DNA from: Marinobacterium mangrovicola
Lineage (GTDB): Bacteria; Pseudomonadota; Gammaproteobacteria; Pseudomonadales; Balneatricaceae
DNA length: 64,000 bases
Direction: 5' to 3'
Assembly (NCBI RefSeq): GCF_004339595.1
Contig: NZ_SMFU01000011.1
Location: 62,001 to 126,000 of the forward strand
Shown: in pieces, positions 1-64,000 of the stretch
Layout of the letters: every line of letters begins with the position of its first letter
How positions within the stretch are numbered: the first letter of the stretch is position 1
Notes under the pieces: model-generated
The model's input: only the letters and a program-made list of their open reading frames with translations
Database searches by the model: none
What the model was told of the DNA's origin: nothing
Program-made: the position numbers and the translations under genes

Positions 1-1120
1 CCGGAGTGCCGTCGTAGCCGGCTTCTTCGAGCAGTTTCTTGGCTTCTTCCAGGTCGCCGCCAGAGGTCAGAGACTCACCGTCAACTTCGCTGGAGCGCGG
101 GTGGTTGCAGCCGAATACGGAAGCGCAAAGTTCATAGAAGCGCGGATCGCCGATCATCGCCGCCATCACATCTTCCTGGCTGACGGCCAGCAGTGCGGCA
201 CGGCGGATGCGGGCATCGTTCAGCGGCGCGTGCAGGAAGTTCATACGTGCCACGGACATCCAACCCAGCGGGTCGTTTACGGCAGTGTGAACTTCAGGGT
301 TGGCTTCCAGCAGCGGCATCAGATCGTAAGGAGTACGCTCGATGTAGTCGATATCGCCGCTGTTGATAGCGTTGATGGTGGTCTGTACGTCCGGCATGTT
401 GATCCACTCGACGCGGTCCACATATACCTCTTTGCTACCGGAGGTGGCCTCTGGTGCTTCAGTACGGGGTACGTATTCATCGTACTTTTCGTAAACCACT
501 TTGACGCCCGGCTGGAACTCGTCGGCGACAAACTTGAACGGGCCAGAGCCGATCTGGTTCGGCAGCGGCTCACCGTTAGGTACGCTGGCTACGGCTTCCG
601 GCATCATGAAAGCCGGAACGGAAGAGGGCTTGGAGATCAGGCTGATCACTTCGCCGAACGGCTTGGCCAGCTTCAATTCGAAAGTTGTGTCATCAACAGC
701 GGTGAGGCTCTCGGTGTTGGCCATCAGCAGCTTGCCGCCGGCATCGAAGGTGCCCCAGCGCTTCAGGGAAGCGATACAGTCAGCGGCGGTGACCGGCGTG
801 CCATCGTGCCAGGTCAGGCCGTCGCGCAGGGAAAAGGTGTAGGTCATGCCATCTTCGGAGACTTCCCAGTCCGCCATCTGCGGCTGCGGAGCGTAGTCTT
901 CGTCCAGACCCAGCAGGGTGTCGTAGATCATGTAGCCGTGGTTCTTGGTGATGGTTGCACTGCTGGCAACCGGATCAAGACCACGCAGCGCAGCGTGCAT
1001 GACGGCACGTACGGTGGTGTCAGCCTGAACGTTAGCAGCGAAGGAAAGAGCGCTGGCCATGCCAGCGGCTGCCAGCATACCGAGTCCTGTCGAACGGCGG
1101 TTGAACTTCGGTTTCAACAT
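1..1120 (-). CDS. Peptide ABC transporter substrate-binding protein (SBP_bac_5 family), 3' end off window
   Basis: The leftward frame is open from the ATG at 1118-1120 to the window edge, so the C-terminal part is missing (about 373 residues are visible). A Sec signal peptide is clear: KFNRRS, then a hydrophobic alanine-rich stretch ending in AANVQA. The mature protein has typical family 5 peptide/nickel-binding sequence, including LRDGLTWHDGTPVTAADC and the later NDARIRRAALLAV. Such proteins bind di- or oligopeptides in the periplasm and deliver them to an ABC permease, whose genes would lie left of the window. AAGGAG sits 8 nt before the start. A LysR gene is divergent to it and is the likely regulator. 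The exact ligand cannot be told. Confidence 0.9.
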   Translation of the reverse strand, partial: MLKPKFNRRSTGLGMLAAAGMASALSFAANVQADTTVRAVMHAALRGLDPVASSATITKNHGYMIYDTLLGLDEDYAPQPQMADWEVSEDGMTYTFSLRDGLTWHDGTPVTAADCIASLKRWGTFDAGGKLLMANTESLTAVDDTTFELKLAKPFGEVISLISKPSSVPAFMMPEAVASVPNGEPLPNQIGSGPFKFVADEFQPGVKVVYEKYDEYVPRTEAPEATSGSKEVYVDRVEWINMPDVQTTINAINSGDIDYIERTPYDLMPLLEANPEVHTAVNDPLGWMSVARMNFLHAPLNDARIRRAALLAVSQEDVMAAMIGDPRFYELCASVFGCNHPRSSEVDGESLTSGGDLEEAKKLLEEAGYDGTP

Positions 1121-1261
1121 CGTGTGGTACTCCTTAGCGGGTCTAATCTCAGGGGCATAACTTTATATAGGTCCGCACTGTTCTGTTGTCGTGCTTTGAC
1201 CCTGTTGCATTCGATACTAACGCTGGCTTTTGGCATGCAGTTAGATGTATTTTTCGAATGA

Positions 1262-1284
1262 GGTATTGCCTTTTCGGCAATACC
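1262..1284. promoter_or_regulatory. Candidate LysR operator in divergent promoter
   Basis: A perfect inverted repeat, GGTATTGCC-TTTTC-GGCAATACC, lies 25 bp before the lysR start and about 140 bp from the transporter start. It contains a T-N11-A core (T1267, A1279), the classical LysR-type binding pattern. That the neighbouring LysR protein binds here is an inference. Confidence 0.6.
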
Positions 1285-1309
1285 CTTCGGGGTGTGAAAG
1301 GATAGAGAT

Positions 1310-2212
1310 ATGAATGACCGGGCGCTAGTTGATAATGCGTTGCGATACTTTCTTGAGGTGGCTCGCCAGGGCTCAATCAATAAGGCTTCCAATGAGTTGC
1401 ATGTGGCTCCCTCGGCGGTGAGCCGGCAGATAGCGCGGCTGGAGTCGGAGCTCGGTACCCAGTTGTTTGAGCGTCTGCCCACCGGTATGCGCCTGAGTCC
1501 TTCAGGTGAACTGCTGGCCGGTCACGCGCGCAAGGCGCGCCTGGAGGCGGCAAGGATTATCGATGAGATCACCGGCCTTGAGGGGATTCAGAAGGGGATG
1601 GTTCACATCGCCAGCATTGAAGGCCTGGCGAGCTATCTGCTGCCCCATGTGATCGGGGAGTTTCGCAAGAAGTATTGGGGGATTCACTTCGATCTGCAGA
1701 TCTGTTCATCGGCGGAGGTGACGCGCCGGGTGCGTGAGGGTAATGCCGATATAGGGCTGGCGATCTCGCCGCCGCCTGAAAAGGATATCAAGGTGGAGAA
1801 GCGGATCATGGCGCCGATCTACGCGATCATGTCCAAGGATCATCCGCTGGCGTCGAAAAAACAGGTGACCCTGGCCCAGCTCAGCAGCTACCCACTGGCC
1901 CTGCCGACGCGCGATACCACCGTGCGTCAGCTATTCGATGTCAGCTGCAGCCGCCAGGGGCTGCTGATCGAGCCGGTGCTGGTGTGTAACTTTGTCAACT
2001 CGCTGATTCAGTTTGCTGCCTTTCAGGGTGGCGTCACACTGTTTGGTGAGGTGTCGATCCGTCATTTGAATGACGGCGCCGGGCTCAAGGCGCTGCCGAT
2101 CAAGGACCGGGAGATGAGCGCCCGTACCATCGAGGTACAGACCATGGCCGGGCGAACCCTGCCGAAAGGGGTCGCCGCGTTTCTGGAACCCCTTTGTATG
2201 GCTTTGGAGTGA
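1310..2212 (+). CDS. LysR-family transcriptional regulator
   Basis: This 300-residue protein has the usual LysR layout: a winged helix-turn-helix at about residues 8-66 (GSINKASNELHVAPSAVSRQ is the recognition region) and a periplasmic-binding-protein-like effector domain from about residue 90. The start ATG has AAGGA 7 nt upstream. It is divergent from the peptide-binding protein gene and followed by the convergent hydroxyaspartate aldolase gene. The perfect palindrome just upstream fits autoregulation and control of the transporter. The effector is unknown; a peptide or amino acid is likely from the context. Confidence 0.9.
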   Translation: MNDRALVDNALRYFLEVARQGSINKASNELHVAPSAVSRQIARLESELGTQLFERLPTGMRLSPSGELLAGHARKARLEAARIIDEITGLEGIQKGMVHIASIEGLASYLLPHVIGEFRKKYWGIHFDLQICSSAEVTRRVREGNADIGLAISPPPEKDIKVEKRIMAPIYAIMSKDHPLASKKQVTLAQLSSYPLALPTRDTTVRQLFDVSCSRQGLLIEPVLVCNFVNSLIQFAAFQGGVTLFGEVSIRHLNDGAGLKALPIKDREMSARTIEVQTMAGRTLPKGVAAFLEPLCMALE

Positions 2213-2236
2213 AATGAGTTAGCAGGTTGAGGCGTG

Positions 2237-3400
2237 TCAGTACGCCTTGCCACGGGCGCTTACAGGCCAGAGCGCTTCCACCTTGCCGTTGCGGACGCCC
2301 ACGTACCAGTCGTGGATGTTGCAGGTGGGGTCACAGTGACCAGGGATCAGACGCAGGCGCTCGTTGATCTTCAGGACGTTGTGCGGATCCTCGATCTCGC
2401 CGTGCTCGTCGGAACATTTGACGTATTTCACATCTTCGCGCCCGAAGATCACCGGCAGGCCTGAGTCCACCGACTGCACCTTGAGACCGGCGTCGCAGAC
2501 CGCTTTGGCGGCCTTGGCGTGGCTCATGATGCTGGTGAGAATAAACAGCGCGTTTTCCCACTCGCCCTGATCGATGCGACGGCCTTCCTGGTCCAGGTTG
2601 CGGCCGTAATCCGCGTCCATAAAGGCGTAGGAACCGCACTGAAGCTCGTTGTAAACGCCGGAGTTACTCTCCAGGTAGTAGGAGCCGGTGCCGCCGCCGG
2701 TGACCAGCGCAGGCTTGAGACCTGCGTCGGTCAGCGCGTCCACCACCCGCTTCGCCTTGGCCACGGCGATATCCAGTTTCTCCTTGCGCTCGGCATAGGT
2801 ACGCAGGTGCTGCATGTCGCCCTGGTAGGCCTGGATGCCACCGAATTTCAGGTTATCGGCTGTGTCGATCGCCTGGGCTATCGCCACCGCCTGTTCCGGC
2901 GTATCCACGCCGCAGCGGCCGGCACCGCAGTCGATCTCCACCAGGCACTCCAGCTCTGTGCCTGCGGCTTGTGCCGCTGCCGATAGCTCGGCCACGTTAG
3001 CGATATCGTCGATGCAGACGCTGGTGCGTGCGCCAAGCTTCGGTATGTCAGCCAGACGTTTCAGCTTGAACGGATCGCGTACCTGGTTGGAGATCAGCAC
3101 ATCCTTGATACCGCCGCGGGCGAACACCTCGGCCTCGGAGACCTTCTGGCAGCAGACGCCATCGGCGCCGCCGAGCCTTTCCTGCAGCTTGGCTACATCC
3201 ACCGATTTATGCATCTTGCCGTGGACCCGGTGGCGCATGCCGTGGGCTTTCACGTATTCACCCATTTTGATGATGTTGCGCTCCAGGGCGTCCAGATCGA
3301 GGATCAGACAGGGCGTCTGAATCTCGCTCTCGTCCATTCCGACCTGAGCCGGCAGATCAAAACCTACTTCCAGTGTCTGCGGATCAAGGCCCGTGACCAT
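2237..3400 (-). CDS. 3-hydroxy-D-aspartate aldolase / D-threonine aldolase family (BhcC-like)
   Basis: This is a 387-residue fold-type III PLP enzyme, the same length as the Paracoccus 3-hydroxy-D-aspartate aldolase, which it resembles along its whole length as far as I recall. Visible hallmarks are MDESEIQTPCLILDLDALE at the N-terminus, the likely PLP lysine K62 in HGKMHKS, VEIDCGAGRCGV, GGGTGSYYLE, and the C-terminal HCD metal site in LIPGHCDPTCNIHDW. The family splits 3-hydroxy-D-aspartate to glycine and glyoxylate, or D-threonine to glycine and acetaldehyde. In Paracoccus the homologue BhcC runs the reverse reaction in the beta-hydroxyaspartate cycle. The other cycle genes are not here; RidA and a D-amino-acid dehydrogenase are, which favours D-amino-acid catabolism. 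GGAG precedes the ATG. Confidence 0.88.
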   Translation of the reverse strand: MVTGLDPQTLEVGFDLPAQVGMDESEIQTPCLILDLDALERNIIKMGEYVKAHGMRHRVHGKMHKSVDVAKLQERLGGADGVCCQKVSEAEVFARGGIKDVLISNQVRDPFKLKRLADIPKLGARTSVCIDDIANVAELSAAAQAAGTELECLVEIDCGAGRCGVDTPEQAVAIAQAIDTADNLKFGGIQAYQGDMQHLRTYAERKEKLDIAVAKAKRVVDALTDAGLKPALVTGGGTGSYYLESNSGVYNELQCGSYAFMDADYGRNLDQEGRRIDQGEWENALFILTSIMSHAKAAKAVCDAGLKVQSVDSGLPVIFGREDVKYVKCSDEHGEIEDPHNVLKINERLRLIPGHCDPTCNIHDWYVGVRNGKVEALWPVSARGKAY

Positions 3401-3464
3401 GCTGTGTACTCCAATGTCTTTTGTTGATGCTTATCGAATTCTGTCTGAGCGGCGGCCGGTTTTG

Positions 3465-3497
3465 TAACCGCTGGCGCTGATTTTTAACCGCTGGCGC
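3465..3497. repeat. Two 13-bp direct repeats in phase
   Basis: TAACCGCTGGCGC occurs at 3465-3477 and again at 3485-3497, exactly 20 bp (about two helical turns) apart, in the divergent promoter between the aldolase and the TetR gene. This looks like a tandem activator or repressor site; the protein that binds is unknown. Confidence 0.55.
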
Positions 3498-3498
3498 C

Positions 3499-3540
3499 AA
3501 TAGAACGATGATTAATTGATTAATTGAACGGTGTTCTATT
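3499..3540. promoter_or_regulatory. Candidate TetR operator(s)
   Basis: AATAGAAC at 3499-3506 and GTTCTATT at 3533-3540 form a perfect 8-bp inverted repeat around an AT-rich core. The right part is also a compact near-palindrome, TTGAACGGTGTTCTA (GAAC-GGT-GTTC), with a weaker partner at the left arm. It lies about 60 bp before the TetR start, in the divergent promoter. It is the natural candidate for autorepression and control of the aldolase. Confidence 0.5.
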
Positions 3541-3596
3541 AAGTAGTATCGTCAAAACGACCAAAAGGCAATCGTCTGCAGCGGGAAAACAGATTC

Positions 3597-4340
3597 TTGA
3601 CCAGCAAACGCGATAAGAAAACAGGGCTGCGGGGCAGGGCGGCAACAGTGGGCCTGGACAAAGCGCAGATCGTCAATGCCGCCATAGAACAGATCGACCA
3701 GCGCGGCCTCGCGGCTTTCTCCATGCGTGAACTGGCCAGAACCCTGGGCGTATCGCCCGCCGTAATCTACTGGCATGTGGGCGGTCGGCAGGAAGATCTG
3801 TTCGCCGAAGTTTCTGCTGTGATCACCGCCGCACTGGCCGATGAGTTTGAGCCGGAGCAGAGCTGGCAGGAGCGCCTGCGGTCGGTGTTCCGACGCTATC
3901 GTCATCTGGTACATCAACACCCGAAGGTGGCGCCGTTGCTGGGGGCACAGATGAAGTCCAACGGTGTTGCCAACCTGGTCTGGGTGGAGACGGTGCTGGC
4001 CGCACTGGCGGAAGCGGGTTTTGCAGGCGAGAGTCTGCGCGATGCGTTCAATGTGCTGATCGGCGGTTTGTCCGGTTTTGTCACCATGGAGCTGGCGCCG
4101 CCACCGGCGGATGACTCCAGCGGTTGGCAGCAGACTTTCGCTGAACGGGTCGAAAGCATCGATGCCGAAAGCTTTCCCCATACCCACGCCGTGTTGCCGC
4201 TGATCAGTAACCGTATTTTCGTGTTGCGCTGGCAAAACGGTGCCGATGTTTCCTACGACAGCAGCTTCGAGCTGCTGCTCGATATCATTATCGATGGCCT
4301 GACGCTGCGGGCGCAGCAGCAGGGCGTTTCTCGTCGATAA
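3597..4340 (+). CDS. TetR/AcrR-family transcriptional regulator
   Basis: This is a 247-residue protein with an N-terminal TetR DNA-binding domain at about residues 20-65: LDKAQIVNAAIEQIDQRGLA followed by FSMRELARTLGVSPAVIYWH. The rest is a helical ligand-binding domain. No ATG lies before the DNA-binding domain, so the start must be TTG at 3597 or a nearby GTG; the ribosome site is weak (GGGAAA). It is divergent from the aldolase gene and followed after 40 bp by the RidA and dehydrogenase genes, probably as one operon. It likely senses the substrate of that small pathway. Confidence 0.85.
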   Translation: MTSKRDKKTGLRGRAATVGLDKAQIVNAAIEQIDQRGLAAFSMRELARTLGVSPAVIYWHVGGRQEDLFAEVSAVITAALADEFEPEQSWQERLRSVFRRYRHLVHQHPKVAPLLGAQMKSNGVANLVWVETVLAALAEAGFAGESLRDAFNVLIGGLSGFVTMELAPPPADDSSGWQQTFAERVESIDAESFPHTHAVLPLISNRIFVLRWQNGADVSYDSSFELLLDIIIDGLTLRAQQQGVSRR

Positions 4341-4380
4341 GAGTCTTTCCACCAACTAACTTTTTATCTGGGAGCTGTGA

Positions 4381-4725
4381 ATGTCCTCTGTATCTGCTTT
4401 GCCCTTTTCCAAGGTTCGCCGTATCGGCAATAACGTTTACCTCTCTGGCGAGATCGGCTTCAACCCGGACGGCTCCATCCCTGAAGGGATTGCGGCTCAG
4501 ACCCGTAACTGTCTGAACCGTATCAGCGCCACTCTCGAGCTGGAAGGGCTGAGCCTGGCGAACGTCGCCTCCTGTACCTGCTACCTGACCCAGAAAGAGG
4601 ATTTCGCCGAATTTAACCGCGTATACGCCGAATTTTTCCGCGATCCGCTGCCGGTTCGCACCACGGTGCAGACTGGCCTGATGATCGATGCGCTGGTTGA
4701 AATCACTGTCATTGCCCAGGACTAA
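4381..4725 (+). CDS. RidA-family (YjgF/YER057c/UK114) reactive imine deaminase
   Basis: This 114-residue protein has the RidA signature order: VYLSGEIGF near the start, a central helix (TRNCLNRISATLE), TCYLTQKEDFAEFNRVYAEFF, and the active-site arginine in LPVRTTV with the final IDALVEITVIA. RidA proteins hydrolyse reactive enamines and imines made by PLP enzymes or amino-acid oxidases. It sits directly before a D-amino-acid dehydrogenase-like gene (53 bp gap), which would release such imines. GGGAG precedes the ATG. It is probably a pathway-specific paralogue rather than the housekeeping RidA. Confidence 0.9.
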   Translation: MSSVSALPFSKVRRIGNNVYLSGEIGFNPDGSIPEGIAAQTRNCLNRISATLELEGLSLANVASCTCYLTQKEDFAEFNRVYAEFFRDPLPVRTTVQTGLMIDALVEITVIAQD

Positions 4726-4778
4726 AGAGCCCAGGACTGAATTGTCTGGGAAATAAAGACGGCGGGAGGCTGAAACGG

Positions 4779-6011
4779 ATGTCAGAGATACTGGTTCTGG
4801 GTGCCGGTATGGTTGGTGTTTCCAGCGCGCTGGCGCTGCAGGCGCAGGGGCACCAGGTAGTGCTGGTGGACCGGCACAGCAGCTGTCGTGAAACCAGCTA
4901 CGGCAATGCCGGTGTGATTCAGACCGAGGCAGCGGAGCCCTATGCGTTGCCCAGGACCCTGACGACCCTGTTCCGTTACGGCTGTGGCCTGAGTAACGAC
5001 GTGCTCTGGCAGCCGAGTGCGCTAATGCGGATGATGCCCGCGCTCTGGCGTTACTTCCGTCACTCCGCTCCCGCAGAGCACGCCCGCATCAGCCGAATCT
5101 ATTCCCAGCTCACCAGCAGGGCTGCCGAGGATCATGCGCCCCTGGTCGCTGCGGCCGGGGCGCAGTCGTTGATATTGACCGATGGCCTGTCGGAGGTTTA
5201 TCGCCAGCAAAGCGGCTTTGAACGCGCGGCGAAGGAAGCGGAGCGTTTCAACGAACAGTACGGCGTTAGCTCCCGCATACTTGATGGCGCAACCTATCGT
5301 GCAGAGGAACCCGCGTTAAAGCAGGCCCCCGCCGGGGTGATCCACTGGAACGAAAGCTGGAGCTGCCGTGATCCCGGCGCACTGACCGATGCCTACCGCG
5401 AACTCTTTCTACAACGTGGTGGAAGCTATCGGCAGGGCGATGCGCAAACGCTGCAACAGTCTGCGAAAGGCTGGCGTGTGGAAGGCGAGGGCGGGTCGAT
5501 AGAGACTGAGCAGGTAGTTATCGCCCTGGGCCCCTGGTCACCGCAACTGCTGCGCCGCTTCGGTTACCGTATTCCGATGATCTACAAACGTGGCTATCAC
5601 GGCCATTTCGATGCGCCGGTGGTACTGAAACGCCCGTTCCTGGATGCCGATAACGGTGTGGTTGTGGCGTCGATGGAAAAGGGTATGCGAGTCACCTCAG
5701 GCGCGGCATTGGTCGCGCTGGATTCAAAAGCGCAACCGACCCAGCTGGAGCGTGGCGCCGAAGCTTTGCGCAGCCTGATGGACCTGGGCGAACGGATCGA
5801 CGAACCCCAATGGTTTGGCACCCGCCCCTGTATGCCCGATATGCTGCCACTGGTTGGCGCGGCGCCGAACCACCAAGGCATGTGGTTCAACTTCGGCCAC
5901 GGCCATCAGGGCTTCACCCTGGGACCCACCACCGGCCAACTGCTGGCCGAAATAATGGCTGGAGCAGACTCAGAAATAACCCGCGGACTGGCGCCTGCAG
6001 CGAGGCTATGA
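4779..6011 (+). CDS. FAD-dependent D-amino-acid dehydrogenase (DadA-like)
   Basis: This 410-residue DAO-family flavoprotein opens with the FAD-binding LVLGAGMVGVSSALALQAQG and ends with the FAD-contacting stretch MWFNFGHGHQGFTLGPTTGQ. The sequence between, with RETSYGNAGVIQTE and HWNESWSCRDPGALT, is typical of DadA-type enzymes, which oxidise D-amino acids to 2-oxo acids and pass electrons to the respiratory chain. It is the last gene of the TetR-RidA-dehydrogenase set and lies opposite a hydroxy-D-aspartate/D-threonine aldolase, so D-threonine, D-serine or hydroxyaspartate-type substrates are plausible. GGGAGG lies 10 nt upstream of the ATG. The substrate is not determined. Confidence 0.87.
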   Translation: MSEILVLGAGMVGVSSALALQAQGHQVVLVDRHSSCRETSYGNAGVIQTEAAEPYALPRTLTTLFRYGCGLSNDVLWQPSALMRMMPALWRYFRHSAPAEHARISRIYSQLTSRAAEDHAPLVAAAGAQSLILTDGLSEVYRQQSGFERAAKEAERFNEQYGVSSRILDGATYRAEEPALKQAPAGVIHWNESWSCRDPGALTDAYRELFLQRGGSYRQGDAQTLQQSAKGWRVEGEGGSIETEQVVIALGPWSPQLLRRFGYRIPMIYKRGYHGHFDAPVVLKRPFLDADNGVVVASMEKGMRVTSGAALVALDSKAQPTQLERGAEALRSLMDLGERIDEPQWFGTRPCMPDMLPLVGAAPNHQGMWFNFGHGHQGFTLGPTTGQLLAEIMAGADSEITRGLAPAARL

Positions 6012-6110
6012 TTGGATCGGGTTACTTTGGTCAACCATCTTCAGTGGGGCGGGTGTGCCAGGTTTGCTCTTTTGATCAGAGCGCTTAATTTCACTTTGGC
6101 TCCTAGTCGT

Positions 6111-6334
6111 CTAAGCGCACCAATCATCCCCTTCAGCGCAGCCGAGCATCGCAGGCTGAAAGAGAGAAACGGGATCGACTGTCTGAGCCGCGTAGCGGCG
6201 AGTTTGGAGATCACGCTCTTTCAGGCGAGAAGCACAGGGTAATCGGCGTAGCCGATCAAGCTGTCGGGGCGGTTTAGGATTGTTAAGGATCTTGGGCGCC
6301 CAAGATCCTTAACTCGCCAGCAGGCGAAACCTGC
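6111..6334 (+). repeat. Structured dispersed repeat, copy A
   Basis: First of five related intergenic elements in this window. It fills most of the 410-bp gap between the convergent dehydrogenase and yaaA genes. In order it shows: CTAAGCGCACC; the hairpin arms CTTCAGC and GCTGAAAG; paired CTGAAAGAG and CTCTTTCAG; GCCGCGTAGCGGC; the palindrome ATCGGCGTAGCCGAT; a long hairpin AAGGATCTTGG/CCAAGATCCTT; and GCAGG-CGAAA-CCTGC at the end. Short frames inside it are not genes. It may also serve as a bidirectional terminator for both neighbours. Confidence 0.9.
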
Positions 6335-6421
6335 GCTTGAAAAATGCTGAGGTAAAGATGAAACCAGCATTAGTTGCGACTGGGCTTCATTCAAATAAAC
6401 GATGCAGGGTAAAAACTATCC

Positions 6422-7204
6422 TTACTTCGCCGGCGGCTCATCCCGCAAGAAAATCCACTTATTCCCCTCAGACTGCTCCGGACTGAAGTAATAACCCTCC
6501 AGATCAAAGTTCTTCAGCGCCTCCGGATCGTCAATCCGGTTTTCAATGATGTAACGACTCATCAGGCCACGCGCCTTCTTGGCGTAGAAGCTGATGATCT
6601 TGTACTGACCGTTTTTCAGATCCTTGAAGTCCGGAGTGATAATCTCGCAATCCAGATTCTTCGGCTTAACCGACTTGTAGTACTCGTTGGAAGCCAGGTT
6701 TACCAGTACCGGGTTTTTCTGCTCGTTCAGTTCAGCCTGCAGTGATTCGGTGATGATGTTGCCCCAGAACTGGTAGAGGTTATCGCCACGCTTGTTTTTC
6801 AGCTTGGTGCCCATCTCCAGACGGTAAGGTTCCAGCAGGTCCAGCGGGCGCAGCACGCCATAGAGGCCGGACAGAATGCGCAGATGGTTCTGGGCGAACT
6901 CGAACTCTTCGGCGCTGAAGTTTTCCGCTTCCAGACCGGTGTAAACGTCACCCTTGAACGCCAGCACGGCGGGGCGGGCGTTATCCAGCGTGTGCTTGCG
7001 CTCCCAGCTTTCGTAGCGCGCCACGTTCAGGCTGGAGAGCTTGTCGCTCAGTTTCATCAGGTCGGCGATATCCTGCACGGCGAGGGTACGTAGCTGTTCG
7101 ATCAGCTCGGCAGAGTGCTCCAGAAACCGCGGCTCGGTGTGCCTGTCGGTGGCCAGCGGGGTTTCATAATCCAGAGTTTTTGCGGGGGAGATCAGAGTCA
7201 GCAT
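6422..7204 (-). CDS. yaaA: Peroxide stress protein YaaA (UPF0246)
   Basis: The 260-residue product begins [16 protein letters not shown], the signature of YaaA/UPF0246. The conserved [20 protein letters not shown] and [15 protein letters not shown] blocks are present, and the length matches the family. In E. coli YaaA is induced by OxyR and limits free iron and DNA damage during hydrogen peroxide stress; it is cytoplasmic and binds DNA. The gene stands alone, with repeat copy A downstream and a DUF2789 gene upstream on the same strand. Confidence 0.95.
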
Positions 7205-7327
7205 TGGAGTCGGGCCTGCAATCCTTGAGGTGAGTTAACCCGATGATACCCAACCTGACCGGTGGGAAAAAGGCGGCCGCTACCTCGTGAAGGAGCGGCG
7301 GTCTGTTGAAGTCTTGTTTAATGCCTG

Positions 7328-7570
7328 TCAATGCGCATTGCGCAGGCGAATATTGAGCTCGTCTACCACTTCGGCCCAGTCGGAGTCGGCCTGAATGGCG
7401 TCCTGTAAAAATGCGGCCTGGGAGTCGGTCCAGAAGGTCGCTTCATGCAGCGGAACCTCTTCACTGAACAGCCTGTGGGTCTCGATAAAACGGTCGATGG
7501 CCGCAGTGTCGCTGGGCAGGCCCAGCTGTTCGAACAGGGTATTCAACGTATGGCTACTGGTATCCATCAT
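7328..7570 (-). CDS. DUF2789 family protein
   Basis: This small acidic 80-residue protein matches DUF2789 as I know it: MDTSSHTLNTLFEQLGLPSD at the start and FWTDSQAAFLQDAIQADSDW before the end (WAEVVDELNIRLR). The family is common in marine gammaproteobacteria and has no known role. AGGAGG lies 8 nt before the ATG. It lies between yaaA and a small membrane protein gene on the same strand. Confidence 0.85.
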   Translation of the reverse strand: MMDTSSHTLNTLFEQLGLPSDTAAIDRFIETHRLFSEEVPLHEATFWTDSQAAFLQDAIQADSDWAEVVDELNIRLRNAH

Positions 7571-7681
7571 CTCTAAACCTCCTGTTTTCGATCTGTCGAT
7601 TGCCGGCTTCTCGTCCGGCCTGATATAAGCGCTTTAAGTATGGATCCACAGCACGCCATGTCAAAAAGGCGAGGCGACCCC

Positions 7682-7951
7682 TCAGGCACGCTTACGCTGG
7701 AACCACTGTTGCCCGATCACACAGATTAGTGCGCCGATAACCACAAAGATTGAATTGAGCACAGCCGGTGACTCACCGAGGAGTGATATCAGAGCACCGG
7801 CAAACACGAGCCCGCCAAACATGCAGAACAGGGCAATTAGCAGGCTGTGCGTGATCTCGCCGGCAGAGCGCGCTTTACGGCGTTTCACCAGTATCGCTGC
7901 AGGGATCAGAAAGCCGGCCAGGGTGATCAATGAGGGGAGCAGTTCGGTCAT
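7682..7951 (-). CDS. Small membrane protein, unknown
   Basis: An 89-residue protein with three likely membrane segments: about residues 4-22 (LLPSLITLAGFLIPAAIL), 35-57 (LLIALFCMFGGLVFAGALIS) and 64-82 (VLNSIFVVIGALICVIGQ). Basic KRRKAR between segments 1 and 2 and a basic C-terminus (QRKRA) are consistent with those ends being cytoplasmic. I do not recognise the family. It is divergent from trpS, and the ribosome site is weak. Confidence 0.6.
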   Translation of the reverse strand: MTELLPSLITLAGFLIPAAILVKRRKARSAGEITHSLLIALFCMFGGLVFAGALISLLGESPAVLNSIFVVIGALICVIGQQWFQRKRA

Positions 7952-8108
7952 TATTATTCTCGTTGCAGGTTAGCCTTGGAAAAGCGGTGAACAGGTGTAT
8001 GCCTTGCTTCGATTTTTGTACCATCTTGTTGCATCTCAAGACAGCCTCCAAAGGTCGATATCGTGTATGATATCGCCCCTCATACGCGAAGGATCCAAAG
8101 AGTAAACG

Positions 8109-9389
8109 ATGAGTAAAAAGACCGTACTGACTGGTATCACCACCTCGGGTACGCCGCACATCGGCAACTACCTGGGCGCGATCAAACCGGCCATCGAAGC
8201 AAGCGAGAACCCGAACTTCAACAGCTACTTCTTTCTGGCTGACTATCATGCGCTGATCAAATGCCATGACCCGGAGCGCGTGGCACGATCCACCCGCGAG
8301 ATCGCCGCAACCTGGCTGGCGCTGGGGCTGGATACCGACAAGGCGACTTTTTACCGTCAGACCGACATTCGCGAAATCCCGGAGCTGACCTGGATTCTGA
8401 CCTGCCAGACTTCCAAGGGACTGATGAACCGCGCCCACGCCTACAAGGCCGCCACCGACGCCAACCGCGACGCGGGGAGCGAAGATCTGGACGACGGTGT
8501 GACCATGGGTCTGTTCAGCTATCCGGTGCTGATGGCGGCGGATATCCTGATGTTTAACGCCGATATCATTCCGGTGGGCAAGGACCAGATCCAGCATATC
8601 GAGATGGCCCGTGATGTGGCTGGCCGTTTCAACCACGTCTACGAGCCGCTGTTCACCCTGCCGCAGGCACAGGTGGATGAAGAGACCCAGCTGATCCCGG
8701 GTCTTGATGGCCGCAAGATGTCCAAGAGCTACGACAACACCATTCCGCTGTTCTGCTCCAGCGATGAGTTGCGTAGCCTGATCAACAAGATCAAAACCGA
8801 CCTGCGTGCGCCGGGTGAGCCGAAAGACCCGGACAGCAGCACCCTGTTCCAGCTCTACAGCCTGTTCGCGAATGAGAGCGAACGTGCCAACCTGCGCCGT
8901 CAGTATGAAGAGGGGATCGCCTGGGGTGACGCCAAGCGTGAACTGTTCGAGTTCCTTGATGCCAAGCTGACCGCGCCGCGTACCCGCTACAACGAGCTGA
9001 TGAATGACATGGGCTACGTGGAAGAGGTGCTGCACAAGGGCGCAGAGAAAGCCCGCGCTTATGCGGCGCCTCTGCTGGAAAAAGTGCGTATCGCCGCCGG
9101 TATTCGTCCGCTGACTTACGTTCCTTCCGCCAGCGTTGATCAGGACGACAAGAAAAAAGAGAAGAGTGAAGAGGAGCTGGCCCGTATAGAAGAGGGCAAG
9201 CGTCGGGCTATTCTCAAGCAGGTTCAGCACCTGATCGACCGCGTTGTCGGCGCCGATGATAAGGGCGCGGCGGCGGTAGCCGTGGTGGAAGAGAAAACCG
9301 CCGAAGTGGAACAGCTAAAGAAGAAAGCCAGGCAGAAAGCTCAGAACGAACTGGATCTGCTCAAAGAGGAGCTGGCTGGCTACCTCTGA
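8109..9389 (+). CDS. trpS: Tryptophanyl-tRNA synthetase
   Basis: Class Ic aminoacyl-tRNA synthetase that charges tRNA(Trp). The HIGH-like motif is in TSGTPHIGNYLGA near residues 10-22, GKDQIQHIEMARD is the ATP/Trp site block, and the KMSKS loop is in DGRKMSKSYDN. At 426 residues it is longer than the roughly 330-residue E. coli enzyme. The extra C-terminal stretch after about residue 340 is highly charged and probably coiled (KKKEKSEEELARIEEGKRR, then VEQLKKKARQKAQNELD). Similar extensions exist in other gammaproteobacteria. sseA follows after 36 bp. The ribosome site is modest. Confidence 0.96.
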   Translation: MSKKTVLTGITTSGTPHIGNYLGAIKPAIEASENPNFNSYFFLADYHALIKCHDPERVARSTREIAATWLALGLDTDKATFYRQTDIREIPELTWILTCQTSKGLMNRAHAYKAATDANRDAGSEDLDDGVTMGLFSYPVLMAADILMFNADIIPVGKDQIQHIEMARDVAGRFNHVYEPLFTLPQAQVDEETQLIPGLDGRKMSKSYDNTIPLFCSSDELRSLINKIKTDLRAPGEPKDPDSSTLFQLYSLFANESERANLRRQYEEGIAWGDAKRELFEFLDAKLTAPRTRYNELMNDMGYVEEVLHKGAEKARAYAAPLLEKVRIAAGIRPLTYVPSASVDQDDKKKEKSEEELARIEEGKRRAILKQVQHLIDRVVGADDKGAAAVAVVEEKTAEVEQLKKKARQKAQNELDLLKEELAGYL

Positions 9390-9425
9390 TCCAGGCTTTG
9401 CCTGACGCTGAAAAGGGAGTGAGAG

Positions 9426-10283
9426 ATGTACGATACGCTGATAAGTGTTGAGCAGTTGCAGTCGTTGGACGATCCGCTGATTCTTGATTGCCGTTTCGTA
9501 CTCTCCACCTCGCCGGATGACCTCAGCGCCGGAGCCCGTGCCTTCGCCGCGGGCCATATCCCCGGCGCCCGCTATATGCATCTGGATGATGATTTTTCGT
9601 CATCGATCACGCCCGACTCCGGTCGCCATCCTCTGCCTGATCCGGGGCTGCTGCTCGCTAAACTGAAATCCCTAGGGCTTAGGTCCGGCCGTCAGGTGGT
9701 GCTCTACGATGACTCGGGTGCGGCGTTTGCTGCCCGTGGCTGGTGGTTGTTACGCTGGTTGGGCCATGCTGAGACTGCGGTACTGAACGGTGGCTGGAGT
9801 GCCTGGCTGGCAGCCAGTGGTGCTGTTGAAACAGGAGGTTCGGACCCAATCGTTACCGATGCTGAGGCTAGTGTTCAGGTCGACAGCGATGCGGTGGTCA
9901 GCGCGGATTCTTTGCAGCAGATGCTTTCCGATGAGGCCTTTCTGCTGGTGGATGCCCGTGCGCCGGAGCGCTTCCGTGGTGACGTTGAGCCCCTCGATCC
10001 CGTGGCCGGCCATGTGCCAGGCGCGGTCAATCAGCTGTTTACCGACAACCTCAAGGACGGTTGCTTCCTGCCGCAGGAAATCTTGCGTGAGCGCTGGCAG
10101 GTGCTGCTGGGTGAGCGTACACCCGAAGAGGTGGTGCATATGTGTGGCTCGGGTGTGACCGCCTGTGTGAACCAGCTGGCGATGGAGGCTGCAGGGCTCA
10201 AAGGTTCCCGCCTCTATGCCGGCTCCTGGAGCGAATGGATCCGCGATCCCGCCCGGCCCATAGCGACCGGCGACGACTCATAG
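9426..10283 (+). CDS. sseA: 3-mercaptopyruvate sulfurtransferase (tandem rhodanese)
   Basis: The 285-residue protein has two rhodanese domains. The N-terminal one carries LILDCRF and GHIPGARYMHLDDD; the C-terminal one carries VDARAPERFRG, GHVPGAVN and the catalytic loop MCGSGVTACVN. The CGSGVTA loop is the 3-mercaptopyruvate sulfurtransferase type rather than the thiosulfate type. It transfers sulfur from 3-mercaptopyruvate to thiol acceptors or cyanide. GGGAG precedes the ATG. It follows trpS closely, probably cotranscribed. Confidence 0.92.
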   Translation: MYDTLISVEQLQSLDDPLILDCRFVLSTSPDDLSAGARAFAAGHIPGARYMHLDDDFSSSITPDSGRHPLPDPGLLLAKLKSLGLRSGRQVVLYDDSGAAFAARGWWLLRWLGHAETAVLNGGWSAWLAASGAVETGGSDPIVTDAEASVQVDSDAVVSADSLQQMLSDEAFLLVDARAPERFRGDVEPLDPVAGHVPGAVNQLFTDNLKDGCFLPQEILRERWQVLLGERTPEEVVHMCGSGVTACVNQLAMEAAGLKGSRLYAGSWSEWIRDPARPIATGDDS

Positions 10284-10419
10284 CCAACTGCCTTCTGCAG
10301 CCTATTCCCGGGCGCCAATGCTGTCATTAAGCTACAAACGCTGTGCCGTTTTACCGCTGGTGCTCCCTATTTGTTGTTTAAATTTCATCCCAAGTATCTA
10401 TTGACCCAGGTTAACACCG

Positions 10420-10447
10420 TTGTCATCCCCTTTGGGTAGGCTATACT
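10420..10447 (+). promoter_or_regulatory. Sigma-70-like promoter
   Basis: TTGTCA (10420-10425) and TATACT (10442-10447) are separated by 16 bp and stand about 40 bp before the 65-residue ORF. This is the best promoter match in the gap after sseA. Confidence 0.55.
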
Positions 10448-10488
10448 TGTGTAAATAAACTACAAAAATAAACTGCTGGGGGTGTCAC

Positions 10489-10686
10489 ATGGAAATGCAA
10501 CAGCGTGTAAAGACCATCGCTATTCTGGGTGTCGATGGCGATAACTACGAGGTGGGCGGTGTTTATGTCGGTGAAGAGCGCAAGCCTTCCTGGTATACGC
10601 TGACCAAGTCGGACGACCGTAGCGTTCGTTTTGAAAAGCTCGATGCCTTCCCGAGCCATGAGCAGATTCGTGAAATGATTCACTGA
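10489..10686 (+). CDS. Small conserved-looking cytoplasmic protein, unknown
   Basis: A 65-residue soluble protein with its own promoter, a ribosome site (GGGGGT before the ATG) and a strong terminator immediately after, so it is very likely a real monocistronic gene. The sequence KTIAILGVDGDNYEVGGVYV followed by PSWYTLTKSDDRSVRFEKLD suggests a small beta-rich fold. I do not recognise a named family. A second ATG two codons in is an alternative start. Confidence 0.7.
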   Translation: MEMQQRVKTIAILGVDGDNYEVGGVYVGEERKPSWYTLTKSDDRSVRFEKLDAFPSHEQIREMIH

Positions 10687-10701
10687 GTGCGGGCTCGCAT
10701 G

Positions 10702-10731
10702 AAAAAAGCCGCGATGATTCGCGGCTTTTTT
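10702..10731. terminator. Bidirectional intrinsic terminator
   Basis: AAAAAAGCCGCG-atgatt-CGCGGCTTTTTT is a perfect stem with A and T runs on both sides. It ends the 65-residue gene rightward and cysK leftward. Confidence 0.92.
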
Positions 10732-10755
10732 GTGTCTGCACGGGGGGCGTCGCTC

Positions 10756-11724
10756 TTACTGAACGGTTTCGTTCTCGGTGAACATACCGGCGAACAGCGG
10801 AGAAGAGAGGTAGCGCTCGCCGGAGTCTGGCAGAATCACCACGATGTTCTTGTCCTTGTTCTCCGGCTTGGCAGCGATACGCAGGGCGGCCGCAGTTGCC
10901 GCGCCGCAGGAGATACCGGCCAGAATACCTTCTTTCTGCATAATGTCGCGGGCAGTTTCCATCGCTTCGTCATTGCTGACCTGTTCGATGGCATCCACCA
11001 GCTCCAGGTCCAGGTTTTTCGGCACAAAGCCTGCGCCTATCCCCTGGATCTTGTGCGGAGCCGGTTTCACCTCATCACCGTTAACGGTCTGGGTGATTAC
11101 CGGTGAATCGGTCGGCTCTACCGCGATAGAGGTGATCGCCTTGCCCTGGGTCTTCTTGATGTAACGGGAGACGCCGGTGATGGTGCCGCCGGTACCGACG
11201 CCAGCCACCAGGATGTCGATCTGGCCATCGGTATCTTTCCAGATCTCGGGGCCGGTGGTCTTTTCGTGGATCTCCGGGTTAGCCGGATTCTCGAACTGCT
11301 GCAGCATCAGGAACTGGTCCGGGTTGCCATCGACCAGCTCCTTGGCTTTTTCGATAGCACCTTTCATACCCTTGGCCGGTTCGGTCAGGTGAATATCGGC
11401 ACCCAGTGCCTTCATCAGCTTGCGACGCTCCAGGGACATGGAGGAGGGCATGGTGAGGATCAGCTTGTAACCTTTGGCGGCGGCGACGAAGGCCAGGCCT
11501 ATACCGGTGTTGCCGCTGGTGGGCTCAACCAGGGTCATGCCTTCCTTCAGCTTTCCGCTGGCTTCGGCGGCGTTGATCATGCTGGCGCCGATACGGCATT
11601 TTACGGAGCCTGCCGGGTTGCGCGATTCCAGTTTTGCGTAAAGGTTGCCGGCGGGCCAGAGGTGCTTCAGACGCACCAGAGGAGTGTTGCCGATTGTCTG
11701 TGAATTATCGTCGTAGATGTTCAT
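10756..11724 (-). CDS. cysK: Cysteine synthase A (O-acetylserine sulfhydrylase)
   Basis: PLP enzyme making cysteine from O-acetylserine and sulfide. The 322 residues fit E. coli CysK (323). The PLP lysine is K42 in [13 protein letters not shown], the substrate loop is [12 protein letters not shown], the PLP-phosphate loop is [15 protein letters not shown], and the C-terminal domain has QGIGAGFVP and [11 protein letters not shown]. The SVKCRIG form points to CysK rather than CysM. AGGAG lies before the ATG. No cys operon partner is adjacent; regulation by CysB would be usual but no clear site was identified. Confidence 0.95.
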
Positions 11725-12009
11725 AGCTCTCCTGTTCCTTGAAGCCGGTTTGCGCTAACCGGTTTGCCCTAGTTAGACGCCAGGTCTATTGCCTGGAATA
11801 GTTGGAACCGCACCGGAATCGATTCGTTCAGATATTCCGGTTTACAGGCCAACAGTGTAACCAATCTGGCGCGGTTTGCTCATACAGTCTTTGAATAAGG
11901 TTATAAAAAATAGAGTTCATATAATCTAAGGAGTTCACGCTTTTAGAGTTCAGCATGCTCCTGTAGATTGACCTTTTTCAGCTTTCTCCCCGACCAACAT
12001 GGAGTTCCG

Positions 12010-12489
12010 ATGCGGACGTTGATGCGGTGGTTATCGCCGGTTATTTTCTGGATCGCCTTTGCCATCTTCCGAAGTCCTTTATTCAAGCGGGCGCGCTGGC
12101 GTCACACCCTGGCGATGAAGCTGTTCCGCGTTGCCGCGGAAAGCGGCAGTGTCAGGGCGCTTTCAGTTTATGGCCATCTACTGCATTTTCGCGGCGAGGA
12201 TCTCGCCAGTCGTATCCAGGGCGCTATCTATCTGCAGCGAGCGGCAGAAAAAGGAGATATCAAGGCGCTGTATCAGATGGGTCGGATTCATGAGTCCGGC
12301 TTTGAACACTACTTTCCGGTAAAACCCGCTGAAAGCCTTTGCTGTTACCGGGCCGCCGCCGAGCAGGGGCATCCGCTGGCGCTGAAGCGGATGTGTGCGG
12401 TTTATGAAGAGGGTGGTTTGGGTGAAGCCGCGGATTCGGCCAGGGCGGAACACTGGCGGGCGCTGCAGGAACGCAGCTCGCCCGCCTGA
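12010..12489 (+). CDS. Sel1-repeat (TPR-like) protein with N-terminal membrane anchor
   Basis: Starting at the ATG at 12010, with GGAG 5 nt upstream, the product is 159 residues. The N-terminus has a hydrophobic anchor (WLSPVIFWIAFAIF), followed by Sel1-type helical repeats such as AMKLFRVAAESGSVRALSVY, AIYLQRAAEKGDIKALYQMG and CCYRAAAEQGHPLALKRMCA. Such solenoids mediate protein-protein contacts; no partner is evident. An upstream TTG would add 14 residues but lacks a ribosome site. It converges with the DUF4139 gene. Confidence 0.82.
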   Translation: MRTLMRWLSPVIFWIAFAIFRSPLFKRARWRHTLAMKLFRVAAESGSVRALSVYGHLLHFRGEDLASRIQGAIYLQRAAEKGDIKALYQMGRIHESGFEHYFPVKPAESLCCYRAAAEQGHPLALKRMCAVYEEGGLGEAADSARAEHWRALQERSSPA

Positions 12490-12510
12490 TCATGCTTGAG
12501 TGGGAAAATC

Positions 12511-13917
12511 TTAGTTACGCAGCAGTCTTACGCTGTACTCCAGTATCTTCTCACCCCCGGCGGGGATATCCAGGGTCCAGGACTGAATAGCTCCGATATC
12601 TTCGCCACGTTCGCTGCTGGCCAGCATGATGCGAGGCTGATTGAAAATAGCGCGGTAATCCAGCGTGCGGTCTTCTTTGCCGCTATTGCGGATGCTGACT
12701 TTGTAGCCGACCACCGTATTGGCCCCCTGGCGCTGAAACTCGGTTTGCTCCGTTTCTACGGTCAGGTCAAAGGCTTCGCCCAGCGTCAGCGTCACCTCTT
12801 CACCGGCGGCGGTGTCACCTAGCTGCTGACCACCCACGTAGGTGAGGCCGCGATTTTCCACTTCTCTGTAGACGCGTGCAGAGCCCCCAGGCAGAGGTAC
12901 ATCGGCTGTCTCATCGTTGGGTAGAGTAAAACTGATATCGTGACGCGGATGTCCGACCTGGGATTGGGCCTGTGCGCCACCGTAGACAGATTGATCAAAC
13001 CGGTAGTCGCTGCTCAATGCCATCTCGATGGGAGCCTGTAGCGGTACGCTGATGCTGGCGCCCTGTTTGAGGCTGACCGGTTCCGGCAGGGGGTAGAGCT
13101 GATAGTCCTGGGTTGTTTCCCGGTTTGGAGCCGCGTCAGCGGCGCCCATTTCCAGCTTGGCAGCCATGGCGTAAACCGGTACCCGGCCGTTGTTAGGCTG
13201 GTTGACCTTGCCCGCCAGCAGGCGCACCTCGGCGGCTTCCAGGTCGGTGCCGCTGTTATTGGTCAGCGTTGCGCGTCCTTCCAGCCGAATCTGTTTGCCT
13301 GCGGACAGAATCTCAAGTTGATAACCGGCTTGCCAGCTCAATCCGTTGGCTAGATAGCTCAGCTCGAGCTGATTGCCCGGTTCGCCGCTGCCCATCAGCG
13401 ATAGCTGTGCACCGGAGGTGGGTTGGTCGGTGCCGGGAATGCGGATGCGCCAGGGACCGGTAAAGGGAATAAATTCAGTGGCGCCGTTATCAGCGACCTG
13501 AATGCCTGAGCCCTCAACAAACAGCAGTGTCACCTGGCGTGGATCGGTGGCGCCATCCTGGTGGATCAGCTCTATTTCTTCACCCTGCAGATCCTGCAGA
13601 CGCTGGCTGAAGCCGGGGTTGGAACCACCCAGTTCGATGCGACGCAGGGGGCCGATACCGGTAGCGAAAATAGAGTCGGGCTGGAGCCGGTTGCTGATAT
13701 CGTCCAGGCGGATTTCGGCAGCGGTGGTGTCGAGAGTCAGCGGGTAGATTTCATTGAACAGCGCCAGATCCTGCTGGTAGATGGTCAGGATACGGCTGCT
13801 GCGATCTTCGGCATCCAGCACAAGATCAGGGGCTGCCAGCGCGCCCTGGCTGAGCAGCGCCAGACCCAGCGGGGCAAGGCTGAAAGGGATGAAATGCTTG
13901 GGCTTGGGGTGGAACAT
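12511..13917 (-). CDS. Exported DUF4139 domain protein
   Basis: The 468-residue protein has a signal peptide (hydrophobic PFSLAPLGLALLSQG, cleavage near ALAAP). The mature part is a beta-rich DUF4139-type protein: LSYLANGLSWQAGYQLEI, LEGRATLTNNSGTDLEAAEV and the end block YKVSIRNSGKEDRTLDYRAI. It is probably periplasmic. Function of the family is unknown. AAGGAG precedes the ATG. It lies 57 bp downstream of the pseudokinase/FGE-like gene on the same strand, so the two may form an operon. Confidence 0.85.
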   Translation of the reverse strand: MFHPKPKHFIPFSLAPLGLALLSQGALAAPDLVLDAEDRSSRILTIYQQDLALFNEIYPLTLDTTAAEIRLDDISNRLQPDSIFATGIGPLRRIELGGSNPGFSQRLQDLQGEEIELIHQDGATDPRQVTLLFVEGSGIQVADNGATEFIPFTGPWRIRIPGTDQPTSGAQLSLMGSGEPGNQLELSYLANGLSWQAGYQLEILSAGKQIRLEGRATLTNNSGTDLEAAEVRLLAGKVNQPNNGRVPVYAMAAKLEMGAADAAPNRETTQDYQLYPLPEPVSLKQGASISVPLQAPIEMALSSDYRFDQSVYGGAQAQSQVGHPRHDISFTLPNDETADVPLPGGSARVYREVENRGLTYVGGQQLGDTAAGEEVTLTLGEAFDLTVETEQTEFQRQGANTVVGYKVSIRNSGKEDRTLDYRAIFNQPRIMLASSERGEDIGAIQSWTLDIPAGGEKILEYSVRLLRN

Positions 13918-13974
13918 ACTATCTCCTTGTACGCTGTCTGGAGACGCTATGAACCGTGCGATAGGTCTCCAGCG

Positions 13975-16023
13975 TCAGGGGGAGGCCGGCAGGTCAAGAG
14001 CGACCCGGAATCCCCAGCTGTTGCGACTAGTGGCCGGCGGGTGGCGGTAGCGGCTGGCGGAACGGATCACCCGGGGAATATCAAACCAGGAGCCGCCACG
14101 CATAACGCGCTGGTCACAGCCGGATGACTGATGGGCAGTGCCGTTTGTCGGGGTACTGTTGTACCTCGGCAGATAGCAGTCGGCCACCCATTCATCCACG
14201 TTGCCATTCATATCATGGATACCCCAGGGGTTGGCGGGGGTGCTGCCAACCGGCGATGGCTGGGTCGCGTCCCACTGAGTTCCACATCCATCACAGACCG
14301 CCATCTCGGGTGTGAGTTCATCTCCCCACCAGTAGATGGTCTCGGTACCGGCACGGGCAACGTACTCCCACTCAGCCTCGGTGGGCAGGCGATAGGGCTG
14401 GCCGGTAATCTCAGTAAGCCAGCGGGCGTAGGCATTGGCGTCGTTCCAGCTCACATTCACCACCGGCAGTTCGCCGCGCCCCCAGCCCTCATCGGCTGGC
14501 AGGGAGCGGCCGGTGGCTTCGGCAAACTGGTCGTATTCGGCAAAGGTGACCTCATGGCGGCTGAAGGCGAAGCTGGTGCTGAGAACCACCTCATGCACCG
14601 GGTATTCGTTGTCGTCGCCCTGGCCGTGCAGATCGCCCATCTGGAAGCGCCCTTTGGGGATCACCACCATCTGCGGAGCAAAGCCGCCGCCATCCCATTC
14701 ATCACGGAACACGGTGAGGTTATCGGCGGGTTTGTCGGCGTTGCGCAGCGCTTCTGCTGACTCGACAACGGGGCCGGAGGCGTCTTCGAGTGTCAGATTT
14801 TGACTATTTGTTGGATCATCTTTGTCAGATTCTGTCGCTGCAGACTCTGTTTGGGCGCTTTGCTCGAGGTTCTGATAGCTCGCCTGAAGTTGCTGTAACT
14901 CTTCTCTGAGCTGCTGGTTTTCCGCTGCCAGTGGGGCGGTGACACCGGCGAGGGTGTCAGCGTCCGGCGCGTCATCGGGCGAGAGCAGGTAACCGAACAC
15001 AAAGCCGGCTGCGAACAGTCCTGCGCCCAGGGCTGCGGGTTTGCTCCACGGCGGCAGAGCCGGTAAACGGGGCAGGCTAAAGCGCCTGTTTTTTTCGGAG
15101 CTGTCTTTGGTGGTAACGTCATCCGCCGTTTCGGGCAGCTCTGCCTCTTCGCTGATCTCCGGCTCGGCCGGTTTTTCCGGTTCCGGCTGGTAGAGCTGGC
15201 GAACCAGTTCCAGCGGACTTTTCGGCCGTACTTCCGGATCTTCGTCCAAAGCGGTTTTCAGTACCCGCCACTGATCTTTGGATAGCCCGGAGGGGGCTTT
15301 CAGCTCCCGTTCACGACTGCTTTCGTCTTCAGCGGCGGTAAAGGCCGGCCGGCCGGCGTATAGCTGGTAGACCAGGCAGGCGAGTGCGTAGACATCTTCG
15401 GTGTTTGTCAGCGGGTAGGGATGAAAGGCTTCGGGGGACTGCCAGGCGGGGTAGCTCAGCGGTTGCGGCAGTTTAGCGTTGATCGGATCGATTAGCTCAC
15501 GCCAGCCGAACCCCATCACGCGCACGCCGTTGCTGCGGTTGACGTAGATAAGCTCGGGGCAGAGCGTGGCGTGGGAATTGCCGCTCTGGCGCAGCGCGCC
15601 CTCAAGTGTGCTGCCCACCTGGGTCACCAGGCCCTGCTTCTGCTTATCCTTGAGCTTACGAGCGCTGCCGGAGCCGAACATGCCGGCCAGCGTCAGCCCG
15701 TCCATCGCTTCCCAGGAAGCAAACAGTAGGCCGCGCCAGGCGAACAGGCCGTAGCAGCGGGCAGCATGCTTGTCCTTCAGGTTGCGGTTCTGGTTCAGCA
15801 GAGTGCGGAATTTATCGCCAAACCCTGACTGGGCCAGCAGGGATGCATCGAGGAAGAGCAGGTTAACCGGGGTCGGCTGGGTGGTGGACAGATCGTCCGC
15901 CTCCCAGAACGAGCCCAGGGCATGGGGCGCCTGAAGGTTTTTCAGTCGAAACCTGTGGTGATCCGGCCCCAGTACCTGTTCAGGCTTCAGGGATGCCAGA
16001 AGAGAGGCGGTCGCGTTGTCCAT
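13975..16023 (-). CDS. Pseudokinase-transmembrane-FGE/sulfatase-modifying-like fusion protein
   Basis: This 682-residue protein has three parts. Residues about 1-280 look like a Ser/Thr-kinase fold (SPEAFHPYPLTNTEDVYALA is the APE and DVxxxG region) but the catalytic loop (HATLCPELIYV) lacks HRD, and DFG is replaced by GFGW, so it is probably inactive. A membrane segment follows (AALGAGLFAAGFVFGYLL), then a coiled coil (ENQQLREELQQLQASYQNLE). The C-terminal part is a formylglycine-generating-enzyme-like domain: MVVIPKGRFQMGD, HEVTFAEYDQFAEATGR, RLPTEAEWEYVARAG, GNVDEWVAD and RVMRGGSWFD. The catalytic cysteine of true FGE near the end is absent (SASRYRHPP). Topology implies a cytoplasmic pseudokinase and a periplasmic FGE-like domain. 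Confidence 0.83.
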   Translation of the reverse strand: MDNATASLLASLKPEQVLGPDHHRFRLKNLQAPHALGSFWEADDLSTTQPTPVNLLFLDASLLAQSGFGDKFRTLLNQNRNLKDKHAARCYGLFAWRGLLFASWEAMDGLTLAGMFGSGSARKLKDKQKQGLVTQVGSTLEGALRQSGNSHATLCPELIYVNRSNGVRVMGFGWRELIDPINAKLPQPLSYPAWQSPEAFHPYPLTNTEDVYALACLVYQLYAGRPAFTAAEDESSRERELKAPSGLSKDQWRVLKTALDEDPEVRPKSPLELVRQLYQPEPEKPAEPEISEEAELPETADDVTTKDSSEKNRRFSLPRLPALPPWSKPAALGAGLFAAGFVFGYLLSPDDAPDADTLAGVTAPLAAENQQLREELQQLQASYQNLEQSAQTESAATESDKDDPTNSQNLTLEDASGPVVESAEALRNADKPADNLTVFRDEWDGGGFAPQMVVIPKGRFQMGDLHGQGDDNEYPVHEVVLSTSFAFSRHEVTFAEYDQFAEATGRSLPADEGWGRGELPVVNVSWNDANAYARWLTEITGQPYRLPTEAEWEYVARAGTETIYWWGDELTPEMAVCDGCGTQWDATQPSPVGSTPANPWGIHDMNGNVDEWVADCYLPRYNSTPTNGTAHQSSGCDQRVMRGGSWFDIPRVIRSASRYRHPPATSRNSWGFRVALDLPASP

Positions 16024-16078
16024 AACCTGTGTTCCTGAGCAGACTGAACCTGATTAGCTGAACCTGTTGACTAGTGCC

Positions 16079-16930
<852 letters not shown>

Positions 16931-16961
16931 CTACACTCAGTTGGTTGACGTCGACTGCCCA

Positions 16962-17378
16962 TTATAGGCCATCTGTCGGGAAATGAGCGGCGAATTTCTC
17001 GATCCACTCCAGTGCAGCTCCCTGCTGGCCGGGATGGTTTCGCGATGGATGGGTGCGACGGTAGTCTTCGATATGACAGAGCTGTTCCAGCATTCGGATC
17101 TTGTAGAGATCATCGGAGCTGTGGAAGGCAACGCCGACCTGGTAGCCCCCGCTATGGGCACGGCACCAGGCGATTTCACCCTCGATGCACAGATCTGGCG
17201 CCTGTTTCGGCGCTGCAATAGTGACGCGTCCACCGGTGTGAAATGGCTTGTCGGTGTTACAGATAAGGCCCAGTGGTAGCGGTGGAGTGGCGCAGGACTG
17301 CTTATGCAGGGGCGTCAGCTCCAGGCTGATGTTTGCCGGGTGTTGCATATAGTGTACAGGGTTGCGGTTTGAGGTCAT
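16962..17378 (-). CDS. PilZ-like domain protein
   Basis: A 138-residue cytoplasmic protein. The stretch GGRVTIAAPKQAPDLCIEGE, then IAWCRAHSGGYQVGVAFHSS, matches the second half of PilZ domains (the W...G-V-x-F pattern). The usual N-terminal c-di-GMP-binding RxxxR is not evident, so it may not bind the ligand. Ribosome site AGAGG stands before the ATG; a second ATG ten codons in is possible. It lies between kdsA and the GIDE-domain gene. Confidence 0.62.
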   Translation of the reverse strand: MTSNRNPVHYMQHPANISLELTPLHKQSCATPPLPLGLICNTDKPFHTGGRVTIAAPKQAPDLCIEGEIAWCRAHSGGYQVGVAFHSSDDLYKIRMLEQLCHIEDYRRTHPSRNHPGQQGAALEWIEKFAAHFPTDGL

Positions 17379-17432
17379 CGCTTGCCGCCTCTCTGGCTGT
17401 CAGGTTCCTCAACGGCTGACGTGGGCTCTGGC

Positions 17433-18377
17433 TCAGACCGGGGTCGTCAACAGCAGCTCAAGTCCTATCCAGAATGCAAGCAAAGCACATGCCATAAAAC
17501 CACCCAGCTGCCAGCGGAACCGCTTCAGCAGGCCATCTTCATCGTGTGTGGTCAGCAGAAACGGCTGACCCTGCTCATTAGGGTCCCCCAACACATGCAG
17601 GGTGGGGCGCTTGTCCATCTCCCGCTGCTGTAGTTTGGCCTGCTTGATCGCCTCTTTGCGCGCCTCTTTCCACTCCTGCTGATCGATCTTGCCGTCGCCA
17701 TCGGCATCAAAGCGGCCAATCAATGCCGCCTGGTCCGCTTTCCAGTCGCGCAGGATCTCGGTACTGGCGGCTTTCAGGTCCAGGCGCTCACGGCCGCCGC
17801 CGACGCTACGAAAGGCACCGAGGGTGAAGACGCGCTCATGTTCAAAGATAAGTTCTTCGGTGTAGCGGTAGCGACCGCCGCCAACGCTGCCGACGATCTT
17901 GGCGCTGTACTGCTGGAATGAGGTAGTTGAAAGCACCGGTCCCGGCATCTCGCTGCTGCCGAACCAGACCTTTTTATGCTGGGTACTGGCATGGGCGCCT
18001 TCCGGGTCGATCAGGCAGGTGCCGGTGCCATCATTGATCTGGAACCACTGGGTCGAGGTTTCCCGGCGTACCGAACGCCAGCGACCTCCCTTATTGTTGC
18101 TGTTGCGCTGGTAACGGTCGATTTTAATGCGATACCAGACGCAGGGGCGACCGGATAGCGGCGAGCGCAGCTGGCCGCCCTCACCGGCGATCACCTGGCC
18201 GCTGATCTCCACATAACCCTGGGGTGCAGAGCGGATCAGGGCGGTAGGGGTGTCGGCGATCAAACGGTAATGGCTGAAGCGGCGAAACCCGAAAAACACA
18301 CAGACAAGAAAACCGATAACGCAGAACAGCAGGCCAAACAGCCGTTCCTGAGAATCGACATCCAGATCAAGCAGCAT
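17433..18377 (-). CDS. GIDE-domain membrane protein with EF-hand
   Basis: This 314-residue protein has a membrane segment at about 12-30 (LFGLLFCVIGFLVCVFFGF), a GIDE-type domain at about 45-200 (GYVEISGQVIAGEGGQLRSP, CVWYRIKIDRY, DGTGTCLIDPEGA; related to the domain in MUL1-like proteins, without a RING), a perfect EF-hand loop at residues 224-235 (DADGDGKIDQQE), a basic helix and a second membrane segment at about 291-311. The EF-hand predicts calcium binding. It is 37 bp downstream of lemA; LemA and GIDE-domain genes are often neighbours. Function is unknown. Confidence 0.75.
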   Translation of the reverse strand: MLLDLDVDSQERLFGLLFCVIGFLVCVFFGFRRFSHYRLIADTPTALIRSAPQGYVEISGQVIAGEGGQLRSPLSGRPCVWYRIKIDRYQRNSNNKGGRWRSVRRETSTQWFQINDGTGTCLIDPEGAHASTQHKKVWFGSSEMPGPVLSTTSFQQYSAKIVGSVGGGRYRYTEELIFEHERVFTLGAFRSVGGGRERLDLKAASTEILRDWKADQAALIGRFDADGDGKIDQQEWKEARKEAIKQAKLQQREMDKRPTLHVLGDPNEQGQPFLLTTHDEDGLLKRFRWQLGGFMACALLAFWIGLELLLTTPV

Positions 18378-18414
18378 AGCGGCCTCAGTTGAGCTCGGTA
18401 GACTTCAGGGGATC

Positions 18415-18987
18415 TCAGCTGAACAGAGACTTCATATCCACATCGGCTTTTTCCGCTTCGGTAAACTCCAGCAGGGTGGCGCCGGTGAAGCCCAGGCGGC
18501 GGGCGACGATAATATCCGGGAACTGTTCGATGCGGATGTTATAGAGATTCACCGACTCATTATAGAACTCACGGCGGTCGGCGATGGAGGATTCCAGCCC
18601 GCTGATGCGGCTGTGCAGATGCATGAAGGATTCGCTGGCGGTCAGTTCCGGGTAATCCTCTGCCACGGCAAACAGGTTGCCAAGGCCAAGGCGCAGCTGG
18701 CTTTCCGCCTGGCCCAGTGCCTTGATATCGCCGCGATCGCTGGCGCTGGCCACGGCCGAACGGGCCTTCATTACCGCTTCCAGGGTCTTCTGCTCATAGC
18801 CCATATGCTGCTTGCAGGTTTCCACCAGTTTGGGCAGCTCGTCATGGCGCTGTTTGAGCAGCACATCGATATTGGCGAAGGCTCGGGAGACGTTGTGCTT
18901 GAGCCGCACCAGGTGGTTATAGATGAAGATCGTGTAGATAACGATCAGTGCAACGATAACCAGAAGGGTAATCAGAACCGGATCCAT
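18415..18987 (-). CDS. LemA family membrane protein
   Basis: The 190-residue product has an N-terminal membrane helix (ITLLVIVALIVIYTIFIYN) followed by the LemA signature: VSRAFANIDVLLKQRHDELP, QLRLGLGNLFAVAEDYPEL and RREFYNESVNLYNIRIEQFP. The rest is a long helical bundle. LemA proteins are widespread, and their biochemical role is uncertain. AGGGAG precedes the ATG. It is the first gene of a pair with the GIDE-domain protein. Confidence 0.92.
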   Translation of the reverse strand: MDPVLITLLVIVALIVIYTIFIYNHLVRLKHNVSRAFANIDVLLKQRHDELPKLVETCKQHMGYEQKTLEAVMKARSAVASASDRGDIKALGQAESQLRLGLGNLFAVAEDYPELTASESFMHLHSRISGLESSIADRREFYNESVNLYNIRIEQFPDIIVARRLGFTGATLLEFTEAEKADVDMKSLFS

Positions 18988-19101
18988 CGACAGCTCCCTG
19001 CGCGTTTATTTTGCAGGGACTATAACCCAGGGAGGGGGGAGAGGCGAACCCCAGCCGACGGGCGGCAGGTGGCAGTATCACCGCCGCCGGCGACGGGGCG
19101 T

Positions 19102-19311
19102 CTAGACGTGCCCGCCCTCAATCATTTCGACAACCACTGTCTTGAGCAGGAAAGCGGCCAGACCCAGGCCGAGGGCAAAAAACAGTACCAGGGTGCCAAA
19201 TTTGCCGGCTTTAGATTTCTTGGCCAGGTCATAAATGATGAAGAAGATGAAACCGGCGAAAATCACCAGGCCGATGTTCAGCATCAGGCTTTCTGCTTCG
19301 GCAAGACGCAT
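19102..19311 (-). CDS. DUF2788 small membrane protein
   Basis: A 69-residue protein with two membrane segments (MLNIGLVIFAGFIFFIIYDL and LVLFFALGLGLAAFLLKTVV) around the conserved AKKSKAGKFGT loop, typical of DUF2788. GGAG lies before the ATG. Role unknown. Confidence 0.82.
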   Translation of the reverse strand: MRLAEAESLMLNIGLVIFAGFIFFIIYDLAKKSKAGKFGTLVLFFALGLGLAAFLLKTVVVEMIEGGHV

Positions 19312-19422
19312 TCAATAGCTCCAGGAGTGTTGGAAAGTTAGGAATTGAAGATCGAGGGGTGATCAAAAATTGCGCGAATTCTACTCTGCGAGGCTGGCTT
19401 AATAAACCTTGCAATTGTGTGT

Positions 19423-19623
19423 TTATTTGTTGTCCATATCAGCGCTATCGTCGTTAAGCACCAGGTCTCTCCAATCCGGTCCCAGGTTTTCCTCGATAAA
19501 GTCACGGATGAACTTCCTGACCATCTGCGAAGGCGTTACATCCTGCTCGGAACAGAGTTTTTCAAACACCGCCTTTTTATTCGGGTCGATCAGCAGAGTC
19601 AGGCGTGCGGTGCGTTTTTCCAT
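19423..19623 (-). CDS. Ribbon-helix-helix (CopG-like) DNA-binding protein
   Basis: A 66-residue protein with the RHH plan: a beta strand (KRTARLTLLIDPNKK), then two helices (AVFEKLCSEQ and TPSQMVRKFIRDFIEE). Such dimers bind short palindromes. AAAGGA precedes the ATG. Two perfect palindromes lie just upstream, between it and the divergent dauA, consistent with autoregulation and control of dauA. No toxin-like partner is adjacent, so it is more likely a stand-alone regulator than an antitoxin. Confidence 0.75.
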   Translation of the reverse strand: MEKRTARLTLLIDPNKKAVFEKLCSEQDVTPSQMVRKFIRDFIEENLGPDWRDLVLNDDSADMDNK

Positions 19624-19652
19624 GGTGAAGTCCTTTGGAACTGTCTATCGGG

Positions 19653-19686
19653 GGTCTCATTTAGACCATATGTTAATTTGATTAAC
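19653..19686. promoter_or_regulatory. Two adjacent palindromes, candidate RHH operators
   Basis: GGTCT-CATTT-AGACC (19653-19667) and GTTAAT-TTG-ATTAAC (19672-19686) are both perfect inverted repeats, spaced 19 bp centre to centre. They occupy the AT-rich divergent region 30-64 bp before the RHH start and 70-104 bp before dauA. Confidence 0.55.
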
Positions 19687-19756
19687 ATTGCATTTTAATC
19701 AAAGGCAACTGTAATGTTTATCCAATTTCCATAAAAAGTTAAAGGACTTCCCCGCG

Positions 19757-21490
19757 ATGTCGTCCCGTCGAACCCGGTTGCACAGCCTCTCTTTTGCCAG
19801 CGCGTTGAGAGAAACGCTGTCCGGCAGGTATCAGGGACGGGATCTGATCGCCGATCTGGTCGCTGGCATTACCGTCGGTATCATCGCCATCCCGTTATCG
19901 ATGGCGCTGGCGATTGCCAGTGGCGTGCGGCCGGAGAACGGCCTCTATACCGCGATCATTGCCGGTTTTCTGATTGCCCTGGCCGGCGGCTCCCGGTTCA
20001 GTGTGTCCGGTCCGACCGCGGCCTTTGTGGTCATTCTCTATCCCGTCTCCCAGCAATTTGGTCTTGCTGGCCTGTTGCTGGCATCAGTCATGGCGGGGCT
20101 AATTCTGATCGCCCTGGCGCTGGCACGACTGGGGCGGCTGATCGAGTACATCCCAGAGTCGGTCACCCTTGGCTTTACCGCCGGTATTGCTATCGTCATC
20201 GCTACGCTGCAATTGCCCGACCTGCTGGGCTTTTCCAGCGAAGGGCTGCCGTCGCATTACCTGGAAAAACTGCCCGAGCTGCTGCACAGGCTGCCGCAGT
20301 GGCATTGGGCCAATGCTCTGGTGGCGGGACTGACCCTGGCGGTGCTCATTCTCTGGCCACGTCTGCGGCTGCCGGTGCCGGGTCATCTGCCGGCACTGCT
20401 GGTGGGTACTGGGCTGGCGTACTGGCTGAATCAGCAGGGTGCCGGCATAGATACGATCGGCAGCCGCTTCTCCTTTCTGTTGCCGGATGGCTCGACGGGG
20501 CAGGGGATACCGCCGATGCTGCCGGCCTTCGAGTGGCCCTGGCTGCAAACGGGGCCGAATGGCGAGCCTTTTGAGCTGAGTTGGGCGACGGTGCAGGCGT
20601 TGCTGCCGGCAGCGTTCTCCATCGCCATGCTTGGAGCCATCGAATCACTCCTATGTGCGGTGGTGCTGGACGGCATGACTGGCAAACGCCACCACGCCAA
20701 CGGTGAGCTGCTCGGTCAGGGGTTGGGTAACCTGGTGGCGCCTTTCTTTGGCGGCATTACCGCTACAGCCGCCATTGCGCGTTCGGCGGCTAACTATCGC
20801 GCAGGCGCGCGCTCGCCTTTTGCCAGTGCCATCCATGCTCTGGTGGTGCTGGCGGGCTTGCTGTTGCTGGCGCCGGCGCTGGCCTGGCTGCCGATGGCCA
20901 GCATGGCAGCACTGTTACTGATCGTGGCCTGGAATATGAGTGAGGCGGCCAAGGTGATGGCGCTGTTCCGGCGCGCGCCGCTGGGCGATATTCTGGTGCT
21001 GCTTACCTGTCTTTCGCTGACGGTGCTGTTCGATATGGTGATCGCCATTTCTACCGGGATCGTGTTGGCCTCGTTGCTGTTCATGCGCGATATCGCCGGG
21101 ATGACCCGTGTGAACGATATCTCTGCCCAGCGTAAACATGTACCGGAAGCGCTGCCGGAGGGCTGGCGGGTGTTCAAGGTGACCGGGCCGCTGTTCTTCG
21201 CAGCGGCGGAGCGTGTGTTTGATGAGGTGGCGGAACTGGCCACGGATACGCGGGGGCTGGTGCTGTATATGGATGCGGTGCCGCTGCTGGATGCCGGCGG
21301 TCTGAGCGGATTCTCTCGTTTCAGAGCGGAATGCGAAGCGCGAGGAATAGAGCTGGTGGTGGCGGATCTGCAGTTTCAGCCTTTACGGGCGCTGGCCCGG
21401 GCTGGTATCCAGCCTCAGCAGGGCCGCCTGAGTTTTACCCCAACTCTGGCGGCCGCGCTTGAGTCAATTGCCCAGCGGGATCAGGCCTGA
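19757..21490 (+). CDS. dauA: SulP-family anion/C4-dicarboxylate transporter with STAS domain (DauA-like)
   Basis: This 577-residue protein is an inner-membrane SulP transporter. The N-terminal part has the family start GRDLIADLVAGITVGIIAIP and SRFSVSGPTAAFVVILYPVS; about 11-14 hydrophobic segments follow, and residues about 440-570 form a cytoplasmic STAS domain (VFKVTGPLFFAAAERVFDEV, LYMDAVPLLDAGGLSGFSRF). The length and STAS sequence resemble E. coli DauA (YchM), which takes up succinate and other C4-dicarboxylates; bicarbonate or sulfate transport is an alternative. AAAGGA precedes the ATG. Its end overlaps the convergent nsrR by 10 bp. Confidence 0.82.
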   Translation: MSSRRTRLHSLSFASALRETLSGRYQGRDLIADLVAGITVGIIAIPLSMALAIASGVRPENGLYTAIIAGFLIALAGGSRFSVSGPTAAFVVILYPVSQQFGLAGLLLASVMAGLILIALALARLGRLIEYIPESVTLGFTAGIAIVIATLQLPDLLGFSSEGLPSHYLEKLPELLHRLPQWHWANALVAGLTLAVLILWPRLRLPVPGHLPALLVGTGLAYWLNQQGAGIDTIGSRFSFLLPDGSTGQGIPPMLPAFEWPWLQTGPNGEPFELSWATVQALLPAAFSIAMLGAIESLLCAVVLDGMTGKRHHANGELLGQGLGNLVAPFFGGITATAAIARSAANYRAGARSPFASAIHALVVLAGLLLLAPALAWLPMASMAALLLIVAWNMSEAAKVMALFRRAPLGDILVLLTCLSLTVLFDMVIAISTGIVLASLLFMRDIAGMTRVNDISAQRKHVPEALPEGWRVFKVTGPLFFAAAERVFDEVAELATDTRGLVLYMDAVPLLDAGGLSGFSRFRAECEARGIELVVADLQFQPLRALARAGIQPQQGRLSFTPTLAAALESIAQRDQA

Positions 21491-21936
21491 GCCCGCATCC
21501 GGGTATCCTCAGGCGGATAAAGTAGCTGGGAAAGGTTGCGCTCTGGGCCGCACAGATCAGCCAGGCTGTGTTTTGCCAGCTCTTTAAGAAAGGCTTCCTG
21601 GGCGTCGAACAGGATTCCCCTCAGCCCACACTGACCGACGATGGGGCAGCGCGGGTGTGCGCAGTTAACCGGCCGCAGTGTTTCTTCAGTGGCCTGGATC
21701 AGGTCGCGCAGGTTGATCTCCTCTGCGGACATGCCCAACCGGATGCCGCCGCCTTTGCCGCGGACGGTATCGATGAAACCCTCTTTCGCCAGGTGGTGAA
21801 CGATCTTGATCAGGTGGTTGCGGGGAATATCGAAATGCTCCGACACCTGCGTAATTGTCACCCGCTCTCCTGCGGGTTGTATGCCGAGGAAGATCAGCGT
21901 GCGCAGGGCAAAATCCGTATATTTGGTCAGTTGCAT
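21481..21936 (-). CDS. nsrR: Rrf2-family nitric-oxide-sensing repressor NsrR
   Basis: A 151-residue Rrf2 protein: MQLTKYTDFALRTLIFLG, then the winged helix (VSEHFDIPRNHLIKIVHHLA) and VRGKGGGIRLG. Three cysteines, C92, C97 and C103 (NCAHPRCPIVGQC), have the same C-x4-C-x5-C spacing as the iron-sulfur cysteines of E. coli NsrR. That spacing separates NsrR from IscR. It is divergent from nnrS, a usual member of the NO regulon, which supports the call. GGAG lies before the ATG. Confidence 0.9.
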   Translation of the reverse strand: MQLTKYTDFALRTLIFLGIQPAGERVTITQVSEHFDIPRNHLIKIVHHLAKEGFIDTVRGKGGGIRLGMSAEEINLRDLIQATEETLRPVNCAHPRCPIVGQCGLRGILFDAQEAFLKELAKHSLADLCGPERNLSQLLYPPEDTRMRAQA

Positions 21937-21962
21937 GGTTCAATGCTCCAAGCTTTGGCGCG

Positions 21963-22057
21963 GAAGGTCCCGATGGCCTGATGGGAAGCCCCGATGGGAA
22001 GCCCCGATGGGAAGTCCCGATGGGCAGTCCAGATCGAAAGTCCCTATAGAAAGTCCC
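21963..22057. repeat. 13-bp tandem repeat (six units) upstream of nsrR
   Basis: Six consecutive 13-bp units based on GATGGGAAGTCCC run from 21980 to 22057; the first two are identical, and later ones diverge (GATCGAAAGTCCC, TATAGAAAGTCCC). A partial unit precedes them at 21963-21971. The array starts about 27 bp upstream of the nsrR start codon. There are no spacers, so it is a minisatellite and not a CRISPR. Confidence 0.9.
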
Positions 22058-22204
22058 GATGTTTGCTGCAGCTTAAAGCAGCCAGGTCTGTAAAAACGCA
22101 AGAGGCAGGCCGGGGCCGAAGTCAGGGCTTCTGGGTATCCCTTCAGTATACCGGCGTCAGTTGTGGCCTTGTATCCGGGAGAACCGCATAACCTGGGGGA
22201 ACGC

Positions 22205-22218
22205 CTGACCTGGATCAG
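22205..22218. promoter_or_regulatory. FNR/DNR-like box upstream of nnrS
   Basis: CTGAC-CTGG-ATCAG is an imperfect version of the FNR/DNR consensus TTGAT-N4-ATCAA, about 115 bp before nnrS. NO- or oxygen-responsive CRP/FNR-type control would suit the gene. This is a motif match only. Confidence 0.4.
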
Positions 22219-22268
22219 GTTAATGTGAGTCAGTGCTGTCTGGGCAGTGCTGCGAAGGTGTAAATATT

Positions 22269-22289
22269 ATGCATATTAAAGTTATGCAT
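22269..22289. promoter_or_regulatory. Paired ATGCAT half-sites, possible NsrR site
   Basis: ATGCAT occurs at 22269-22274 and 22284-22289 in an AT-rich stretch 44-64 bp before nnrS. NsrR sites contain ATGCAT-like half-sites, but the usual centre-to-centre distance is about 11 bp and here it is 15 bp, so the match is doubtful. Confidence 0.3.
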
Positions 22290-22332
22290 TCTAAAAGCCG
22301 GCGTTGTCGCACCTGTTGATCGGAGTTAGCTG

Positions 22333-23559
22333 ATGCTTGTATCACCCCCTCAAGAGCCAAAGAACGCCTGGGCCCGGCTGTTCAGTAACGGTTTTCGGCC
22401 CCTGTTTCTTGCCTGCGCTGTTCAGGCGATTGTCATCATGCTGCTCTGGCTCGCCTACCTGGGCGGAGCCCTGCTGCCTGCGTCGCCACCCGGCTGGGGC
22501 CCAGTTGCCTGGCATGGTCACGAGATGCTGTTTGGCTTTGTCGGTGCGGCGGTGGGCGGCTTCCTGCTGGCAGCGGTGGCGAAATGGACCAGTCGACCGC
22601 CGGTTCAGGGCGCACCGCTGCTGGCGCTGACGCTGTTATGGATCGCCGGTCGGGCCTTGGTTTGGAGCGGTAACGGCTCGGTATGGCTGCTGACATTGGC
22701 CAACACCGGTTACTGGGTATTGCTGGCGACGCTGGTTGGACGAGAGGTGCTGATCAGCCGCAATAAACGCAACGGGGTAGTGATTCTGGCCCTGGCGGTG
22801 ATGGCGGGGTTCAGCCTGCTGTTCCAGCTTGGCGCCATTGATCGTCTGCATCTGTTGGAATCCCAGGTGTTGCTGATGGCGCTGCTGATCTCGCTGATCG
22901 GTGGTCGCATCACGCCGGCGTTTACCCGCAACTGGTTGATACGCCAGCAGGCCGACAAGTCGAAGATGCCGGCAGGGTTTGGCTGGATAGATCGGCTCGC
23001 CGTAGGGTTCTCTCTGTTGGCGACGCTAGCCTGGGTGACCCAGGCGGCTCCTCCGGTATCTGGCGTGCTGCTAATAATGGCCGGTGGTCTACAGATCGCT
23101 CGTCTGCTGCGCTGGCGCGGGCTGACCAGCATCGCCGAACCGCTGCTGTTCGCGCTGCACCTGGGCTATCTCTGGGTGGGCATCGGCTTTGTACTGCTGG
23201 GCTTATCCTCGTTCACCGCCGCTGTGCCGGTAACGGCTGGAATCCACGCCCTGGCTGTGGGCGCCATGGGCGGCATGATCCTGGCCGTAGCGTCACGGGC
23301 AGCGTTGGGGCATACCAACCGTGAATTGAGAGCGGGCGTGCTGATGTCGTTGAGCTTTTTGGCCATTCACCTGGCCGCGTTGACCCGAATCCTCTCGGCC
23401 CTGCTACCGCAGTTTTCCCTGATGCTGATGATGCTCGCCGGCACCGCCTGGCTGATCGCTTTCGTGCTGTTTGCCGTTCGCTATGTGCCGATATTGATAG
23501 GGCCGGAGGAGAGCCTTTCCGATGCTCTCAAGCGCGAGAAAGCGAAATCTCAATCTTAG
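22333..23559 (+). CDS. nnrS: NnrS family haem-copper membrane protein
   Basis: This 408-residue protein has about 12 hydrophobic segments and the NnrS features SNGFRPLFLACAVQAI, VAWHGHEMLFGFVGAAVGGF, GRITPAFTRNWL, and GIHALAVGAMGGMILAVASR followed by GHTNREL. NnrS proteins bind haem and copper in the inner membrane and help cells withstand nitric oxide and iron-nitrosyl stress. The gene is divergent from nsrR across about 400 bp that hold a minisatellite and FNR- and NsrR-like motifs. Repeat copy B follows. Confidence 0.92.
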   Translation: MLVSPPQEPKNAWARLFSNGFRPLFLACAVQAIVIMLLWLAYLGGALLPASPPGWGPVAWHGHEMLFGFVGAAVGGFLLAAVAKWTSRPPVQGAPLLALTLLWIAGRALVWSGNGSVWLLTLANTGYWVLLATLVGREVLISRNKRNGVVILALAVMAGFSLLFQLGAIDRLHLLESQVLLMALLISLIGGRITPAFTRNWLIRQQADKSKMPAGFGWIDRLAVGFSLLATLAWVTQAAPPVSGVLLIMAGGLQIARLLRWRGLTSIAEPLLFALHLGYLWVGIGFVLLGLSSFTAAVPVTAGIHALAVGAMGGMILAVASRAALGHTNRELRAGVLMSLSFLAIHLAALTRILSALLPQFSLMLMMLAGTAWLIAFVLFAVRYVPILIGPEESLSDALKREKAKSQS

Positions 23560-23618
23560 TGCAGCGGTGTGCTTTTCTGTGCCTTGAAAATGATGAGGTT
23601 GAATTTAGTGCTGACTCT

Positions 23619-23796
23619 CTGAGCGCACCAGTTTTCCCCTTCAGCGCAGCCGAGCATCGCAGACTGAAAGAGAAACAAGGGAAAGGCTGTCTGAGCCGCG
23701 CAGGGGCGACTTCCCTTAAGGTGAAGAGTCGATCCCGCTCTTTTAGACGAGAAGCACAGAGGAATCGGCGCAGCCGATCAAGTTGTCGGGGCGGTT
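23619..23796 (+). repeat. Structured dispersed repeat, copy B (3'-truncated)
   Basis: Second copy, between the convergent nnrS and radD genes. It begins CTGAGCGCACC and keeps CTTCAGC/GCTGAAAG-type arms, CTGAAAGAG paired with CTCTTTTAG, and ATCGGCGCAGCCGAT, but stops at GGGGCGGTT and lacks the AAGGATCTTGG hairpin and the final GCAGG hairpin found in the other copies. It has an internal pairing AAGGGAA/TTCCCTT instead of the GGGACC-type stem. Confidence 0.88.
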
Positions 23797-23807
23797 CGAG
23801 CTAATCC

Positions 23808-25556
23808 CTACAACTGATTCGCCTTCCGATATTTCCCCTCATAATCAAACAACCGCTCCCGCACCCGCCAGTGGCTGTTCTGGCCCCGTCCCACCTTGCG
23901 GGCAATCACAAAGTCCGGCGCTCGAAAGCCCTCTGACTGGCTGACCACTTCATCGGCGGACTGAAACTTCTGTGGCTTGGCTCCGTCGCCAAAGCGTCTG
24001 CCAAACAGCCGGTTGAACACGCCGCGCTGGCCGTTATGGGTCAGATCGAAGCTTTCGCTCAGCTCTTCTCCCTGCTCGTCGTGATAGATGATCCTCAGCC
24101 GGCCGTTGGTGTTGCTGAAGCTGACACCGGCGCAGCGGATCACCAGCGCATCCTTTAGCTGCAGGGCGCGTTTGAGCAGATCATCCGGGTCCACCACCGC
24201 TTCGCCACACTGGTGGCAGTTGCGTGCGGCGATATCGTTCTCGGCGCCGCAGTGGGGGCACTCCTTGAAGCGGAACCGGTAATCGCACTGCTGTGGTGTT
24301 TCCCCCTCCATCTCAAGCAGGCCCTGGCAACGGCGGCCAAAGTGTTCGATCACCTGGCCCTCGGCATCGGTCTTGCCCCAGAAGATATTGGCGTGGCCGC
24401 AGCCGGGGCAGAACACCTGCACCGGCTCTGAGTTTGAATCGGGCCTGGGTTTACCCACCTCGGGGTGAAACAGATCAAAGCCGGAGCTGGCGTAATCGAT
24501 AATCAGGCAGTCGGTTTTGCCCGGGCTCAGGCGCAGGCCGCGACCGACGATCTGCTGGAACAGGCTCACCGAGGCGGTGGGCCTCAGGATTGCGATCATA
24601 TCCACATGGGGTGCATCGAAACCGGTGGTCAGCACCGCCACGTTAACCAGATAACGGATCTGTTTCTGTTTAAACGCCTGGATCAGTCGCTCGCGCTCAT
24701 CGGACTCGGTATCACCGATAATCAGGGCAGATTCATCCTTCGGCAGGTAACCGATGATCTCCTGGGCGTGGCGCACAGTGGCGGCGAAGATCATCACGCC
24801 TTCGCGCTGGCCGCCAAACTCCATGATCTGCTCGCAGATCGCCCGGGTGACCCGTGGGTGCTTGGCGATCAGGCTGTTTAGCTCGGTCTCGTTATAGCTG
24901 CCGCTGTCGCTGGGCTGCAGGGATGAGAAGTCGTAGTGGGCGATCGCTGCGTCGATCAGTTTCGGCTCGGTAAGATAGCCCTGCTTGATCATAAAGGGTA
25001 GCGGCAGCTCGTAGATGCAGTGCTGGAACAGGCGTTCCTCTTCGGCGCGCACCATGCCGCGATGGTGGTATTGGTAGATCCAGCCGTAACCCAGGCGATA
25101 GGGGGTGGCGGTGAGCCCCAGTACCTTAAGTCCCGGATTCCGTTCTTTCAGGTGCGCAATAATCTGCTGGTACTGGGAGTTCTCGTCGTCGCTGACGCGG
25201 TGACACTCGTCGATGATCAACAGGGAAAACTGATCGTCGAAACTGTCCAGGTTGCGCGCCAGGGACTGCACACTGGCAAAAGTGACCTGGTGCTCGTTGT
25301 CCCGGCGTCCAAGCCCCGCGGAAAAGATGCCACCATCCATCCCCAGTGCGGTGTATTTGGCGTGGTTCTGCTCCACCAGTTCGCGCACATGGGCCAGCAC
25401 CAGGATGCGGCGCCGCGCCAGTCGGGTCAGCTCGGCGATGACCAGGCTTTTGCCCGCGCCGGTGGGCAGCACGATCACCGCCGCCGCATCGCTTTTGCGA
25501 AAGTGGTTCAGCGTGGCGTCGACGGCGTCCTGTTGATAGGGGCGAAGGGTGTACAT
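23808..25556 (-). CDS. radD: DEAD/DEAH-box helicase RadD (YejH)
   Basis: A 582-residue superfamily 2 helicase, the same size as E. coli RadD (586). Walker A is [20 protein letters not shown], motif II is [10 protein letters not shown], motif [14 protein letters not shown], and motif [18 protein letters not shown]. Three zinc-binding clusters follow the motor: [17 protein letters not shown] and CHQCGE. RadD takes part in DNA repair and recombination, interacting with SSB and RecA in E. coli. The gene stands alone, between repeat copy B and an Lrp-type gene. Confidence 0.9.
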
Positions 25557-25589
25557 GGTAAAGCCTGATAGGGAAAGGCGCAGAGCCTA

Positions 25590-26063
25590 TCAAAGCTGCT
25601 CCGGGATCGGAATCGCCGTCTTGTTGACGATGGTGCGCAGCACGAAGCTGGAGTGAGCACCGGTGACCCCCTCGATGCGGGTGATCTTGTTCAGCAGCAG
25701 GTCCTGGTACGCCTCCATATCGTGCACGATCACCTTGATCTGGTAATCCGCATCCTGGCCGGTAATCAGCAGGCACTCCAGCACCTCGGGGATGGCGCGC
25801 ACGGTTTTGTCGAAGTTCTCAAAGCGCTCCGGCGTATGGCGGTCCATGGAGATATGCAGCAGTGCCATCAGGGTCAGCCCCATCTCTTTCGCATCGAGAA
25901 TGGCGCGATAGCCGGTAATCAGGCCCGATTCCTCCAGCGCGCGCACCCGGCGCAGGCAGGGCGAGGGAGAGAGCCCCACGCGGTCGGCGAGCTCCTGATT
26001 ACTGATGCGGCCTTCGGTCTGCAGAATCTCCAGAATGTGGCGGTCTTGTCGGTCGATACGCAT
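25590..26063 (-). CDS. Lrp/AsnC-family transcriptional regulator
   Basis: A 157-residue Lrp-type regulator: helix-turn-helix at about residues 5-45 (DRHILEILQTEGRISNQELA and VGLSPSPCLRRVRALEESGL), then a RAM ligand-binding domain ending in HSSFVLRTIV. The sequence resembles Lrp itself (MRIDRQDRHILEILQ), but several paralogues are usual, so a symbol is not given. It is divergent from leuA across 330 bp; control of leuA by this protein is plausible because Lrp-type proteins often act on leucine genes. Confidence 0.9.
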   Translation of the reverse strand: MRIDRQDRHILEILQTEGRISNQELADRVGLSPSPCLRRVRALEESGLITGYRAILDAKEMGLTLMALLHISMDRHTPERFENFDKTVRAIPEVLECLLITGQDADYQIKVIVHDMEAYQDLLLNKITRIEGVTGAHSSFVLRTIVNKTAIPIPEQL

Positions 26064-26221
26064 ACTCTGCCTTCAATTTTTTAAGTGTTGTTATTTATTG
26101 CTCATTTAATCCCACTAATTGGAATGATATTGCCAAATAAATCTATATCGGCGCAACTTTGCAATCATCTGCCCCTGCCTTTTCCGTAGACTATTCCTTA
26201 TCGACTTACCAAGACGATGTT

Positions 26222-26270
26222 TACCGAAAGGTAGAGGTGTCGGGCCACCATCCAGGAGCGACACCCTTTT
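26222..26270 (+). promoter_or_regulatory. Leader hairpins upstream of leuA
   Basis: The 330-bp gap before leuA holds two consecutive hairpins: TACC-GAAA-GGTA (26222-26233) and GGTGTCG...CGACACC (26236-26265) followed by CTTTT. The second looks like an attenuator-type terminator about 125 bp before the start codon. I found no leader peptide rich in leucine codons, so the mechanism is open. Nothing else was recognised in this gap. Confidence 0.45.
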
Positions 26271-26393
26271 CGCCAACTCTCCCTACCCGGGTGACAAGGT
26301 GACGAGGCTTCACAAGAGCCGAGAGGAAACAGGCCCACAGACGGGCCCACAAGGACAGATAATCGAACTCATTCAGATACAAGGGATCATCCC

Positions 26394-28061
26394 ATGACCG
26401 TTTTTAACCATCAGCGTTACCAGCCGGCTCCTGCCGTTAAATTGCAGAATCGCCAGTGGCCGGATCGTACTCTTACCCACGCACCGCGTTGGGCCAGTGT
26501 CGATCTCCGGGACGGTAACCAGGCGCTACTGGACCCGATGAGCGTGGCTCAGAAAAAGCGTCTCTGGGCTCTGCTGGTTAAGATCGGCCTGAAAGAGATC
26601 GAAGTTGGTTTCCCCTCCGCGAGCCAGCCGGACTACGACTTCGTACGTTGGTTGATCGAGGAGGACCAGATTCCCGAAGACGTGACCATCCAGGTATTGG
26701 TACAGGCGCGTAAAGAGCTGATCGACCGCACGTACCAGGCGCTGGAGGGCGTGAAGCACGCCATCGTGCACGTCTACAACTCCACCTCCACGGTGCAGCG
26801 TGAGCGCGTCTTCAATAAGGACTGCGACGGCATTACTGCCATCGCGGTGCAGGGCGCGAAGTGGGTGAAAGAGGGCGCCGAGGCATACCCTGACACCGAG
26901 TGGAAGTTCCAGTACTCGCCGGAAAGCTTTACCGGTACCGAGATCGACTACGCCGTTGAGGTGTGTGATGCGGTGATCGATGTGTGGCAGCCGACGCCGG
27001 AGCGCCCGTGCATTATCAACCTGCCGTCTACCGTGGAGAACACCACGCCGAACATCTTTGCCGACCAGATCGAGTACTTCTGTAACCGGGTCAGCAAGCG
27101 CGACAGCATCCAGGTATCGGTGCATACCCACAACGACCGCGGCTGTGCCGTGGCGGCGGCGGAGCTGGCGATGCTGGCAGGTGCCGACCGTGTTGAAGGT
27201 ACCCTGATGGGTAACGGTGAGCGCACCGGCAATATGGATATCGTCACCATGGCGATGAACCTCTACAGCCAGGGTGTAGATCCAGAGCTGGATCTTTCCA
27301 ACCCGGACGAGATGATTGCGGTCTACACCGAGTGCACCCAGATGCCGGTGCACCCGCGTCACCCCTGGGTGGGCGAGCTGGTTTACACCGCGTTCTCTGG
27401 CAGCCACCAGGATGCGATCCAGAAATGTCTGCACCGTCAGCAGCCGGATGAGCACTGGCAGGTGGCTTACCTGCCGATCGATCCGAGGGATATCGGTCGC
27501 AGCTACGAGGCGGTGATCCGCGTGAACAGCCAGTCCGGCAAGGGCGGCATGTCGTTCCTGCTGGAGCGTGACTACGGTATCCGCCTGCCGCGCTGGGTGC
27601 AGCTTGAGCTGTCCCCGTTGGTACAGAAGGCCAGCGAAGCCAAGGGCAAGGAGATTACCAGTGCCGAGATCTATCAGCTGTTCTGCGATAACTTCGTGGC
27701 AGACGCGGATCCGGTGCAGCTGAAGAGCTACCGCATCGAGAGCGAAGAGGGTGAACGCATCAGTGCTGAGGTGATCTTTAACGGTGAGGTACGCACCATC
27801 ACCGGTGAGGGCGACGGTGCCATCTCGGCCTTCGCCGATGCCTGGCAGCGTGCCACCGGGGACTCGATCAACGTGGTTGACTACTCCGAGCACGCCTTGG
27901 GTGAGGGCTCCGATGCCGAAGCGATCACCTATGTGCAGCTTAATGCCGGTGGTGAGCGTGTGGTCGGTGTGGCTTTTGACCCCGACACCGTCAGTGCCTC
28001 GCTGAACGCGATTATCAGCGCCATGAATCGCTCTGCGGTGATTCGCGAGCACGCGGCCTGA
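26394..28061 (+). CDS. leuA: 2-isopropylmalate synthase
   Basis: Catalyses the first step of leucine synthesis, condensing acetyl-CoA with 2-oxoisovalerate. The 555-residue product is the long form (LeuA type 2) found in Pseudomonas and actinobacteria. The catalytic barrel opens with [20 protein letters not shown] and carries the metal site [19 protein letters not shown]; the C-terminal regulatory domain, from about residue 430, should bind leucine for feedback inhibition. The ATG at 26394 follows GGGATCATCCC, a weak ribosome site. A strong terminator follows; leuB, C and D are not in the window. Confidence 0.95.
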
Positions 28062-28080
28062 TTGTCTAACGCCAGAAACC

Positions 28081-28110
28081 AAAAACGCGCCGGTGATGGC
28101 GCGTTTTTTT
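28081..28110. terminator. Intrinsic terminator after leuA (bidirectional)
   Basis: AAAAACGCGCC-ggtga-TGGCGCGTTTTTTT is a strong stem with T and A tracts, between leuA and the convergent DUF4865 gene. Confidence 0.92.
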
Positions 28111-28119
28111 GTGGCTGGC

Positions 28120-28623
28120 TCAGCCCCTGGCGATATAGCCGATCCGGTAATGCTGGACTTCACCTGCTAACGCTTCCTGGGGCTGATTAGCCAGTGTGAC
28201 TTCTAGCCGACGCCAGTCGCTGTAGTCGTTGGCGATCAGCTGTGGCTTGTTGCTGGCCAGGGCGCTTTCGTAAGGAATAATCCTGCGGCTGGCGAACCCA
28301 GGGTTTTCCTCCCTGCCAAGCTCCGTTGCGTGCTCCACCAGCCAGACATCGACGCGGGGGCGACCGAACTGGGCGCTGAGTGCGGCAAACCCCTCGCTCT
28401 TCAGAAAGCGGTTGATCCCCTTAACGTTTCGCCAGAGATAGAGCGGTGCATACAGGTTAAGCTCACTGGCGCACTCCGGATCGTCCTTTCTGGCATAGAG
28501 GTAGAGTTTCATCGCCAGTCCCTCAAAGCCGTTCAGGCGGTGACCGTTATCGCGAATGCGCTGTTCGATCCGCTCCATATCGTAATCCGCCGGCAGGGTA
28601 AAGCTGTACTGTGTCGCCAGCAT
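28120..28623 (-). CDS. DUF4865 family protein
   Basis: A 167-residue protein with the DUF4865 opening MLATQYSFTLPADYDMERIE and the conserved NLYAPLYLWRNVKGINRFL. It is the third gene of a tight leftward operon: its ATG shares one base with the TGA of the tautomerase gene. This trio next to a divergent LysR gene recurs in proteobacteria, as far as I recall. Its role is unknown; an isomerase or oxygenase accessory function is a guess from the neighbours. Confidence 0.8.
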   Translation of the reverse strand: MLATQYSFTLPADYDMERIEQRIRDNGHRLNGFEGLAMKLYLYARKDDPECASELNLYAPLYLWRNVKGINRFLKSEGFAALSAQFGRPRVDVWLVEHATELGREENPGFASRRIIPYESALASNKPQLIANDYSDWRRLEVTLANQPQEALAGEVQHYRIGYIARG

Positions 28624-29012
28624 CAGGTTGTCTCCTCTGTCAGTGCCCGTCCTTCAGAAAAGGACCAGTCTTCCGCCTGGTTGAACTTAATCAGGATCAT
28701 GACATCGGCCGTGTTGATGCCGAGCTCCCGGTTCAGACGGCCGCACAGGGTTTGGTAAAGCGCCTTTTTTTGCTGCGCGGTGCGTGGTCTGCCGGCGCTG
28801 ATCTGGAATATCAGGCAGTTTTCGCTGCGACCAGAACTCAGGTAATCGGGCTCGAGCACTCTCATCCCCGGCGGGTATTCATCAAACAGCTGGAAGCAGT
28901 CACCGGGCGGCACGGCAAAAGTCTTCTCCAGGGTTTGCTGCAGAATCACTGAAACCTGATGGCGAAAGTCGGCGCTACGGCCTGCGGGCAGTGCAATACG
29001 TGTTAGGGGCAT
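28623..29012 (-). CDS. Tautomerase family protein (4-oxalocrotonate tautomerase-like)
   Basis: Starting at the ATG at 29012, with AAGGAG at the right spacing, the product is 129 residues and begins MPLTRIALPAG. This puts proline directly after Met, as in the tautomerase superfamily, where Pro-1 is the catalytic base. Later FLIFQ-like beta sequence (NCLIFQISAGR) and QQKKALYQTLCGRLNRELG fit the family. It overlaps the upstream CMD gene by 10 bp and the downstream DUF4865 gene by 1 bp. The substrate is unknown. Confidence 0.82.
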   Translation of the reverse strand: MPLTRIALPAGRSADFRHQVSVILQQTLEKTFAVPPGDCFQLFDEYPPGMRVLEPDYLSSGRSENCLIFQISAGRPRTAQQKKALYQTLCGRLNRELGINTADVMILIKFNQAEDWSFSEGRALTEETT

Positions 29013-29341
29013 GCTGACTCCTTGGCCTGCTTGAATTCGGCCAGCCGGGTGAAGGCGCTGACGCTGCAAGGCCAGCCGCCATAAAACGCCAGATGAGTGA
29101 TCGCAGCGGCTATCTCATCGATGCTCAGACCGTTGTCGAGCGCTCTCTGCAAATGAACGGGTTGCTGCTCAACGCGGTTGAGAACCGTCAGGGCAGCCAG
29201 GGTGATCAGGCTGCGCTCTCGCGGCGACAGGGTGGTTTCCTGCCAGACCTGGCCGAAGACGAGGTCGCGGGTTATCTCCACAAACTCCGGTGCCAGTGAC
29301 TGGATCTGATCAAGCGGGTCTTCCGGTGGAAAGCTGGGCAT
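29003..29341 (-). CDS. Carboxymuconolactone decarboxylase (CMD) family protein
   Basis: A 112-residue protein of the CMD/AhpD-like fold: SPRERSLITLAALTVLNRVE, LQRALDNGLSIDEIAAAITH and AFYGGWPCSVSAF. It lacks the CxxC pair of AhpD-type peroxidases, so a decarboxylase-like or non-redox role fits better. The ATG at 29341 has AGGAG 8 nt upstream; a GTG one codon earlier is possible. It is the first gene of the CMD-tautomerase-DUF4865 operon and divergent from a LysR regulator. Confidence 0.87.
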   Translation of the reverse strand: MPSFPPEDPLDQIQSLAPEFVEITRDLVFGQVWQETTLSPRERSLITLAALTVLNRVEQQPVHLQRALDNGLSIDEIAAAITHLAFYGGWPCSVSAFTRLAEFKQAKESACP

Positions 29342-29413
29342 CACTTTGCTCCTTGCTGAGGCTGCTGATTACTGGTGAAGCGGATGCCATTGTGGGATGA
29401 TCTGTCGGTTCTG

Positions 29414-29440
29414 AATATCGAAAATATTGGTACCTATAAT
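29414..29440 (+). promoter_or_regulatory. Divergent promoter and LysR-type palindrome
   Basis: A perfect inverted repeat AATAT-CGAAA-ATATT (29414-29428) is followed by a consensus -10 box TATAAT (29435-29440). The -10 fits a transcript starting near 29446, just before the TTG start of the LysR gene. The palindrome overlaps where the -35 would lie, typical for LysR autorepression. Confidence 0.55.
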
Positions 29441-29461
29441 CCACTAATTCAGGACTATTGT

Positions 29462-30379
29462 TTGAAGACGATCAGCTTTGATCTGGATGCTCTGCGTACC
29501 TTTGTGCTGGGTATCGAGCTGGGCAGCTTCGCGCTGGCGGCGGAGCGGCTGCACCGATCTACTTCGGCGGCCAGCGCACAGTTGAAAAAACTGGAGCAGC
29601 AGTGCGATGTGGCGCTGGTGCGCAAGGTGGGTCGGCATCTGCAGCCGACGGATGCGGGTGAGGTGCTACTTGCCTATGCGCGGCGGCTGCTGGCGTTGAA
29701 TGATGAAGCCGCCCAGGCGATCGGCGGTGCTCAGCTGCCGGGGCGTATCCGCTTCGGTATGCAGGAGGATTTCAGCGAAGCGTTGTTGCCGTCGGTGCTC
29801 GCCAGTTTCACCCGGGCGCATCCCCAGGTGCAGCTTAGCGCCAACGTGGCGCGCAACGCCGTGCTGCTGGATGGAATCCGTTCCGATGAGCTGGATCTGG
29901 CGCTTTGCTGGGCGGCGGGAGAATCGTCCGCTTACAGCGAGGTGCTGGCGCAGTTGCCGCTGCGCTGGGTCGGCCCAGCTGAAACGGAGTTGCAGCGGTC
30001 ATTGCTGACCGGAGAGCCGCTGAAACTGGTGATGTTTGAGAAACCCTGCCTGATGCGTCAGTGGGCCACCGAAGCGCTGGATCGCGCCGGCATACCCTGG
30101 CAGGTCGTATTTGCCAGCCAGGGGCTGGGCGGAGTCTGGCAAGCGGTACAGGCGGGGCTTGGCGTCACCGTGCGCACTGATTTCGGTTTGCCCTCATCGC
30201 TATCGGTGATCAGTGATGGGTCTTTGCCGCCGCTGGGTGAGATAGGTATCAGGCTGGATCGCTCACGGGCGGAGCTTGGTGAGGTGGAGCAGAGGCTGTA
30301 CGGAATCCTGAGAGAGCAGATTCAGCGTTATCTGGGTACTACAGCACTGGGTACTACAGCGGAGACGGGATCGATCTGA
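29462..30379 (+). CDS. LysR-family transcriptional regulator
   Basis: I place the start at TTG 29462: AGGA lies 7 nt before it and the -10 box lies only 22 bp upstream, so an earlier start at 29375 would be outside the transcript. The product is then 305 residues, beginning with the usual LysR helix-turn-helix (FDLDALRTFVLGIELGSFAL, STSAASAQLKKLEQQ). The effector domain starts near residue 90 (GRIRFGMQEDFSEALLPSVL). It is divergent from the CMD-tautomerase-DUF4865 operon and almost surely controls it. Confidence 0.88.
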   Translation: MKTISFDLDALRTFVLGIELGSFALAAERLHRSTSAASAQLKKLEQQCDVALVRKVGRHLQPTDAGEVLLAYARRLLALNDEAAQAIGGAQLPGRIRFGMQEDFSEALLPSVLASFTRAHPQVQLSANVARNAVLLDGIRSDELDLALCWAAGESSAYSEVLAQLPLRWVGPAETELQRSLLTGEPLKLVMFEKPCLMRQWATEALDRAGIPWQVVFASQGLGGVWQAVQAGLGVTVRTDFGLPSSLSVISDGSLPPLGEIGIRLDRSRAELGEVEQRLYGILREQIQRYLGTTALGTTAETGSI

Positions 30380-30413
30380 ACGAAATGGGCATTGGGTGGG
30401 GTAAGCGTTTGAA

Positions 30414-30498
30414 GTAGGAGCGACGCCCTCATCGCGATCAACGCAAGCTTCGGATCATTTCCGTGCCAGCGTCAATCGGCGCGAGGGCGCGCCTCCTA
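30414..30498. repeat. REP-like inverted pair (REPIN-like)
   Basis: GTAGGAGCGACGCCCTCATC... at 30414-30443 and its inverted relative ending ...GGGCGCGCCTCCTA at 30469-30498 form two REP-like sequences in opposite orientation, about 25 bp apart, matching at roughly four of five positions. The pair lies between the convergent LysR and ppiC genes. The same motif appears again beside the IS element (61357-61380). Confidence 0.75.
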
Positions 30499-30507
30499 GA
30501 GGCGAAA

Positions 30508-30789
30508 TCAGTCTTCGCGGCTGGTCACTTCCAGCAGGTGGTAACCGAACTGGGTCTGAACCGGACCCTGAACTTCGTTGATCGGTGCGCTGAAAACGAC
30601 TTTGTCGAAAGCCGGAACCATCTGACCCGGGCCGAAGCTGCCCAGCTCGCCACCCTGACGGCCTGACGGGCACTGGGAGTGTTCTTTCGCCAGAGCTGCG
30701 AAATCGGCGCCGTTTGCGATCTGATCTTTCAGTGCCTGGCATTCAGCTTCGGTACCGACGAGGATGTGACGTGCGCTTGCGCGTGCCAT
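30508..30789 (-). CDS. ppiC: Parvulin-type peptidyl-prolyl isomerase PpiC
   Basis: Starting at the ATG at 30789 (AGGGAG upstream), the product is 93 residues, the size of E. coli PpiC. It has the parvulin blocks [52 protein letters not shown] and [10 protein letters not shown]. It catalyses cis-trans isomerisation of prolyl bonds in the cytoplasm. It lies 103 bp after slyD, another prolyl isomerase, on the same strand. Confidence 0.94.
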
Positions 30790-30892
30790 GGGTTTTCTCC
30801 CTAACAGGTTGTTTAAAAATTTAAGCATAGCTGTTTACTCAGCCGTTCAGCCAATTCGCCGCCCCGTCCCGGATAGAGCCGAGGCGTGTGAA

Positions 30893-31390
30893 TCAGTGGT
30901 GGTGGCCGCCAACACCGTGAGCGTGACCGTGAGCGATCTCTTCATCGGTGGCTTCGCGGACATCGGTGACTTCGATATCGTAGGTCAGCGTTTTGCCGGC
31001 CAGCGGATGGTTGGTATCCACCAGCACCATCTTCAGACCCGGCTTGATCACGGTGACCTGACGCATGCCCTGGTCGGTCTGTACGACAGCGACCATGCCG
31101 GCCTGCCACTTGCGGGTGCCCTTAGGCAGGCCCTGCAGGTGTTTCAGCGGCACGCGCTGTTCTTGGCCTTCCTTGCGCTCGCCGTAGGCCTGTTCCGGCG
31201 TCAGGGTGATGTGCAGGGTATCGCCCTTGGCCTTGCCTTCCAGCGCTTCTTCCAGTGCCGGGATCATACCGCCGTGGCCGTGCAGATAGGCCAGCGGGTC
31301 AGAGCCGATGTTGGTTTCGATCTGGGTGTTATCGGCATCGGTCAGGGTGTAGTGAAACTGCACCACGGTGCCGTCAGTAATCTGTGTCAT
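30893..31390 (-). CDS. slyD: FKBP-type peptidyl-prolyl isomerase SlyD
   Basis: A 165-residue SlyD-type FKBP: VVQFHYTLTDADNTQIE, DPLAYLHGHGGMIPALEEAL and LTPEQAYGERKEG, with the insert-in-flap chaperone domain in the middle and LTYDIEVTDVREATDEEIAH near the end. The C-terminal tail is short but histidine-rich (HGHAHGVGGHHH), suited to nickel binding as in hydrogenase maturation. It lies just upstream of ppiC. Confidence 0.93.
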   Translation of the reverse strand: MTQITDGTVVQFHYTLTDADNTQIETNIGSDPLAYLHGHGGMIPALEEALEGKAKGDTLHITLTPEQAYGERKEGQEQRVPLKHLQGLPKGTRKWQAGMVAVVQTDQGMRQVTVIKPGLKMVLVDTNHPLAGKTLTYDIEVTDVREATDEEIAHGHAHGVGGHHH

Positions 31391-31482
31391 CGCGTGTACC
31401 TTGCGCCTGTTGCGAAACCGCGAAGTATCCGCATATCGACAAAGCTTGGCAAGGATTGAGCAGGATCTGAGATAATGGCGGC

Positions 31483-32172
31483 ATGCGCCTCGATAAATTC
31501 ATCTGCAAACACACCGACCTTTCACACCGTGACTCCCGCTGGGCCGTGGCCGCCGGGCGTGTCACCGTGGCCGATAGCCTGATCACCGATCCGCGAGCGG
31601 AGATCGACCGCTTCGTGCGTGTGACGCTGGACGGTCGGGTGCTGCAGGAGTGTCAGGCGCACTACATTATGCTGCACAAGCCGGCGGGTTACCTCAGCGC
31701 CACCAGTGATCCCGAGCACCCCACGGTGATGGAGCTGATGCCTGATCTGCTGCGCGAACAGCTGCATATCGGCGGCCGCCTGGATCGCGCCTCCACCGGC
31801 CTGCTGATTCTGACCAACGATGGTCTCTGGTCCCGTCGTCTCACCGAGCCGGGTAAGAAGCTGCCCAAGGTCTATCGTGTGACCACGGCTGAGCCCATAG
31901 CCGCCGATGCTGAGCAGCGCTTCGCCGAAGGGTTCTACTTTGCCACCGAGGATCTCACTACCACGCCTGCGCAGCTGGAGCGCCTGGGCGAGCGGGAGGC
32001 GCGGGTGACGATCTATGAGGGGCGCTATCACCAGATCAAGCGGATGTTTGCCCGTGTCGGTAATCGCGTGGTGGAACTGCATCGGGAAAAGATGGGGTTG
32101 ATCGAGCTGGATCTGGCCCTGACTCCGGGAGAGTTCAGGGCACTGACGGAGGCAGAGGTCGCCTCCGTCTGA
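31483..32172 (+). CDS. rsuA: 16S rRNA pseudouridine(516) synthase
   Basis: A 229-residue RsuA-family enzyme. The N-terminal S4 domain is MRLDKFICKHTDLSHRDSRW, and the catalytic aspartate is in GGRLDRASTGLLILTNDG; the family end is GRYHQIKRMFARVGNRVVEL. Length matches E. coli RsuA (231), which modifies U516 of 16S rRNA. RluE/RluB-type relatives are less likely because of the length and N-terminal domain. It is monocistronic and converges with a DUF4870-like gene. Confidence 0.88.
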   Translation: MRLDKFICKHTDLSHRDSRWAVAAGRVTVADSLITDPRAEIDRFVRVTLDGRVLQECQAHYIMLHKPAGYLSATSDPEHPTVMELMPDLLREQLHIGGRLDRASTGLLILTNDGLWSRRLTEPGKKLPKVYRVTTAEPIAADAEQRFAEGFYFATEDLTTTPAQLERLGEREARVTIYEGRYHQIKRMFARVGNRVVELHREKMGLIELDLALTPGEFRALTEAEVASV

Positions 32173-32189
32173 TAGCTGGGCTATTCGGT

Positions 32190-32549
32190 TTAGCCGAACA
32201 TCCAGGTGGTGGGATCTGGGTGAGCCTGGCGCTGTTCCAGGTACTTCATTCCCTTGACGCAGCGTACGATCAGCCAGATGAACCAGAACAGGAACACAAA
32301 CCAGCCGATGATAAACACCGAGGTGATGGCGCCGATGAACATCATCAGAAAGCCGATCCAGAAGGTGCGGATCTGAAACCGGTAATGGCTGGCGGCAATA
32401 GCGTCGCTCTCGCCCTTGTTGATATAGGCCATGATCACACCGATGATGCCGGTAATACCGAACACCAGGCCAACCAGATAGAGGATATAAACCAGGCGTA
32501 CACTGCTGGTATCAGTAGTTCCGGCTGCAGTCGGGGCTTGTTCTGTCAT
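32190..32549 (-). CDS. DUF4870-type membrane protein
   Basis: A 119-residue protein with three membrane segments: VYILYLVGLVFGITGIIGVI, TFWIGFLMMFIGAITSVFII and WFVFLFWFIWLIVRCV. The motif SHYRFQIRTFWIG between segments 1 and 2 is typical of the DUF4870 group as I recall it. The ATG at 32549 has AGGAAG upstream, with a GTG one codon earlier. Function unknown. Confidence 0.78.
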   Translation of the reverse strand: MTEQAPTAAGTTDTSSVRLVYILYLVGLVFGITGIIGVIMAYINKGESDAIAASHYRFQIRTFWIGFLMMFIGAITSVFIIGWFVFLFWFIWLIVRCVKGMKYLEQRQAHPDPTTWMFG

Positions 32550-32609
32550 CACTTCTTCCTTGTTTAGTTTAGTAAAAATGCCTTGCTAAGTTGGGCATTG
32601 GTTGGGTTT

Positions 32610-33620
32610 TTAGTTGATTTCGGGATGAAACTCGGTCTTCAGGTAACCGAAATTTCGAGGGTTGAGCCGAACTAGCTCCGCCAGAGTTAACGAGCGGGCG
32701 CCCTCGGCTGAAAATTCGATGGATGAGTTTTCGGCAGTCATAAATCCGGTGAGATTCTCACAAGCATCGCTGTTCTCGAAAATAGCCTGAAGATTCTGTT
32801 CACAGTCGGACTGGAAGTCGGCCATGAATTCTTCCTGGCTTTCATCCTCGTTTTCAGCCTGGCCTCTGGCTATGTCGTAGCGTGTTCGTAGTTTAGTGGC
32901 GCGCTCCATGCTACCAAGATCTTCGATTGTGAGATCTAGTTCACGGATCCCGAGTTGACTGCCCAGTTGGGCGTATTGGGCCAGCAGGGACATCGGCGAT
33001 GTCGCGGACAAGCTTGCAGGGGTAGTCATTGCTTGTAATTGCGATATAGGACCAGTGATGAGCTGGTGACCCTCGGCCTTGAACATTTCTGGTTGGGTTG
33101 TAGACCAGTTAAGTTCCAGCTCGTCGTCACCTAGCTCCCAGTCGAGTTTAACGTCAAATGGAAGTAGGGATTGTCGACCACTTGCGTTGGCTAATGTCAT
33201 CAATTGGGATTGATCCAGTTGCTTTTTCAGTTCGTTGCGCTCGTAACCTTCATTGCTTATTGAGGGGACATCTACCTGGCCTAAGCTGATGGTTGCTTCT
33301 TCAGGAAACTCCTCTCCGTTAAATCCCTCCAGCACGAGCTCTTCGATATTAATCGCAATAAAGCGTCGACCACGCCCGTTTGAGGTGTCGTGGTTGACTT
33401 TGAGCCCCTCCAGTTTAATAGAGCCGCCTAGCGGACTGGCTGATAGTGAAGACCAGCTATAGCTGGAATCATTGATTCCTGCGCGAGACAGCGTGGATCT
33501 GATTTTGTCTTCAGCCAGGCTACCAGCATAAGTGCTTAGACCAAAGTATGCCCCACCAATGACGACAACAGTGGCGCCAGCGCCAGCAGCGATCATCTGC
33601 TGTAGCGAAAGTTTTTTCAT
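32610..33620 (-). CDS. Membrane-anchored periplasmic protein, unknown (DUF945/AsmA-like in style)
   Basis: With the ATG at 33620 the product is 336 residues: a short basic start (MKKLSLQQ), one hydrophobic segment (MIAAGAGATVVVIGGAYFGL) and a soluble remainder, probably periplasmic. Repeated short phrases such as SASPLGGSIKLEGLKV and EELVLEGF, and the later ELDLTIEDLGSM, resemble the beta-strand repeats of DUF945 or AsmA-like proteins, but I cannot assign a family with confidence. It is the last of three leftward genes that overlap or abut. Its codon use looks more AT-rich than the flanking core genes. Confidence 0.65.
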   Translation of the reverse strand: MKKLSLQQMIAAGAGATVVVIGGAYFGLSTYAGSLAEDKIRSTLSRAGINDSSYSWSSLSASPLGGSIKLEGLKVNHDTSNGRGRRFIAINIEELVLEGFNGEEFPEEATISLGQVDVPSISNEGYERNELKKQLDQSQLMTLANASGRQSLLPFDVKLDWELGDDELELNWSTTQPEMFKAEGHQLITGPISQLQAMTTPASLSATSPMSLLAQYAQLGSQLGIRELDLTIEDLGSMERATKLRTRYDIARGQAENEDESQEEFMADFQSDCEQNLQAIFENSDACENLTGFMTAENSSIEFSAEGARSLTLAELVRLNPRNFGYLKTEFHPEIN

Positions 33621-33633
33621 AATATCCACCCTG

Positions 33634-35595
33634 TCAGTCAAGTTCGCCGCTGTTTAATTTATCGATGGTCGCCTGGGCTTTGAGGGGCGTCCACTCAAGG
33701 TCGTTTAACTGAGCCTGCATTACTGAAACAGGGTCGAAGTTTTCCAGACATTGCCGGTCATTACATGGCTTGGTTTGTGAGGCAGTAATCCGGGTCAGAG
33801 GAAGTCCATCTGAGTCTGCTCGTTTAGCATCCAGACTTACCATACCGGTAACTTGGTACCAGCCATTACTGAGCTGTTGGTCGCTGTTTAGCTGTGCGTG
33901 ATACGGGAAGTCGATCTGCCAGATACCATCGTCTTCACCATCTATATGCACGATTTGGCGCCATTCGCGTTCGGCACCTTGGACAAGGCGGGTGTACTCA
34001 CTACGATCTAGGAAGTCGTAATCAGTTTCGTGCACCCAGCTGTTACGGAGCTCTTGGGGAGGACGTTTGGCGATTTCTTCATAGTGTTGAAGATTATTCT
34101 GCTCGGTCCGGGCCAGCTCTTGAAGTTTCCGGATCTTCTGTTGGTGGGCCCGCTCTTTGGCTAAACGCTCCTCCCGCTCTAAGCGTTCCTGTTCTCGTTT
34201 AGCCGCTTGCGCCTCGCGATATTCTCTTTCGAATAGATGGTTCTTCGCTTGTTGTAGATTAAAGCTCCACAGGGGGCTGTTCCGTTTTCGCGAAAGTCGC
34301 ACACTGTAGAGCAAATGGTCACTACTGACAGTTTCTCCCTTTAGTGCTTCTGCTATCGAAGTTAATGCGACAAAGGAAACGCGGCGAGTTTCTATACTGG
34401 TAGGCTTCGGCATTAAATCGATCCCTTGACGCACAAGCGGATCGATGAGCTTAACGTCCCTGAATAGAGCTTCGTTCTCGGTTAATGCCAGCAAATTAGC
34501 CCTTTTTAGGTTCCAGGCACCATTATTTGCTCTAGGAATCTCCAAAAGATAATGGACCTTAGCTGACTCATCAGAGCCGATATGTGCATATAGGTTACGT
34601 CCAGTGATCTTTTGAATTTCGAACTTAGGTTTGCCCCCAATGAAGGGAAGTCCGTAGCTGAACTCGGCCTCGATTGTGCCCAGGTTCTGACCATCTGTTC
34701 GCGAGATATGAAAGCTTCCTTCTCCTTCTATGAGTCCGAGAGGGTTGCACGTTAGATTACTGCTTGTGCCGCGAATGAATTCGGCATCTACTTTTAGGTC
34801 ATAATTGGTGTTGAATATGCAGTTGTTTTGGTCCTTGATGGGGAGGCTGAAGCTCGTTTCTTTAATCGTTTCGATGCTTGATCGCGGTTGCCAGCCGTTG
34901 ATTGCAAAACTAGGTTTTTGGCTCTCTGCCTGAATTGCTTTTTGTTTTTGAGCTGGCTCGTCTTCCGTTTCGGCCACATGACCGGCTTGATTCTCGGGTG
35001 TTGGAGGAGTTGTTTCATCTTTTTCGGCTCGAACATCAGCTACATCTTCTGAGCCCGACGAGAGTTGTTCTGGCTGGATTTTTTCTGCAACTGCTTGTTG
35101 CTGTGTAGAGTCATCACGCACGGCTGGTACGTTTTGTGGTGATGCAGGTACCGCTGGCTCAGAGGAGGCGTTAGGTGAAGCGGGCTCTGTACTTGCTATT
35201 GCGTCTGCAGGCTGATTTGTAGTCTGTTGTTTGGGGGTTACACCATAGCCTGTTGCGATGTTGAGTTGCCACTGGTCTGCCGCGTTAGCGGACCCTTCTG
35301 CGATGGATTCATTCGTGGGATTAACGCTTTGCCAGTTGGCATCCGTTGCTTGAGGGCATTCACGGCCGATCAGTACGCCAAGTTTAGGCATAATGTCGGT
35401 CACCGTTTTTGAATTGGTGGCCCCGTTTCCCTGAAACCGGAGAGATAGGGATTCGGAACACCAAGGCTGGTTATCCGGATGCTCAACGAAGATTTCCAGT
35501 TCCGCGGCCTTAGAGAAGGCGAGGCGGTGCTCGGCTGCTTCAGCCTGCGCGAACAGTGTGGTGGATATCGCCAGTGTTAAGATCGTTCGTTTCAT
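33634..35595 (-). CDS. Large exported protein with coiled coil, unknown
   Basis: From the ATG at 35595 (AGGT upstream) the product is 653 residues. A signal peptide is clear (MKRTILTLAISTTLFAQAEA). Then come a small cysteine-containing domain, a low-complexity stretch rich in Pro, Ala, Glu and Gln (about residues 110-230), a middle domain with SFSLPIKDQNNCIFNTNYDL, a charged coiled coil (AQAAKREQERLEREERLAKE) and a C-terminal beta-like domain (GIWQIDFPYHAQLNSDQQL). I do not recognise it. It lies 11 bp downstream of the SH3 lipoprotein gene. Confidence 0.72.
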   Translation of the reverse strand: MKRTILTLAISTTLFAQAEAAEHRLAFSKAAELEIFVEHPDNQPWCSESLSLRFQGNGATNSKTVTDIMPKLGVLIGRECPQATDANWQSVNPTNESIAEGSANAADQWQLNIATGYGVTPKQQTTNQPADAIASTEPASPNASSEPAVPASPQNVPAVRDDSTQQQAVAEKIQPEQLSSGSEDVADVRAEKDETTPPTPENQAGHVAETEDEPAQKQKAIQAESQKPSFAINGWQPRSSIETIKETSFSLPIKDQNNCIFNTNYDLKVDAEFIRGTSSNLTCNPLGLIEGEGSFHISRTDGQNLGTIEAEFSYGLPFIGGKPKFEIQKITGRNLYAHIGSDESAKVHYLLEIPRANNGAWNLKRANLLALTENEALFRDVKLIDPLVRQGIDLMPKPTSIETRRVSFVALTSIAEALKGETVSSDHLLYSVRLSRKRNSPLWSFNLQQAKNHLFEREYREAQAAKREQERLEREERLAKERAHQQKIRKLQELARTEQNNLQHYEEIAKRPPQELRNSWVHETDYDFLDRSEYTRLVQGAEREWRQIVHIDGEDDGIWQIDFPYHAQLNSDQQLSNGWYQVTGMVSLDAKRADSDGLPLTRITASQTKPCNDRQCLENFDPVSVMQAQLNDLEWTPLKAQATIDKLNSGELD

Positions 35596-35606
35596 ATCGG
35601 TACCTG

Positions 35607-36458
35607 TCAGATCAGTTCCCACGCGCCGTCGGCCGCCTGGCACAGCTCAACTTGCTTGGATTCGTTAGTTTCACTCGCGCGGACGTCATATTGGACAGTG
35701 CGGCATTCGGTAGAGGCGGTAATCTGATCAGTGACGATTTCCATTGAGTCGAGGTCAAAGCCGCTTTGCTCAGCGTTTTCGCTGGATACGACCATTGCGT
35801 CTAGATCGGTAGCGGAATCATCGATGACCGCTGTGACGGGGCGGGTAAGGGGCGAGTAGATGTATCCGACTGCTACCCCCTTGCGACCTACAGCTATCCA
35901 GTCATTGTCTGTGCGGCCTAGAGCGGTGAAAGATGTGCCGGCTGCCAGAGAGCCTATACGGTCATAGGACGTCGCAGGGCCGCGGCGAATGTTTACGCCC
36001 TTGATTGCTTCGTAAGTAGCATTAACTAGCGTCAGTTGGTCGACATTGACGACCTTCGCGGTGCGCTTTAGTCCTGCTGACTGTTTACGGGTTTGAGTTG
36101 AAACCGGAGTAATCGTTGCGCTAGCGTCGCTATGATTAGATTTCCAGTGCTGGGCTTCGCCGTCTTTTGCTGTTAGCAGGGCTTTTTGGGTTTCTAGAGC
36201 GAGAGCTTGCCGGTCTCGTTCATCCAGATTTGCGCCGATCTGTTTGCCAAGCATGCCACCGGCAATAGCGCCGGCGATCATGGCTAAGCGTCGGCCATTA
36301 CCCCCGCCGACCTGGCTGCCAACGAGTATGCCTACGCCCGAGCCAAGCACGGTACCGATATTTTCCTTGGAGAACAGGCTGTTTTGCTGCGACATCGTGC
36401 TACAGCCGGAAGCGGCTACAACCGATGCGAGGATGAGAACTGGCGTTTTACGTTTCAT
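35607..36458 (-). CDS. Lipoprotein with glycine-zipper and bacterial SH3-like domain
   Basis: Starting at 36458 (AAGGAG upstream) the product is 283 residues. The lipobox is VVAASGC, so it should be a lipoprotein. A glycine-zipper segment follows (GTVLGSGVGILVGSQVGGGN and MIAGAIAGGMLGKQIGANLD), similar to the SmpA/RcsF-neighbour type zippers. A bacterial SH3-like domain comes next (GVNIRRGPATSYDRIGSLAA ... WIAVGRKGVAVGYIYSPL), usually a peptidoglycan-binding or protein-contact module. It heads a three-gene leftward operon of exported or anchored proteins. Confidence 0.75.
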   Translation of the reverse strand: MKRKTPVLILASVVAASGCSTMSQQNSLFSKENIGTVLGSGVGILVGSQVGGGNGRRLAMIAGAIAGGMLGKQIGANLDERDRQALALETQKALLTAKDGEAQHWKSNHSDASATITPVSTQTRKQSAGLKRTAKVVNVDQLTLVNATYEAIKGVNIRRGPATSYDRIGSLAAGTSFTALGRTDNDWIAVGRKGVAVGYIYSPLTRPVTAVIDDSATDLDAMVVSSENAEQSGFDLDSMEIVTDQITASTECRTVQYDVRASETNESKQVELCQAADGAWELI

Positions 36459-37394
36459 TCGACACTCCTTGTCGTTTGCTAGATACAAAGATGACTGGCC
36501 ACGAGGATAGGCGCCCAGTTCTGCTATTCATCCTTGAATCAGCGGTCTGCTTACTTGTTTTTTAAGGTTTATGAGAGGCTACTTTCCTTATTTTTAAGTT
36601 CATCAATCTTATTTGAATTTTTGTATCAATTTGTACACTGTTTATTTTTGTGTCTTTCCAGGTTCTTGTATGCGGCTCGACATTCATCCCGTGAGGGTGG
36701 GTAAGACGCTTAGTGATATTCGATGAATCGGGTTTTGCTTTAAGTTTCAGTAGCCTGAGCGCTGCTAGCGGCCAGGTAATGAGTTGATTGGGTGGCGCAA
36801 GCGATGCAATTGATAAGGGAAAAGGCAGCCAGCACTTTTACGCGTGCAGACAGGTCGTTAACCTGGCTCAGTAGCTTGTCATTGATCTCTGAAGAAGGGG
36901 GGATCAATGCAGGTTTTGGCGGTGTAAAAAAAGATGAGGTGTTGAGTGAAGAGCACTTGAATCTTGAATTAGTGCTGTGAACTGCCAGATAAAAAAAAGG
37001 AAGCGCAATGATGAGTAACTGTCTATATAGCAAGTAAAACACTGTGACTTTCCTTGTGTCACGGCGGCCCTGAAGTGAGAGGGCGCCGAGTTAATCCTTC
37101 AACGTACATCGGTTGCGCATGGGCTCTGGCTATCTCTGCGAGAACCTGGTCATCATTGTTGTAATGAACCGCAGCACAACTTTGATTCCGTCTACCCTTC
37201 CTTAAAGCCTAAGGAAAAGAAACATGCTAAGTGACTCTAATCTGCACCACTAATTATTTTTAGTTTTGAGTCTTTCGACACATTACAGCCGTTGCTGCTT
37301 TTGTATCGGGCATCTCTAAAATAGCTAGTGTGTAGGTGAAAGAGGCTGACACATCATCCTAGCGCAGAGCCTCATCGACTTTCTCAAGCCTAAA
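36459..37394. other. AT-rich region of about 0.9 kb with no firm gene
   Basis: Apart from a weak candidate gene (36740-37042, listed separately) I see no convincing gene, RNA or repeat here. The base composition is clearly more AT-rich than the flanks (for example the A/T runs around 36580-36660). It may hold promoters for the leftward lipoprotein operon and decayed coding sequence. Confidence 0.6.
36740..37042 (-). CDS. Possible small membrane protein (weak call)
   Basis: A 100-codon frame starts at GTG 37042 with AAGGAAAG 7 nt upstream. It encodes an N-terminal hydrophobic segment (LLIIALPFFYLAV), a Pro/Ser-rich linker and a second hydrophobic stretch (VKVLAAFSLINCIACAT). The start signal is good, but the sequence has no family I know and sits in AT-rich DNA. 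It could be an orphan gene or chance. Confidence 0.3.
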   Translation of the reverse strand: MFYLLYRQLLIIALPFFYLAVHSTNSRFKCSSLNTSSFFTPPKPALIPPSSEINDKLLSQVNDLSARVKVLAAFSLINCIACATQSTHYLAASSAQATET

Positions 37395-37586
37395 TTACGG
37401 GATCAGGCAGTGCTTGGTAAAGTCCGCCAGCTCGTTAGCGGTCCACTCCCCCTTGGGTTTTTCTTTCATATCAGCGCACCACTCTTCGCTGCCAACCTCG
37501 GGTGAGCAGGCGCTGAGTGCGAAAACAGCACTCAAAAGCAGGGCCAGGAATGAACTCTTTTTTACTCCTTTAAGCGTCGCTTTCAT
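37395..37586 (-). CDS. DUF3012 lipoprotein
   Basis: A 63-residue lipoprotein: signal segment FLALLLSAVFALSAC with the cysteine of the lipobox, then the DUF3012 motif CSPEVGSEEWCADMKEKPKG and WTANELADFTKHC. The whole mature part is about 40 residues with two further cysteines. The family is common in marine gammaproteobacteria; its role is unknown. Stands alone, divergent from the sigma factor gene. Confidence 0.87.
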   Translation of the reverse strand: MKATLKGVKKSSFLALLLSAVFALSACSPEVGSEEWCADMKEKPKGEWTANELADFTKHCLIP

Positions 37587-37732
37587 AACTGTCTTCCGTT
37601 TAGTGGCTTCCGGCGAAAATACTAGCGGATTGTATTTTGGCTGTCTTGTCCGGTTTGCCAGACCCTTGCCGCTGGTCGATCATGTGTAAGGTTTCTCAGA
37701 CAAGAACGACAAAGCGGGAAAGGAGGTGGTAT

Positions 37733-38338
37733 TTGAGTACGGAAGACAATGGCTTATCACCGGATGATATCAGTGAACTTCAGGCGCGGCTGGTCGCTGT
37801 GCGCCCGCGACTTCTCGCTTTTGCCCGGCTGCAGCTGTCGGATCAGGTTTACGCCGAGGACATGGTGCAGGAGACCCTGGCGTCTGCGCTGCAGTCGTTG
37901 CACCGCTTCAGGGGGCAGTCCCAGTTTGAAACCTGGGTGTTCGGCATACTGCGTCACAAGCTGGTGGATGCGATTCGTCGGCGTGGTCGGGATGTGGTGG
38001 CGGAATATGATTCCAACGAGCAGCCGGAGCTGGAAGAGATGTTTGACTCTCACGCCCACTGGGCGGTGGGGGCGAGACCCCAGTCATGGGTGCAGCCGGA
38101 GGAGTCCTGCGATAACGACCGCTTTTGGGAGGTGTTTGATATCTGCGTCTTTCATCTGCCGAAAAGCGGTGCCCAGGTGTTTACCCTGCGTGAACTGATG
38201 GGGCTGGAGACTGAAGAGATCTGCGACTGTCTGGAGATCAGCGAACAGAACTGCTGGGTCATCCTGCACCGGGCACGGCTTAAGCTACGCGCCTGTCTGG
38301 AGGCTGGTTGGTTCAGTAAAGAGGGCGATGACAGATGA
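37733..38338 (+). CDS. RNA polymerase sigma factor, sigma-70 family (ECF-like)
   Basis: The start is TTG at 37733, preceded by a near-perfect AAGGAGGTGG ribosome site; an ATG at 37637 has no such site. The 201-residue product has region 2 (AEDMVQETLASALQSLHRFR, then WVFGILRHKLVDAIRRRGRD) and region 4 (VFTLRELMGLETEEICDCLE, NCWVILHRARLKLRACLE) without regions 1 and 3, as in ECF sigma factors. Its stop overlaps the ATG of a zinc-finger anti-sigma candidate, so the two are translationally coupled. The target genes are unknown. Confidence 0.9.
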   Translation: MSTEDNGLSPDDISELQARLVAVRPRLLAFARLQLSDQVYAEDMVQETLASALQSLHRFRGQSQFETWVFGILRHKLVDAIRRRGRDVVAEYDSNEQPELEEMFDSHAHWAVGARPQSWVQPEESCDNDRFWEVFDICVFHLPKSGAQVFTLRELMGLETEEICDCLEISEQNCWVILHRARLKLRACLEAGWFSKEGDDR

Positions 38339-38535
38339 CGATGGCATGCAAGCGGGCAACAGAACTGATGTCGATAAAGATCGACCGGCCATTAACCCTG
38401 GGGGAGCGTGTCTCGTTGCGAACGCACCTGATGATGTGCAGCTACTGTCGTCGCTGTGAGCAGCAGCTGCAGATGCTGCGGCGTATAACCGGGCGACGGC
38501 GCGAGGATGAAAGCAGTGATAAAGAGGGGGAGTAA
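38335..38535 (+). CDS. Small zinc-finger anti-sigma factor candidate
   Basis: A 66-residue cytoplasmic protein overlapping the sigma gene by 4 bp (ATGA). It has the zinc-binding anti-sigma pattern H-x3-C-x2-C in RTHLMMCSYCRRCEQQL, as in putative zf-HC2 proteins. There is no membrane segment, so release would be cytoplasmic, for example by oxidation or metal loss. The pairing with the sigma factor is inferred from the overlap and the motif. Confidence 0.8.
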   Translation: MTMACKRATELMSIKIDRPLTLGERVSLRTHLMMCSYCRRCEQQLQMLRRITGRRREDESSDKEGE

Positions 38536-38715
38536 CCGCGGGTTTTTAGCGCTGCGTCTCGGGTCCAATCTGAGGTCTATAGGACCAAGGTGTAACTTGT
38601 TTTAGCGCCGAGGGCGGTCCACGCTGTACTAGTAGCAAATGAAATAACAAACGGAATAACACATCGATAAAGTTCGAGTAGCCGCGGAGTTTGGCAAGCG
38701 AACAGTGGGTGCAAC

Positions 38716-39219
38716 ATGAAAGATCTGGATGGACAAAGAATCATCGAGAAGTCAGGTCTTGAGTATTTTAAGGCCGCTTCAACCTTCGGTGCATTAAGCG
38801 AAGAGGCGATTCTTTTCCTGCTGAGTAAAGGCAAGCTACAGGCGCTGGATAAAGGCGACAGAGTCTTCAAGTGCGGTGAAACAGCGGGTTTCTTTGTGGT
38901 CGTGTTGGAAGGCCGGCTGGGCTACTACCGCGAGATAGAGCAGGACAGGCTGCTGATGCGGGAGGTGGGCTTCGGTGAAGAGCTGGGTTACGTTTCGATG
39001 ATTGGGCTGCTGCCGCGTCAGGGCTCCGCCAGTGCACTGGAACAGAGTGTTATTTTGCGTGTGGATACGGACCTGTTCTACCAGCTGCACCTGGATCTAC
39101 CTTCGGACTTCGGTATCCTTATGTTGAACCTGTCCCGGGAATTGGCGCGCACCATCTGCGGTATTAATGACCGCTTTGTGGATGTGGCCACACACGGAAT
39201 ACCAAAAAGCCCGGCTTGA
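38716..39219 (+). CDS. Cyclic-nucleotide-binding domain protein (no DNA-binding domain)
   Basis: A 167-residue protein with a CRP-like cyclic-nucleotide-binding beta barrel: LDKGDRVFKCGETAGFFVVV, LEGRLGYYREIEQDRLLMRE, FGEELGYVSMIGLLPRQGSA. A helix follows, but the helix-turn-helix domain of CRP/FNR regulators is missing, so it is probably a sensor or regulatory subunit and not a transcription factor. It is separated by 180 bp from the sigma/anti-sigma pair; a strong terminator follows. The ligand is unknown. Confidence 0.82.
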   Translation: MKDLDGQRIIEKSGLEYFKAASTFGALSEEAILFLLSKGKLQALDKGDRVFKCGETAGFFVVVLEGRLGYYREIEQDRLLMREVGFGEELGYVSMIGLLPRQGSASALEQSVILRVDTDLFYQLHLDLPSDFGILMLNLSRELARTICGINDRFVDVATHGIPKSPA

Positions 39220-39238
39220 TGACCGGGCTTTCTGTTTT
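39204..39238. terminator. Terminator between CNB-domain gene and gcvT
   Basis: AAAAAGCCCGG-cttgatga-CCGGGCTTTCTGTTTT forms a strong stem. On the minus strand it ends in five T's, so it can end gcvT; rightward it has a broken T tract. Confidence 0.85.
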
Positions 39239-39296
39239 GGGCTTTTAACGTCGATTATTAACCGCGGCTCTTATCCACGTTTTTAACCTCGTTTTT

Positions 39297-40415
39297 TTAA
39301 CCACGGAAGTAGCGCTGCGGCACAAATGGGGTGCGGCTGACTTTCATCGGCAGGCGCTTGCCGCGCACTTCCGCGAAAATCTGTGTATCCAGAGCGCTGA
39401 CCTCTTTGGCCACGTAACCCATGGCGATCGACAGACCGGCGCTGGGGCCGAAGGTACCGCTGGTTACTTCACCCACTTTGTTACCGTCCGCATCAAACAG
39501 CTCGGTGCCTTCACGCACCGGGGCGCGGCCTTCACCGATCAGGCCGACACGTTTGCGGGTGGCTGACTTTTCCTGCATCTGCTTGAGGATTATATCCGCA
39601 CCCGGGAATCCGCCGGCGCGGGCGCCATCGGCACGACGTACCGGAGAGATCGCCCACAGCAGGCTTGCTTCCACCGGCGTGGTGCCGGTGTCGATATCGT
39701 GACCGTAGAGGCAGAGACCGGATTCCAGACGCAGTGAATCGCGGGCGCCAAGACCGATCGCTTCCACTTCATCCTGGGCCAGCAGCAGGCGGGTTAGTTC
39801 TTCGCACTGTGCCGCCGGGACAGAGATCTCAAAGCCATCTTCACCGGTGTAGCCGGAGCGGCTGACAAAACAGTTAATGCCGGCGATATCTACCACCAGG
39901 TTGTCCATGAACACCATGTTGGCCAGTTCCGGCTGAATGCGGATCATCACCTCGGCCGCTTTCGGGCCCTGAATGGCGATCAGCGCGTGGCTCTCCATCA
40001 CTTCCAGTTCGGTGGACTCGCCCAGGTTGGCGCGCAGGTGAGCGATATCGGCGTCTTTGCACGCCGCGTTGACCACCAGGTAGTAGCCGTCGGTCATGCG
40101 GGTGATCATCAGATCATCGAGGATGCCGCCTTCAGCGTTGGTAAAGAAGGCATAACGCTGTTTGCCCACAGGCAGGTCGATAACGTCGACCGGTACCAGG
40201 CGTTCCAGCTCCGCACCGGCGTTCTCGCCCGTGATATAGACCTGGCCCATGTGGCTGACATCGAACAACCCGGCCGCTTCACGGGTATGCAGATGCTCTT
40301 TGCGCACGCCGCTGGGATATTGAACCGGCATCGCGTAACCGGCGAAGGGAACCATGCGGGCGCCAAGTTCTTCATGCAGCGCGAACAGGGGGGTATGCAG
40401 CAATGTCTCTTCCAT
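39297..40415 (-). CDS. gcvT: Glycine cleavage system T protein (aminomethyltransferase)
   Basis: A 372-residue T protein that takes the aminomethyl group from lipoyl-GcvH and makes methylene-tetrahydrofolate and ammonia. Hallmarks: TPLFALHEELGARMVPFAGY, AGLFDVSHMGQVYITG, the folate-site NAACKDADIAHLRANLG, SRSGYTGEDGFEIS, ARDSLRLESGLCLYGHDID. Unlike the common gcvT-gcvH-gcvP order in one operon, gcvT here runs leftward, divergent from gcvH-gcvP across 632 bp. AGAGG precedes the ATG. Confidence 0.95.
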   Translation of the reverse strand: MEETLLHTPLFALHEELGARMVPFAGYAMPVQYPSGVRKEHLHTREAAGLFDVSHMGQVYITGENAGAELERLVPVDVIDLPVGKQRYAFFTNAEGGILDDLMITRMTDGYYLVVNAACKDADIAHLRANLGESTELEVMESHALIAIQGPKAAEVMIRIQPELANMVFMDNLVVDIAGINCFVSRSGYTGEDGFEISVPAAQCEELTRLLLAQDEVEAIGLGARDSLRLESGLCLYGHDIDTGTTPVEASLLWAISPVRRADGARAGGFPGADIILKQMQEKSATRKRVGLIGEGRAPVREGTELFDADGNKVGEVTSGTFGPSAGLSIAMGYVAKEVSALDTQIFAEVRGKRLPMKVSRTPFVPQRYFRG

Positions 40416-40463
40416 TGGAAGCCTCTAAGTACTGGTTTGAAACAGGTGCTATGTTAACCAAAA

Positions 40464-40635
40464 TTTCCGATAGGAAACAAATTTCCTTCACTTGATCTCG
40501 GCCCGTGGTTCCGCAGTGTTTTCTCTCTCGCTGCCCGATATGGAGCTTTAAGAGCCTAAATTTAAACGAGTAATTCTTCTCATCCTACCGATACCGCCGA
40601 AGGTTCCTCTACAGGCGGCTGTTTCCAATAGGAAA
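40464..40635. promoter_or_regulatory. Two like palindromes in the gcvT-gcvH intergenic region
   Basis: TTTCC-GATA-GGAAA (40464-40477) and TTTCC-AATA-GGAAA (40622-40635) are near-identical palindromes, 158 bp centre to centre (about 15 helical turns), which would suit looping by one regulator. The first stands 49 bp upstream of the gcvT start. The rest of the 632-bp gap has no gene, and I did not find a glycine riboswitch in it. Confidence 0.55.
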
Positions 40636-41047
40636 TTTTTTTCTTGCTCCAGTGCGACACTGTTGATAGTCTGCCGCCCATCTGGCGCAACTGGTTTACA
40701 CTGCATCGGGTGTGCGATGTTTTGCGTTGAGTTTAGTCAGAGAAAAGCCAGCCTGCTCTGCCAGGGTGCGGTTGCTTGCTTAGCAATCAGTGCTCAACAA
40801 GGGGAGCGGCGGACTTCTCGTTCACCAGGTCTTCGCCTGGCGTCAATGATCCCGGCCCTGTCATTAATGACGGGTACGGGCTAATGGCGTTGGCAGTTGA
40901 TACTGAAGGCTGGGCTAAACTGCGCAGAGCTACGTAATAGAAAGGCGTGACACAAGCTCCGTAAGAGAGTCGTCCGCTGTTTTCGGTACCGATCCGGTGA
41001 ACGGTAAAGCGCCACAATCCAAACGACCAAAAGATGGATAGCGAACA

Positions 41048-41437
41048 ATGAGCGATCTTCCGACTGACCTGAAATATGCATCTTCCCACGAGTGGGTCCG
41101 CGACAACGGTGACGGCACTGTCACTGTCGGTATCAGCGACTTTGCCCAGGAACAACTGGGTGACGTGGTGTTTGTTGAGCTGCCGGAAGTAGGCCGCGAA
41201 GTGGAAGCGGGCGAAGAGTTCTCCGTGGTTGAGTCGGTCAAGGCTGCCTCTGATATCTACGCGCCAGTCGGTGGTGAAGTCATCGAAGCCAACGAGCAGC
41301 TCGAAGACAGCCCGGAGCTGATCAACGAAGGACCTTTCGGTGACGGCTGGATCTGCAAGATCCGTATGTCTGACGCTTCTGAGCTGGCCAAGCTGATGGA
41401 TGCTGAAGCTTACGTCAAGGCTGTCAGCGAAGGCTGA
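41048..41437 (+). CDS. gcvH: Glycine cleavage system H protein
   Basis: The 129-residue lipoyl carrier of the glycine cleavage system. The lipoylated lysine is in [20 protein letters not shown]; the start [20 protein letters not shown] and the end [20 protein letters not shown] are typical. It shuttles the aminomethyl group between GcvP, GcvT and lipoamide dehydrogenase. It is 93 bp upstream of gcvP, in one operon. Confidence 0.97.
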
Positions 41438-41530
41438 TACGCCGGATCACACCTCCACCGGGCGGCAGTTGTTGCCCGGTGCGACTATTATTCTTCAACT
41501 CTCGTCAACGTCAGAAAAAGGGCAGGCAAG

Positions 41531-44419
41531 ATGGCAACAGAACTCCGCGGATTGAGTGAACTGGAAGGTCACGACGAATTTACCCAGCGTCACATCGGAC
41601 CCGATGGGCAGGAAGAGCAGACCATGCTCGATACCCTGGGACTGAAATCCCTGGACGAGCTGATAGAGCAGGCGGTGCCAGCTTCTATCCGTCTTGATGA
41701 CGCTCTGGCGATGCCGGAAGGTATCACCGAAGTTGAGGCTCTGGCCGAGCTCGAAGCGATCGCCTCCAAGAACAAGGTGAAGCGTTCGATGATCGGTATG
41801 GGCTACTACGGCACCCTGGTGCCGGGCGTGATTCAGCGCAACGTGCTGGAAAACCCGGCCTGGTACACAGCGTACACGCCTTACCAGCCCGAGATCGCCC
41901 AGGGTCGTCTGGAAGCACTGCTGAACTACCAGCAGATGGTGATGGACCTGACCGGTATGGCGCTGGCCAACGCCTCTCTGTTGGATGAAGCTACTGCCGC
42001 TGCCGAAGCGATGACCCTGTGCAAGCGCTCCAACCGCAAGAAGACTGACATCTTCTTCGTGGCTGACGATGTGCATCCGCAGACCATCGACGTAATCCGT
42101 ACTCGCGCCGAATACTTCGGTTATGAAGTAGTGGTCGACAAGGCTGAAAAGCTGGAAGAGTACGACAGCTTCGGCGTGCTGCTGCAGTACCCGGGCACCC
42201 ACGGCGATATTGCCGATGTGGAAAGCCTGATCGCCAAGGCGAAAGAGCAGAAGTCCATGGTCTGCATCGCGAGCGATCTGCTGGCGCTGGTACTTATGAA
42301 GTCACCGGGTGACCTGGGTGCCGACATCGTTTTCGGTTCAGCTCAGCGTTTCGGCGTGCCGATGGGCTTTGGTGGCCCGCACGCGGCGTTCTTCGCCACC
42401 TCTGACAAGCTCAAACGCTCCGTACCGGGCCGTATCATCGGTGTATCCGTTGACAGCCGCGGCAACCAGGCGCTGCGTATGGCTATGCAGACCCGCGAGC
42501 AGCATATCCGCCGCGAGAAAGCGACTTCCAACATCTGTACCGCCCAGGCACTGCTGGCCAACATGTCCTCCTTCTATGCCGTTTACCACGGCCCGGAAGG
42601 TTTGCGCCGCATCGCCGAGCGCGTACACCGTTTGACCACGATTCTGGCCAACGGCCTGCGTCAGGGCGGCCTGAAGTGCAACGACACCTTCTTCGATACC
42701 CTGACCATTCAGGAAGCCAACGCTGGCGAAGTGATCGAAGGCGCACTGGCGGCCGGTTACAACCTGCGTCTTGTAGGTGGTGAGCATATCGGTATCAGCC
42801 TGGATGAAACCACTACCCGCAAGGATGTGGAAAACCTGCTGGCGCTGCTGCTGGGTGGCGATCACGGCCTGTCTGTGGACGCGCTGGACGCCAGCATCGT
42901 TGACGGCGAAACCACCGGCCTGCCGGAAGCGCTGCGTCGCACCGATGCCATCCTGACTCACCCGGTCTTCAACAGCTACCACAGCGAAACCGAAATGTTG
43001 CGCTATCTGAAGAAGCTGGAAAACCGCGATTACTCCCTGGTGCACGGCATGATCCCGCTGGGTTCCTGCACCATGAAGCTGAACGCCACCTCCGAGATGG
43101 CGCCGATCACCTGGGCCGCGTTTGCCAACATGCATCCGTTCGCGCCGCATGATCAGACTGCAGGCTACCTGGAGATGATTCGTCAGCTCGAAGAGATGCT
43201 GGTTGAGATCACCGGATACGACGCGGTTTCCATGCAGCCGAACTCCGGCGCCCAGGGCGAATACGCAGGTCTCTTGGCGATCCGCAAATACCAGGAGTCG
43301 ATCGGTGAAGGTCATCGTGATATCTGCCTGATCCCGTCTTCCGCTCACGGTACCAACCCGGCATCCGCCGCTATGATGGGCCTGAAGGTGGTGATCGTTG
43401 AGTGTGACGAGCAGGGCAACGTGGATGTGGCTGACCTGGCTGCCAAGGCTGAAGAGCACGCCGCCAACCTGTCTGCCCTGATGGTGACCTACCCGAGTAC
43501 CCACGGTGTTTACGAGCAGGAGATCGTCGAGATCTGCCAGATCGTGCACAAGTTCGGTGGCCAGGTTTACATGGATGGCGCCAACATGAACGCCCAGGTC
43601 GGCATCTCCAAGCCGGGCGTGATTGGCTCTGACGTGTCTCACCTGAACCTGCACAAAACCTTCGCCATCCCGCATGGCGGTGGTGGTCCGGGCATGGGCC
43701 CAATCGGTGTGAAAGCGCACCTGGCGCCGTTCCTGCCGGGTCACAGCGTTACCCACGTGGCGGGCCAGAAGCAGAACAACGGTGCCGTAGCCGCTTCTCC
43801 GTACGGCTCCGGCGCGATCTTGCCGATCAGCTGGATGTACATCCGCATGCTCGGTAAGAACGGCCTCAAGCGCTCGACCCAGATGGCGATCCTGAACGCC
43901 AACTACCTGACCGAGAAGCTGTCGGCGCATTACCCGATCCTCTACCGCGGCAAGCACGACCGTGTCGCGCACGAGTGCATCGTCGATATCCGTCCGCTGA
44001 AAGAAGCGACTGGTGTCACCGAAGAGGATATCGCCAAGCGTCTGATGGACTACGGCTTCCACGCTCCGACCATGTCGTTCCCGGTACCGGGCACGCTGAT
44101 GATCGAGCCGACCGAATCCGAGTCCAAGGCGGAGCTGGACCGCTTCATCGAAGCGATGGTCTGCATCCGTGGTGAGATCGCCCGCGTTGAAACCGGCGAA
44201 TGGACCGCCGAGAACAGCCCGCTGCACCATGCACCGCACACCCTGGCCGATATCACCGGCGCCTGGGATCGTGTCTACAGCATTGCTGAAGCGGTGTTCC
44301 CGACCGACGCCAGCCGCGACAACAAGTTCTGGCCGAGCGTGAACCGTATCGATAATGTGTACGGGGATCGTAACCTGATCTGTTCTTGTCCTTCGGTGGA
44401 TTCTTATCGCGAGGAGTGA
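41531..44419 (+). CDS. gcvP: Glycine dehydrogenase (decarboxylating), P protein
   Basis: A 962-residue, single-chain P protein, the full length of the E. coli type. It decarboxylates glycine with PLP and passes the aminomethyl group to GcvH. The PLP lysine is in [20 protein letters not shown]; other blocks are [35 protein letters not shown] and [14 protein letters not shown]. GcvH and GcvP share an operon ended by a strong terminator. The sequence is intact. Confidence 0.97.
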
Positions 44420-44446
44420 TCTTAGGGTTTAGTCCCTAGGAGACAT

Positions 44447-44477
44447 GAAAACGCCCGGCTATTGTGCTGGGCGTTTT
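44447..44477 (+). terminator. Terminator after gcvP
   Basis: AAAACGCCC-ggctattgtgct-GGGCGTTTTT: a GC stem followed by a T tract, 30 bp after the gcvP stop. Confidence 0.88.
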
Positions 44478-44498
44478 TGTTTGTGGTGGTGTTTTGTG

Positions 44499-44737
44499 CT
44501 TGGCAGCACTGGTTGGATGCAGGTTTCGCCTGCTGGCGAGTCAAGGATCTTGGACGGCCAAGATCCTTAACAATCCTAAGCCGCCCCGACAGCTTGATCG
44601 GCTTCGCCGATTGCCCTGTGCTTCTCGACTGAAAGAGCGGGACGGGAAACTCGGCTTCGCCTCAGACAGCCCGTCCCTTGTTTCTCTTTCAGCTTGCGAT
44701 GCTCGGCTGCGCTGAAGGGGGGTGGTGCGTTTAGAAG
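44499..44737 (-). repeat. Structured dispersed repeat, copy C (reverse orientation)
   Basis: Third copy, inverted relative to the others, between the convergent gcvP and MORN-like lipoprotein genes. Read on the minus strand it runs CTAAACGCACC, CTTCAGC arms, CTGAAAGAG-AAACAA-GGGACGGG, then CCCGTCCC-G-CTCTTTCAG, the ATCGGC/GCCGAT palindrome, AAGGATCTTGG/CCAAGATCCTT and GCAGG hairpins, and ends CCAGTGCTGCCAA like copy E. Its GGGACGGG/CCCGTCCC stem replaces the GGGACCGACT/AGTCGGTCCC stem of copy E. Confidence 0.9.
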
Positions 44738-44842
44738 GCTCAGTTGGAAGCCGCAACTTCAATATTTTACTCTGCCCTCCATTTCCCTGGCTGTGCTGAA
44801 AGGATTGTGCGTAGCAGAGCCTTGTATAGTTCGGTGATAGAT

Positions 44843-46747
44843 TTAATGTGCAGTGCCGCAGAACTTCTCGCTACACAGGTTCTCATAGCAGTTCACCTTG
44901 GCATCGATAGAGCATTTATACTCCCCCTCAGCCGAGGCCGACTCTTTACAAACCGGCTGTTGGGCCCAGCGAATTTCGGTCCGCATAGAGCTCCCACAAA
45001 ATTTGGACGCTTGGTTTTCCAGATTTGTTTTTGCTACATCTACAGCATATTCGTATTTTAAAAATGTGTCGGTGGTGCCAGTAAATGGGTAGTCGCGACC
45101 TGATCCCACATACTGATTTTCTTTGGGAGGTTGCTCCACGCTTCGGTTCGATTGAGTGGTCGCGGTCTGCATTTCGATATCATTAGCGGGGGTGCTTTCA
45201 CTCGTTGAGGCACTACGCGCAGCTACCTGAGTAGAGGTGCTAGTCGAGGTAGACTCTTGTTGTCTGTTTTGGTTTCCAGAGGTTACTACCTGTGACGCTT
45301 GTTCGACTTCTCCTTGTTCTTGGGAAATGTCTGGCATATTTGAATTGGCTCCCAGCGCAGATGAACCGGCTGGGAGGTTGGCGTTTGTGCTGGCTGTAGC
45401 AGGGGTGAATGAACGCTGAAAAGCGGCGTCGCTCCTGATTCGGTCGCCGATCTCGGTATCGAAATTCTGTTGCAGGTTCATCATAGCCTGGCCGTTTGTA
45501 CCGCCAACCACATCAGAGGCGAATGCACTGCCTATTTGGATCTTGGAAATGCTGTCGATGTCGGCTGTACCAATAATGGCGGTGCCGGCTGCCAGGGCGA
45601 AGACCTGGCCAAAGTCGATATTGCTGCTCCCGTCTCCCCATTGGACGAGAACGCCCTCATCGTATTTTATGGGGACCGGTTTATCGAAAGAGTCATCATA
45701 GTAGATTTTAAACCAGCCCTGCTCTTCACCATTAACGTATCGCCCTACAGTATATTCTGTGTAAAACGAGTCTATGTTGTTGTAAATCTCATAACCAACG
45801 CCGTTCCAGGTGTCATCTTTAGTTTCGCCCACACGAATAAAGTTGAAGCCATTGTAAAAGCCTGATATGCCCTCCCGGCTCCCTTCACTATAGGTGCCGA
45901 GGGTCACCTGATAAGTTGGCATACTCGCATACTCGGACTTAATTTGTTTGGCCGCCAATCCGTCAAAATTACCGTTTTTGAAGTCGCCGACAGATCGCAC
46001 ATACATTTGATCTGTATAGTTCCATATATTGATCCCGAACCCCTGAAAATGACCCTTGTTATCGAAGTCGCCATAGCGATGCCATTGGTAGCCGCTCTTT
46101 CTGAGCTCAGTTGTTAAAAGCCGAGCGTTTCGGCCTGCATTGGGAACACCTCCGATCTGGATCACACGGCGTCCGTCCGAACGCACCATGGTAAAGATCC
46201 CTTCAATCATTACTCCGCGGTCAAAACGCCCAACAAACTTGGCATCCGCCTGATCCGCTCTCGCCACACCCACACCTTGCGCTATTCCATTCAGACAGCT
46301 GCCTCGTACAAACTGCCAATCAAAGATATTAGGTTCATCGTTTGAGTTGGGGAAAAAGCCGTTTTTGTTAGTGATCGTACAAGCTGCTTCCTGACCGATC
46401 TCGGGATAGTAGGCTTCGACCGCCTTATCAAACCCCGCGCGGACAAGGTTGATATCGTTCATCATTGCCCGATGGTCGTATCGATTATTGAAACTGTCGA
46501 GAATAGCCAACTGGCGTGGATTGAATTGGAGTTCGTAAGGAGGTCCAGCAGGGTCTGGGGCGGTTGCGATTTTGATCATCTGCTTTTCCAGATCATTCAC
46601 AACAGGTGACTTTATATATCGGTTGCCACCGTAGGTCTTAAGATCTCTTGCGAAGTCCTGACTGTAGCCTTCAGGGGTGATAGAGCATCCAGCAAGCGCT
46701 GTCAGTGCTGATGAGAGTATGAACAGTTTTATCCATTGATTATTCAC
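44843..46747 (-). CDS. Large lipoprotein with MORN-like repeats, unknown function
   Basis: A 634-residue lipoprotein; signal FILSSALTALAGC with the lipobox cysteine near residue 21. Residues about 140-360 hold MORN-like units with G-x-G spacing (GIAQGVGVARADQADAKFVG, GHFQGFGINIWNYTDQMYVR, DDTWNGVGYEIYNNIDSFYT). A low-complexity Ser/Thr/Gln stretch follows (about 470-540), then a cysteine-rich C-terminal domain (about seven cysteines, e.g. VCKESASAEGEYKCSIDAKV). The start is GTG at 46747 with a weak AGGGA. It is AT-richer than the flanking core genes and resembles in style the exported operon at 32.6-36.5 kb. Confidence 0.72.
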   Translation of the reverse strand: MNNQWIKLFILSSALTALAGCSITPEGYSQDFARDLKTYGGNRYIKSPVVNDLEKQMIKIATAPDPAGPPYELQFNPRQLAILDSFNNRYDHRAMMNDINLVRAGFDKAVEAYYPEIGQEAACTITNKNGFFPNSNDEPNIFDWQFVRGSCLNGIAQGVGVARADQADAKFVGRFDRGVMIEGIFTMVRSDGRRVIQIGGVPNAGRNARLLTTELRKSGYQWHRYGDFDNKGHFQGFGINIWNYTDQMYVRSVGDFKNGNFDGLAAKQIKSEYASMPTYQVTLGTYSEGSREGISGFYNGFNFIRVGETKDDTWNGVGYEIYNNIDSFYTEYTVGRYVNGEEQGWFKIYYDDSFDKPVPIKYDEGVLVQWGDGSSNIDFGQVFALAAGTAIIGTADIDSISKIQIGSAFASDVVGGTNGQAMMNLQQNFDTEIGDRIRSDAAFQRSFTPATASTNANLPAGSSALGANSNMPDISQEQGEVEQASQVVTSGNQNRQQESTSTSTSTQVAARSASTSESTPANDIEMQTATTQSNRSVEQPPKENQYVGSGRDYPFTGTTDTFLKYEYAVDVAKTNLENQASKFCGSSMRTEIRWAQQPVCKESASAEGEYKCSIDAKVNCYENLCSEKFCGTAH

Positions 46748-46939
46748 AAAGCACGTCCCTTAAAAGTACAAGCCCAAATATTTTAGTATCTATAAGAAGA
46801 CTATTTTTATAATTTGAAAAAATCAACGAATATTAGCCGGAATCTACTCGGCTTAACCTACTAAAAAACGGGAAATCTCGAAGCTTCCTGGGCAAGGTAG
46901 TTAAAACATGGATATTAAATATTCTAGAAAGTTTGTGAT

Positions 46940-47033
46940 CAGGTCTGTGGACGTTGGATGGTGGCAGAGTATAAAAAATGGAAAGCTGCGCCCGAGTCCA
47001 ATGAAAGCTATCCGTGGAAAGTGCTACTGAAGT
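46940..47033 (+). pseudogene. Remnant of an Ada-type metal-binding gene (tandem duplicate)
   Basis: About 94 bp here align with the 3' end of the intact gene at 47429-47719: MVAEYKKWKAAPESNESYPW and the stop are kept, but a 1-bp deletion breaks the frame near the RPCGRC motif and the whole 5' part is gone. Repeat copy D follows it just as copy E follows the intact gene, so gene plus repeat were duplicated together and one gene copy decayed. Confidence 0.82.
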
Positions 47034-47059
47034 AACTGCTCCAGGTTTTGAGCCTGCTA

Positions 47060-47290
47060 GTGGCACCGATAACCCCTTCAGCGCAGCCGAGCATCGCAGG
47101 CTGAAAGAGGAAAAAGGGACCGACTGTCTGAGCCGCGTAGCGGCGAGTTTGGAGATCCCGCTCTTTCAGACGAGAAGCACAGGGTAATCGGCGCAGCCGA
47201 TCAAGCTGTCGGGGCGGTTTAGGATTGTTAAGGATCTTGGCCGTCCAAGATCCTTGACTCGCCAGCAGGCGAAACCTGCAATCAAGCAGC
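47060..47290 (+). repeat. Structured dispersed repeat, copy D
   Basis: Fourth copy, downstream of the decayed Ada-type gene. It is nearly identical to copy A in the middle (GCGGCGAGTTTGGAGATC) and to copy E at both ends (TGGCACCGA..., ...TGGCCGTCCAAGATCC, CCTGCAATCA). It fills most of the gap before the intact duplicate gene. It is the only one of the five not between convergent genes. Confidence 0.92.
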
Positions 47291-47428
47291 CCCGCTTTAA
47301 CCAAAAGTCCCATTTTCTGAATCGCATCGCATGCAATACTCAATCAGAACCTAAAGGTTGGTTACGCATAGATACATTAATTGAAGCGTCGAATGACCGT
47401 CATTAATCGGTAGTTAAGAGGGTAGCGG

Positions 47429-47719
47429 ATGAAGACCTACGAGCTTCTGGCAGCGGATGGAAACACGGTCCGCAGTGGAACCCCGGGTAAGTTGGGCGGC
47501 AACTCCAAGGCGGGTATCTATGGACGTCTGGACTGCACGGCAGCGAACGCTGCGCTGTCAAAAGGTTACGCGGAGCACCGTGTGTTTTTCGCAGATGAAG
47601 CCACGGCGATTGAGGCCGGCTACAGGCCTTGTGGACGCTGCATGGTGGCAGAGTACAAAAAATGGAAGTCAGGTCCCGATGAAAATGAAGACTACCCATG
47701 GAAGGTACTCCCCAAGTGA
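47429..47719 (+). CDS. Ada-type metal-binding domain protein
   Basis: A 96-residue stand-alone protein related to the N-terminal zinc domain of Ada. The block HRVFFADEATAIEAGYRPCG, followed by RCMVAEY, is the usual second half (C-x2-C). The first half, GIYGRLDCTAANAA, keeps only the second cysteine of Ada's C-x3-C; the position of the methyl-accepting cysteine (Cys38 in Ada) is glycine. It is therefore unlikely to repair methylphosphotriesters as Ada does, though it may still bind metal or nucleic acid. AGAGGG precedes the ATG. It has a decayed tandem copy upstream and repeat copy E downstream. Confidence 0.82.
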   Translation: MKTYELLAADGNTVRSGTPGKLGGNSKAGIYGRLDCTAANAALSKGYAEHRVFFADEATAIEAGYRPCGRCMVAEYKKWKSGPDENEDYPWKVLPK

Positions 47720-47740
47720 TAACTTCTTGCCAAAACCATC

Positions 47741-47995
47741 TAATGGCACCGACAACCCCTTCAGCGCAGCCGAGCATGGCAGGCTGAAAGAGGAAAAAGG
47801 GACCGACTGTCTGAGCCGCGTAGCGGCGACTTACTTTGAGGTGGAGAGTCGGTCCCGCTCTTTCAGGCGAGAAGCACAGGGTAATCGGCGTAGCCGATCA
47901 AGCTGTCGGGGCGGCTTAGGATTGTTAAGGATCTTGGCCGTCCAAGATCCTTGACTCGCCAGTAGGCGAAACCTGCAATCAGCCAGTGCTGCCAA
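47741..47995 (+). repeat. Structured dispersed repeat, copy E (best-folded)
   Basis: Fifth copy, between the Ada-type gene and the convergent pyrophosphatase gene. It shows the fullest fold: CTGAAAGAG (47784-47792) and GGGACCGACT (47799-47808) pair exactly with AGTCGGTCCC (47847-47856) and CTCTTTCAG (47858-47866). The ATCGGCGTAGCCGAT palindrome, AAGGATCTTGG/CCAAGATCCTT hairpin and AGGCGAAACCT hairpin follow, and the element ends CCAGTGCTGCCAA. Confidence 0.93.
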
Positions 47996-47998
47996 ACA

Positions 47999-48032
47999 CA
48001 AAAAAGCCCCGCGAAAAAATCCGCAGGGCTCC
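47999..48032 (-). terminator. Terminator after the pyrophosphatase gene
   Basis: On the minus strand: AGCCCTGCG-gatttttt-CGCGGGGCTTTTTT, a strong stem with six T's, 30 bp after the stop. Confidence 0.85.
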
Positions 48033-48063
48033 CACTCAGCCAGCCGGCTGAATAACCAAACTC

Positions 48064-48768
48064 TTACTGCTGATCCTGATAACTCTTAGCCGCCGCCACA
48101 GCCACTTTCTTGGCTTCGTCAGGCCCCGCAAAACCCTGGCTTTCCATACCGCCATCCGGGCCTTTGTAGTTGCTGAACCAGAGATCGACGATCTGGCTGG
48201 CGCCACCGAACTCGGCGTCGAGCTGTTCCAGGCTTTCGATGTTGGCGAACGGGGAGTCTTTGGTCAGCACCGCGATCAGTTTGTCGTCCTGTTCGCCGTC
48301 GTCGAGCATCTTCAGCACGCCGATCAGACGCACATCAACCACTTCACCGCGCGGTAGTGCCTGGCCCAGGATCAGCACGTCCAGCGGGTCGCCGTCGCCG
48401 CCGAGTTCTTTCGGCAGGGCAGTGCCGGGGATGGCGCCGTAGTTCCCCGGGTAGCCCAGGTAGTTAACGATGCGCGGCTTGCCCTTTTTGTATTCCCAGT
48501 AAACGTCTTCCGGGTTTTCCTTACTCATTTCCCACTTGGCGGAGGTGCCGGTGGGGATTTCGACCACGGCGCGCAGGGAGCCATCTTCGTTGAACGCCGG
48601 CTGCGCCATCAGGTCGATCTTGCCGCTAATGGTGTAGTCGTCTTTCTGGGTCATCGCCTCAGAGTGACGTGCAGTGTCCGCGTAGGCCAGCCCGCTGATG
48701 GTTTCGGCGTGGAGGTTTGCGCTCAGGGCGAGAAGGGTGGCCGCAGCCAGAAGTGACTTTTTCAACAT
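48064..48768 (-). CDS. Inorganic pyrophosphatase (family I) with signal peptide
   Basis: The ATG at 48768, with AAGGAG upstream, gives 234 residues. The N-terminus is a Sec signal (MLKKSLLAAATLLALSANLHA), unusual for this normally cytoplasmic enzyme. The catalytic core is present: EIPTGTSAKWEM, NYGAIPGTALPKELGGDGDP and DVLILGQALPRGE, where GDGDPLD carries the metal-binding aspartates, then DDKLIAV. It should hydrolyse pyrophosphate to phosphate in the periplasm. The cytoplasmic Ppa would be encoded elsewhere. Start codons further upstream would bury the signal peptide. Confidence 0.88.
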   Translation of the reverse strand: MLKKSLLAAATLLALSANLHAETISGLAYADTARHSEAMTQKDDYTISGKIDLMAQPAFNEDGSLRAVVEIPTGTSAKWEMSKENPEDVYWEYKKGKPRIVNYLGYPGNYGAIPGTALPKELGGDGDPLDVLILGQALPRGEVVDVRLIGVLKMLDDGEQDDKLIAVLTKDSPFANIESLEQLDAEFGGASQIVDLWFSNYKGPDGGMESQGFAGPDEAKKVAVAAAKSYQDQQ

Positions 48769-49103
48769 GCTTGCTCCTTGATTGAATGGAGCCAATCTAG
48801 CAATAGCCTGTGACAGCCTTTTGAAACTGAACCATAAAAGCAGGGCGTCACCCTATCGCAGGGGACTGTTGCCCCTTTTCTTGGTGCTTAACCGGGCAAA
48901 ATTCCTCAGCTGTCAGCAGGGGAAGTCTGGTAGGAATCAGTGCCCCAGCGTGAAAAGCTGAAAAGAGATATCCGGGGTGGCTAGCAGTCGATAGCGCTAA
49001 AATACCGGTATACTGCCGGCCTTTCACTTTTATCAGCCAGCAGTTTTGCGCTGGCCCTGCCTGCTCTGGTCGCCAGTAAGGCTCATACGCTAAAGGATTT
49101 ACG
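48769..49103. other. Intergenic stretch without recognised features
   Basis: A 335-bp divergent region between the exported pyrophosphatase and a 62-residue ORF. Only a TATACT box at 49009-49014 without a good -35 partner stands out. No RNA or repeat was recognised. Confidence 0.5.
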
Positions 49104-49292
49104 ATGGCCCTGATACTCAACAACTACAACATCGTGCGCATCACCGACGGTCAGCAGGTCGTGGAGTGCACCGTAATCAAAATGTGTTTCGACTATGCGG
49201 TGGTTAAATACCGTGGCAAGCAGTACAAGGTCTCTTATCAGCACATTAATCAAGTAGTTGGGCACGAGTTGCTGCTCCCGGTTGGGGACTAA
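49104..49292 (+). CDS. Small cytoplasmic protein, unknown
   Basis: A 62-residue frame with AAAGGA at good distance before the ATG. The sequence (LILNNYNIVRITDGQQVVEC, TVIKMCFDYAVVKYRGKQYK) looks like a small beta-rich fold. I do not know the family. Its neighbours, a pyrophosphatase and a YrhK-type gene, give no hint of function. Confidence 0.6.
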   Translation: MALILNNYNIVRITDGQQVVECTVIKMCFDYAVVKYRGKQYKVSYQHINQVVGHELLLPVGD

Positions 49293-49337
49293 CCGGCGCT
49301 GCCGGTCTGGCGGCCTGGCCAGGCGCTGCCACTCCTC

Positions 49338-49613
49338 CTAGCTATCCCAGTTACTCGCCGGAATCCGCTGAATGTGAATATGGCTCGCCAGCCGCAGGGT
49401 AGGGCGGATCAGAAACTGGAAACTGCCGATGATAAACAGCCAGACGGCTGCCTTCTCATCCTGCGGAAATAGAAACAGGATGCTGCCGAGTAGAAACCAG
49501 ACGGCGATGAAAAAGTCATTGATGATGCCGGCCAGTTCGTAGCGGCGTCGGATGATCAGCTCCTCATGACCGAGTTTCAGGGTAAGCGGGTTGTCCACAT
49601 TATCATCAGGCAT
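49338..49613 (-). CDS. YrhK-domain membrane protein
   Basis: Starting at 49613 (GGAGG upstream) the product is 91 residues. It has the YrhK pattern: LKLGHEELIIRRRYELAGII, a membrane hairpin (FFIAVWFLLGSILFLF and AVWLFIIGSFQFLIRPTL) and RLASHIHIQR. YrhK proteins are small membrane proteins of unknown role. It converges with the 62-residue gene. Confidence 0.85.
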   Translation of the reverse strand: MPDDNVDNPLTLKLGHEELIIRRRYELAGIINDFFIAVWFLLGSILFLFPQDEKAAVWLFIIGSFQFLIRPTLRLASHIHIQRIPASNWDS

Positions 49614-49837
49614 TGGACCTCCTTTTCGGGTTGCTGTGATTGTTGGGTTGAGATGCGCCGAGAGCATGATGGTTTCATCTCCAGGCTAAACCGCGGGTAA
49701 TGGGTTGCTCTGTTTCGAGCGTTCTGTCGTATCAAAGACGTAGAAAAATAGTCAACTTTATCTGGAGGATTCCCGCCTCCAATTTGGTAGACTGCGCGCC
49801 TGAAACGAACACCCGCAACACTGTACGAGGAAATTCA

Positions 49838-50227
49838 ATGCGCTGCGTAATACGACTCTTTTTCAGACTGCTGCGTCGGCTGCTGATGCCGTTCATGCTG
49901 ATCTATGCGGCTGTCTCCAAACCCAAGCCGATTACGCGTGACCAACAGGCGCAGACCCAGGTGGACACTGAGTGCCGCAATCTGACGCTGTACCAGTTTG
50001 CGACCTGTCCATTCTGTATCAAGGTAAAAAAAGAGATCCACCGTCTGGCGCTGCCAATTGGTATGGCGAACGTGCAGAAAGATGCCCAGGCGCGTGCAGA
50101 GCTGGAGCATGGCGGTGGCCGTGTGAAGGTGCCCTGCCTTAAGATCGAGCATCAGGATGGTCGCGTCGAGTGGATGTACGAGTCATCCGATATCAATGAC
50201 TACCTGCGTCAGCGCTTCGCGCCCTGA
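49838..50227 (+). CDS. Glutaredoxin-like membrane-anchored protein
   Basis: With the ATG at 49838 (GAGGAAA upstream) the product is 129 residues. An N-terminal segment (FFRLLRRLLMPFMLIYAAVS) may anchor it. A glutaredoxin fold follows: LTLYQFATCPFCIKVKKEIH with the CPFC active site, VKVPCLKIE with the cis-proline, and YESSDINDYLRQRF. It is likely a thiol-disulfide oxidoreductase or glutathione-S-transferase N-domain-like protein. The next gene starts 12 bp on and is probably cotranscribed. Confidence 0.85.
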   Translation: MRCVIRLFFRLLRRLLMPFMLIYAAVSKPKPITRDQQAQTQVDTECRNLTLYQFATCPFCIKVKKEIHRLALPIGMANVQKDAQARAELEHGGGRVKVPCLKIEHQDGRVEWMYESSDINDYLRQRFAP

Positions 50228-50239
50228 GGTCGGCTTGTC

Positions 50240-50521
50240 ATGAGCTTTTTACGCATCTTCAGCTGGCTGTTGCTCACCTTCGGTGTGGTGGGCTTTGGCG
50301 CTGTGGTGCTCGGGCTGGTGCCGGATATCGGCGCCAAGGGCCCGGCCCTGGTGCTACTGGCAGTTCAGATCGTCTTCGCTGGCGTTGTTGTATACGGCTT
50401 CCGTCTGGTGGCGCAGGAACGCCTGAGCCCGCGCATCCTGTTCTGGGGTGGCTGGGTGCTGATTATCACCTTCGTGATCACCGGGCAGATCTGGATCAAC
50501 CGTTTCCAGATCAACCTCTAG
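50240..50521 (+). CDS. Small membrane protein, unknown
   Basis: A 93-residue protein with three hydrophobic segments (FSWLLLTFGVVGFGAVVLGL, PALVLLAVQIVFAGVVVYGF and ILFWGGWVLIITFVITGQIW). It lies 12 bp after the glutaredoxin-like gene. I do not recognise a family. Confidence 0.62.
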   Translation: MSFLRIFSWLLLTFGVVGFGAVVLGLVPDIGAKGPALVLLAVQIVFAGVVVYGFRLVAQERLSPRILFWGGWVLIITFVITGQIWINRFQINL

Positions 50522-50865
50522 GGCTTCTCATCAGTTTGGGGTGCCGCTGTGTTAGCCCAACCCACTGATCCGCTTTACAAAAAACTCTAATACAGGCATC
50601 TTTGAGCTGTCCCTCGATGTTGCTAATCGACGTCAGTGTTACGGGCGTAGCCAGAATCGGTGCCTGCAAATCTCACAGATCTCACCGTATTCATAGGCCT
50701 GCGACCGACTATAAAAAGTGGGCCCGGCATAACAGGAAGGCCGTAAACCCGCACAGAGACACTTCTACCTGAGCTGAAACCGGCGGCGTTTTGCGTCTAC
50801 TGGTTTAGTTTCGCGTGGGTGAATGTCCAGACACTGGCCGACTTTCTATGCTTAGGGAGAGTGGG
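50522..50865. other. Intergenic stretch without recognised features
   Basis: A 344-bp gap before the PAS/chemoreceptor gene. I looked for a c-di-GMP riboswitch, a flagellar-type promoter and other leader RNAs and found no convincing match. Confidence 0.5.
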
Positions 50866-51852
50866 ATGTTTCTCGGAAAACGACTTCAGGAGATGGCGGG
50901 GCAGGTTGCCGACGGAATCAATCAGATTGTCGACGGTAATCCCGGCACCTTACAGCAAGCTGACACCTATCCGGCACTGGGCAATGCGCTGCAGCGTTTG
51001 AATGCCGGATGGCAGGATCTACAGGGACAGGTCGATGCGCCGCTGAGAGAAAAAGAGCAGTTGGAACTACAGCTCGAAGAGCTAAAAACGGAACTGCGGG
51101 GTCTCGCTGATCAGCGTGACAGTTACCGGATGGAGCTGGAGCAGACCCAGGCACAGCTGCAGGATGCTCAAGCGGAAATCTATTCGCTGAAGCAGGAAGA
51201 GCAGGTCTGGGGGTTGATCAAACGGGCGATGGTGGAAGGTAGTTGGGATTACCTGGTCATCGATGGCGACCCGGATCACCCCGATAACGTGCTGCGCTGG
51301 TCTTCGGAGTTTCGTGACCTGATCGGCTACACCGCAGCGGAGTTTCCCGATGGCTGGGACTCTTTCGAGGCAGTGTGCCACCCGGAAGATTTCAAGAAGG
51401 CGTTTGAAGCCTTTGGTGAATTTACCGCCAATACCGACCCCAACGCGAGCTACACCGTTGAATACCGGATGAAGCACAAAACTGACGGCTACATCTGGTT
51501 TCGTGAGCGAGGGCTAGGGTTACGTGATGAGCAGGGCAAGCTGTGTCGGGTGGTCGGCGCGTCCAGTGATATCAGCGAGGAGAAACGTGCCGAAACCCTG
51601 CATCAGCGCGAACTGGGCGTCATGCAGAACACCTATGAGCAGATCTCCGGCGTGGTGGATGTGATCCGCGCCATCGCCGAGCAGACCAACCTGCTGGCAC
51701 TGAACGCAGCGATTGAAGCGGCCCGTGCTGGAGAAACCGGTCGCGGATTTTCTGTTGTTGCGGATGAGGTCAAACTGCTCGCCGGACGGACCCGTGATGC
51801 GACTCAGAGAATCCAGGATATGCTGGGTGACTTCAAGAAACAGGTTGAGTAA
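50866..51852 (+). CDS. Minimal cytoplasmic chemoreceptor (coiled coil-PAS-MCP tip)
   Basis: The ATG at 50866 has AGGGAGA upstream and gives 328 residues. A long coiled coil ([20 protein letters not shown] and beyond) is followed by a PAS/PAC domain at about residues 120-235 ([20 protein letters not shown] ... [18 protein letters not shown]). The C-terminus is only the MCP hairpin tip, with the conserved [20 protein letters not shown] and [20 protein letters not shown]. No membrane segment and no HAMP domain are present. The MCP domain lacks most of the usual long bundle. It may signal through CheA/CheW or another pathway. Confidence 0.85.
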
Positions 51853-51880
51853 TCGAATCTTAAATTGTGCGGCAAACGAG

Positions 51881-51918
51881 AAGGCCCCTCAGCTTCTATG
51901 CAGCTGACGGGCCTTTTG
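51881..51918. terminator. Terminator between chemoreceptor and carboxylesterase genes
   Basis: AAGGCCCCTCAGCT-tctatgc-AGCTGACGGGCCTTTTG is a long stem with one mismatch and a short T tract, usable in both directions for the two convergent genes. Confidence 0.85.
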
Positions 51919-51938
51919 TTTTCGGTTCTGGCTCAGGA

Positions 51939-53540
51939 TCAGCGCAGGCTGCTCCACAGCTCGCAGCGGTGCGCCTGACTAAAAGCCTGGCCTGCACGGT
52001 TGCTGACACCTGAGCTGTTCAGGTCCATGTAGGTTAACCCTTCGCTGCTGGCCTGTTTCCAGTGCGGATCATTGGCGCTGTTCGGCGTGCCTGTTCTGGC
52101 GAAGTTGGCCCAGTAGCGCTGAAACTGATCCGCCAGAGCCTGTTGCTCCGGGGTGAGTTGCTCGGGTTTGGCCAGATCGAAGTCGGTCTGGAACACGTAG
52201 ACAATATCGGCGGCGTGGTAGGCGCCAAACTGGCTGATGGCATTGCTGGGCGGCAGCAGGATTGGAGCATCCTGGTCGCTGAACTCATAGGCGTAAACCG
52301 GTACCTGGTCCGCCAGCATTTTGCTGGTGGTATACGCCTGGCAGGCAAACATGGAGTCGGTCATGATCCGGCCATAGAGGCTGGCCGCGGAGGGGAAGTG
52401 CGACCAGGGGTAGGCCTCGAGTATCTCCGCCGCTTTGGCGGGGCCGTACTGGAACTCCAGCATCGACTTCAGTGAGGCGTAGTCCTTCGCCATGCCGCCT
52501 TTGGCGAAGTAGTAGGCGAACAGATTGCCCTCATCGGAGTTGCTACCGTTGATCACCGGCACCTGGTTGAAATCGCCACTGGCCAGCGCGTCCATGGCGG
52601 TTTTTGGAACCAGCGGGGTTTCGTACGTGGGCCCCCACTCACTGATCTGAACGCCATTCGCCGAGCCGCTGGTGATAACCGCCTTGTCGGCGGGAAGGGC
52701 GCGGAGGCAGGAGAGTGTCTCAGCGCTGTTCTCCGGGCAGGCGGAATTTTTCGCATAGGTTTCACCCTGGGCGTCCGCCTGCTCCCGTTTTTTCAGCAGG
52801 GAGCCGGAGAGAAACGGCCCACTCTGCAGAATCGCTTTCTGGAACAGCCCCCTGGAGCTCGGCATCAGCATCTGCGTACCTACCGACATACCACCGGCGG
52901 ATTCGCCAAAAATGGTGATATTGTCCGGGTCGCCGCCAAAGGACTCGATATTGTCTTTCACCCACTGCATCGCCAACTGCTGGTCCAGCGAGCCGAAGTT
53001 ACCGGAGGCATCCCCCAGCTGTGGGTGCGACAGGTAACCTAGCGGACCCATGCGATAGTTCATGCTGACGCTGATAACCTGCTGGTTTTCTGTCAGACGG
53101 GTGGGATCAAACTGATCACTGGAACCGGTGACAAAACCGCCGCCATGAATCCAGACCATGACCGGCAGGGATTCAAGCTTATCCTCGCCCTTTTCCTTAA
53201 TTCGGGGCACATAGACGTTCAGATAGAGGCAGTCTTCACTACCACGCACGCTTTCCAGCGAGCCGCCAAACATGGATCCGGGTTGGGTGCAGATCGATTG
53301 AAAACGGGTGGCCTGGTAATCATCCAGATACTCCACCGGCTCGGGAGCTGCCCAGCGCAGTTCACCGACCGGCGGCTTGGCAAAGGGAATACCCTGGTAT
53401 TGGATCGTTTTATCCACCGCTTTACCGGTGAAATTGCCGGCCGGGGCGTGGACCTGAGTGGCGGCCTGGGCGGTGTTCATGCCCAGGGTAAAAGCCAGGG
53501 CCAGTGGAAGAACAGGGAGGTGTGAGGATAGTGGTCGCAT
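51939..53540 (-). CDS. Secreted type-B carboxylesterase
   Basis: A 533-residue alpha/beta-hydrolase of the carboxylesterase type B (para-nitrobenzyl esterase) group. Signal peptide: PVLPLALAFTLGMNTAQAA. Oxyanion hole MVWIHGGGFVTGS, nucleophile elbow TIFGESAGGMSVG, acid residue in NGSNSDEGNLF and catalytic histidine in GAYHAADIVYVF are all present. It probably hydrolyses carboxylic esters in the periplasm or outside the cell; the substrate is unknown. AAGGAA precedes the ATG. It lies downstream of the hydroxybenzoate monooxygenase gene but beyond a terminator, so is likely independent. Confidence 0.9.
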   Translation of the reverse strand: MRPLSSHLPVLPLALAFTLGMNTAQAATQVHAPAGNFTGKAVDKTIQYQGIPFAKPPVGELRWAAPEPVEYLDDYQATRFQSICTQPGSMFGGSLESVRGSEDCLYLNVYVPRIKEKGEDKLESLPVMVWIHGGGFVTGSSDQFDPTRLTENQQVISVSMNYRMGPLGYLSHPQLGDASGNFGSLDQQLAMQWVKDNIESFGGDPDNITIFGESAGGMSVGTQMLMPSSRGLFQKAILQSGPFLSGSLLKKREQADAQGETYAKNSACPENSAETLSCLRALPADKAVITSGSANGVQISEWGPTYETPLVPKTAMDALASGDFNQVPVINGSNSDEGNLFAYYFAKGGMAKDYASLKSMLEFQYGPAKAAEILEAYPWSHFPSAASLYGRIMTDSMFACQAYTTSKMLADQVPVYAYEFSDQDAPILLPPSNAISQFGAYHAADIVYVFQTDFDLAKPEQLTPEQQALADQFQRYWANFARTGTPNSANDPHWKQASSEGLTYMDLNSSGVSNRAGQAFSQAHRCELWSSLR

Positions 53541-53711
53541 TACTCATTCCTTAAGTGAAAGCTCGTCTGCCTGTTTATAAAGGCAGGTTGCTGCAGGCGT
53601 AAAGTCACTTTAGGGAAAAAGGCGGAACCTACCAACTGAGGTATTCAATCGGCGTGGGATTTCAGTGTTGCGGCCAGAGAAAAGGCCGGCAGGTCATTGA
53701 ATATAAACGAT

Positions 53712-53757
53712 AAAAAAGCCCTCTAACACTGCCGGTTACGGCAAGCGTTAGAGGGCT
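53712..53757 (-). terminator. Terminator after the hydroxybenzoate monooxygenase gene
   Basis: On the minus strand: AGCCCTCTAAC, a loop with its own TTGCCG/CGGCA pairing, GTTAGAGGGCTTTTTT. Strong stem with six T's about 50 bp after the stop. Confidence 0.9.
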
Positions 53758-53803
53758 GAAAGCTAAAGCGGTATTCAGTTAATCGGCGTTCAATTTAGCG
53801 GCT

Positions 53804-55741
53804 CTACTGCACAGGCTTAAGCACGCCGGCAAAGAAGCGGCTGAGGCCCTGGTAATCGTTCAGCGGCAGCACATCGGCCACATACTGATCCGGACGCACG
53901 ATCACGATACAGCCCTGATCGCGGTTGATGCCGCGCATGGCGTAGATATCCTTGCCGCCGCCGGAAGATTCCGGACGTTTGTCGGCGCAGAACACCTTCT
54001 CGTAATCGCGCAGCTTAAGGCTGCCCTTCAGCGGCATCAGCAGCGGATGCAGGGTGGATGTTTCCACTGACTGATGGTGCTGCTGAAACACAGCACGCAG
54101 GTCGATCACCGAATCCTGCTCGTCACCGGCCGGGGTGTAAAGCTTCAGCGGTGATTTCGCATCTTCCGCCAGGAACTCGCACAGGGCTTTCACGCCGCAC
54201 TCGTCGGACATCGGCTCCGCGCTGCCGCCAAAGGCGTAGACGCGATAGGCGCCGTTCGCGGTATGGCAGTGGCCCAGCTGCATCGGCTTGGCATCGCCCT
54301 GGCGCACCACCGGCGCGGAGTGGAAGCGCTTGCCCACGGTGAGGCCGGTGGCGAGCTCCTGATGTAAGCCCTCACTGACCATCAATGACGGGCGGTACTG
54401 GATGGAGACACCGGCGGTGTACTGACCGAACAGCTGGAAGTAGCGCTGGAACTCGGCCGGATCGACCCCGTCCGGGTTCTCGGCGGACTTCGGCTTGGCG
54501 CTGAACATGGCGGAGAACTTGCGATCGAAATCGATCAGCGCCTGGCCATATTCACGGCGCTCGTCGGAGTAGGTTTTCAGCAGCGACTCATCGGCGCGAC
54601 CGGTGAGCACGTGGGCCAGTTTCCAGCCCAGGTTCCAGGTATCCATCACCGAGGTGTTCAGGCCCTGGCCCGCTTTCGGGCTGTGGGTGTGACAGGCGTC
54701 GCCGGCGAGGAAGACGCGGGCGGCACGGTCTTCGGTGGAGTCGTCAAACGCGGTGGTGATGCGCTGGCCGATCTCGTACACGCTCCACCAGGCCACTTGT
54801 TTTACGTCGATGCTGTAGGGCTGAAGAATGCGGTTGGCGCCGGCGATCAGCACGTCCGCGGTCATCTGGTCACGGGCGACGCGCTCGTTTTCCTTCAGCT
54901 TGTCGAGCTCGATATACATGCGCACCATGTAGCCGCCTTCACGCGGGATGATCAGCATGTTGCCTTCGTTGTTGGAGTGGATCAGCGACTTCAGGCGGAT
55001 ATCGGGGAAGTCGGTGTTGAGCAGCACATCCATCACGCCCCAGGCCTGGTTCAGGGCGTCACCCACCAGCTCCTTGCCGATGGCGGTACGCACGGCGGAA
55101 CGCGCGCCATCGCAGCCGACCACGTAGCGCGCTTTGATGGTTTCCACTTCCTGGGTGTACTGGGAGAAGTTGACCATGCGCTCGACCTGAACGGTCACCG
55201 GGAACTCTTCATCCCCGGAGCCCACTTCCAGGCTCAGCAGCTTGCGCTGGTAGTGAGGTTCGAGCTTGGCGGCGCTCTGGCGCATCACATCCAGGAACAT
55301 GTCGTGCACGCGCGCCTGGTTGATGATCAAGTGCGGCATCTCGGACAGATCATCGGCCACATCGGGCACCTTGCCGCTGCGTGAGATCTCGTTCGGCTTG
55401 TCTGCATCCGGCTTCCAGAAGGCCGCCTCGCTCACCTGGTAGGCTTCCTGAATGATCTGGTCGGCAAAGCCGTAGGCCTGGAACATTTCGATGGTGCGGC
55501 AGGCGATACCGTCGGCCTGGCCCACCAGCAGGCGGTCATCTTTCTGGTCGATGATGGCGACGCGGAGTCCTTCAAACTGGGTCAGCTGCGCCGCCAGGTT
55601 CAGGCCGGCAGGGCCACAGCCAACGATAAGGACGTCGACTTCTTCAGGGAGCGGACGCTTGATGGGCGGGGGTACAACGGCATCCTGCGGATCAGAAAAA
55701 CGCGGATCGCCGGGGTGAAAGCCATTCTGATGAAACTGCAT
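53804..55741 (-). CDS. FAD-dependent aromatic monooxygenase, 3-hydroxybenzoate 4-monooxygenase-like (MobA)
   Basis: A 645-residue flavoprotein aromatic hydroxylase. FAD sites: VDVLIVGCGPAGLNLAAQL and the DG motif CDGARSAVRTAIG, and RVFLAGDACHTHSPKAGQGL. The start MQFHQNGFHPGDP and motifs QADGIACRTIEMF, AWGVMDVLLNTDFPDIR and LQLGHC-like QLGHCHTANG closely follow MobA of Comamonas testosteroni (639 residues), as far as I remember it. The C-terminal thioredoxin-like domain of the phenol-hydroxylase group is present. MobA turns 3-hydroxybenzoate into protocatechuate; phenol or related phenolics are alternatives. It is divergent from a LysR regulator. Confidence 0.85.
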   Translation of the reverse strand: MQFHQNGFHPGDPRFSDPQDAVVPPPIKRPLPEEVDVLIVGCGPAGLNLAAQLTQFEGLRVAIIDQKDDRLLVGQADGIACRTIEMFQAYGFADQIIQEAYQVSEAAFWKPDADKPNEISRSGKVPDVADDLSEMPHLIINQARVHDMFLDVMRQSAAKLEPHYQRKLLSLEVGSGDEEFPVTVQVERMVNFSQYTQEVETIKARYVVGCDGARSAVRTAIGKELVGDALNQAWGVMDVLLNTDFPDIRLKSLIHSNNEGNMLIIPREGGYMVRMYIELDKLKENERVARDQMTADVLIAGANRILQPYSIDVKQVAWWSVYEIGQRITTAFDDSTEDRAARVFLAGDACHTHSPKAGQGLNTSVMDTWNLGWKLAHVLTGRADESLLKTYSDERREYGQALIDFDRKFSAMFSAKPKSAENPDGVDPAEFQRYFQLFGQYTAGVSIQYRPSLMVSEGLHQELATGLTVGKRFHSAPVVRQGDAKPMQLGHCHTANGAYRVYAFGGSAEPMSDECGVKALCEFLAEDAKSPLKLYTPAGDEQDSVIDLRAVFQQHHQSVETSTLHPLLMPLKGSLKLRDYEKVFCADKRPESSGGGKDIYAMRGINRDQGCIVIVRPDQYVADVLPLNDYQGLSRFFAGVLKPVQ

Positions 55742-55845
55742 GGGGTGCGTCCTCTTGCTTATTATGTATTTCGAAGACCACTTTAATTCGGTTTAGATAT
55801 CAGGAAAAATAGGTTTTTATTCCCAGACTAAAAGAAAATGAATAG

Positions 55846-56769
55846 ATGAATCCTAACCTTCTGAAACAGTTAGCCATCGTGGTGAAGCAGGGCTCGCTCA
55901 GCCGCGCCTGTGAACAGCTGTACATCACGCAGCCAACGCTGACCCGAAGTATAAAACAGCTGGAGATGAAGGTTGGGGCGCCGGTGCTGAAGCGCTCCCG
56001 CCATGGTGTAATCCCCACCGAGATCGGCGCGCGGCTGGCGCAGATCGGTGAACGGATACTGGCGGATACCGATCATGGCGAAGAGGTGATACGCCAGTGG
56101 CACAGCGGTTATCACAATGAATTTACCCTGGGGATCGATCCGCTCTGGGAGTTTGCCGCTTACCGCGAGATGAGCGATCACTTCCTGCGTGAAAAGCGCT
56201 ATGTATTTCATCTACGTACCGGCTCCGCTGCTGCCCAGATCGGGCTGATGCAGGCCGGCGAACTGGACTTCCTGCTGGCGCCGGCGCACCTGACTGTGGC
56301 CCAGGAAAGCCTGCAGCGCGACCTGCTGTTTCGCGACCGTTCCGGCGTATTTGCCGGCAAAAAGTCGTCACTTATCCGCAGAAAGGGCGCAGTAGCACTG
56401 GATGAGCTGGAACGGCAGAACTGGATGATCGCGGGTGCCAGCGCCGGTTTTTTGGATGGTCAGGGGGAGCTGGCCGGCCCCACCGCGGCGCGTATCGCTT
56501 TCACCGGTAGTATCCGCTCGGTGCTGCATCTGCTGAATACCACCGACATGCTGGTGCGACTGCCGGCGCGGCTGGCGCTGATGACCGGCGAGATCGCGCC
56601 TGAGCAGATGATCGAGGTGGAAGGCAAACCTGGGCCGCGCCGTGACATAGCGCTCTGGTCACGCACCGAAGAGGGGGAGCGCCCGGAGATCCTCAAGGTG
56701 CGTGAGCTGATCACCGAGCTGGTGACCGGCATGGATCAGAAAACCCCTACCTTTGGGCTCAATCTCTAG
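55846..56769 (+). CDS. LysR-family regulator of the monooxygenase
   Basis: A 307-residue LysR protein with the helix-turn-helix at the start (LLKQLAIVVKQGSLSRACEQ, YITQPTLTRSIKQLE) and the ligand domain from about residue 88. It lies divergent from the mobA-like gene with 104 bp between, so it probably activates it in response to a hydroxybenzoate or similar aromatic. No clear T-N11-A palindrome was identified in that gap. The gene converges with the PycR-like LysR gene. Confidence 0.9.
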   Translation: MNPNLLKQLAIVVKQGSLSRACEQLYITQPTLTRSIKQLEMKVGAPVLKRSRHGVIPTEIGARLAQIGERILADTDHGEEVIRQWHSGYHNEFTLGIDPLWEFAAYREMSDHFLREKRYVFHLRTGSAAAQIGLMQAGELDFLLAPAHLTVAQESLQRDLLFRDRSGVFAGKKSSLIRRKGAVALDELERQNWMIAGASAGFLDGQGELAGPTAARIAFTGSIRSVLHLLNTTDMLVRLPARLALMTGEIAPEQMIEVEGKPGPRRDIALWSRTEEGERPEILKVRELITELVTGMDQKTPTFGLNL

Positions 56770-56803
56770 GCGTTCTTTTCAACCCCGTTTTTAAACTGCG
56801 AGC

Positions 56804-57751
56804 TCAAGCCTCATCACCGTAAACCCGCCGGGCCAGCTCGCGGGTGGAGCTGCGGGCATGATCGAGAAACGCCTGCATCACCGGTGTCGGGTATTTGCTG
56901 GCTGGGTAGACCACGCACCAGGAGCGGCGCAGCGGAAAGCCTTCCAGCTCCGGGATGGTAACCTGGCCCAGCTTGATCTCCGCCGTCACGCTCAGGCGCG
57001 GCAGCACGCCAACGCCCAATCCCGCCAAAATCCCGTGCTTGATCGCCACGTTGGAGCCCAGCTCCAGGCGCGGCGCCAGTTTCAGCCGGTTCTGAGCGCA
57101 CCAGACTTCCAGCGCATGGCGAGTGCCGGAGCCGGCTTCGCGCATCAGCAGACGGGCGTTGAAAAAATCCTGGGTGCTGAGGTTTTCCTTCTGCAGCAGC
57201 GGATCGTCCGAGCGCACAACCGGCACCATGATGTTATCGAGGAAGGGCAGGGTGTTCAGGTTACGGGACTCAGGCACCATCCCCATGATCACCAGGTGGT
57301 CCTGGTTGGTGTTAAGACGCTCCACCGCCTGGGCACGGTTAACGATGGTCAGGCTTACATCCACTTGTGGGTAAGCCTCCAGAAACGACTCCAGCAGGTA
57401 GGGTACGGAATATTGCGCCGTGCTCACCGCAGCCAGACGTAGTTCGCCACGCACCTGGCCATCCAGTTCTGCCAGCTGCATCTGCAGCCGTTCCAGGTCG
57501 GTAAACATGGTGTCTACGGTTCTCGACAGCTGCTCGCCGGCGGCGGTCACATACAGCTTTTTCCCCACATATTCGAACACCGGCTGGCCCATCGCCTGTT
57601 CCAGTTGCCTTATCTGCGCGCTCACGGCGGGCTGGGTCAGGCCAAGTTCCTCGGCGGCGCGGCTGTAATTCAGGTGGTGAGCCACCGCCTTGAACACCTG
57701 TAACTGACGAAAAGAGAGCCGATTCAAGAGCTGGTTCAGAGAGTAAGGCAT
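56804..57751 (-). CDS. LysR-family regulator next to pycA (PycR-like)
   Basis: A 315-residue LysR protein of the CbbR/CysL type: LSFRQLQVFKAVAHHLNYSR, AAEELGLTQPAVSAQIRQLE, and an effector domain with GELRLAAVSTAQYSVPYLLE. It is divergent from pycA; in Pseudomonas aeruginosa a LysR gene in this place (PycR) regulates the pyruvate carboxylase genes. That comparison and the position support the same job here. A perfect palindrome lies between the two genes. Confidence 0.88.
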   Translation of the reverse strand: MPYSLNQLLNRLSFRQLQVFKAVAHHLNYSRAAEELGLTQPAVSAQIRQLEQAMGQPVFEYVGKKLYVTAAGEQLSRTVDTMFTDLERLQMQLAELDGQVRGELRLAAVSTAQYSVPYLLESFLEAYPQVDVSLTIVNRAQAVERLNTNQDHLVIMGMVPESRNLNTLPFLDNIMVPVVRSDDPLLQKENLSTQDFFNARLLMREAGSGTRHALEVWCAQNRLKLAPRLELGSNVAIKHGILAGLGVGVLPRLSVTAEIKLGQVTIPELEGFPLRRSWCVVYPASKYPTPVMQAFLDHARSSTRELARRVYGDEA

Positions 57752-57801
57752 GGGCGAAATCCAGTGCTGACGGGCCGTCGGTTTGGGTTTGAAAAAGAGC
57801 T

Positions 57802-57817
57802 ATAAGGTATTTCTTAT
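57802..57817. promoter_or_regulatory. Palindrome between pycR-like gene and pycA
   Basis: ATAAG-GTATTT-CTTAT (57802-57817), a perfect 5-bp inverted repeat, lies 51 bp upstream of the LysR start and about 90 bp upstream of pycA. LysR proteins of the CbbR group bind similar TAA/TTA-type palindromes. Confidence 0.5.
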
Positions 57818-57906
57818 GATACTCAGAAGAAATATCAATTTATACATTTAAGCCGACTCGTTTAGTGTGATTCGCATTGATCGACACACTCTTTCGGAGA
57901 CGATCC

Positions 57907-59322
57907 ATGCTGAAGAAGATCCTGATCGCTAACCGGGGCGAAATTGCGGTTCGCATCGTGCGGGCCTGTGCGGAGATGAATATCCGCTCGGTTGCGATCT
58001 ACACCGAAGCCGACCGCTATGCGCTGCACGTGAAGCGGGCAGACGAGGCGCACAGCCTGGGTGAAGACCCGCTGGCGGGGTACCTCGACGCTCGTCGAAT
58101 CGTGAACCTGGCGGTGGAAACCGGCTGCGATGCGATCCATCCCGGTTATGGCTTCCTGTCGGAAAACAGCGAGTTCGCCCGTATCTGTGCCGAGCGCGGT
58201 ATCACCTTTATCGGCCCCAAGGCTGAGGTTATCGCCAAGATGGGCGACAAGACTGCCGCCCGAGCCAGCATGATCGCTGCCGGTGTGCCGGTCACTCCCG
58301 GTTCCGAAGGCAATCTGGCCGACCTTGATGAGGCGATCAAGGTCGCCGGTGAGATCGGTTACCCGGTGATGCTTAAAGCGACCTCCGGCGGTGGCGGCCG
58401 CGGTATCCGTCGCTGTGACAGCGAGACCGAACTCAAGGCGCAGTACCCCCGTGTTATCTCCGAAGCCACCAAGGCCTTCGGTTCTGCCGAAGTGTTTCTT
58501 GAGAAGTGCATCGTCGATCCGAAGCATATTGAAGTCCAGGTTCTGGCGGACAGCCAGGGTGATGCGATTCACCTTTACGAGCGTGACTGCTCCATCCAGC
58601 GCCGTAATCAGAAGCTGATCGAGATCGCGCCGAGCCCGTCACTGACGCCGGAGCAGCGTCATTACGTGGGTGAGCTGGCCGTACGCGCCGCCAAGGCGGT
58701 GGGGTACGAGAACGCCGGTACCGTGGAGTTTCTGGTTACCGGTAACGAGATCTACTTCATGGAGATGAACACCCGTGTGCAGGTTGAGCACACCATCTCT
58801 GAGCAGATCACCGGCGTGGATATCGTGCGTGAACAGATCCGCATCGCTTCCGGTCTGTCGCTGGCCTATCGCCAGGAGGATATCTCCTTCCGCGGTTTTG
58901 CCCTGCAGTTCCGTATCAACGCCGAAGATCCGAAAAACAACTTTCTGCCGAGTTTTGGCCGCATCACCCGTTACTACGCGCCGGGTGGTCCCGGTGTGCG
59001 TACCGATACGGCGATCTACACCGGTTACACCATTCCGCCGTACTTCGACTCCATGTGCCTGAAGCTCATCGTCTGGGCGCTGAACTGGGAAGAGGCGCTG
59101 GATCGTGGTTCCCGCGCACTGGCGGACATGCGGGTGCAGGGTGTGAAAACCACCGCCCGTTACTACCAGGAGATCCTGCAGAACCCGGATTTCCGTAGCG
59201 GTGAATTCAATACCAGCTTCGTGCCGACCCATCCGGAGCTGCAAAACTACTCGGACAAGCGCGATCCCAGCGAACTTGCGCTGGCTATCGCTACAGCTAT
59301 CGCGGCATACGCCGGCGTTTAA
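57907..59322 (+). CDS. pycA: Pyruvate carboxylase subunit A (biotin carboxylase)
   Basis: Starting at 57907 (CGGAGA upstream) the product is 471 residues. It is the biotin-carboxylase subunit of a two-subunit pyruvate carboxylase. The opening LKKILIANRGEIAVRIVRAC, the ATP-grasp loop KATSGGGGRGIRR, EKCIVDPKHIEVQVLADSQG, and EMNTRVQVEHTISEQITGVD are all there. Unlike AccC, it is paired with the carboxyltransferase/biotin-carrier gene pycB 24 bp downstream. An ATG 10 codons earlier has a poorer ribosome site. Confidence 0.93.
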   Translation: MLKKILIANRGEIAVRIVRACAEMNIRSVAIYTEADRYALHVKRADEAHSLGEDPLAGYLDARRIVNLAVETGCDAIHPGYGFLSENSEFARICAERGITFIGPKAEVIAKMGDKTAARASMIAAGVPVTPGSEGNLADLDEAIKVAGEIGYPVMLKATSGGGGRGIRRCDSETELKAQYPRVISEATKAFGSAEVFLEKCIVDPKHIEVQVLADSQGDAIHLYERDCSIQRRNQKLIEIAPSPSLTPEQRHYVGELAVRAAKAVGYENAGTVEFLVTGNEIYFMEMNTRVQVEHTISEQITGVDIVREQIRIASGLSLAYRQEDISFRGFALQFRINAEDPKNNFLPSFGRITRYYAPGGPGVRTDTAIYTGYTIPPYFDSMCLKLIVWALNWEEALDRGSRALADMRVQGVKTTARYYQEILQNPDFRSGEFNTSFVPTHPELQNYSDKRDPSELALAIATAIAAYAGV

Positions 59323-59346
59323 CGGGCTGCGAAAAGGAGAGAATTG

Positions 59347-61146
59347 ATGAGCAAAGTGAACGTTACCGACGTCATCCTGCGTGATGCACACCAGTCCCTG
59401 ATCGCCACCCGTATGCGTACCGAAGATATGCTGCCGATCTGTGACAAGCTCGACAAAGTGGGCTTCTGGTCACTGGAAGTCTGGGGCGGTGCTACCTTTG
59501 ACGCCTGCGTCCGCTTTTTGAAAGAGGATCCCTGGGAGCGTCTGCGCGAGCTGCGCAAGGCGCTGCCGAACACCCGCCTGCAGATGCTGCTGCGCGGCCA
59601 GAACCTGCTTGGTTACCGCCACTATGCCGATGATGTAGTTGAGGCGTTTGTCGCCAAGGCTGCTGAGAACGGTATCGACGTGTTCCGTGTTTTCGATGCG
59701 CTGAACGATCTGCGTAACCTCGAAACCGCGATCAAGGCGGTTAAAAAGGCCGGCAAACATGCGCAGGGTACTATCTGCTACACCACCAGCCCGGTGCATA
59801 CCGAAGCGCTGTTCGTGAAGCAGGCGCAAGAGCTGAAGGCGATGGGCGCCGACTCCATCGCGATCAAGGATATGGCCGGTCTGCTGACCCCGTACGCCAC
59901 CTATGATTTGGTCAAGGCGATCAAGAGCGGGGTCGATCTGCCGGTATTTATTCACAGCCACTCAACCGCAGGCCTGGCGGCTCAGTGTCAGCTGAAGGCG
60001 GTGGAAGCGGGTGCCGAGCATATCGATACCGCGATCTCCTCGTTCGCCTCCGGCACCAGTCACCCGGCTACGGAATCCCAGGTTGCGGCGCTGCGCGGTA
60101 CCCAGTGGGATACCGGCCTGGATCTGGAGTTGCTGGGCGAGATTGCCGATTACTTCCGCGAAGTGCGTAAGAAGTATCACCAGTTTGAATCCGAATTCAC
60201 CCGTGAAGACGTATCGGTTCAGATCAACCAGGTGCCGGGCGGCATGATGTCCAACCTTGCCAACCAGCTCAAAGAGCAGAACGCCCTGGGCCGTATCCGC
60301 GAAGTGTTCGCCGAGATTCCGGCGGTGCGCAAGGATTTGGGTTACCCGCCGTTGGTCACACCGACCTCACAGATCGTCGGTACCCAGGCGGTGCTGAACG
60401 TGCTCTCCGGTGAGCGTTACAAGACCATCACCAACGAGGTGAAACGTTACCTTCAGGGTGGTTACGGTCATCCGCCGGCCGAGGTCGATGCCCAGCTGCA
60501 GACCAAGGCGGTCGGTAAAGAAGAGCTGATCGACGGTCGCCCGGCAGATTTGCTGAGTCCAGAGATGGCGCGCCTGACCAAAGAGATCGGCGAACTGGCC
60601 AAGTCCGATGAGGACGTACTGACTTTCGCCATGTTCCAGGATATCGGCCGCCAGTTCCTCGAACAGCGTGAAGCCGGCACTCTGGAGCCGGAACAACTGC
60701 TGCCCGCTACTCAGGGCGGTCGTGCCATGGACGAAGGCGTGGCTACCGAGTTCAAGATCGACGTGCACGGCGAGACCTACCAGGTGGCGATCACCGGTGT
60801 GGGTGGTAAGGAGAGCGGCAAACGCCATGTTTACCTCAGCATCGATGGTCTGCCGGAAGAGGTGATGTTTGAACCGCTCAACGCCTACGTCGGCGGCACC
60901 ACCGCCAGCGGTCGTCTGCAGGCCAGCGCACCGGGTCATGTGACCACCGGTATGCCGGGCAATATTGTTGATGTGCTGGTGGCTGCGGGTGATGAGGTGA
61001 CTGCCGGGCAGGCGGTGCTGATCACCGAAGCGATGAAGATGGAAACCGAAATTCAGGCACCGATCGCCGGCAAGGTGAAGGGCGTGCATGTCGCCAAGGG
61101 CGACCGCGTCACCCCGGGCGAGGTGCTGATCGAAATCGAGGGGTAA
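59347..61146 (+). CDS. pycB: Pyruvate carboxylase subunit B (carboxyltransferase and biotin carrier)
   Basis: The ATG at 59347 (AAGGAG upstream) gives 599 residues. The carboxyltransferase barrel has VTDVILRDAHQSLIATRMRT, RVFDALNDLRN and FIHSHSTAGLAAQC; the C-terminal biotinyl domain has the biotinylated lysine in LITEAMKMETEIQAPIAGKV. It resembles the oxaloacetate decarboxylase alpha chain. With no OadB/OadG-like genes here and pycA upstream, it is best read as PycB, making oxaloacetate from pyruvate for anaplerosis. A strong terminator follows. Confidence 0.92.
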   Translation: MSKVNVTDVILRDAHQSLIATRMRTEDMLPICDKLDKVGFWSLEVWGGATFDACVRFLKEDPWERLRELRKALPNTRLQMLLRGQNLLGYRHYADDVVEAFVAKAAENGIDVFRVFDALNDLRNLETAIKAVKKAGKHAQGTICYTTSPVHTEALFVKQAQELKAMGADSIAIKDMAGLLTPYATYDLVKAIKSGVDLPVFIHSHSTAGLAAQCQLKAVEAGAEHIDTAISSFASGTSHPATESQVAALRGTQWDTGLDLELLGEIADYFREVRKKYHQFESEFTREDVSVQINQVPGGMMSNLANQLKEQNALGRIREVFAEIPAVRKDLGYPPLVTPTSQIVGTQAVLNVLSGERYKTITNEVKRYLQGGYGHPPAEVDAQLQTKAVGKEELIDGRPADLLSPEMARLTKEIGELAKSDEDVLTFAMFQDIGRQFLEQREAGTLEPEQLLPATQGGRAMDEGVATEFKIDVHGETYQVAITGVGGKESGKRHVYLSIDGLPEEVMFEPLNAYVGGTTASGRLQASAPGHVTTGMPGNIVDVLVAAGDEVTAGQAVLITEAMKMETEIQAPIAGKVKGVHVAKGDRVTPGEVLIEIEG

Positions 61147-61204
61147 GAAAGCCCAAGGCTTGCTTTACCTGAGATAAAACTCGTTACGAGTTGCAATGGA
61201 GCTT

Positions 61205-61238
61205 GGCCCTCATCAGGAAACTGGTGAGGGCCTTTTTT
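61205..61238 (+). terminator. Terminator after pycB
   Basis: GGCCCTCATCAG-gaaa-CTGGTGAGGGCC followed by six T's, about 60 bp after the pycB stop; a textbook rho-independent terminator. Confidence 0.95.
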
Positions 61239-61309
61239 ATGGATTAGCCTGGGGAAGGCCCAGCATAACCGATGCACCGCGGTAGGGGGTGCTCACCCGA
61301 AGGGCATAA

Positions 61310-61380
61310 TAACCTCGCGCCGATGGAATCCGGCACGGCGGTTAATAAACCCATCGGCGGTGATCGCGACGAGGGCGCTT
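61310..61380. repeat. REP-like pair beside the IS element
   Basis: The segment at 61357-61380, read on the minus strand, is GCGCCCTCGTCGCGATCACC, close to the REP at 30.4 kb (GCCCTCATCGCGATCAACGC). An inverted partner with CCTCGCGCCGATGG lies at 61313-61326. The outer arm (expected TAGGAG...) is missing and the IS1111-type element begins there, so the IS appears to have inserted into the REP. Confidence 0.6.
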
Positions 61381-61394
61381 ATATGGACCCGCCC

Positions 61395-61660
61395 GGTGCT
61401 GCAAGGCCGTTTTGACTGACAGAGTGAGATTGCACGCTTATATCCGACCTCATGTTGGGGCGTATCCACCCCGGGCCATTATGAGATGTGCACTCACTGT
61501 CCTGATCGCCTACTCGGCTTCAAAGAGCCAGGCGCGCCCCGAGGTTTCAGTGAGTCGATCTTATCTGTCGTGTCTTAACGGTCTGCGCAACCTCTCGGCA
61601 GGTGTGTAACCTTCGTTTTACTCGTTCTCAACCAGCATAACGAGCATCGACCAGTACCGA
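61395..61660 (-). ncRNA. Candidate IS1111 guide RNA (bridge/seek RNA) region
   Basis: Between the transposase stop and the downstream inverted repeat are about 265 bp with no gene. In IS1111-group elements the guide RNA that directs target choice is encoded exactly there, downstream of the transposase and on the same strand. Local pairings are present (for example ACTCACTG with CAGTGAGT near 61491 and 61546). The exact ends are not determined from sequence alone. Confidence 0.45.
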
Positions 61661-62674
61661 TCACGCCTGATAGCTATGCCCTCGAGCCATTAATGCCCAG
61701 ACGATCCGAGCCAGCTTGTTGGCGAGCGCAGTGATGACCGTGTTGGGATGCTTGCCTTTCATCCGCTGCAACCAACGACCTAGTTGTGATTGCTCATCAC
61801 TCTGTAGCATTTTGTAAGCCGCCCTGGCGCCATGCACCAGCTGTTTGCGTACATGCTTGTTGCCCTGCTTACTGATGCCAAGTAAGCGCTCTTTGCCACC
61901 GCTGGCGTGCTGCCGCGGCACCAGCCCCAAGGACGCACTAAAGTGGCGGCTGCTGGCGAAATAGCACGCATCGCCCGCATGACTGTACAGCAAGGTCGCA
62001 TTCACAGGTCCAATGCCAGGAACGGTCTGCAGGCGCCGGCACACCGGATTTTCCCGGGCGATGCTCTTGAGCTCATGGTCATAGCGGAGGATCCGCTGAT
62101 CGCGTTCCAGCCATTGCTGCTGCAGGTCAGCTAACAGCTCTCGTGATCGTGGAGCCAGGCCATTGTCGGCATCTTCAAGTAGTTCAGGAACCGCTTCGCG
62201 GATCGCTTTGTGGCCCTGGGGAATGATGACCCCAAACTCGTGAAGCAGTCCTCGCAACTCATTGCCTATTGAGGTCTTTTCGCGGACCAGCCGCTCGCGC
62301 ACTCGGTGTAAGGCCTGCAGTTCCTGTTGATCAACCGTTTTTACAGCGACAGCCGGAATACCCGGGCGAGCAGCGGCTTCTGCTATCGCCTGAGCATCCC
62401 GCTGATCATTCTTGTTAACTTGCACAAAGGGCTTTACGTAACGAGGGTGAATCATCTTAACCGAGTGACCCAGTGCCAAAATCTGGCGTGCCCAATAGTG
62501 AGCACCGCCACAGGCCTCAATGGCTACAAGGCACTCGGGTTGTCGAGCGAGAAAGGCGAGAAGCTGATAGCGTTTTAAGCGTTTGGAAAAGATCTTTCGA
62601 CCCTGGGCATCGATGCCGAGCAGTTGAAAGACATGCTTCGCCAAATCGATTCCGATAATGCTAACCTTGGCCAT
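61661..62674 (-). CDS. IS110-family (IS1111 group) transposase
   Basis: Starting at the ATG at 62674 (GAGGAGG upstream), 337 residues. It has the RuvC-like DEDD domain of IS110 transposases: D10 in VSIIGIDLAKHVFQ, E53 in VAIEACGGAHYW, D90 and D93 in NKNDQRDAQA. The C-terminal transposase-20 domain has LQTVPGIGPVNATLL and LGLVPRQHASGGKERLLGI with the expected serine, followed by KQGNKHVRKQLVHGARAA. The frame is intact with no frameshift. Confidence 0.95.
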   Translation of the reverse strand: MAKVSIIGIDLAKHVFQLLGIDAQGRKIFSKRLKRYQLLAFLARQPECLVAIEACGGAHYWARQILALGHSVKMIHPRYVKPFVQVNKNDQRDAQAIAEAAARPGIPAVAVKTVDQQELQALHRVRERLVREKTSIGNELRGLLHEFGVIIPQGHKAIREAVPELLEDADNGLAPRSRELLADLQQQWLERDQRILRYDHELKSIARENPVCRRLQTVPGIGPVNATLLYSHAGDACYFASSRHFSASLGLVPRQHASGGKERLLGISKQGNKHVRKQLVHGARAAYKMLQSDEQSQLGRWLQRMKGKHPNTVITALANKLARIVWALMARGHSYQA

Positions 62675-62884
62675 GGATGGACCCTCCTCTCTAGATGCCG
62701 ACCCTTGATTGGTTTTGTCGAACTCAATCATGGCACAGGGTGGGCGGGTCCATCTCATTTCCTACCAAAACGAGCACCCTGCCAGTTGCCGCTTATAACC
62801 CCTCCAGTGTCGAAACCAGACAATGCCAGCCGGGTTAATCGCCCCATAATGCGGGTCCTTTACTTCGACTCTTATGGAGCTGAC

Positions 62885-63229
62885 ATGTCCGATTTTATTA
62901 CTGTAATGCGTGAAACCTGCCCGACTCCTGTTGTTGATGCGACCAAGTGGACTCGTATCGGTGGTGAGCCGCACACAGTGAACCTGAATGCCTACACCTC
63001 TGCTGATGGCAGCAAGATCATGGGCACCTGGATCTGTACTCCGGGCAAGTTCGAAGTGAACTACGACAAGTGGGAGTTCTGCCACTTCCTCGACGGTTAC
63101 TGCATCATCACCCCGGAAGGTGAAGAGCCCAAGCACCTGAAAGCCGGCGATGTCTTCGTTATCGAGCCGGGCATGAAAGGCACCTGGGAAGTGGTGGAAA
63201 CCGTACGCAAGTATTTCGTCTTCGCTTAA
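62885..63229 (+). CDS. Cupin-domain protein (DUF861 / Cupin_3)
   Basis: The ATG at 62885 has GGAG 6 nt upstream and gives 114 residues. The single cupin_3 domain runs MGTWICTPGKFEVNYDKWEF, CHFLDGYCIITPEGEEPKHL and KAGDVFVIEPGMKGTWEVVE. Related proteins include ureidoglycine aminohydrolase-type cupins, but most are of unknown role. The usual cluster of metal-binding histidines is thin here (a histidine in EFCHF). It lies just outside the IS element; the insertion is 130 bp upstream of the start and may affect its promoter. A terminator follows. Confidence 0.87.
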   Translation: MSDFITVMRETCPTPVVDATKWTRIGGEPHTVNLNAYTSADGSKIMGTWICTPGKFEVNYDKWEFCHFLDGYCIITPEGEEPKHLKAGDVFVIEPGMKGTWEVVETVRKYFVFA

Positions 63230-63246
63230 TCGAAGCGTTGAGTCAG

Positions 63247-63271
63247 AAGCCGGCCAGTGTGCCGGCTTTTT
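63247..63271 (+). terminator. Terminator after the cupin gene
   Basis: AAGCCGGC-cagtgt-GCCGGCTTTTT: a perfect stem with a five-T tail. Confidence 0.88.
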
Positions 63272-63292
63272 CGTGGGCGTTATTTCGAGGGC

Positions 63293-63336
63293 GTTAGAGG
63301 GAGGCTTGCAGGCGACGCGCCCCCGCGCCGATCGGC
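63293..63336. repeat. Degenerate REP-like sequence
   Basis: GGAGGCTTGCAG followed by GCGACGCGCCCCCGCGCCGA partly matches the REP motif at 30.4 kb (AGGAGGCGCGCCCTCGCGCCGA). It is between the convergent cupin and dinB genes, a usual REP site. The match is loose. Confidence 0.4.
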
Positions 63337-64000
63337 TCAGTTACCGAAATCAAGAGCCAGCTGGCGCAGCGAACTCTCTTCCGCCAGGGTGACGCTGATG
63401 CCGACGAGACGCACCCGGCGCCCGGCGGCACGTTCAAAAGCGGTGTGCAGGATTGAACGCAGCACGTCTTCACTGAGCCGGTCCGACTGACCGGCGGCGG
63501 TGGTCTGCTGGAAGTCGTGGAATTTCAGTTTGATGGTAATTCCCTTGAAGCTGCGGCCCCTGAGGCGCTGCTTCAGTTCCGGTAGCAGGCCGTGCAGAAT
63601 CTGGTCGCACTGGGCTTCGGTGCGCAGGTCATGGGCGAGGGTGGTCTCGACGCCTACCGACTTGCGGATTCTCGACGGCTGCACGGGGCGCTCGTCGATG
63701 CCGCGTGCGCGCTGGTAAAGGCTATGACCAAACTTGCCGAAGCGGTCGGTGAGCGCCTGCAGTGACCAACCGAGCAGGTCGTGGCCGTAGTTCAGGCCCA
63801 TCTCCTCCAGCTTTTCCGCCGTGCGCGGTCCAACACCGGGAAACTTGCGCAGCTTGAGGGCGGCGACAAACTCCGCCGCTTTATCGGGCGTGACCACGCA
63901 CTGACCGTTGGGCTTGTTCTCATCGGAGGCGATCTTGGCGATGAATTTGTTGGGGGCAACACCGGCCGAAGCGGTGAGACCGGTTTCCGCCAGAATCTCG
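63337..64000 (-). CDS. dinB: DNA polymerase IV (DinB), N-terminal part off window
   Basis: The leftward frame is open from the right edge of the window to the stop at 63337, giving about 221 C-terminal residues. It has the Y-family features LTASAGVAPNKFIAKIASDE, NKPNGQCVVTPDKAAEFVAA, the helix-hairpin-helix block KFPGVGPRTAEKLEEMGLNY, and the little-finger sequence RKSVGVETTLAHDLRTEAQC. DNA polymerase IV makes error-prone translesion synthesis and is SOS-regulated in E. coli; its promoter and start are outside the window. A GTG inside (near 63897) is not the real start, since conserved sequence runs on upstream. Confidence 0.95.
   Translation of the reverse strand, partial: EILAETGLTASAGVAPNKFIAKIASDENKPNGQCVVTPDKAAEFVAALKLRKFPGVGPRTAEKLEEMGLNYGHDLLGWSLQALTDRFGKFGHSLYQRARGIDERPVQPSRIRKSVGVETTLAHDLRTEAQCDQILHGLLPELKQRLRGRSFKGITIKLKFHDFQQTTAAGQSDRLSEDVLRSILHTAFERAAGRRVRLVGISVTLAEESSLRQLALDFGN

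Follow-up and report, generated by a model that had tools for sequence, protein, structure and literature searches.

Five copies of a repeat in the window

The window, a 64,000-nt stretch of the Marinobacterium mangrovicola genome (contig NZ_SMFU01000011.1), holds five copies of a repeat of about 225 nt. A preliminary description had placed related elements at 6111-6334, 23619-23796, 44499-44737, 47060-47290 and 47741-47995, and all five are present at these sites; the limits given below were set by a model and shift slightly from those coordinates. Copy A (6108..6334, + strand, full length) is flanked by two convergent genes, an FAD-dependent oxidoreductase (4779-6011, +) and yaaA (6422-7204, -). 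Copy B (23616..23818, +) has a rearranged inner segment and lacks the 3' part. Its AAGGGAA/TTCCCTT stem, previously read as a shifted pairing, belongs to a single odd copy; a relative, apparently M. lutimaris, carries a full-length element with the ordinary stem at the same site (L231).

Copy C (44519..44737, -) adjoins gcvP. It faces the full-length copy D (47054..47279, +) head-to-head across a wide gap and is the left half of this pair. Between them lies a 634-aa ORF (44843..46747, -) with a lipoprotein-like start, judged by eye, and with no match in Pfam or PADLOC. The gcvP/pyrophosphatase gap of M. lutimaris has a CSD-DUF1294 gene and an Ada-like gene where the window has this ORF, and the decayed 3' remnant of an Ada-like gene (46946..47033, +) sits immediately upstream of copy D. 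An Ada zinc-binding-like gene (PF02805; 47429..47719, +) is followed in sense by copy E (47737..47976, +), a full-length copy of the long apical form; M. lutimaris also has an Ada-like gene with the element (L054).

Secondary structure and covariation

Alignment of 85 copies gave a branched fold of 67 pairs in which 97.2% of cells were standard-paired, compared to 89.1% in shuffled and 33.9-49.5% in slid alignments. Double-change cells numbered 458 against 125, 29 of the 67 pairs changed on both sides, and none of 500 shuffles (0 of 500) equalled the alignment. Neither outcome that the preliminary description named as refuting it was seen: covariation over these 85 copies, judged by the shuffled and slid alignments, was far above both controls, and no Rfam 15 family matched. 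Wobbles in the covarying pairs were one-sided (61 G-U, 6 A-C), and the folded strand is thus the one reading CTGAGCGCA...CCTGC. Selection on a folded RNA or a cruciform had been suggested; the strong covariation supports selection on a folded strand, and the wobble counts favour a single folded strand over a two-strand cruciform.

In this fold, helix P1 (CTGA..CCCC..CAGC with GCTG..GGGG..TTGG) closes a three-way junction from which a long P2 and a short P3 (RTCGGC/GCCGAY) emerge, and hairpins P4 and P5 come after it. Read by eye from the alignment, P2 contains a segment of near two-fold symmetry in which A residues are extruded, A.A/G.A mismatches occur and CGAG-A-CGCAG appears twice, and its apex is CTGTYTGAG-hairpin-CGAGTT. 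The arms CTGAAAGAG/CTCTTTCAG, the hairpin ATCGGC..GCCGAT and the hairpin AAGGATCTTGG/CCAAGATCCTT, all named earlier, proved real and conserved, and the inner stem does differ between copies yet stays paired, with double-sided change at pairs 75-132 and 76-131. Other pairings were revised. The hairpin GCAGG-CGAAA-CCTGC is unsupported, since its 3' side is CCGGC in many copies with GCAGG unchanged; a rival helix, TCGCC/GGCGA, has 98.8% of its cells paired and shows double-sided change at 267-276. CTTCAGC, formerly matched with GCTGAAAG, instead contributes its CAGC, in the supported fold, to a pairing with a GCTG that lies closer to the 3' end (columns 34-37 and 182-185).

Compensated changes might also arise free of selection by template switching within hairpins (quasi-palindrome correction), for which long imperfect hairpins are known substrates. 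We consider this origin very improbable, as the conserved bulges and A.A/G.A mismatches remain unrepaired (alignment A1), the wobbles are asymmetric between strands and covariation extends over several separate helices.

Paired sites also changed less than unpaired ones. Among the six best-conserved shared copies, 8 of 803 paired positions differed compared to 27 of 563 unpaired positions, which suggests that resident copies have a role where they stand, beyond mobility alone. Across all ten shared-copy pairs examined the corresponding figures were 68 of 1339 and 82 of 922, and the 43 pairs changed between shared copies comprised 23 compensated, 13 broken and 7 one-sided changes.

Copy number and distribution

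The M. mangrovicola genome carries about 47 copies, truncated and short forms counted, bearing out the earlier expectation of many in the genome. The final scan, in which 150 of 1590 candidates were scored, returned 51 rows, from which four weak opposite-strand rows were removed; an earlier search had found 40 element copies among 50 rows. Few copies are decayed: of the 44 own elements above 60 bits, 40 extend to no more than 60 positions from either profile end, and there are four short forms besides. Congeners hold 43 copies (apparent M. lutimaris) and 8 copies (G001), with 3 in G006, and 23 of the 293 genomes of the order, own genome included, carry the element. The search of relatives that had been called for, performed with a covariance model (R1) built from Marinobacterium copies, recovered full-length elements in Neptuniibacter, Halopseudomonas, Azonexus and Variovorax. 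Mean identity was 0.807 within and 0.813 between genomes, and because the two resemble each other, copies at different loci draw on one common pool.

The preliminary description knew of no family that matches, and no Rfam 15 family fits the element. At the gathering threshold Rfam 15 gave nothing on it in the 64-kb window or at 18 other loci, where only tmRNA and tRNA rows appeared, and a single copy searched at E up to 10 gave two chance-level rows. The openly available literature examined, including text of PMC2718517, PMC3116915, PMC2267715 and PMC8266576, gave no description of it.

Location at gene ends

The element is located at gene ends, predominantly between convergent genes. Both neighbours could be assigned for 80 of 93 copies from three genomes, and 56 of these lay between convergent genes, 16 in tandem sense, 6 in tandem antisense and 2 between divergent genes, compared to 17 convergent, 26 tandem and 17 divergent among 60 background gaps of the window. 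The main rival to the reading we favour below holds that the element is a transcribed RNA structure of 3'-UTRs or gene ends. The host would keep it to protect or process mRNA 3' ends or to hold convergent genes apart, and it would be copied by recombination rather than transposition. Strand-specific wobbles, the slower paired sites of the six closest shared copies and the scarcity of decayed copies all agree with such a role. Against this, however, insertion where it does least harm also predicts a convergent bias, as argued for Pseudomonas fluorescens repeats in PMC2718517, and 13 of the 43 changed pairs were broken. A terminator-like signal was also already present within the 160 nt on the head side of 20 of 44 copies (3.2 in letter-shuffled sequence). 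On balance we regard a gene-end RNA role as a serious possibility, though not the probable one.

The pre-existing head-side signal also leaves little support for the idea of a mobile terminator, and no T-run was seen after the 3' hairpins, the stretch after P4/P5 being A-rich, not T-rich. A crude scan of the elements themselves, which had no shuffled control, nevertheless marked 21 (+ strand) and 3 (- strand) of the 44; we suspect that these matches stem from the apical hairpin before GAGTTTCC.

Head-to-head pairs and enclosed genes

Most copies in the host genome are single. In the Neptuniibacter, Halopseudomonas, Azonexus and Variovorax relatives, all 24 neighbours within 200 bp were head-to-head, with none tail-to-tail or in tandem, and their 5' ends were 24-183 nt apart. 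This spacing leaves little room for promoters, and in every pair one member lies antisense to transcription reading through from one side; both points speak against a gene-end RNA. The arms of ten close pairs were unlike each other (mean identity 0.640, equally low in 19 of 20000 re-pairings), while those of five pairs spaced 772-3484 nt were more alike (0.82-0.91); this relation of spacing to arm dissimilarity may record selection against close palindromes.

In Marinobacterium, element pairs bracket genes, and the cargo varies among three species at one site. A reverse transcriptase (RT) in L197, the same gene as in L010, sits between elements, and G003 has no RT match. (An apparent 214-nt duplication in L010 was merely two overlapping flanks of the same DNA.) Seven gaps compared between the host genome and M. 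lutimaris hold an element in both, in opposite orientation, and in one of the loci (L011/L057) the host's head-side spacer retains the tail remnant of an inverted element that matches the M. lutimaris flank. A scan for lost-partner remnants beside 93 copies showed no excess, with 0 matches for a 26-column model and, for a 16-column model, 5 head-side minus-strand matches at 7 bits compared to 3.6 in shuffled sequence. Single copies may be pairs minus one member, as in one clear case (L011), though the scan gave this no general support.

Genes followed by an element recall integron cassettes. The enclosed Ada-like, retron RT-protease, GIY-YIG and PIN-like genes (the last by eye) are each followed by the element in sense, the fold is strand-specific with extrahelical bases, and the host genome encodes an IntI (438 bits). 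That the element is an attC-like recombination site following genes as cassettes is nevertheless extremely improbable. The sequence scanned around IntI (L257) gave no R1 match, the two members of each pair are inverted relative to one another, eight elements occur in G001 with no IntI above cut-off, the GTT/AAC box is not fixed (columns 204-206 with 261-263 vary freely), and one enclosed ORF (L053:5034-6464) has no element after it in sense.

Search for a transposase and mobile carriers

The element had been likened to a MITE, a plausible but conjectural label. In the compared gaps, where spacers were largely replaced, neither an insertion event nor a precise empty site or target duplication was seen, and no transposase was linked to the element at the loci scanned. 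The 25 ORF clusters listed around loci with the apical motif were, by eye, repeat translations or common genes.

Movement by a RAYT (TnpA-REP), as in a true REP/REPIN system, would suit the inverted doublets, the bulged single-strand fold and the dispersed, intergenic distribution, and 6 of the 8 genomes available for the genus, that of the host among them, have Y1_Tnp matches, strong in G007 alone. We nevertheless consider such a system improbable. Stops interrupt the sole Y1_Tnp match of the host genome, G005 lacks a Y1_Tnp match yet has a short element, and Y1_Tnp loci of six genomes (L069, L185-L190) have no element within flanks of about 1.5 kb, three of them (L069, L188, L189) also giving no match with R1. 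The element is moreover much larger than a REP and multi-branched. REPs are palindromes of 20-40 bp with a GTAG/CGTC tag, as defined in PMC3733652, and the approximately 225-nt element has no fixed GTAG at either end (alignment A1, by eye).

Mobile carriers were also searched. One window copy matched no plasmid or phage, and neither the Azonexus and Bacteroidales copies against plasmids nor the Azonexus copy against Escherichia coli gave a match. The Halopseudomonas copy matched 12 plasmid records, in 11 of which the match spanned just some 50 nt close to the 3' end. Four of the records were examined further: a Variovorax replicon of 2.5 Mb (L258) matched well, carrying two complete elements head-to-head with 245 nt between them, an Aeromonas record of 4.9 Mb that is labelled plasmid (L261) gave one weak match, and L259 and L260 held no element. 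Viral contigs showed the apical pattern in no case and the 5' pattern in one (L262), unconfirmed by R1.

Interpretation

The explanation we favour, tentatively and somewhat short of even confidence, is a REPIN-like, non-autonomous dispersed element with a single-strand fold under selection, moved by a factor acting in trans. An enzyme provided in trans would act on the folded + strand, and the element would spread as non-autonomous DNA. The head-to-head pair would be the ancestral unit, with its two outward-pointing tails as the ends; genes could lie in the interval between the two heads, and a single copy would represent a pair minus one member. What is shown is the fold, its strand, the dispersal, the position at gene ends and the head-to-head pairing in related taxa; the rest of this reading is inferred. 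It draws on these points, on the common pool of copies, the seven gaps with opposite orientation, the varying cargo and the arm dissimilarity of close pairs. Against it count the negative searches for insertion events, a linked transposase and lost-partner remnants, the few matches in mobile-type records and the lower change at paired sites.

A broader reading, which we think doubtful, is that the element belongs to a large, protein-recognised superfamily of single-strand-folded elements sharing the apex CTGTYTGAG-hairpin-CGAGTT from Proteobacteria to Lachnospiraceae, Bacteroidales, Coriobacteria and candidate phyla, and that the gammaproteobacterial inverted pairs are the ends of a gene-carrying platform that, at fixed sites, exchanges genes of defence type (retron RT-protease, Mrr-like nuclease, GIY-YIG, PIN-like).

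The result is a covariation-backed element with about 40-47 copies in two genomes, found from Gamma- to Betaproteobacteria and absent from Rfam 15, whose covariation and spread suggest a still-to-be-found factor acting on folded single strands. Its pairs offer a direct test of how a repeat spreads with no linked transposase, and of whether such repeats help in swapping defence-type genes.

Comparison with known systems

Sites of the attC type fold as single strands with extrahelical bases next to the 3' ends of genes. The element does likewise, but it occurs in inverted pairs, has no fixed R boxes and is not found at IntI. Bacterial MITEs and ERIC sequences are, in their general features, similarly short, non-coding, multi-copy and structured, whereas the element showed no terminal duplications or parent transposase and covaries strongly at a mean identity between copies of about 0.81.

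REPINs and BIMEs are RAYT-associated doublets of 20-40 bp REPs beside the RAYT gene (PMC3116915). The element resembles them in being dispersed, intergenic, arranged in inverted doublets, folded as a single strand and non-autonomous, and differs in its size of about 225 nt, its branching, the lack of a linked RAYT among the loci searched and the unusual dissimilarity of close-pair members. The R-family repeats of P. fluorescens (R0, R2, R6, R26, R178 and R200; PMC2718517) are likewise intergenic and structured, with a tail-repeat-tail gap bias and tens of copies. R200, with 320 bp and 47 copies in SBW25 (PMC2718517), is of a similar size class to the element, a likeness by description and not by consensus.

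Copy number and forms of the element

All five elements proposed for the window in the preliminary description were present, and its expectation of many copies in the genome was borne out: the 4.98 Mb M. mangrovicola genome (15 contigs; the window is C5:62001-126000) carries about 47, counting truncated and short forms, on the basis of 150 scored candidates out of 1590. This number came from a covariance-model search that returned 51 rows, from which four weak opposite-strand rows (24-27 bits) were removed; using copy D as the query against the whole genome yielded 40 element copies among 50 rows. Among relatives, matches numbered 43 in G003 (apparently M. lutimaris), 8 in G001 with the same clean-up, and 3 in G006. 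Short forms of 117-145 nt (G000:C8:199448-199592, C2:335681-335824, C1:86513-86629 and C3:201226-201345) matched both model ends, as though the long P2 arm had been deleted. A subfamily (L029, L243 and L245, with G003 loci L220, L223, L225, L229, L233, L236, L238, L240 and L241) had an additional 70-100 nt in common on one or both flanks, and the unit of this subfamily may therefore be longer than 225 nt.

Fold and folding strand

A strand-specific fold is under selection. From 93 copies above 60 bits in three genomes, eight incomplete ones were excluded and the remaining 85, each extending near both profile ends, were aligned. RNAalifold results were used to draw a 67-pair structure by hand, which showed standard pairing in 97.2% of 5668 cells, compared to 89.1% after shuffling, which ignores relatedness, and 33.9-49.5% when slid by 1-3 columns, a control that flatters a structure fitted to the same sequences. 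Double-sided change occurred at 29 pairs (shuffled 18.4) and in 458 cells (shuffled 125), with none of 500 shuffles reaching any of five pairing measures. Because of these properties of the two controls, the variety of pair types per position is the safer evidence for the fold (e.g., pair 212-255: AU 40, UA 24, CG 13, GC 6). Covarying pairs contained 61 G-U and 6 A-C cells (22 of the 61 G-U within one pair), a ratio that is reversed if the other strand is read, and the + strand is therefore the folding strand; this wobble asymmetry fits RNA and single-stranded DNA alike. Folding energy of one copy beat shuffles on both strands (z -3.25 on the + strand, -3.32 on the - strand) and singled out neither, and the predicted structure of a single + copy departed from the covariation fold in P1/P2. 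The apex occurred in two forms, a short GAGTTT and a long form with about 15-20 extra nt (alignment columns 101-128), which differed between otherwise near-identical same-site copies of two species (L021 and L234).

Location at gene ends

The element is dispersed, lies at gene ends and occurs in pairs. Both neighbours could be assigned for 80 of the 93 copies using a home-made codon-score gene finder: 56 copies lay between convergent genes, 16 were tandem sense, 6 tandem antisense and 2 divergent, compared to 17 convergent, 26 tandem and 17 divergent among the 60 pairs of neighbouring genes predicted in the window. With different gene-finder settings, an earlier run placed 30 of 40 M. mangrovicola copies between convergent genes. 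For the 16:6 sense bias among tandem copies, a one-sided binomial test gave a probability of 0.026, with same-site copies of two species not being independent. Terminator-like signals were found within 160 nt on the head (5') side of 20 of 44 M. mangrovicola copies (3.2 in letter shuffles) and within 140 nt on the tail (3') side of 10 (4.4 in letter shuffles).

Paired arrangement and enclosed genes

Using R1, a covariance model trained on Marinobacterium copies only, 71 matches were located at 41 loci, 14 of which had a single match. All 24 neighbours within 200 bp were head-to-head (5' ends facing), with none tail-to-tail or tandem. Ten close pairs, 24-154 nt apart and from three genomes having two or more pairs each, had a mean arm identity of 0.640, and only 19 of 20000 within-genome random re-pairings were as low. 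This unlikeness shows that the thing conserved is each member's own fold and not pairing between members. Five gene-enclosing Marinobacterium pairs, 772-3484 nt apart, had arms 0.82-0.91 alike; this relation to spacing would be accounted for by selection acting against near-identical palindromes that lie close together, although taxa differ between the two sets.

At one site with the same outer genes, the cargo differed between M. mangrovicola, G003 and G001, each time between inverted elements. The M. mangrovicola cargo (L010:4061-5941 of G000:C2, - strand) codes for a 626-aa RT-protease (PADLOC RT-Protease_XI, E 8e-188). G003 carried three ORFs, with weak ATPase and Mrr matches, both under Pfam cut-offs, as well as two further genes, and G001, for which only one outer gene was aligned, a GIY-YIG protein with a PD-T4-3 match (E 7e-14). 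The gcvP-pyrophosphatase gap holding window pair C/D also had different content in G003.

Several further observations concern genes near elements. The L010 protein, between its two inverted elements, is a fusion of a retron-type RT with a trypsin-like protease. A PIN-like ORF (family name by reading) lay between two elements in Neptuniibacter (L083). A decayed 3' fragment of an Ada zinc-binding-like gene (window 46946-47033) and an intact gene of this type (window 47429-47719) each stood just ahead of an element, as if the gene end and element had been duplicated together. An integron integrase above its family cut-off (438 bits) was present at G000:C1:594124-595071 (-), and no link to the element was found in the sequence examined around it.

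As a mechanism, we suggest that a protein would recognise the folded + strand and that the head-to-head pair would move as a unit, in line with the proposal for REPINs (PMC3116915). Genes between facing heads would then be passengers, and single copies may be remnants of pairs.

Turnover and change at shared sites

Of 44 M. mangrovicola copies, 19 shared both flanks and orientation with a G003 or G001 copy by script, 16 of them firm and three weak (the matches of L243 and L245 spanned 76-95 nt and hit several copies, and that of L033 covered 58 nt upstream). Some same-orientation shared copies were mosaic, and at seven further gaps both species had an element, oppositely oriented, with spacers that mostly failed to align. 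At L011/L057, approximately 35 nt of the M. mangrovicola head-side spacer correspond to the tail end of the inverted G003 element and its flank (13.6 bits), as would be expected had one member of a pair been lost. Across all 93 copies, a scan found no general excess of such remnants. The comparison shows that copies turn over, and bears on turnover, not on its mechanism.

The main rival explanation is that the element is a 3'-end RNA structure retained by the host. Across all ten shared-copy comparisons, 68 of 1339 paired sites had changed compared to 82 of 922 unpaired sites, and the 43 changed pairs comprised 23 compensated, 7 one-sided and 13 broken. In the six closest shared copies these values were 8 of 803 and 27 of 563, which favours some role in place, so mobile DNA and a host-kept RNA role may both hold.

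Range in other bacteria

R1 was run on 51 loci, consisting of 11 from distant relatives and 40 hand-chosen from at least 115 loci with the apical pattern (CTGTYTGAG-hairpin-CGAGTT), mostly Proteobacteria, and matched 47 at E up to 1, missing L044, L071, L072 and L145. Matches over model positions 1-227 at E 1e-14 or better were found in Neptuniibacter, Pseudomonas abyssi, Pseudomonas neustonica, Halopseudomonas, Azonexus and other Rhodocyclaceae. Within the host's order, 23 of 293 genomes drawn, M. mangrovicola included, had a match (E up to 0.001, stricter filters).

The apical pattern alone occurred in at least 115 stretches across many phyla, with approximately 0.06 chance matches expected at even base composition, and an uninterrupted stem of at least 6 pairs flanked it in 48 of 99 loci tested (6.9% with swapped partners). 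The apex-bearing examples from Lachnospiraceae and Bacteroidales were very long hairpins. Since R1 left the long-hairpin loci L071, L072 and L145 unmatched and matched L082 at the apex only (17 bits), a common origin with these hairpins is a lead, not a result. The same apex was seen on very long hairpins of Lachnospiraceae, Eggerthellaceae and an Acidobacteria MAG (L072, L145, L088, L143 and others), and in Lachnospiraceae the outer arms varied from copy to copy yet remained complementary.

Comparison with known repeat families

Rfam 15 held no entry for the element, and our literature search found no paper describing it. Intergenic repeat families with a convergent bias are described in P. 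fluorescens (Silby et al., PMC2718517), and the element, compared with them by description, has the same bias; it may be identical with R200 or another of these families. We place the element among the dispersed structured repeats, a type already known.
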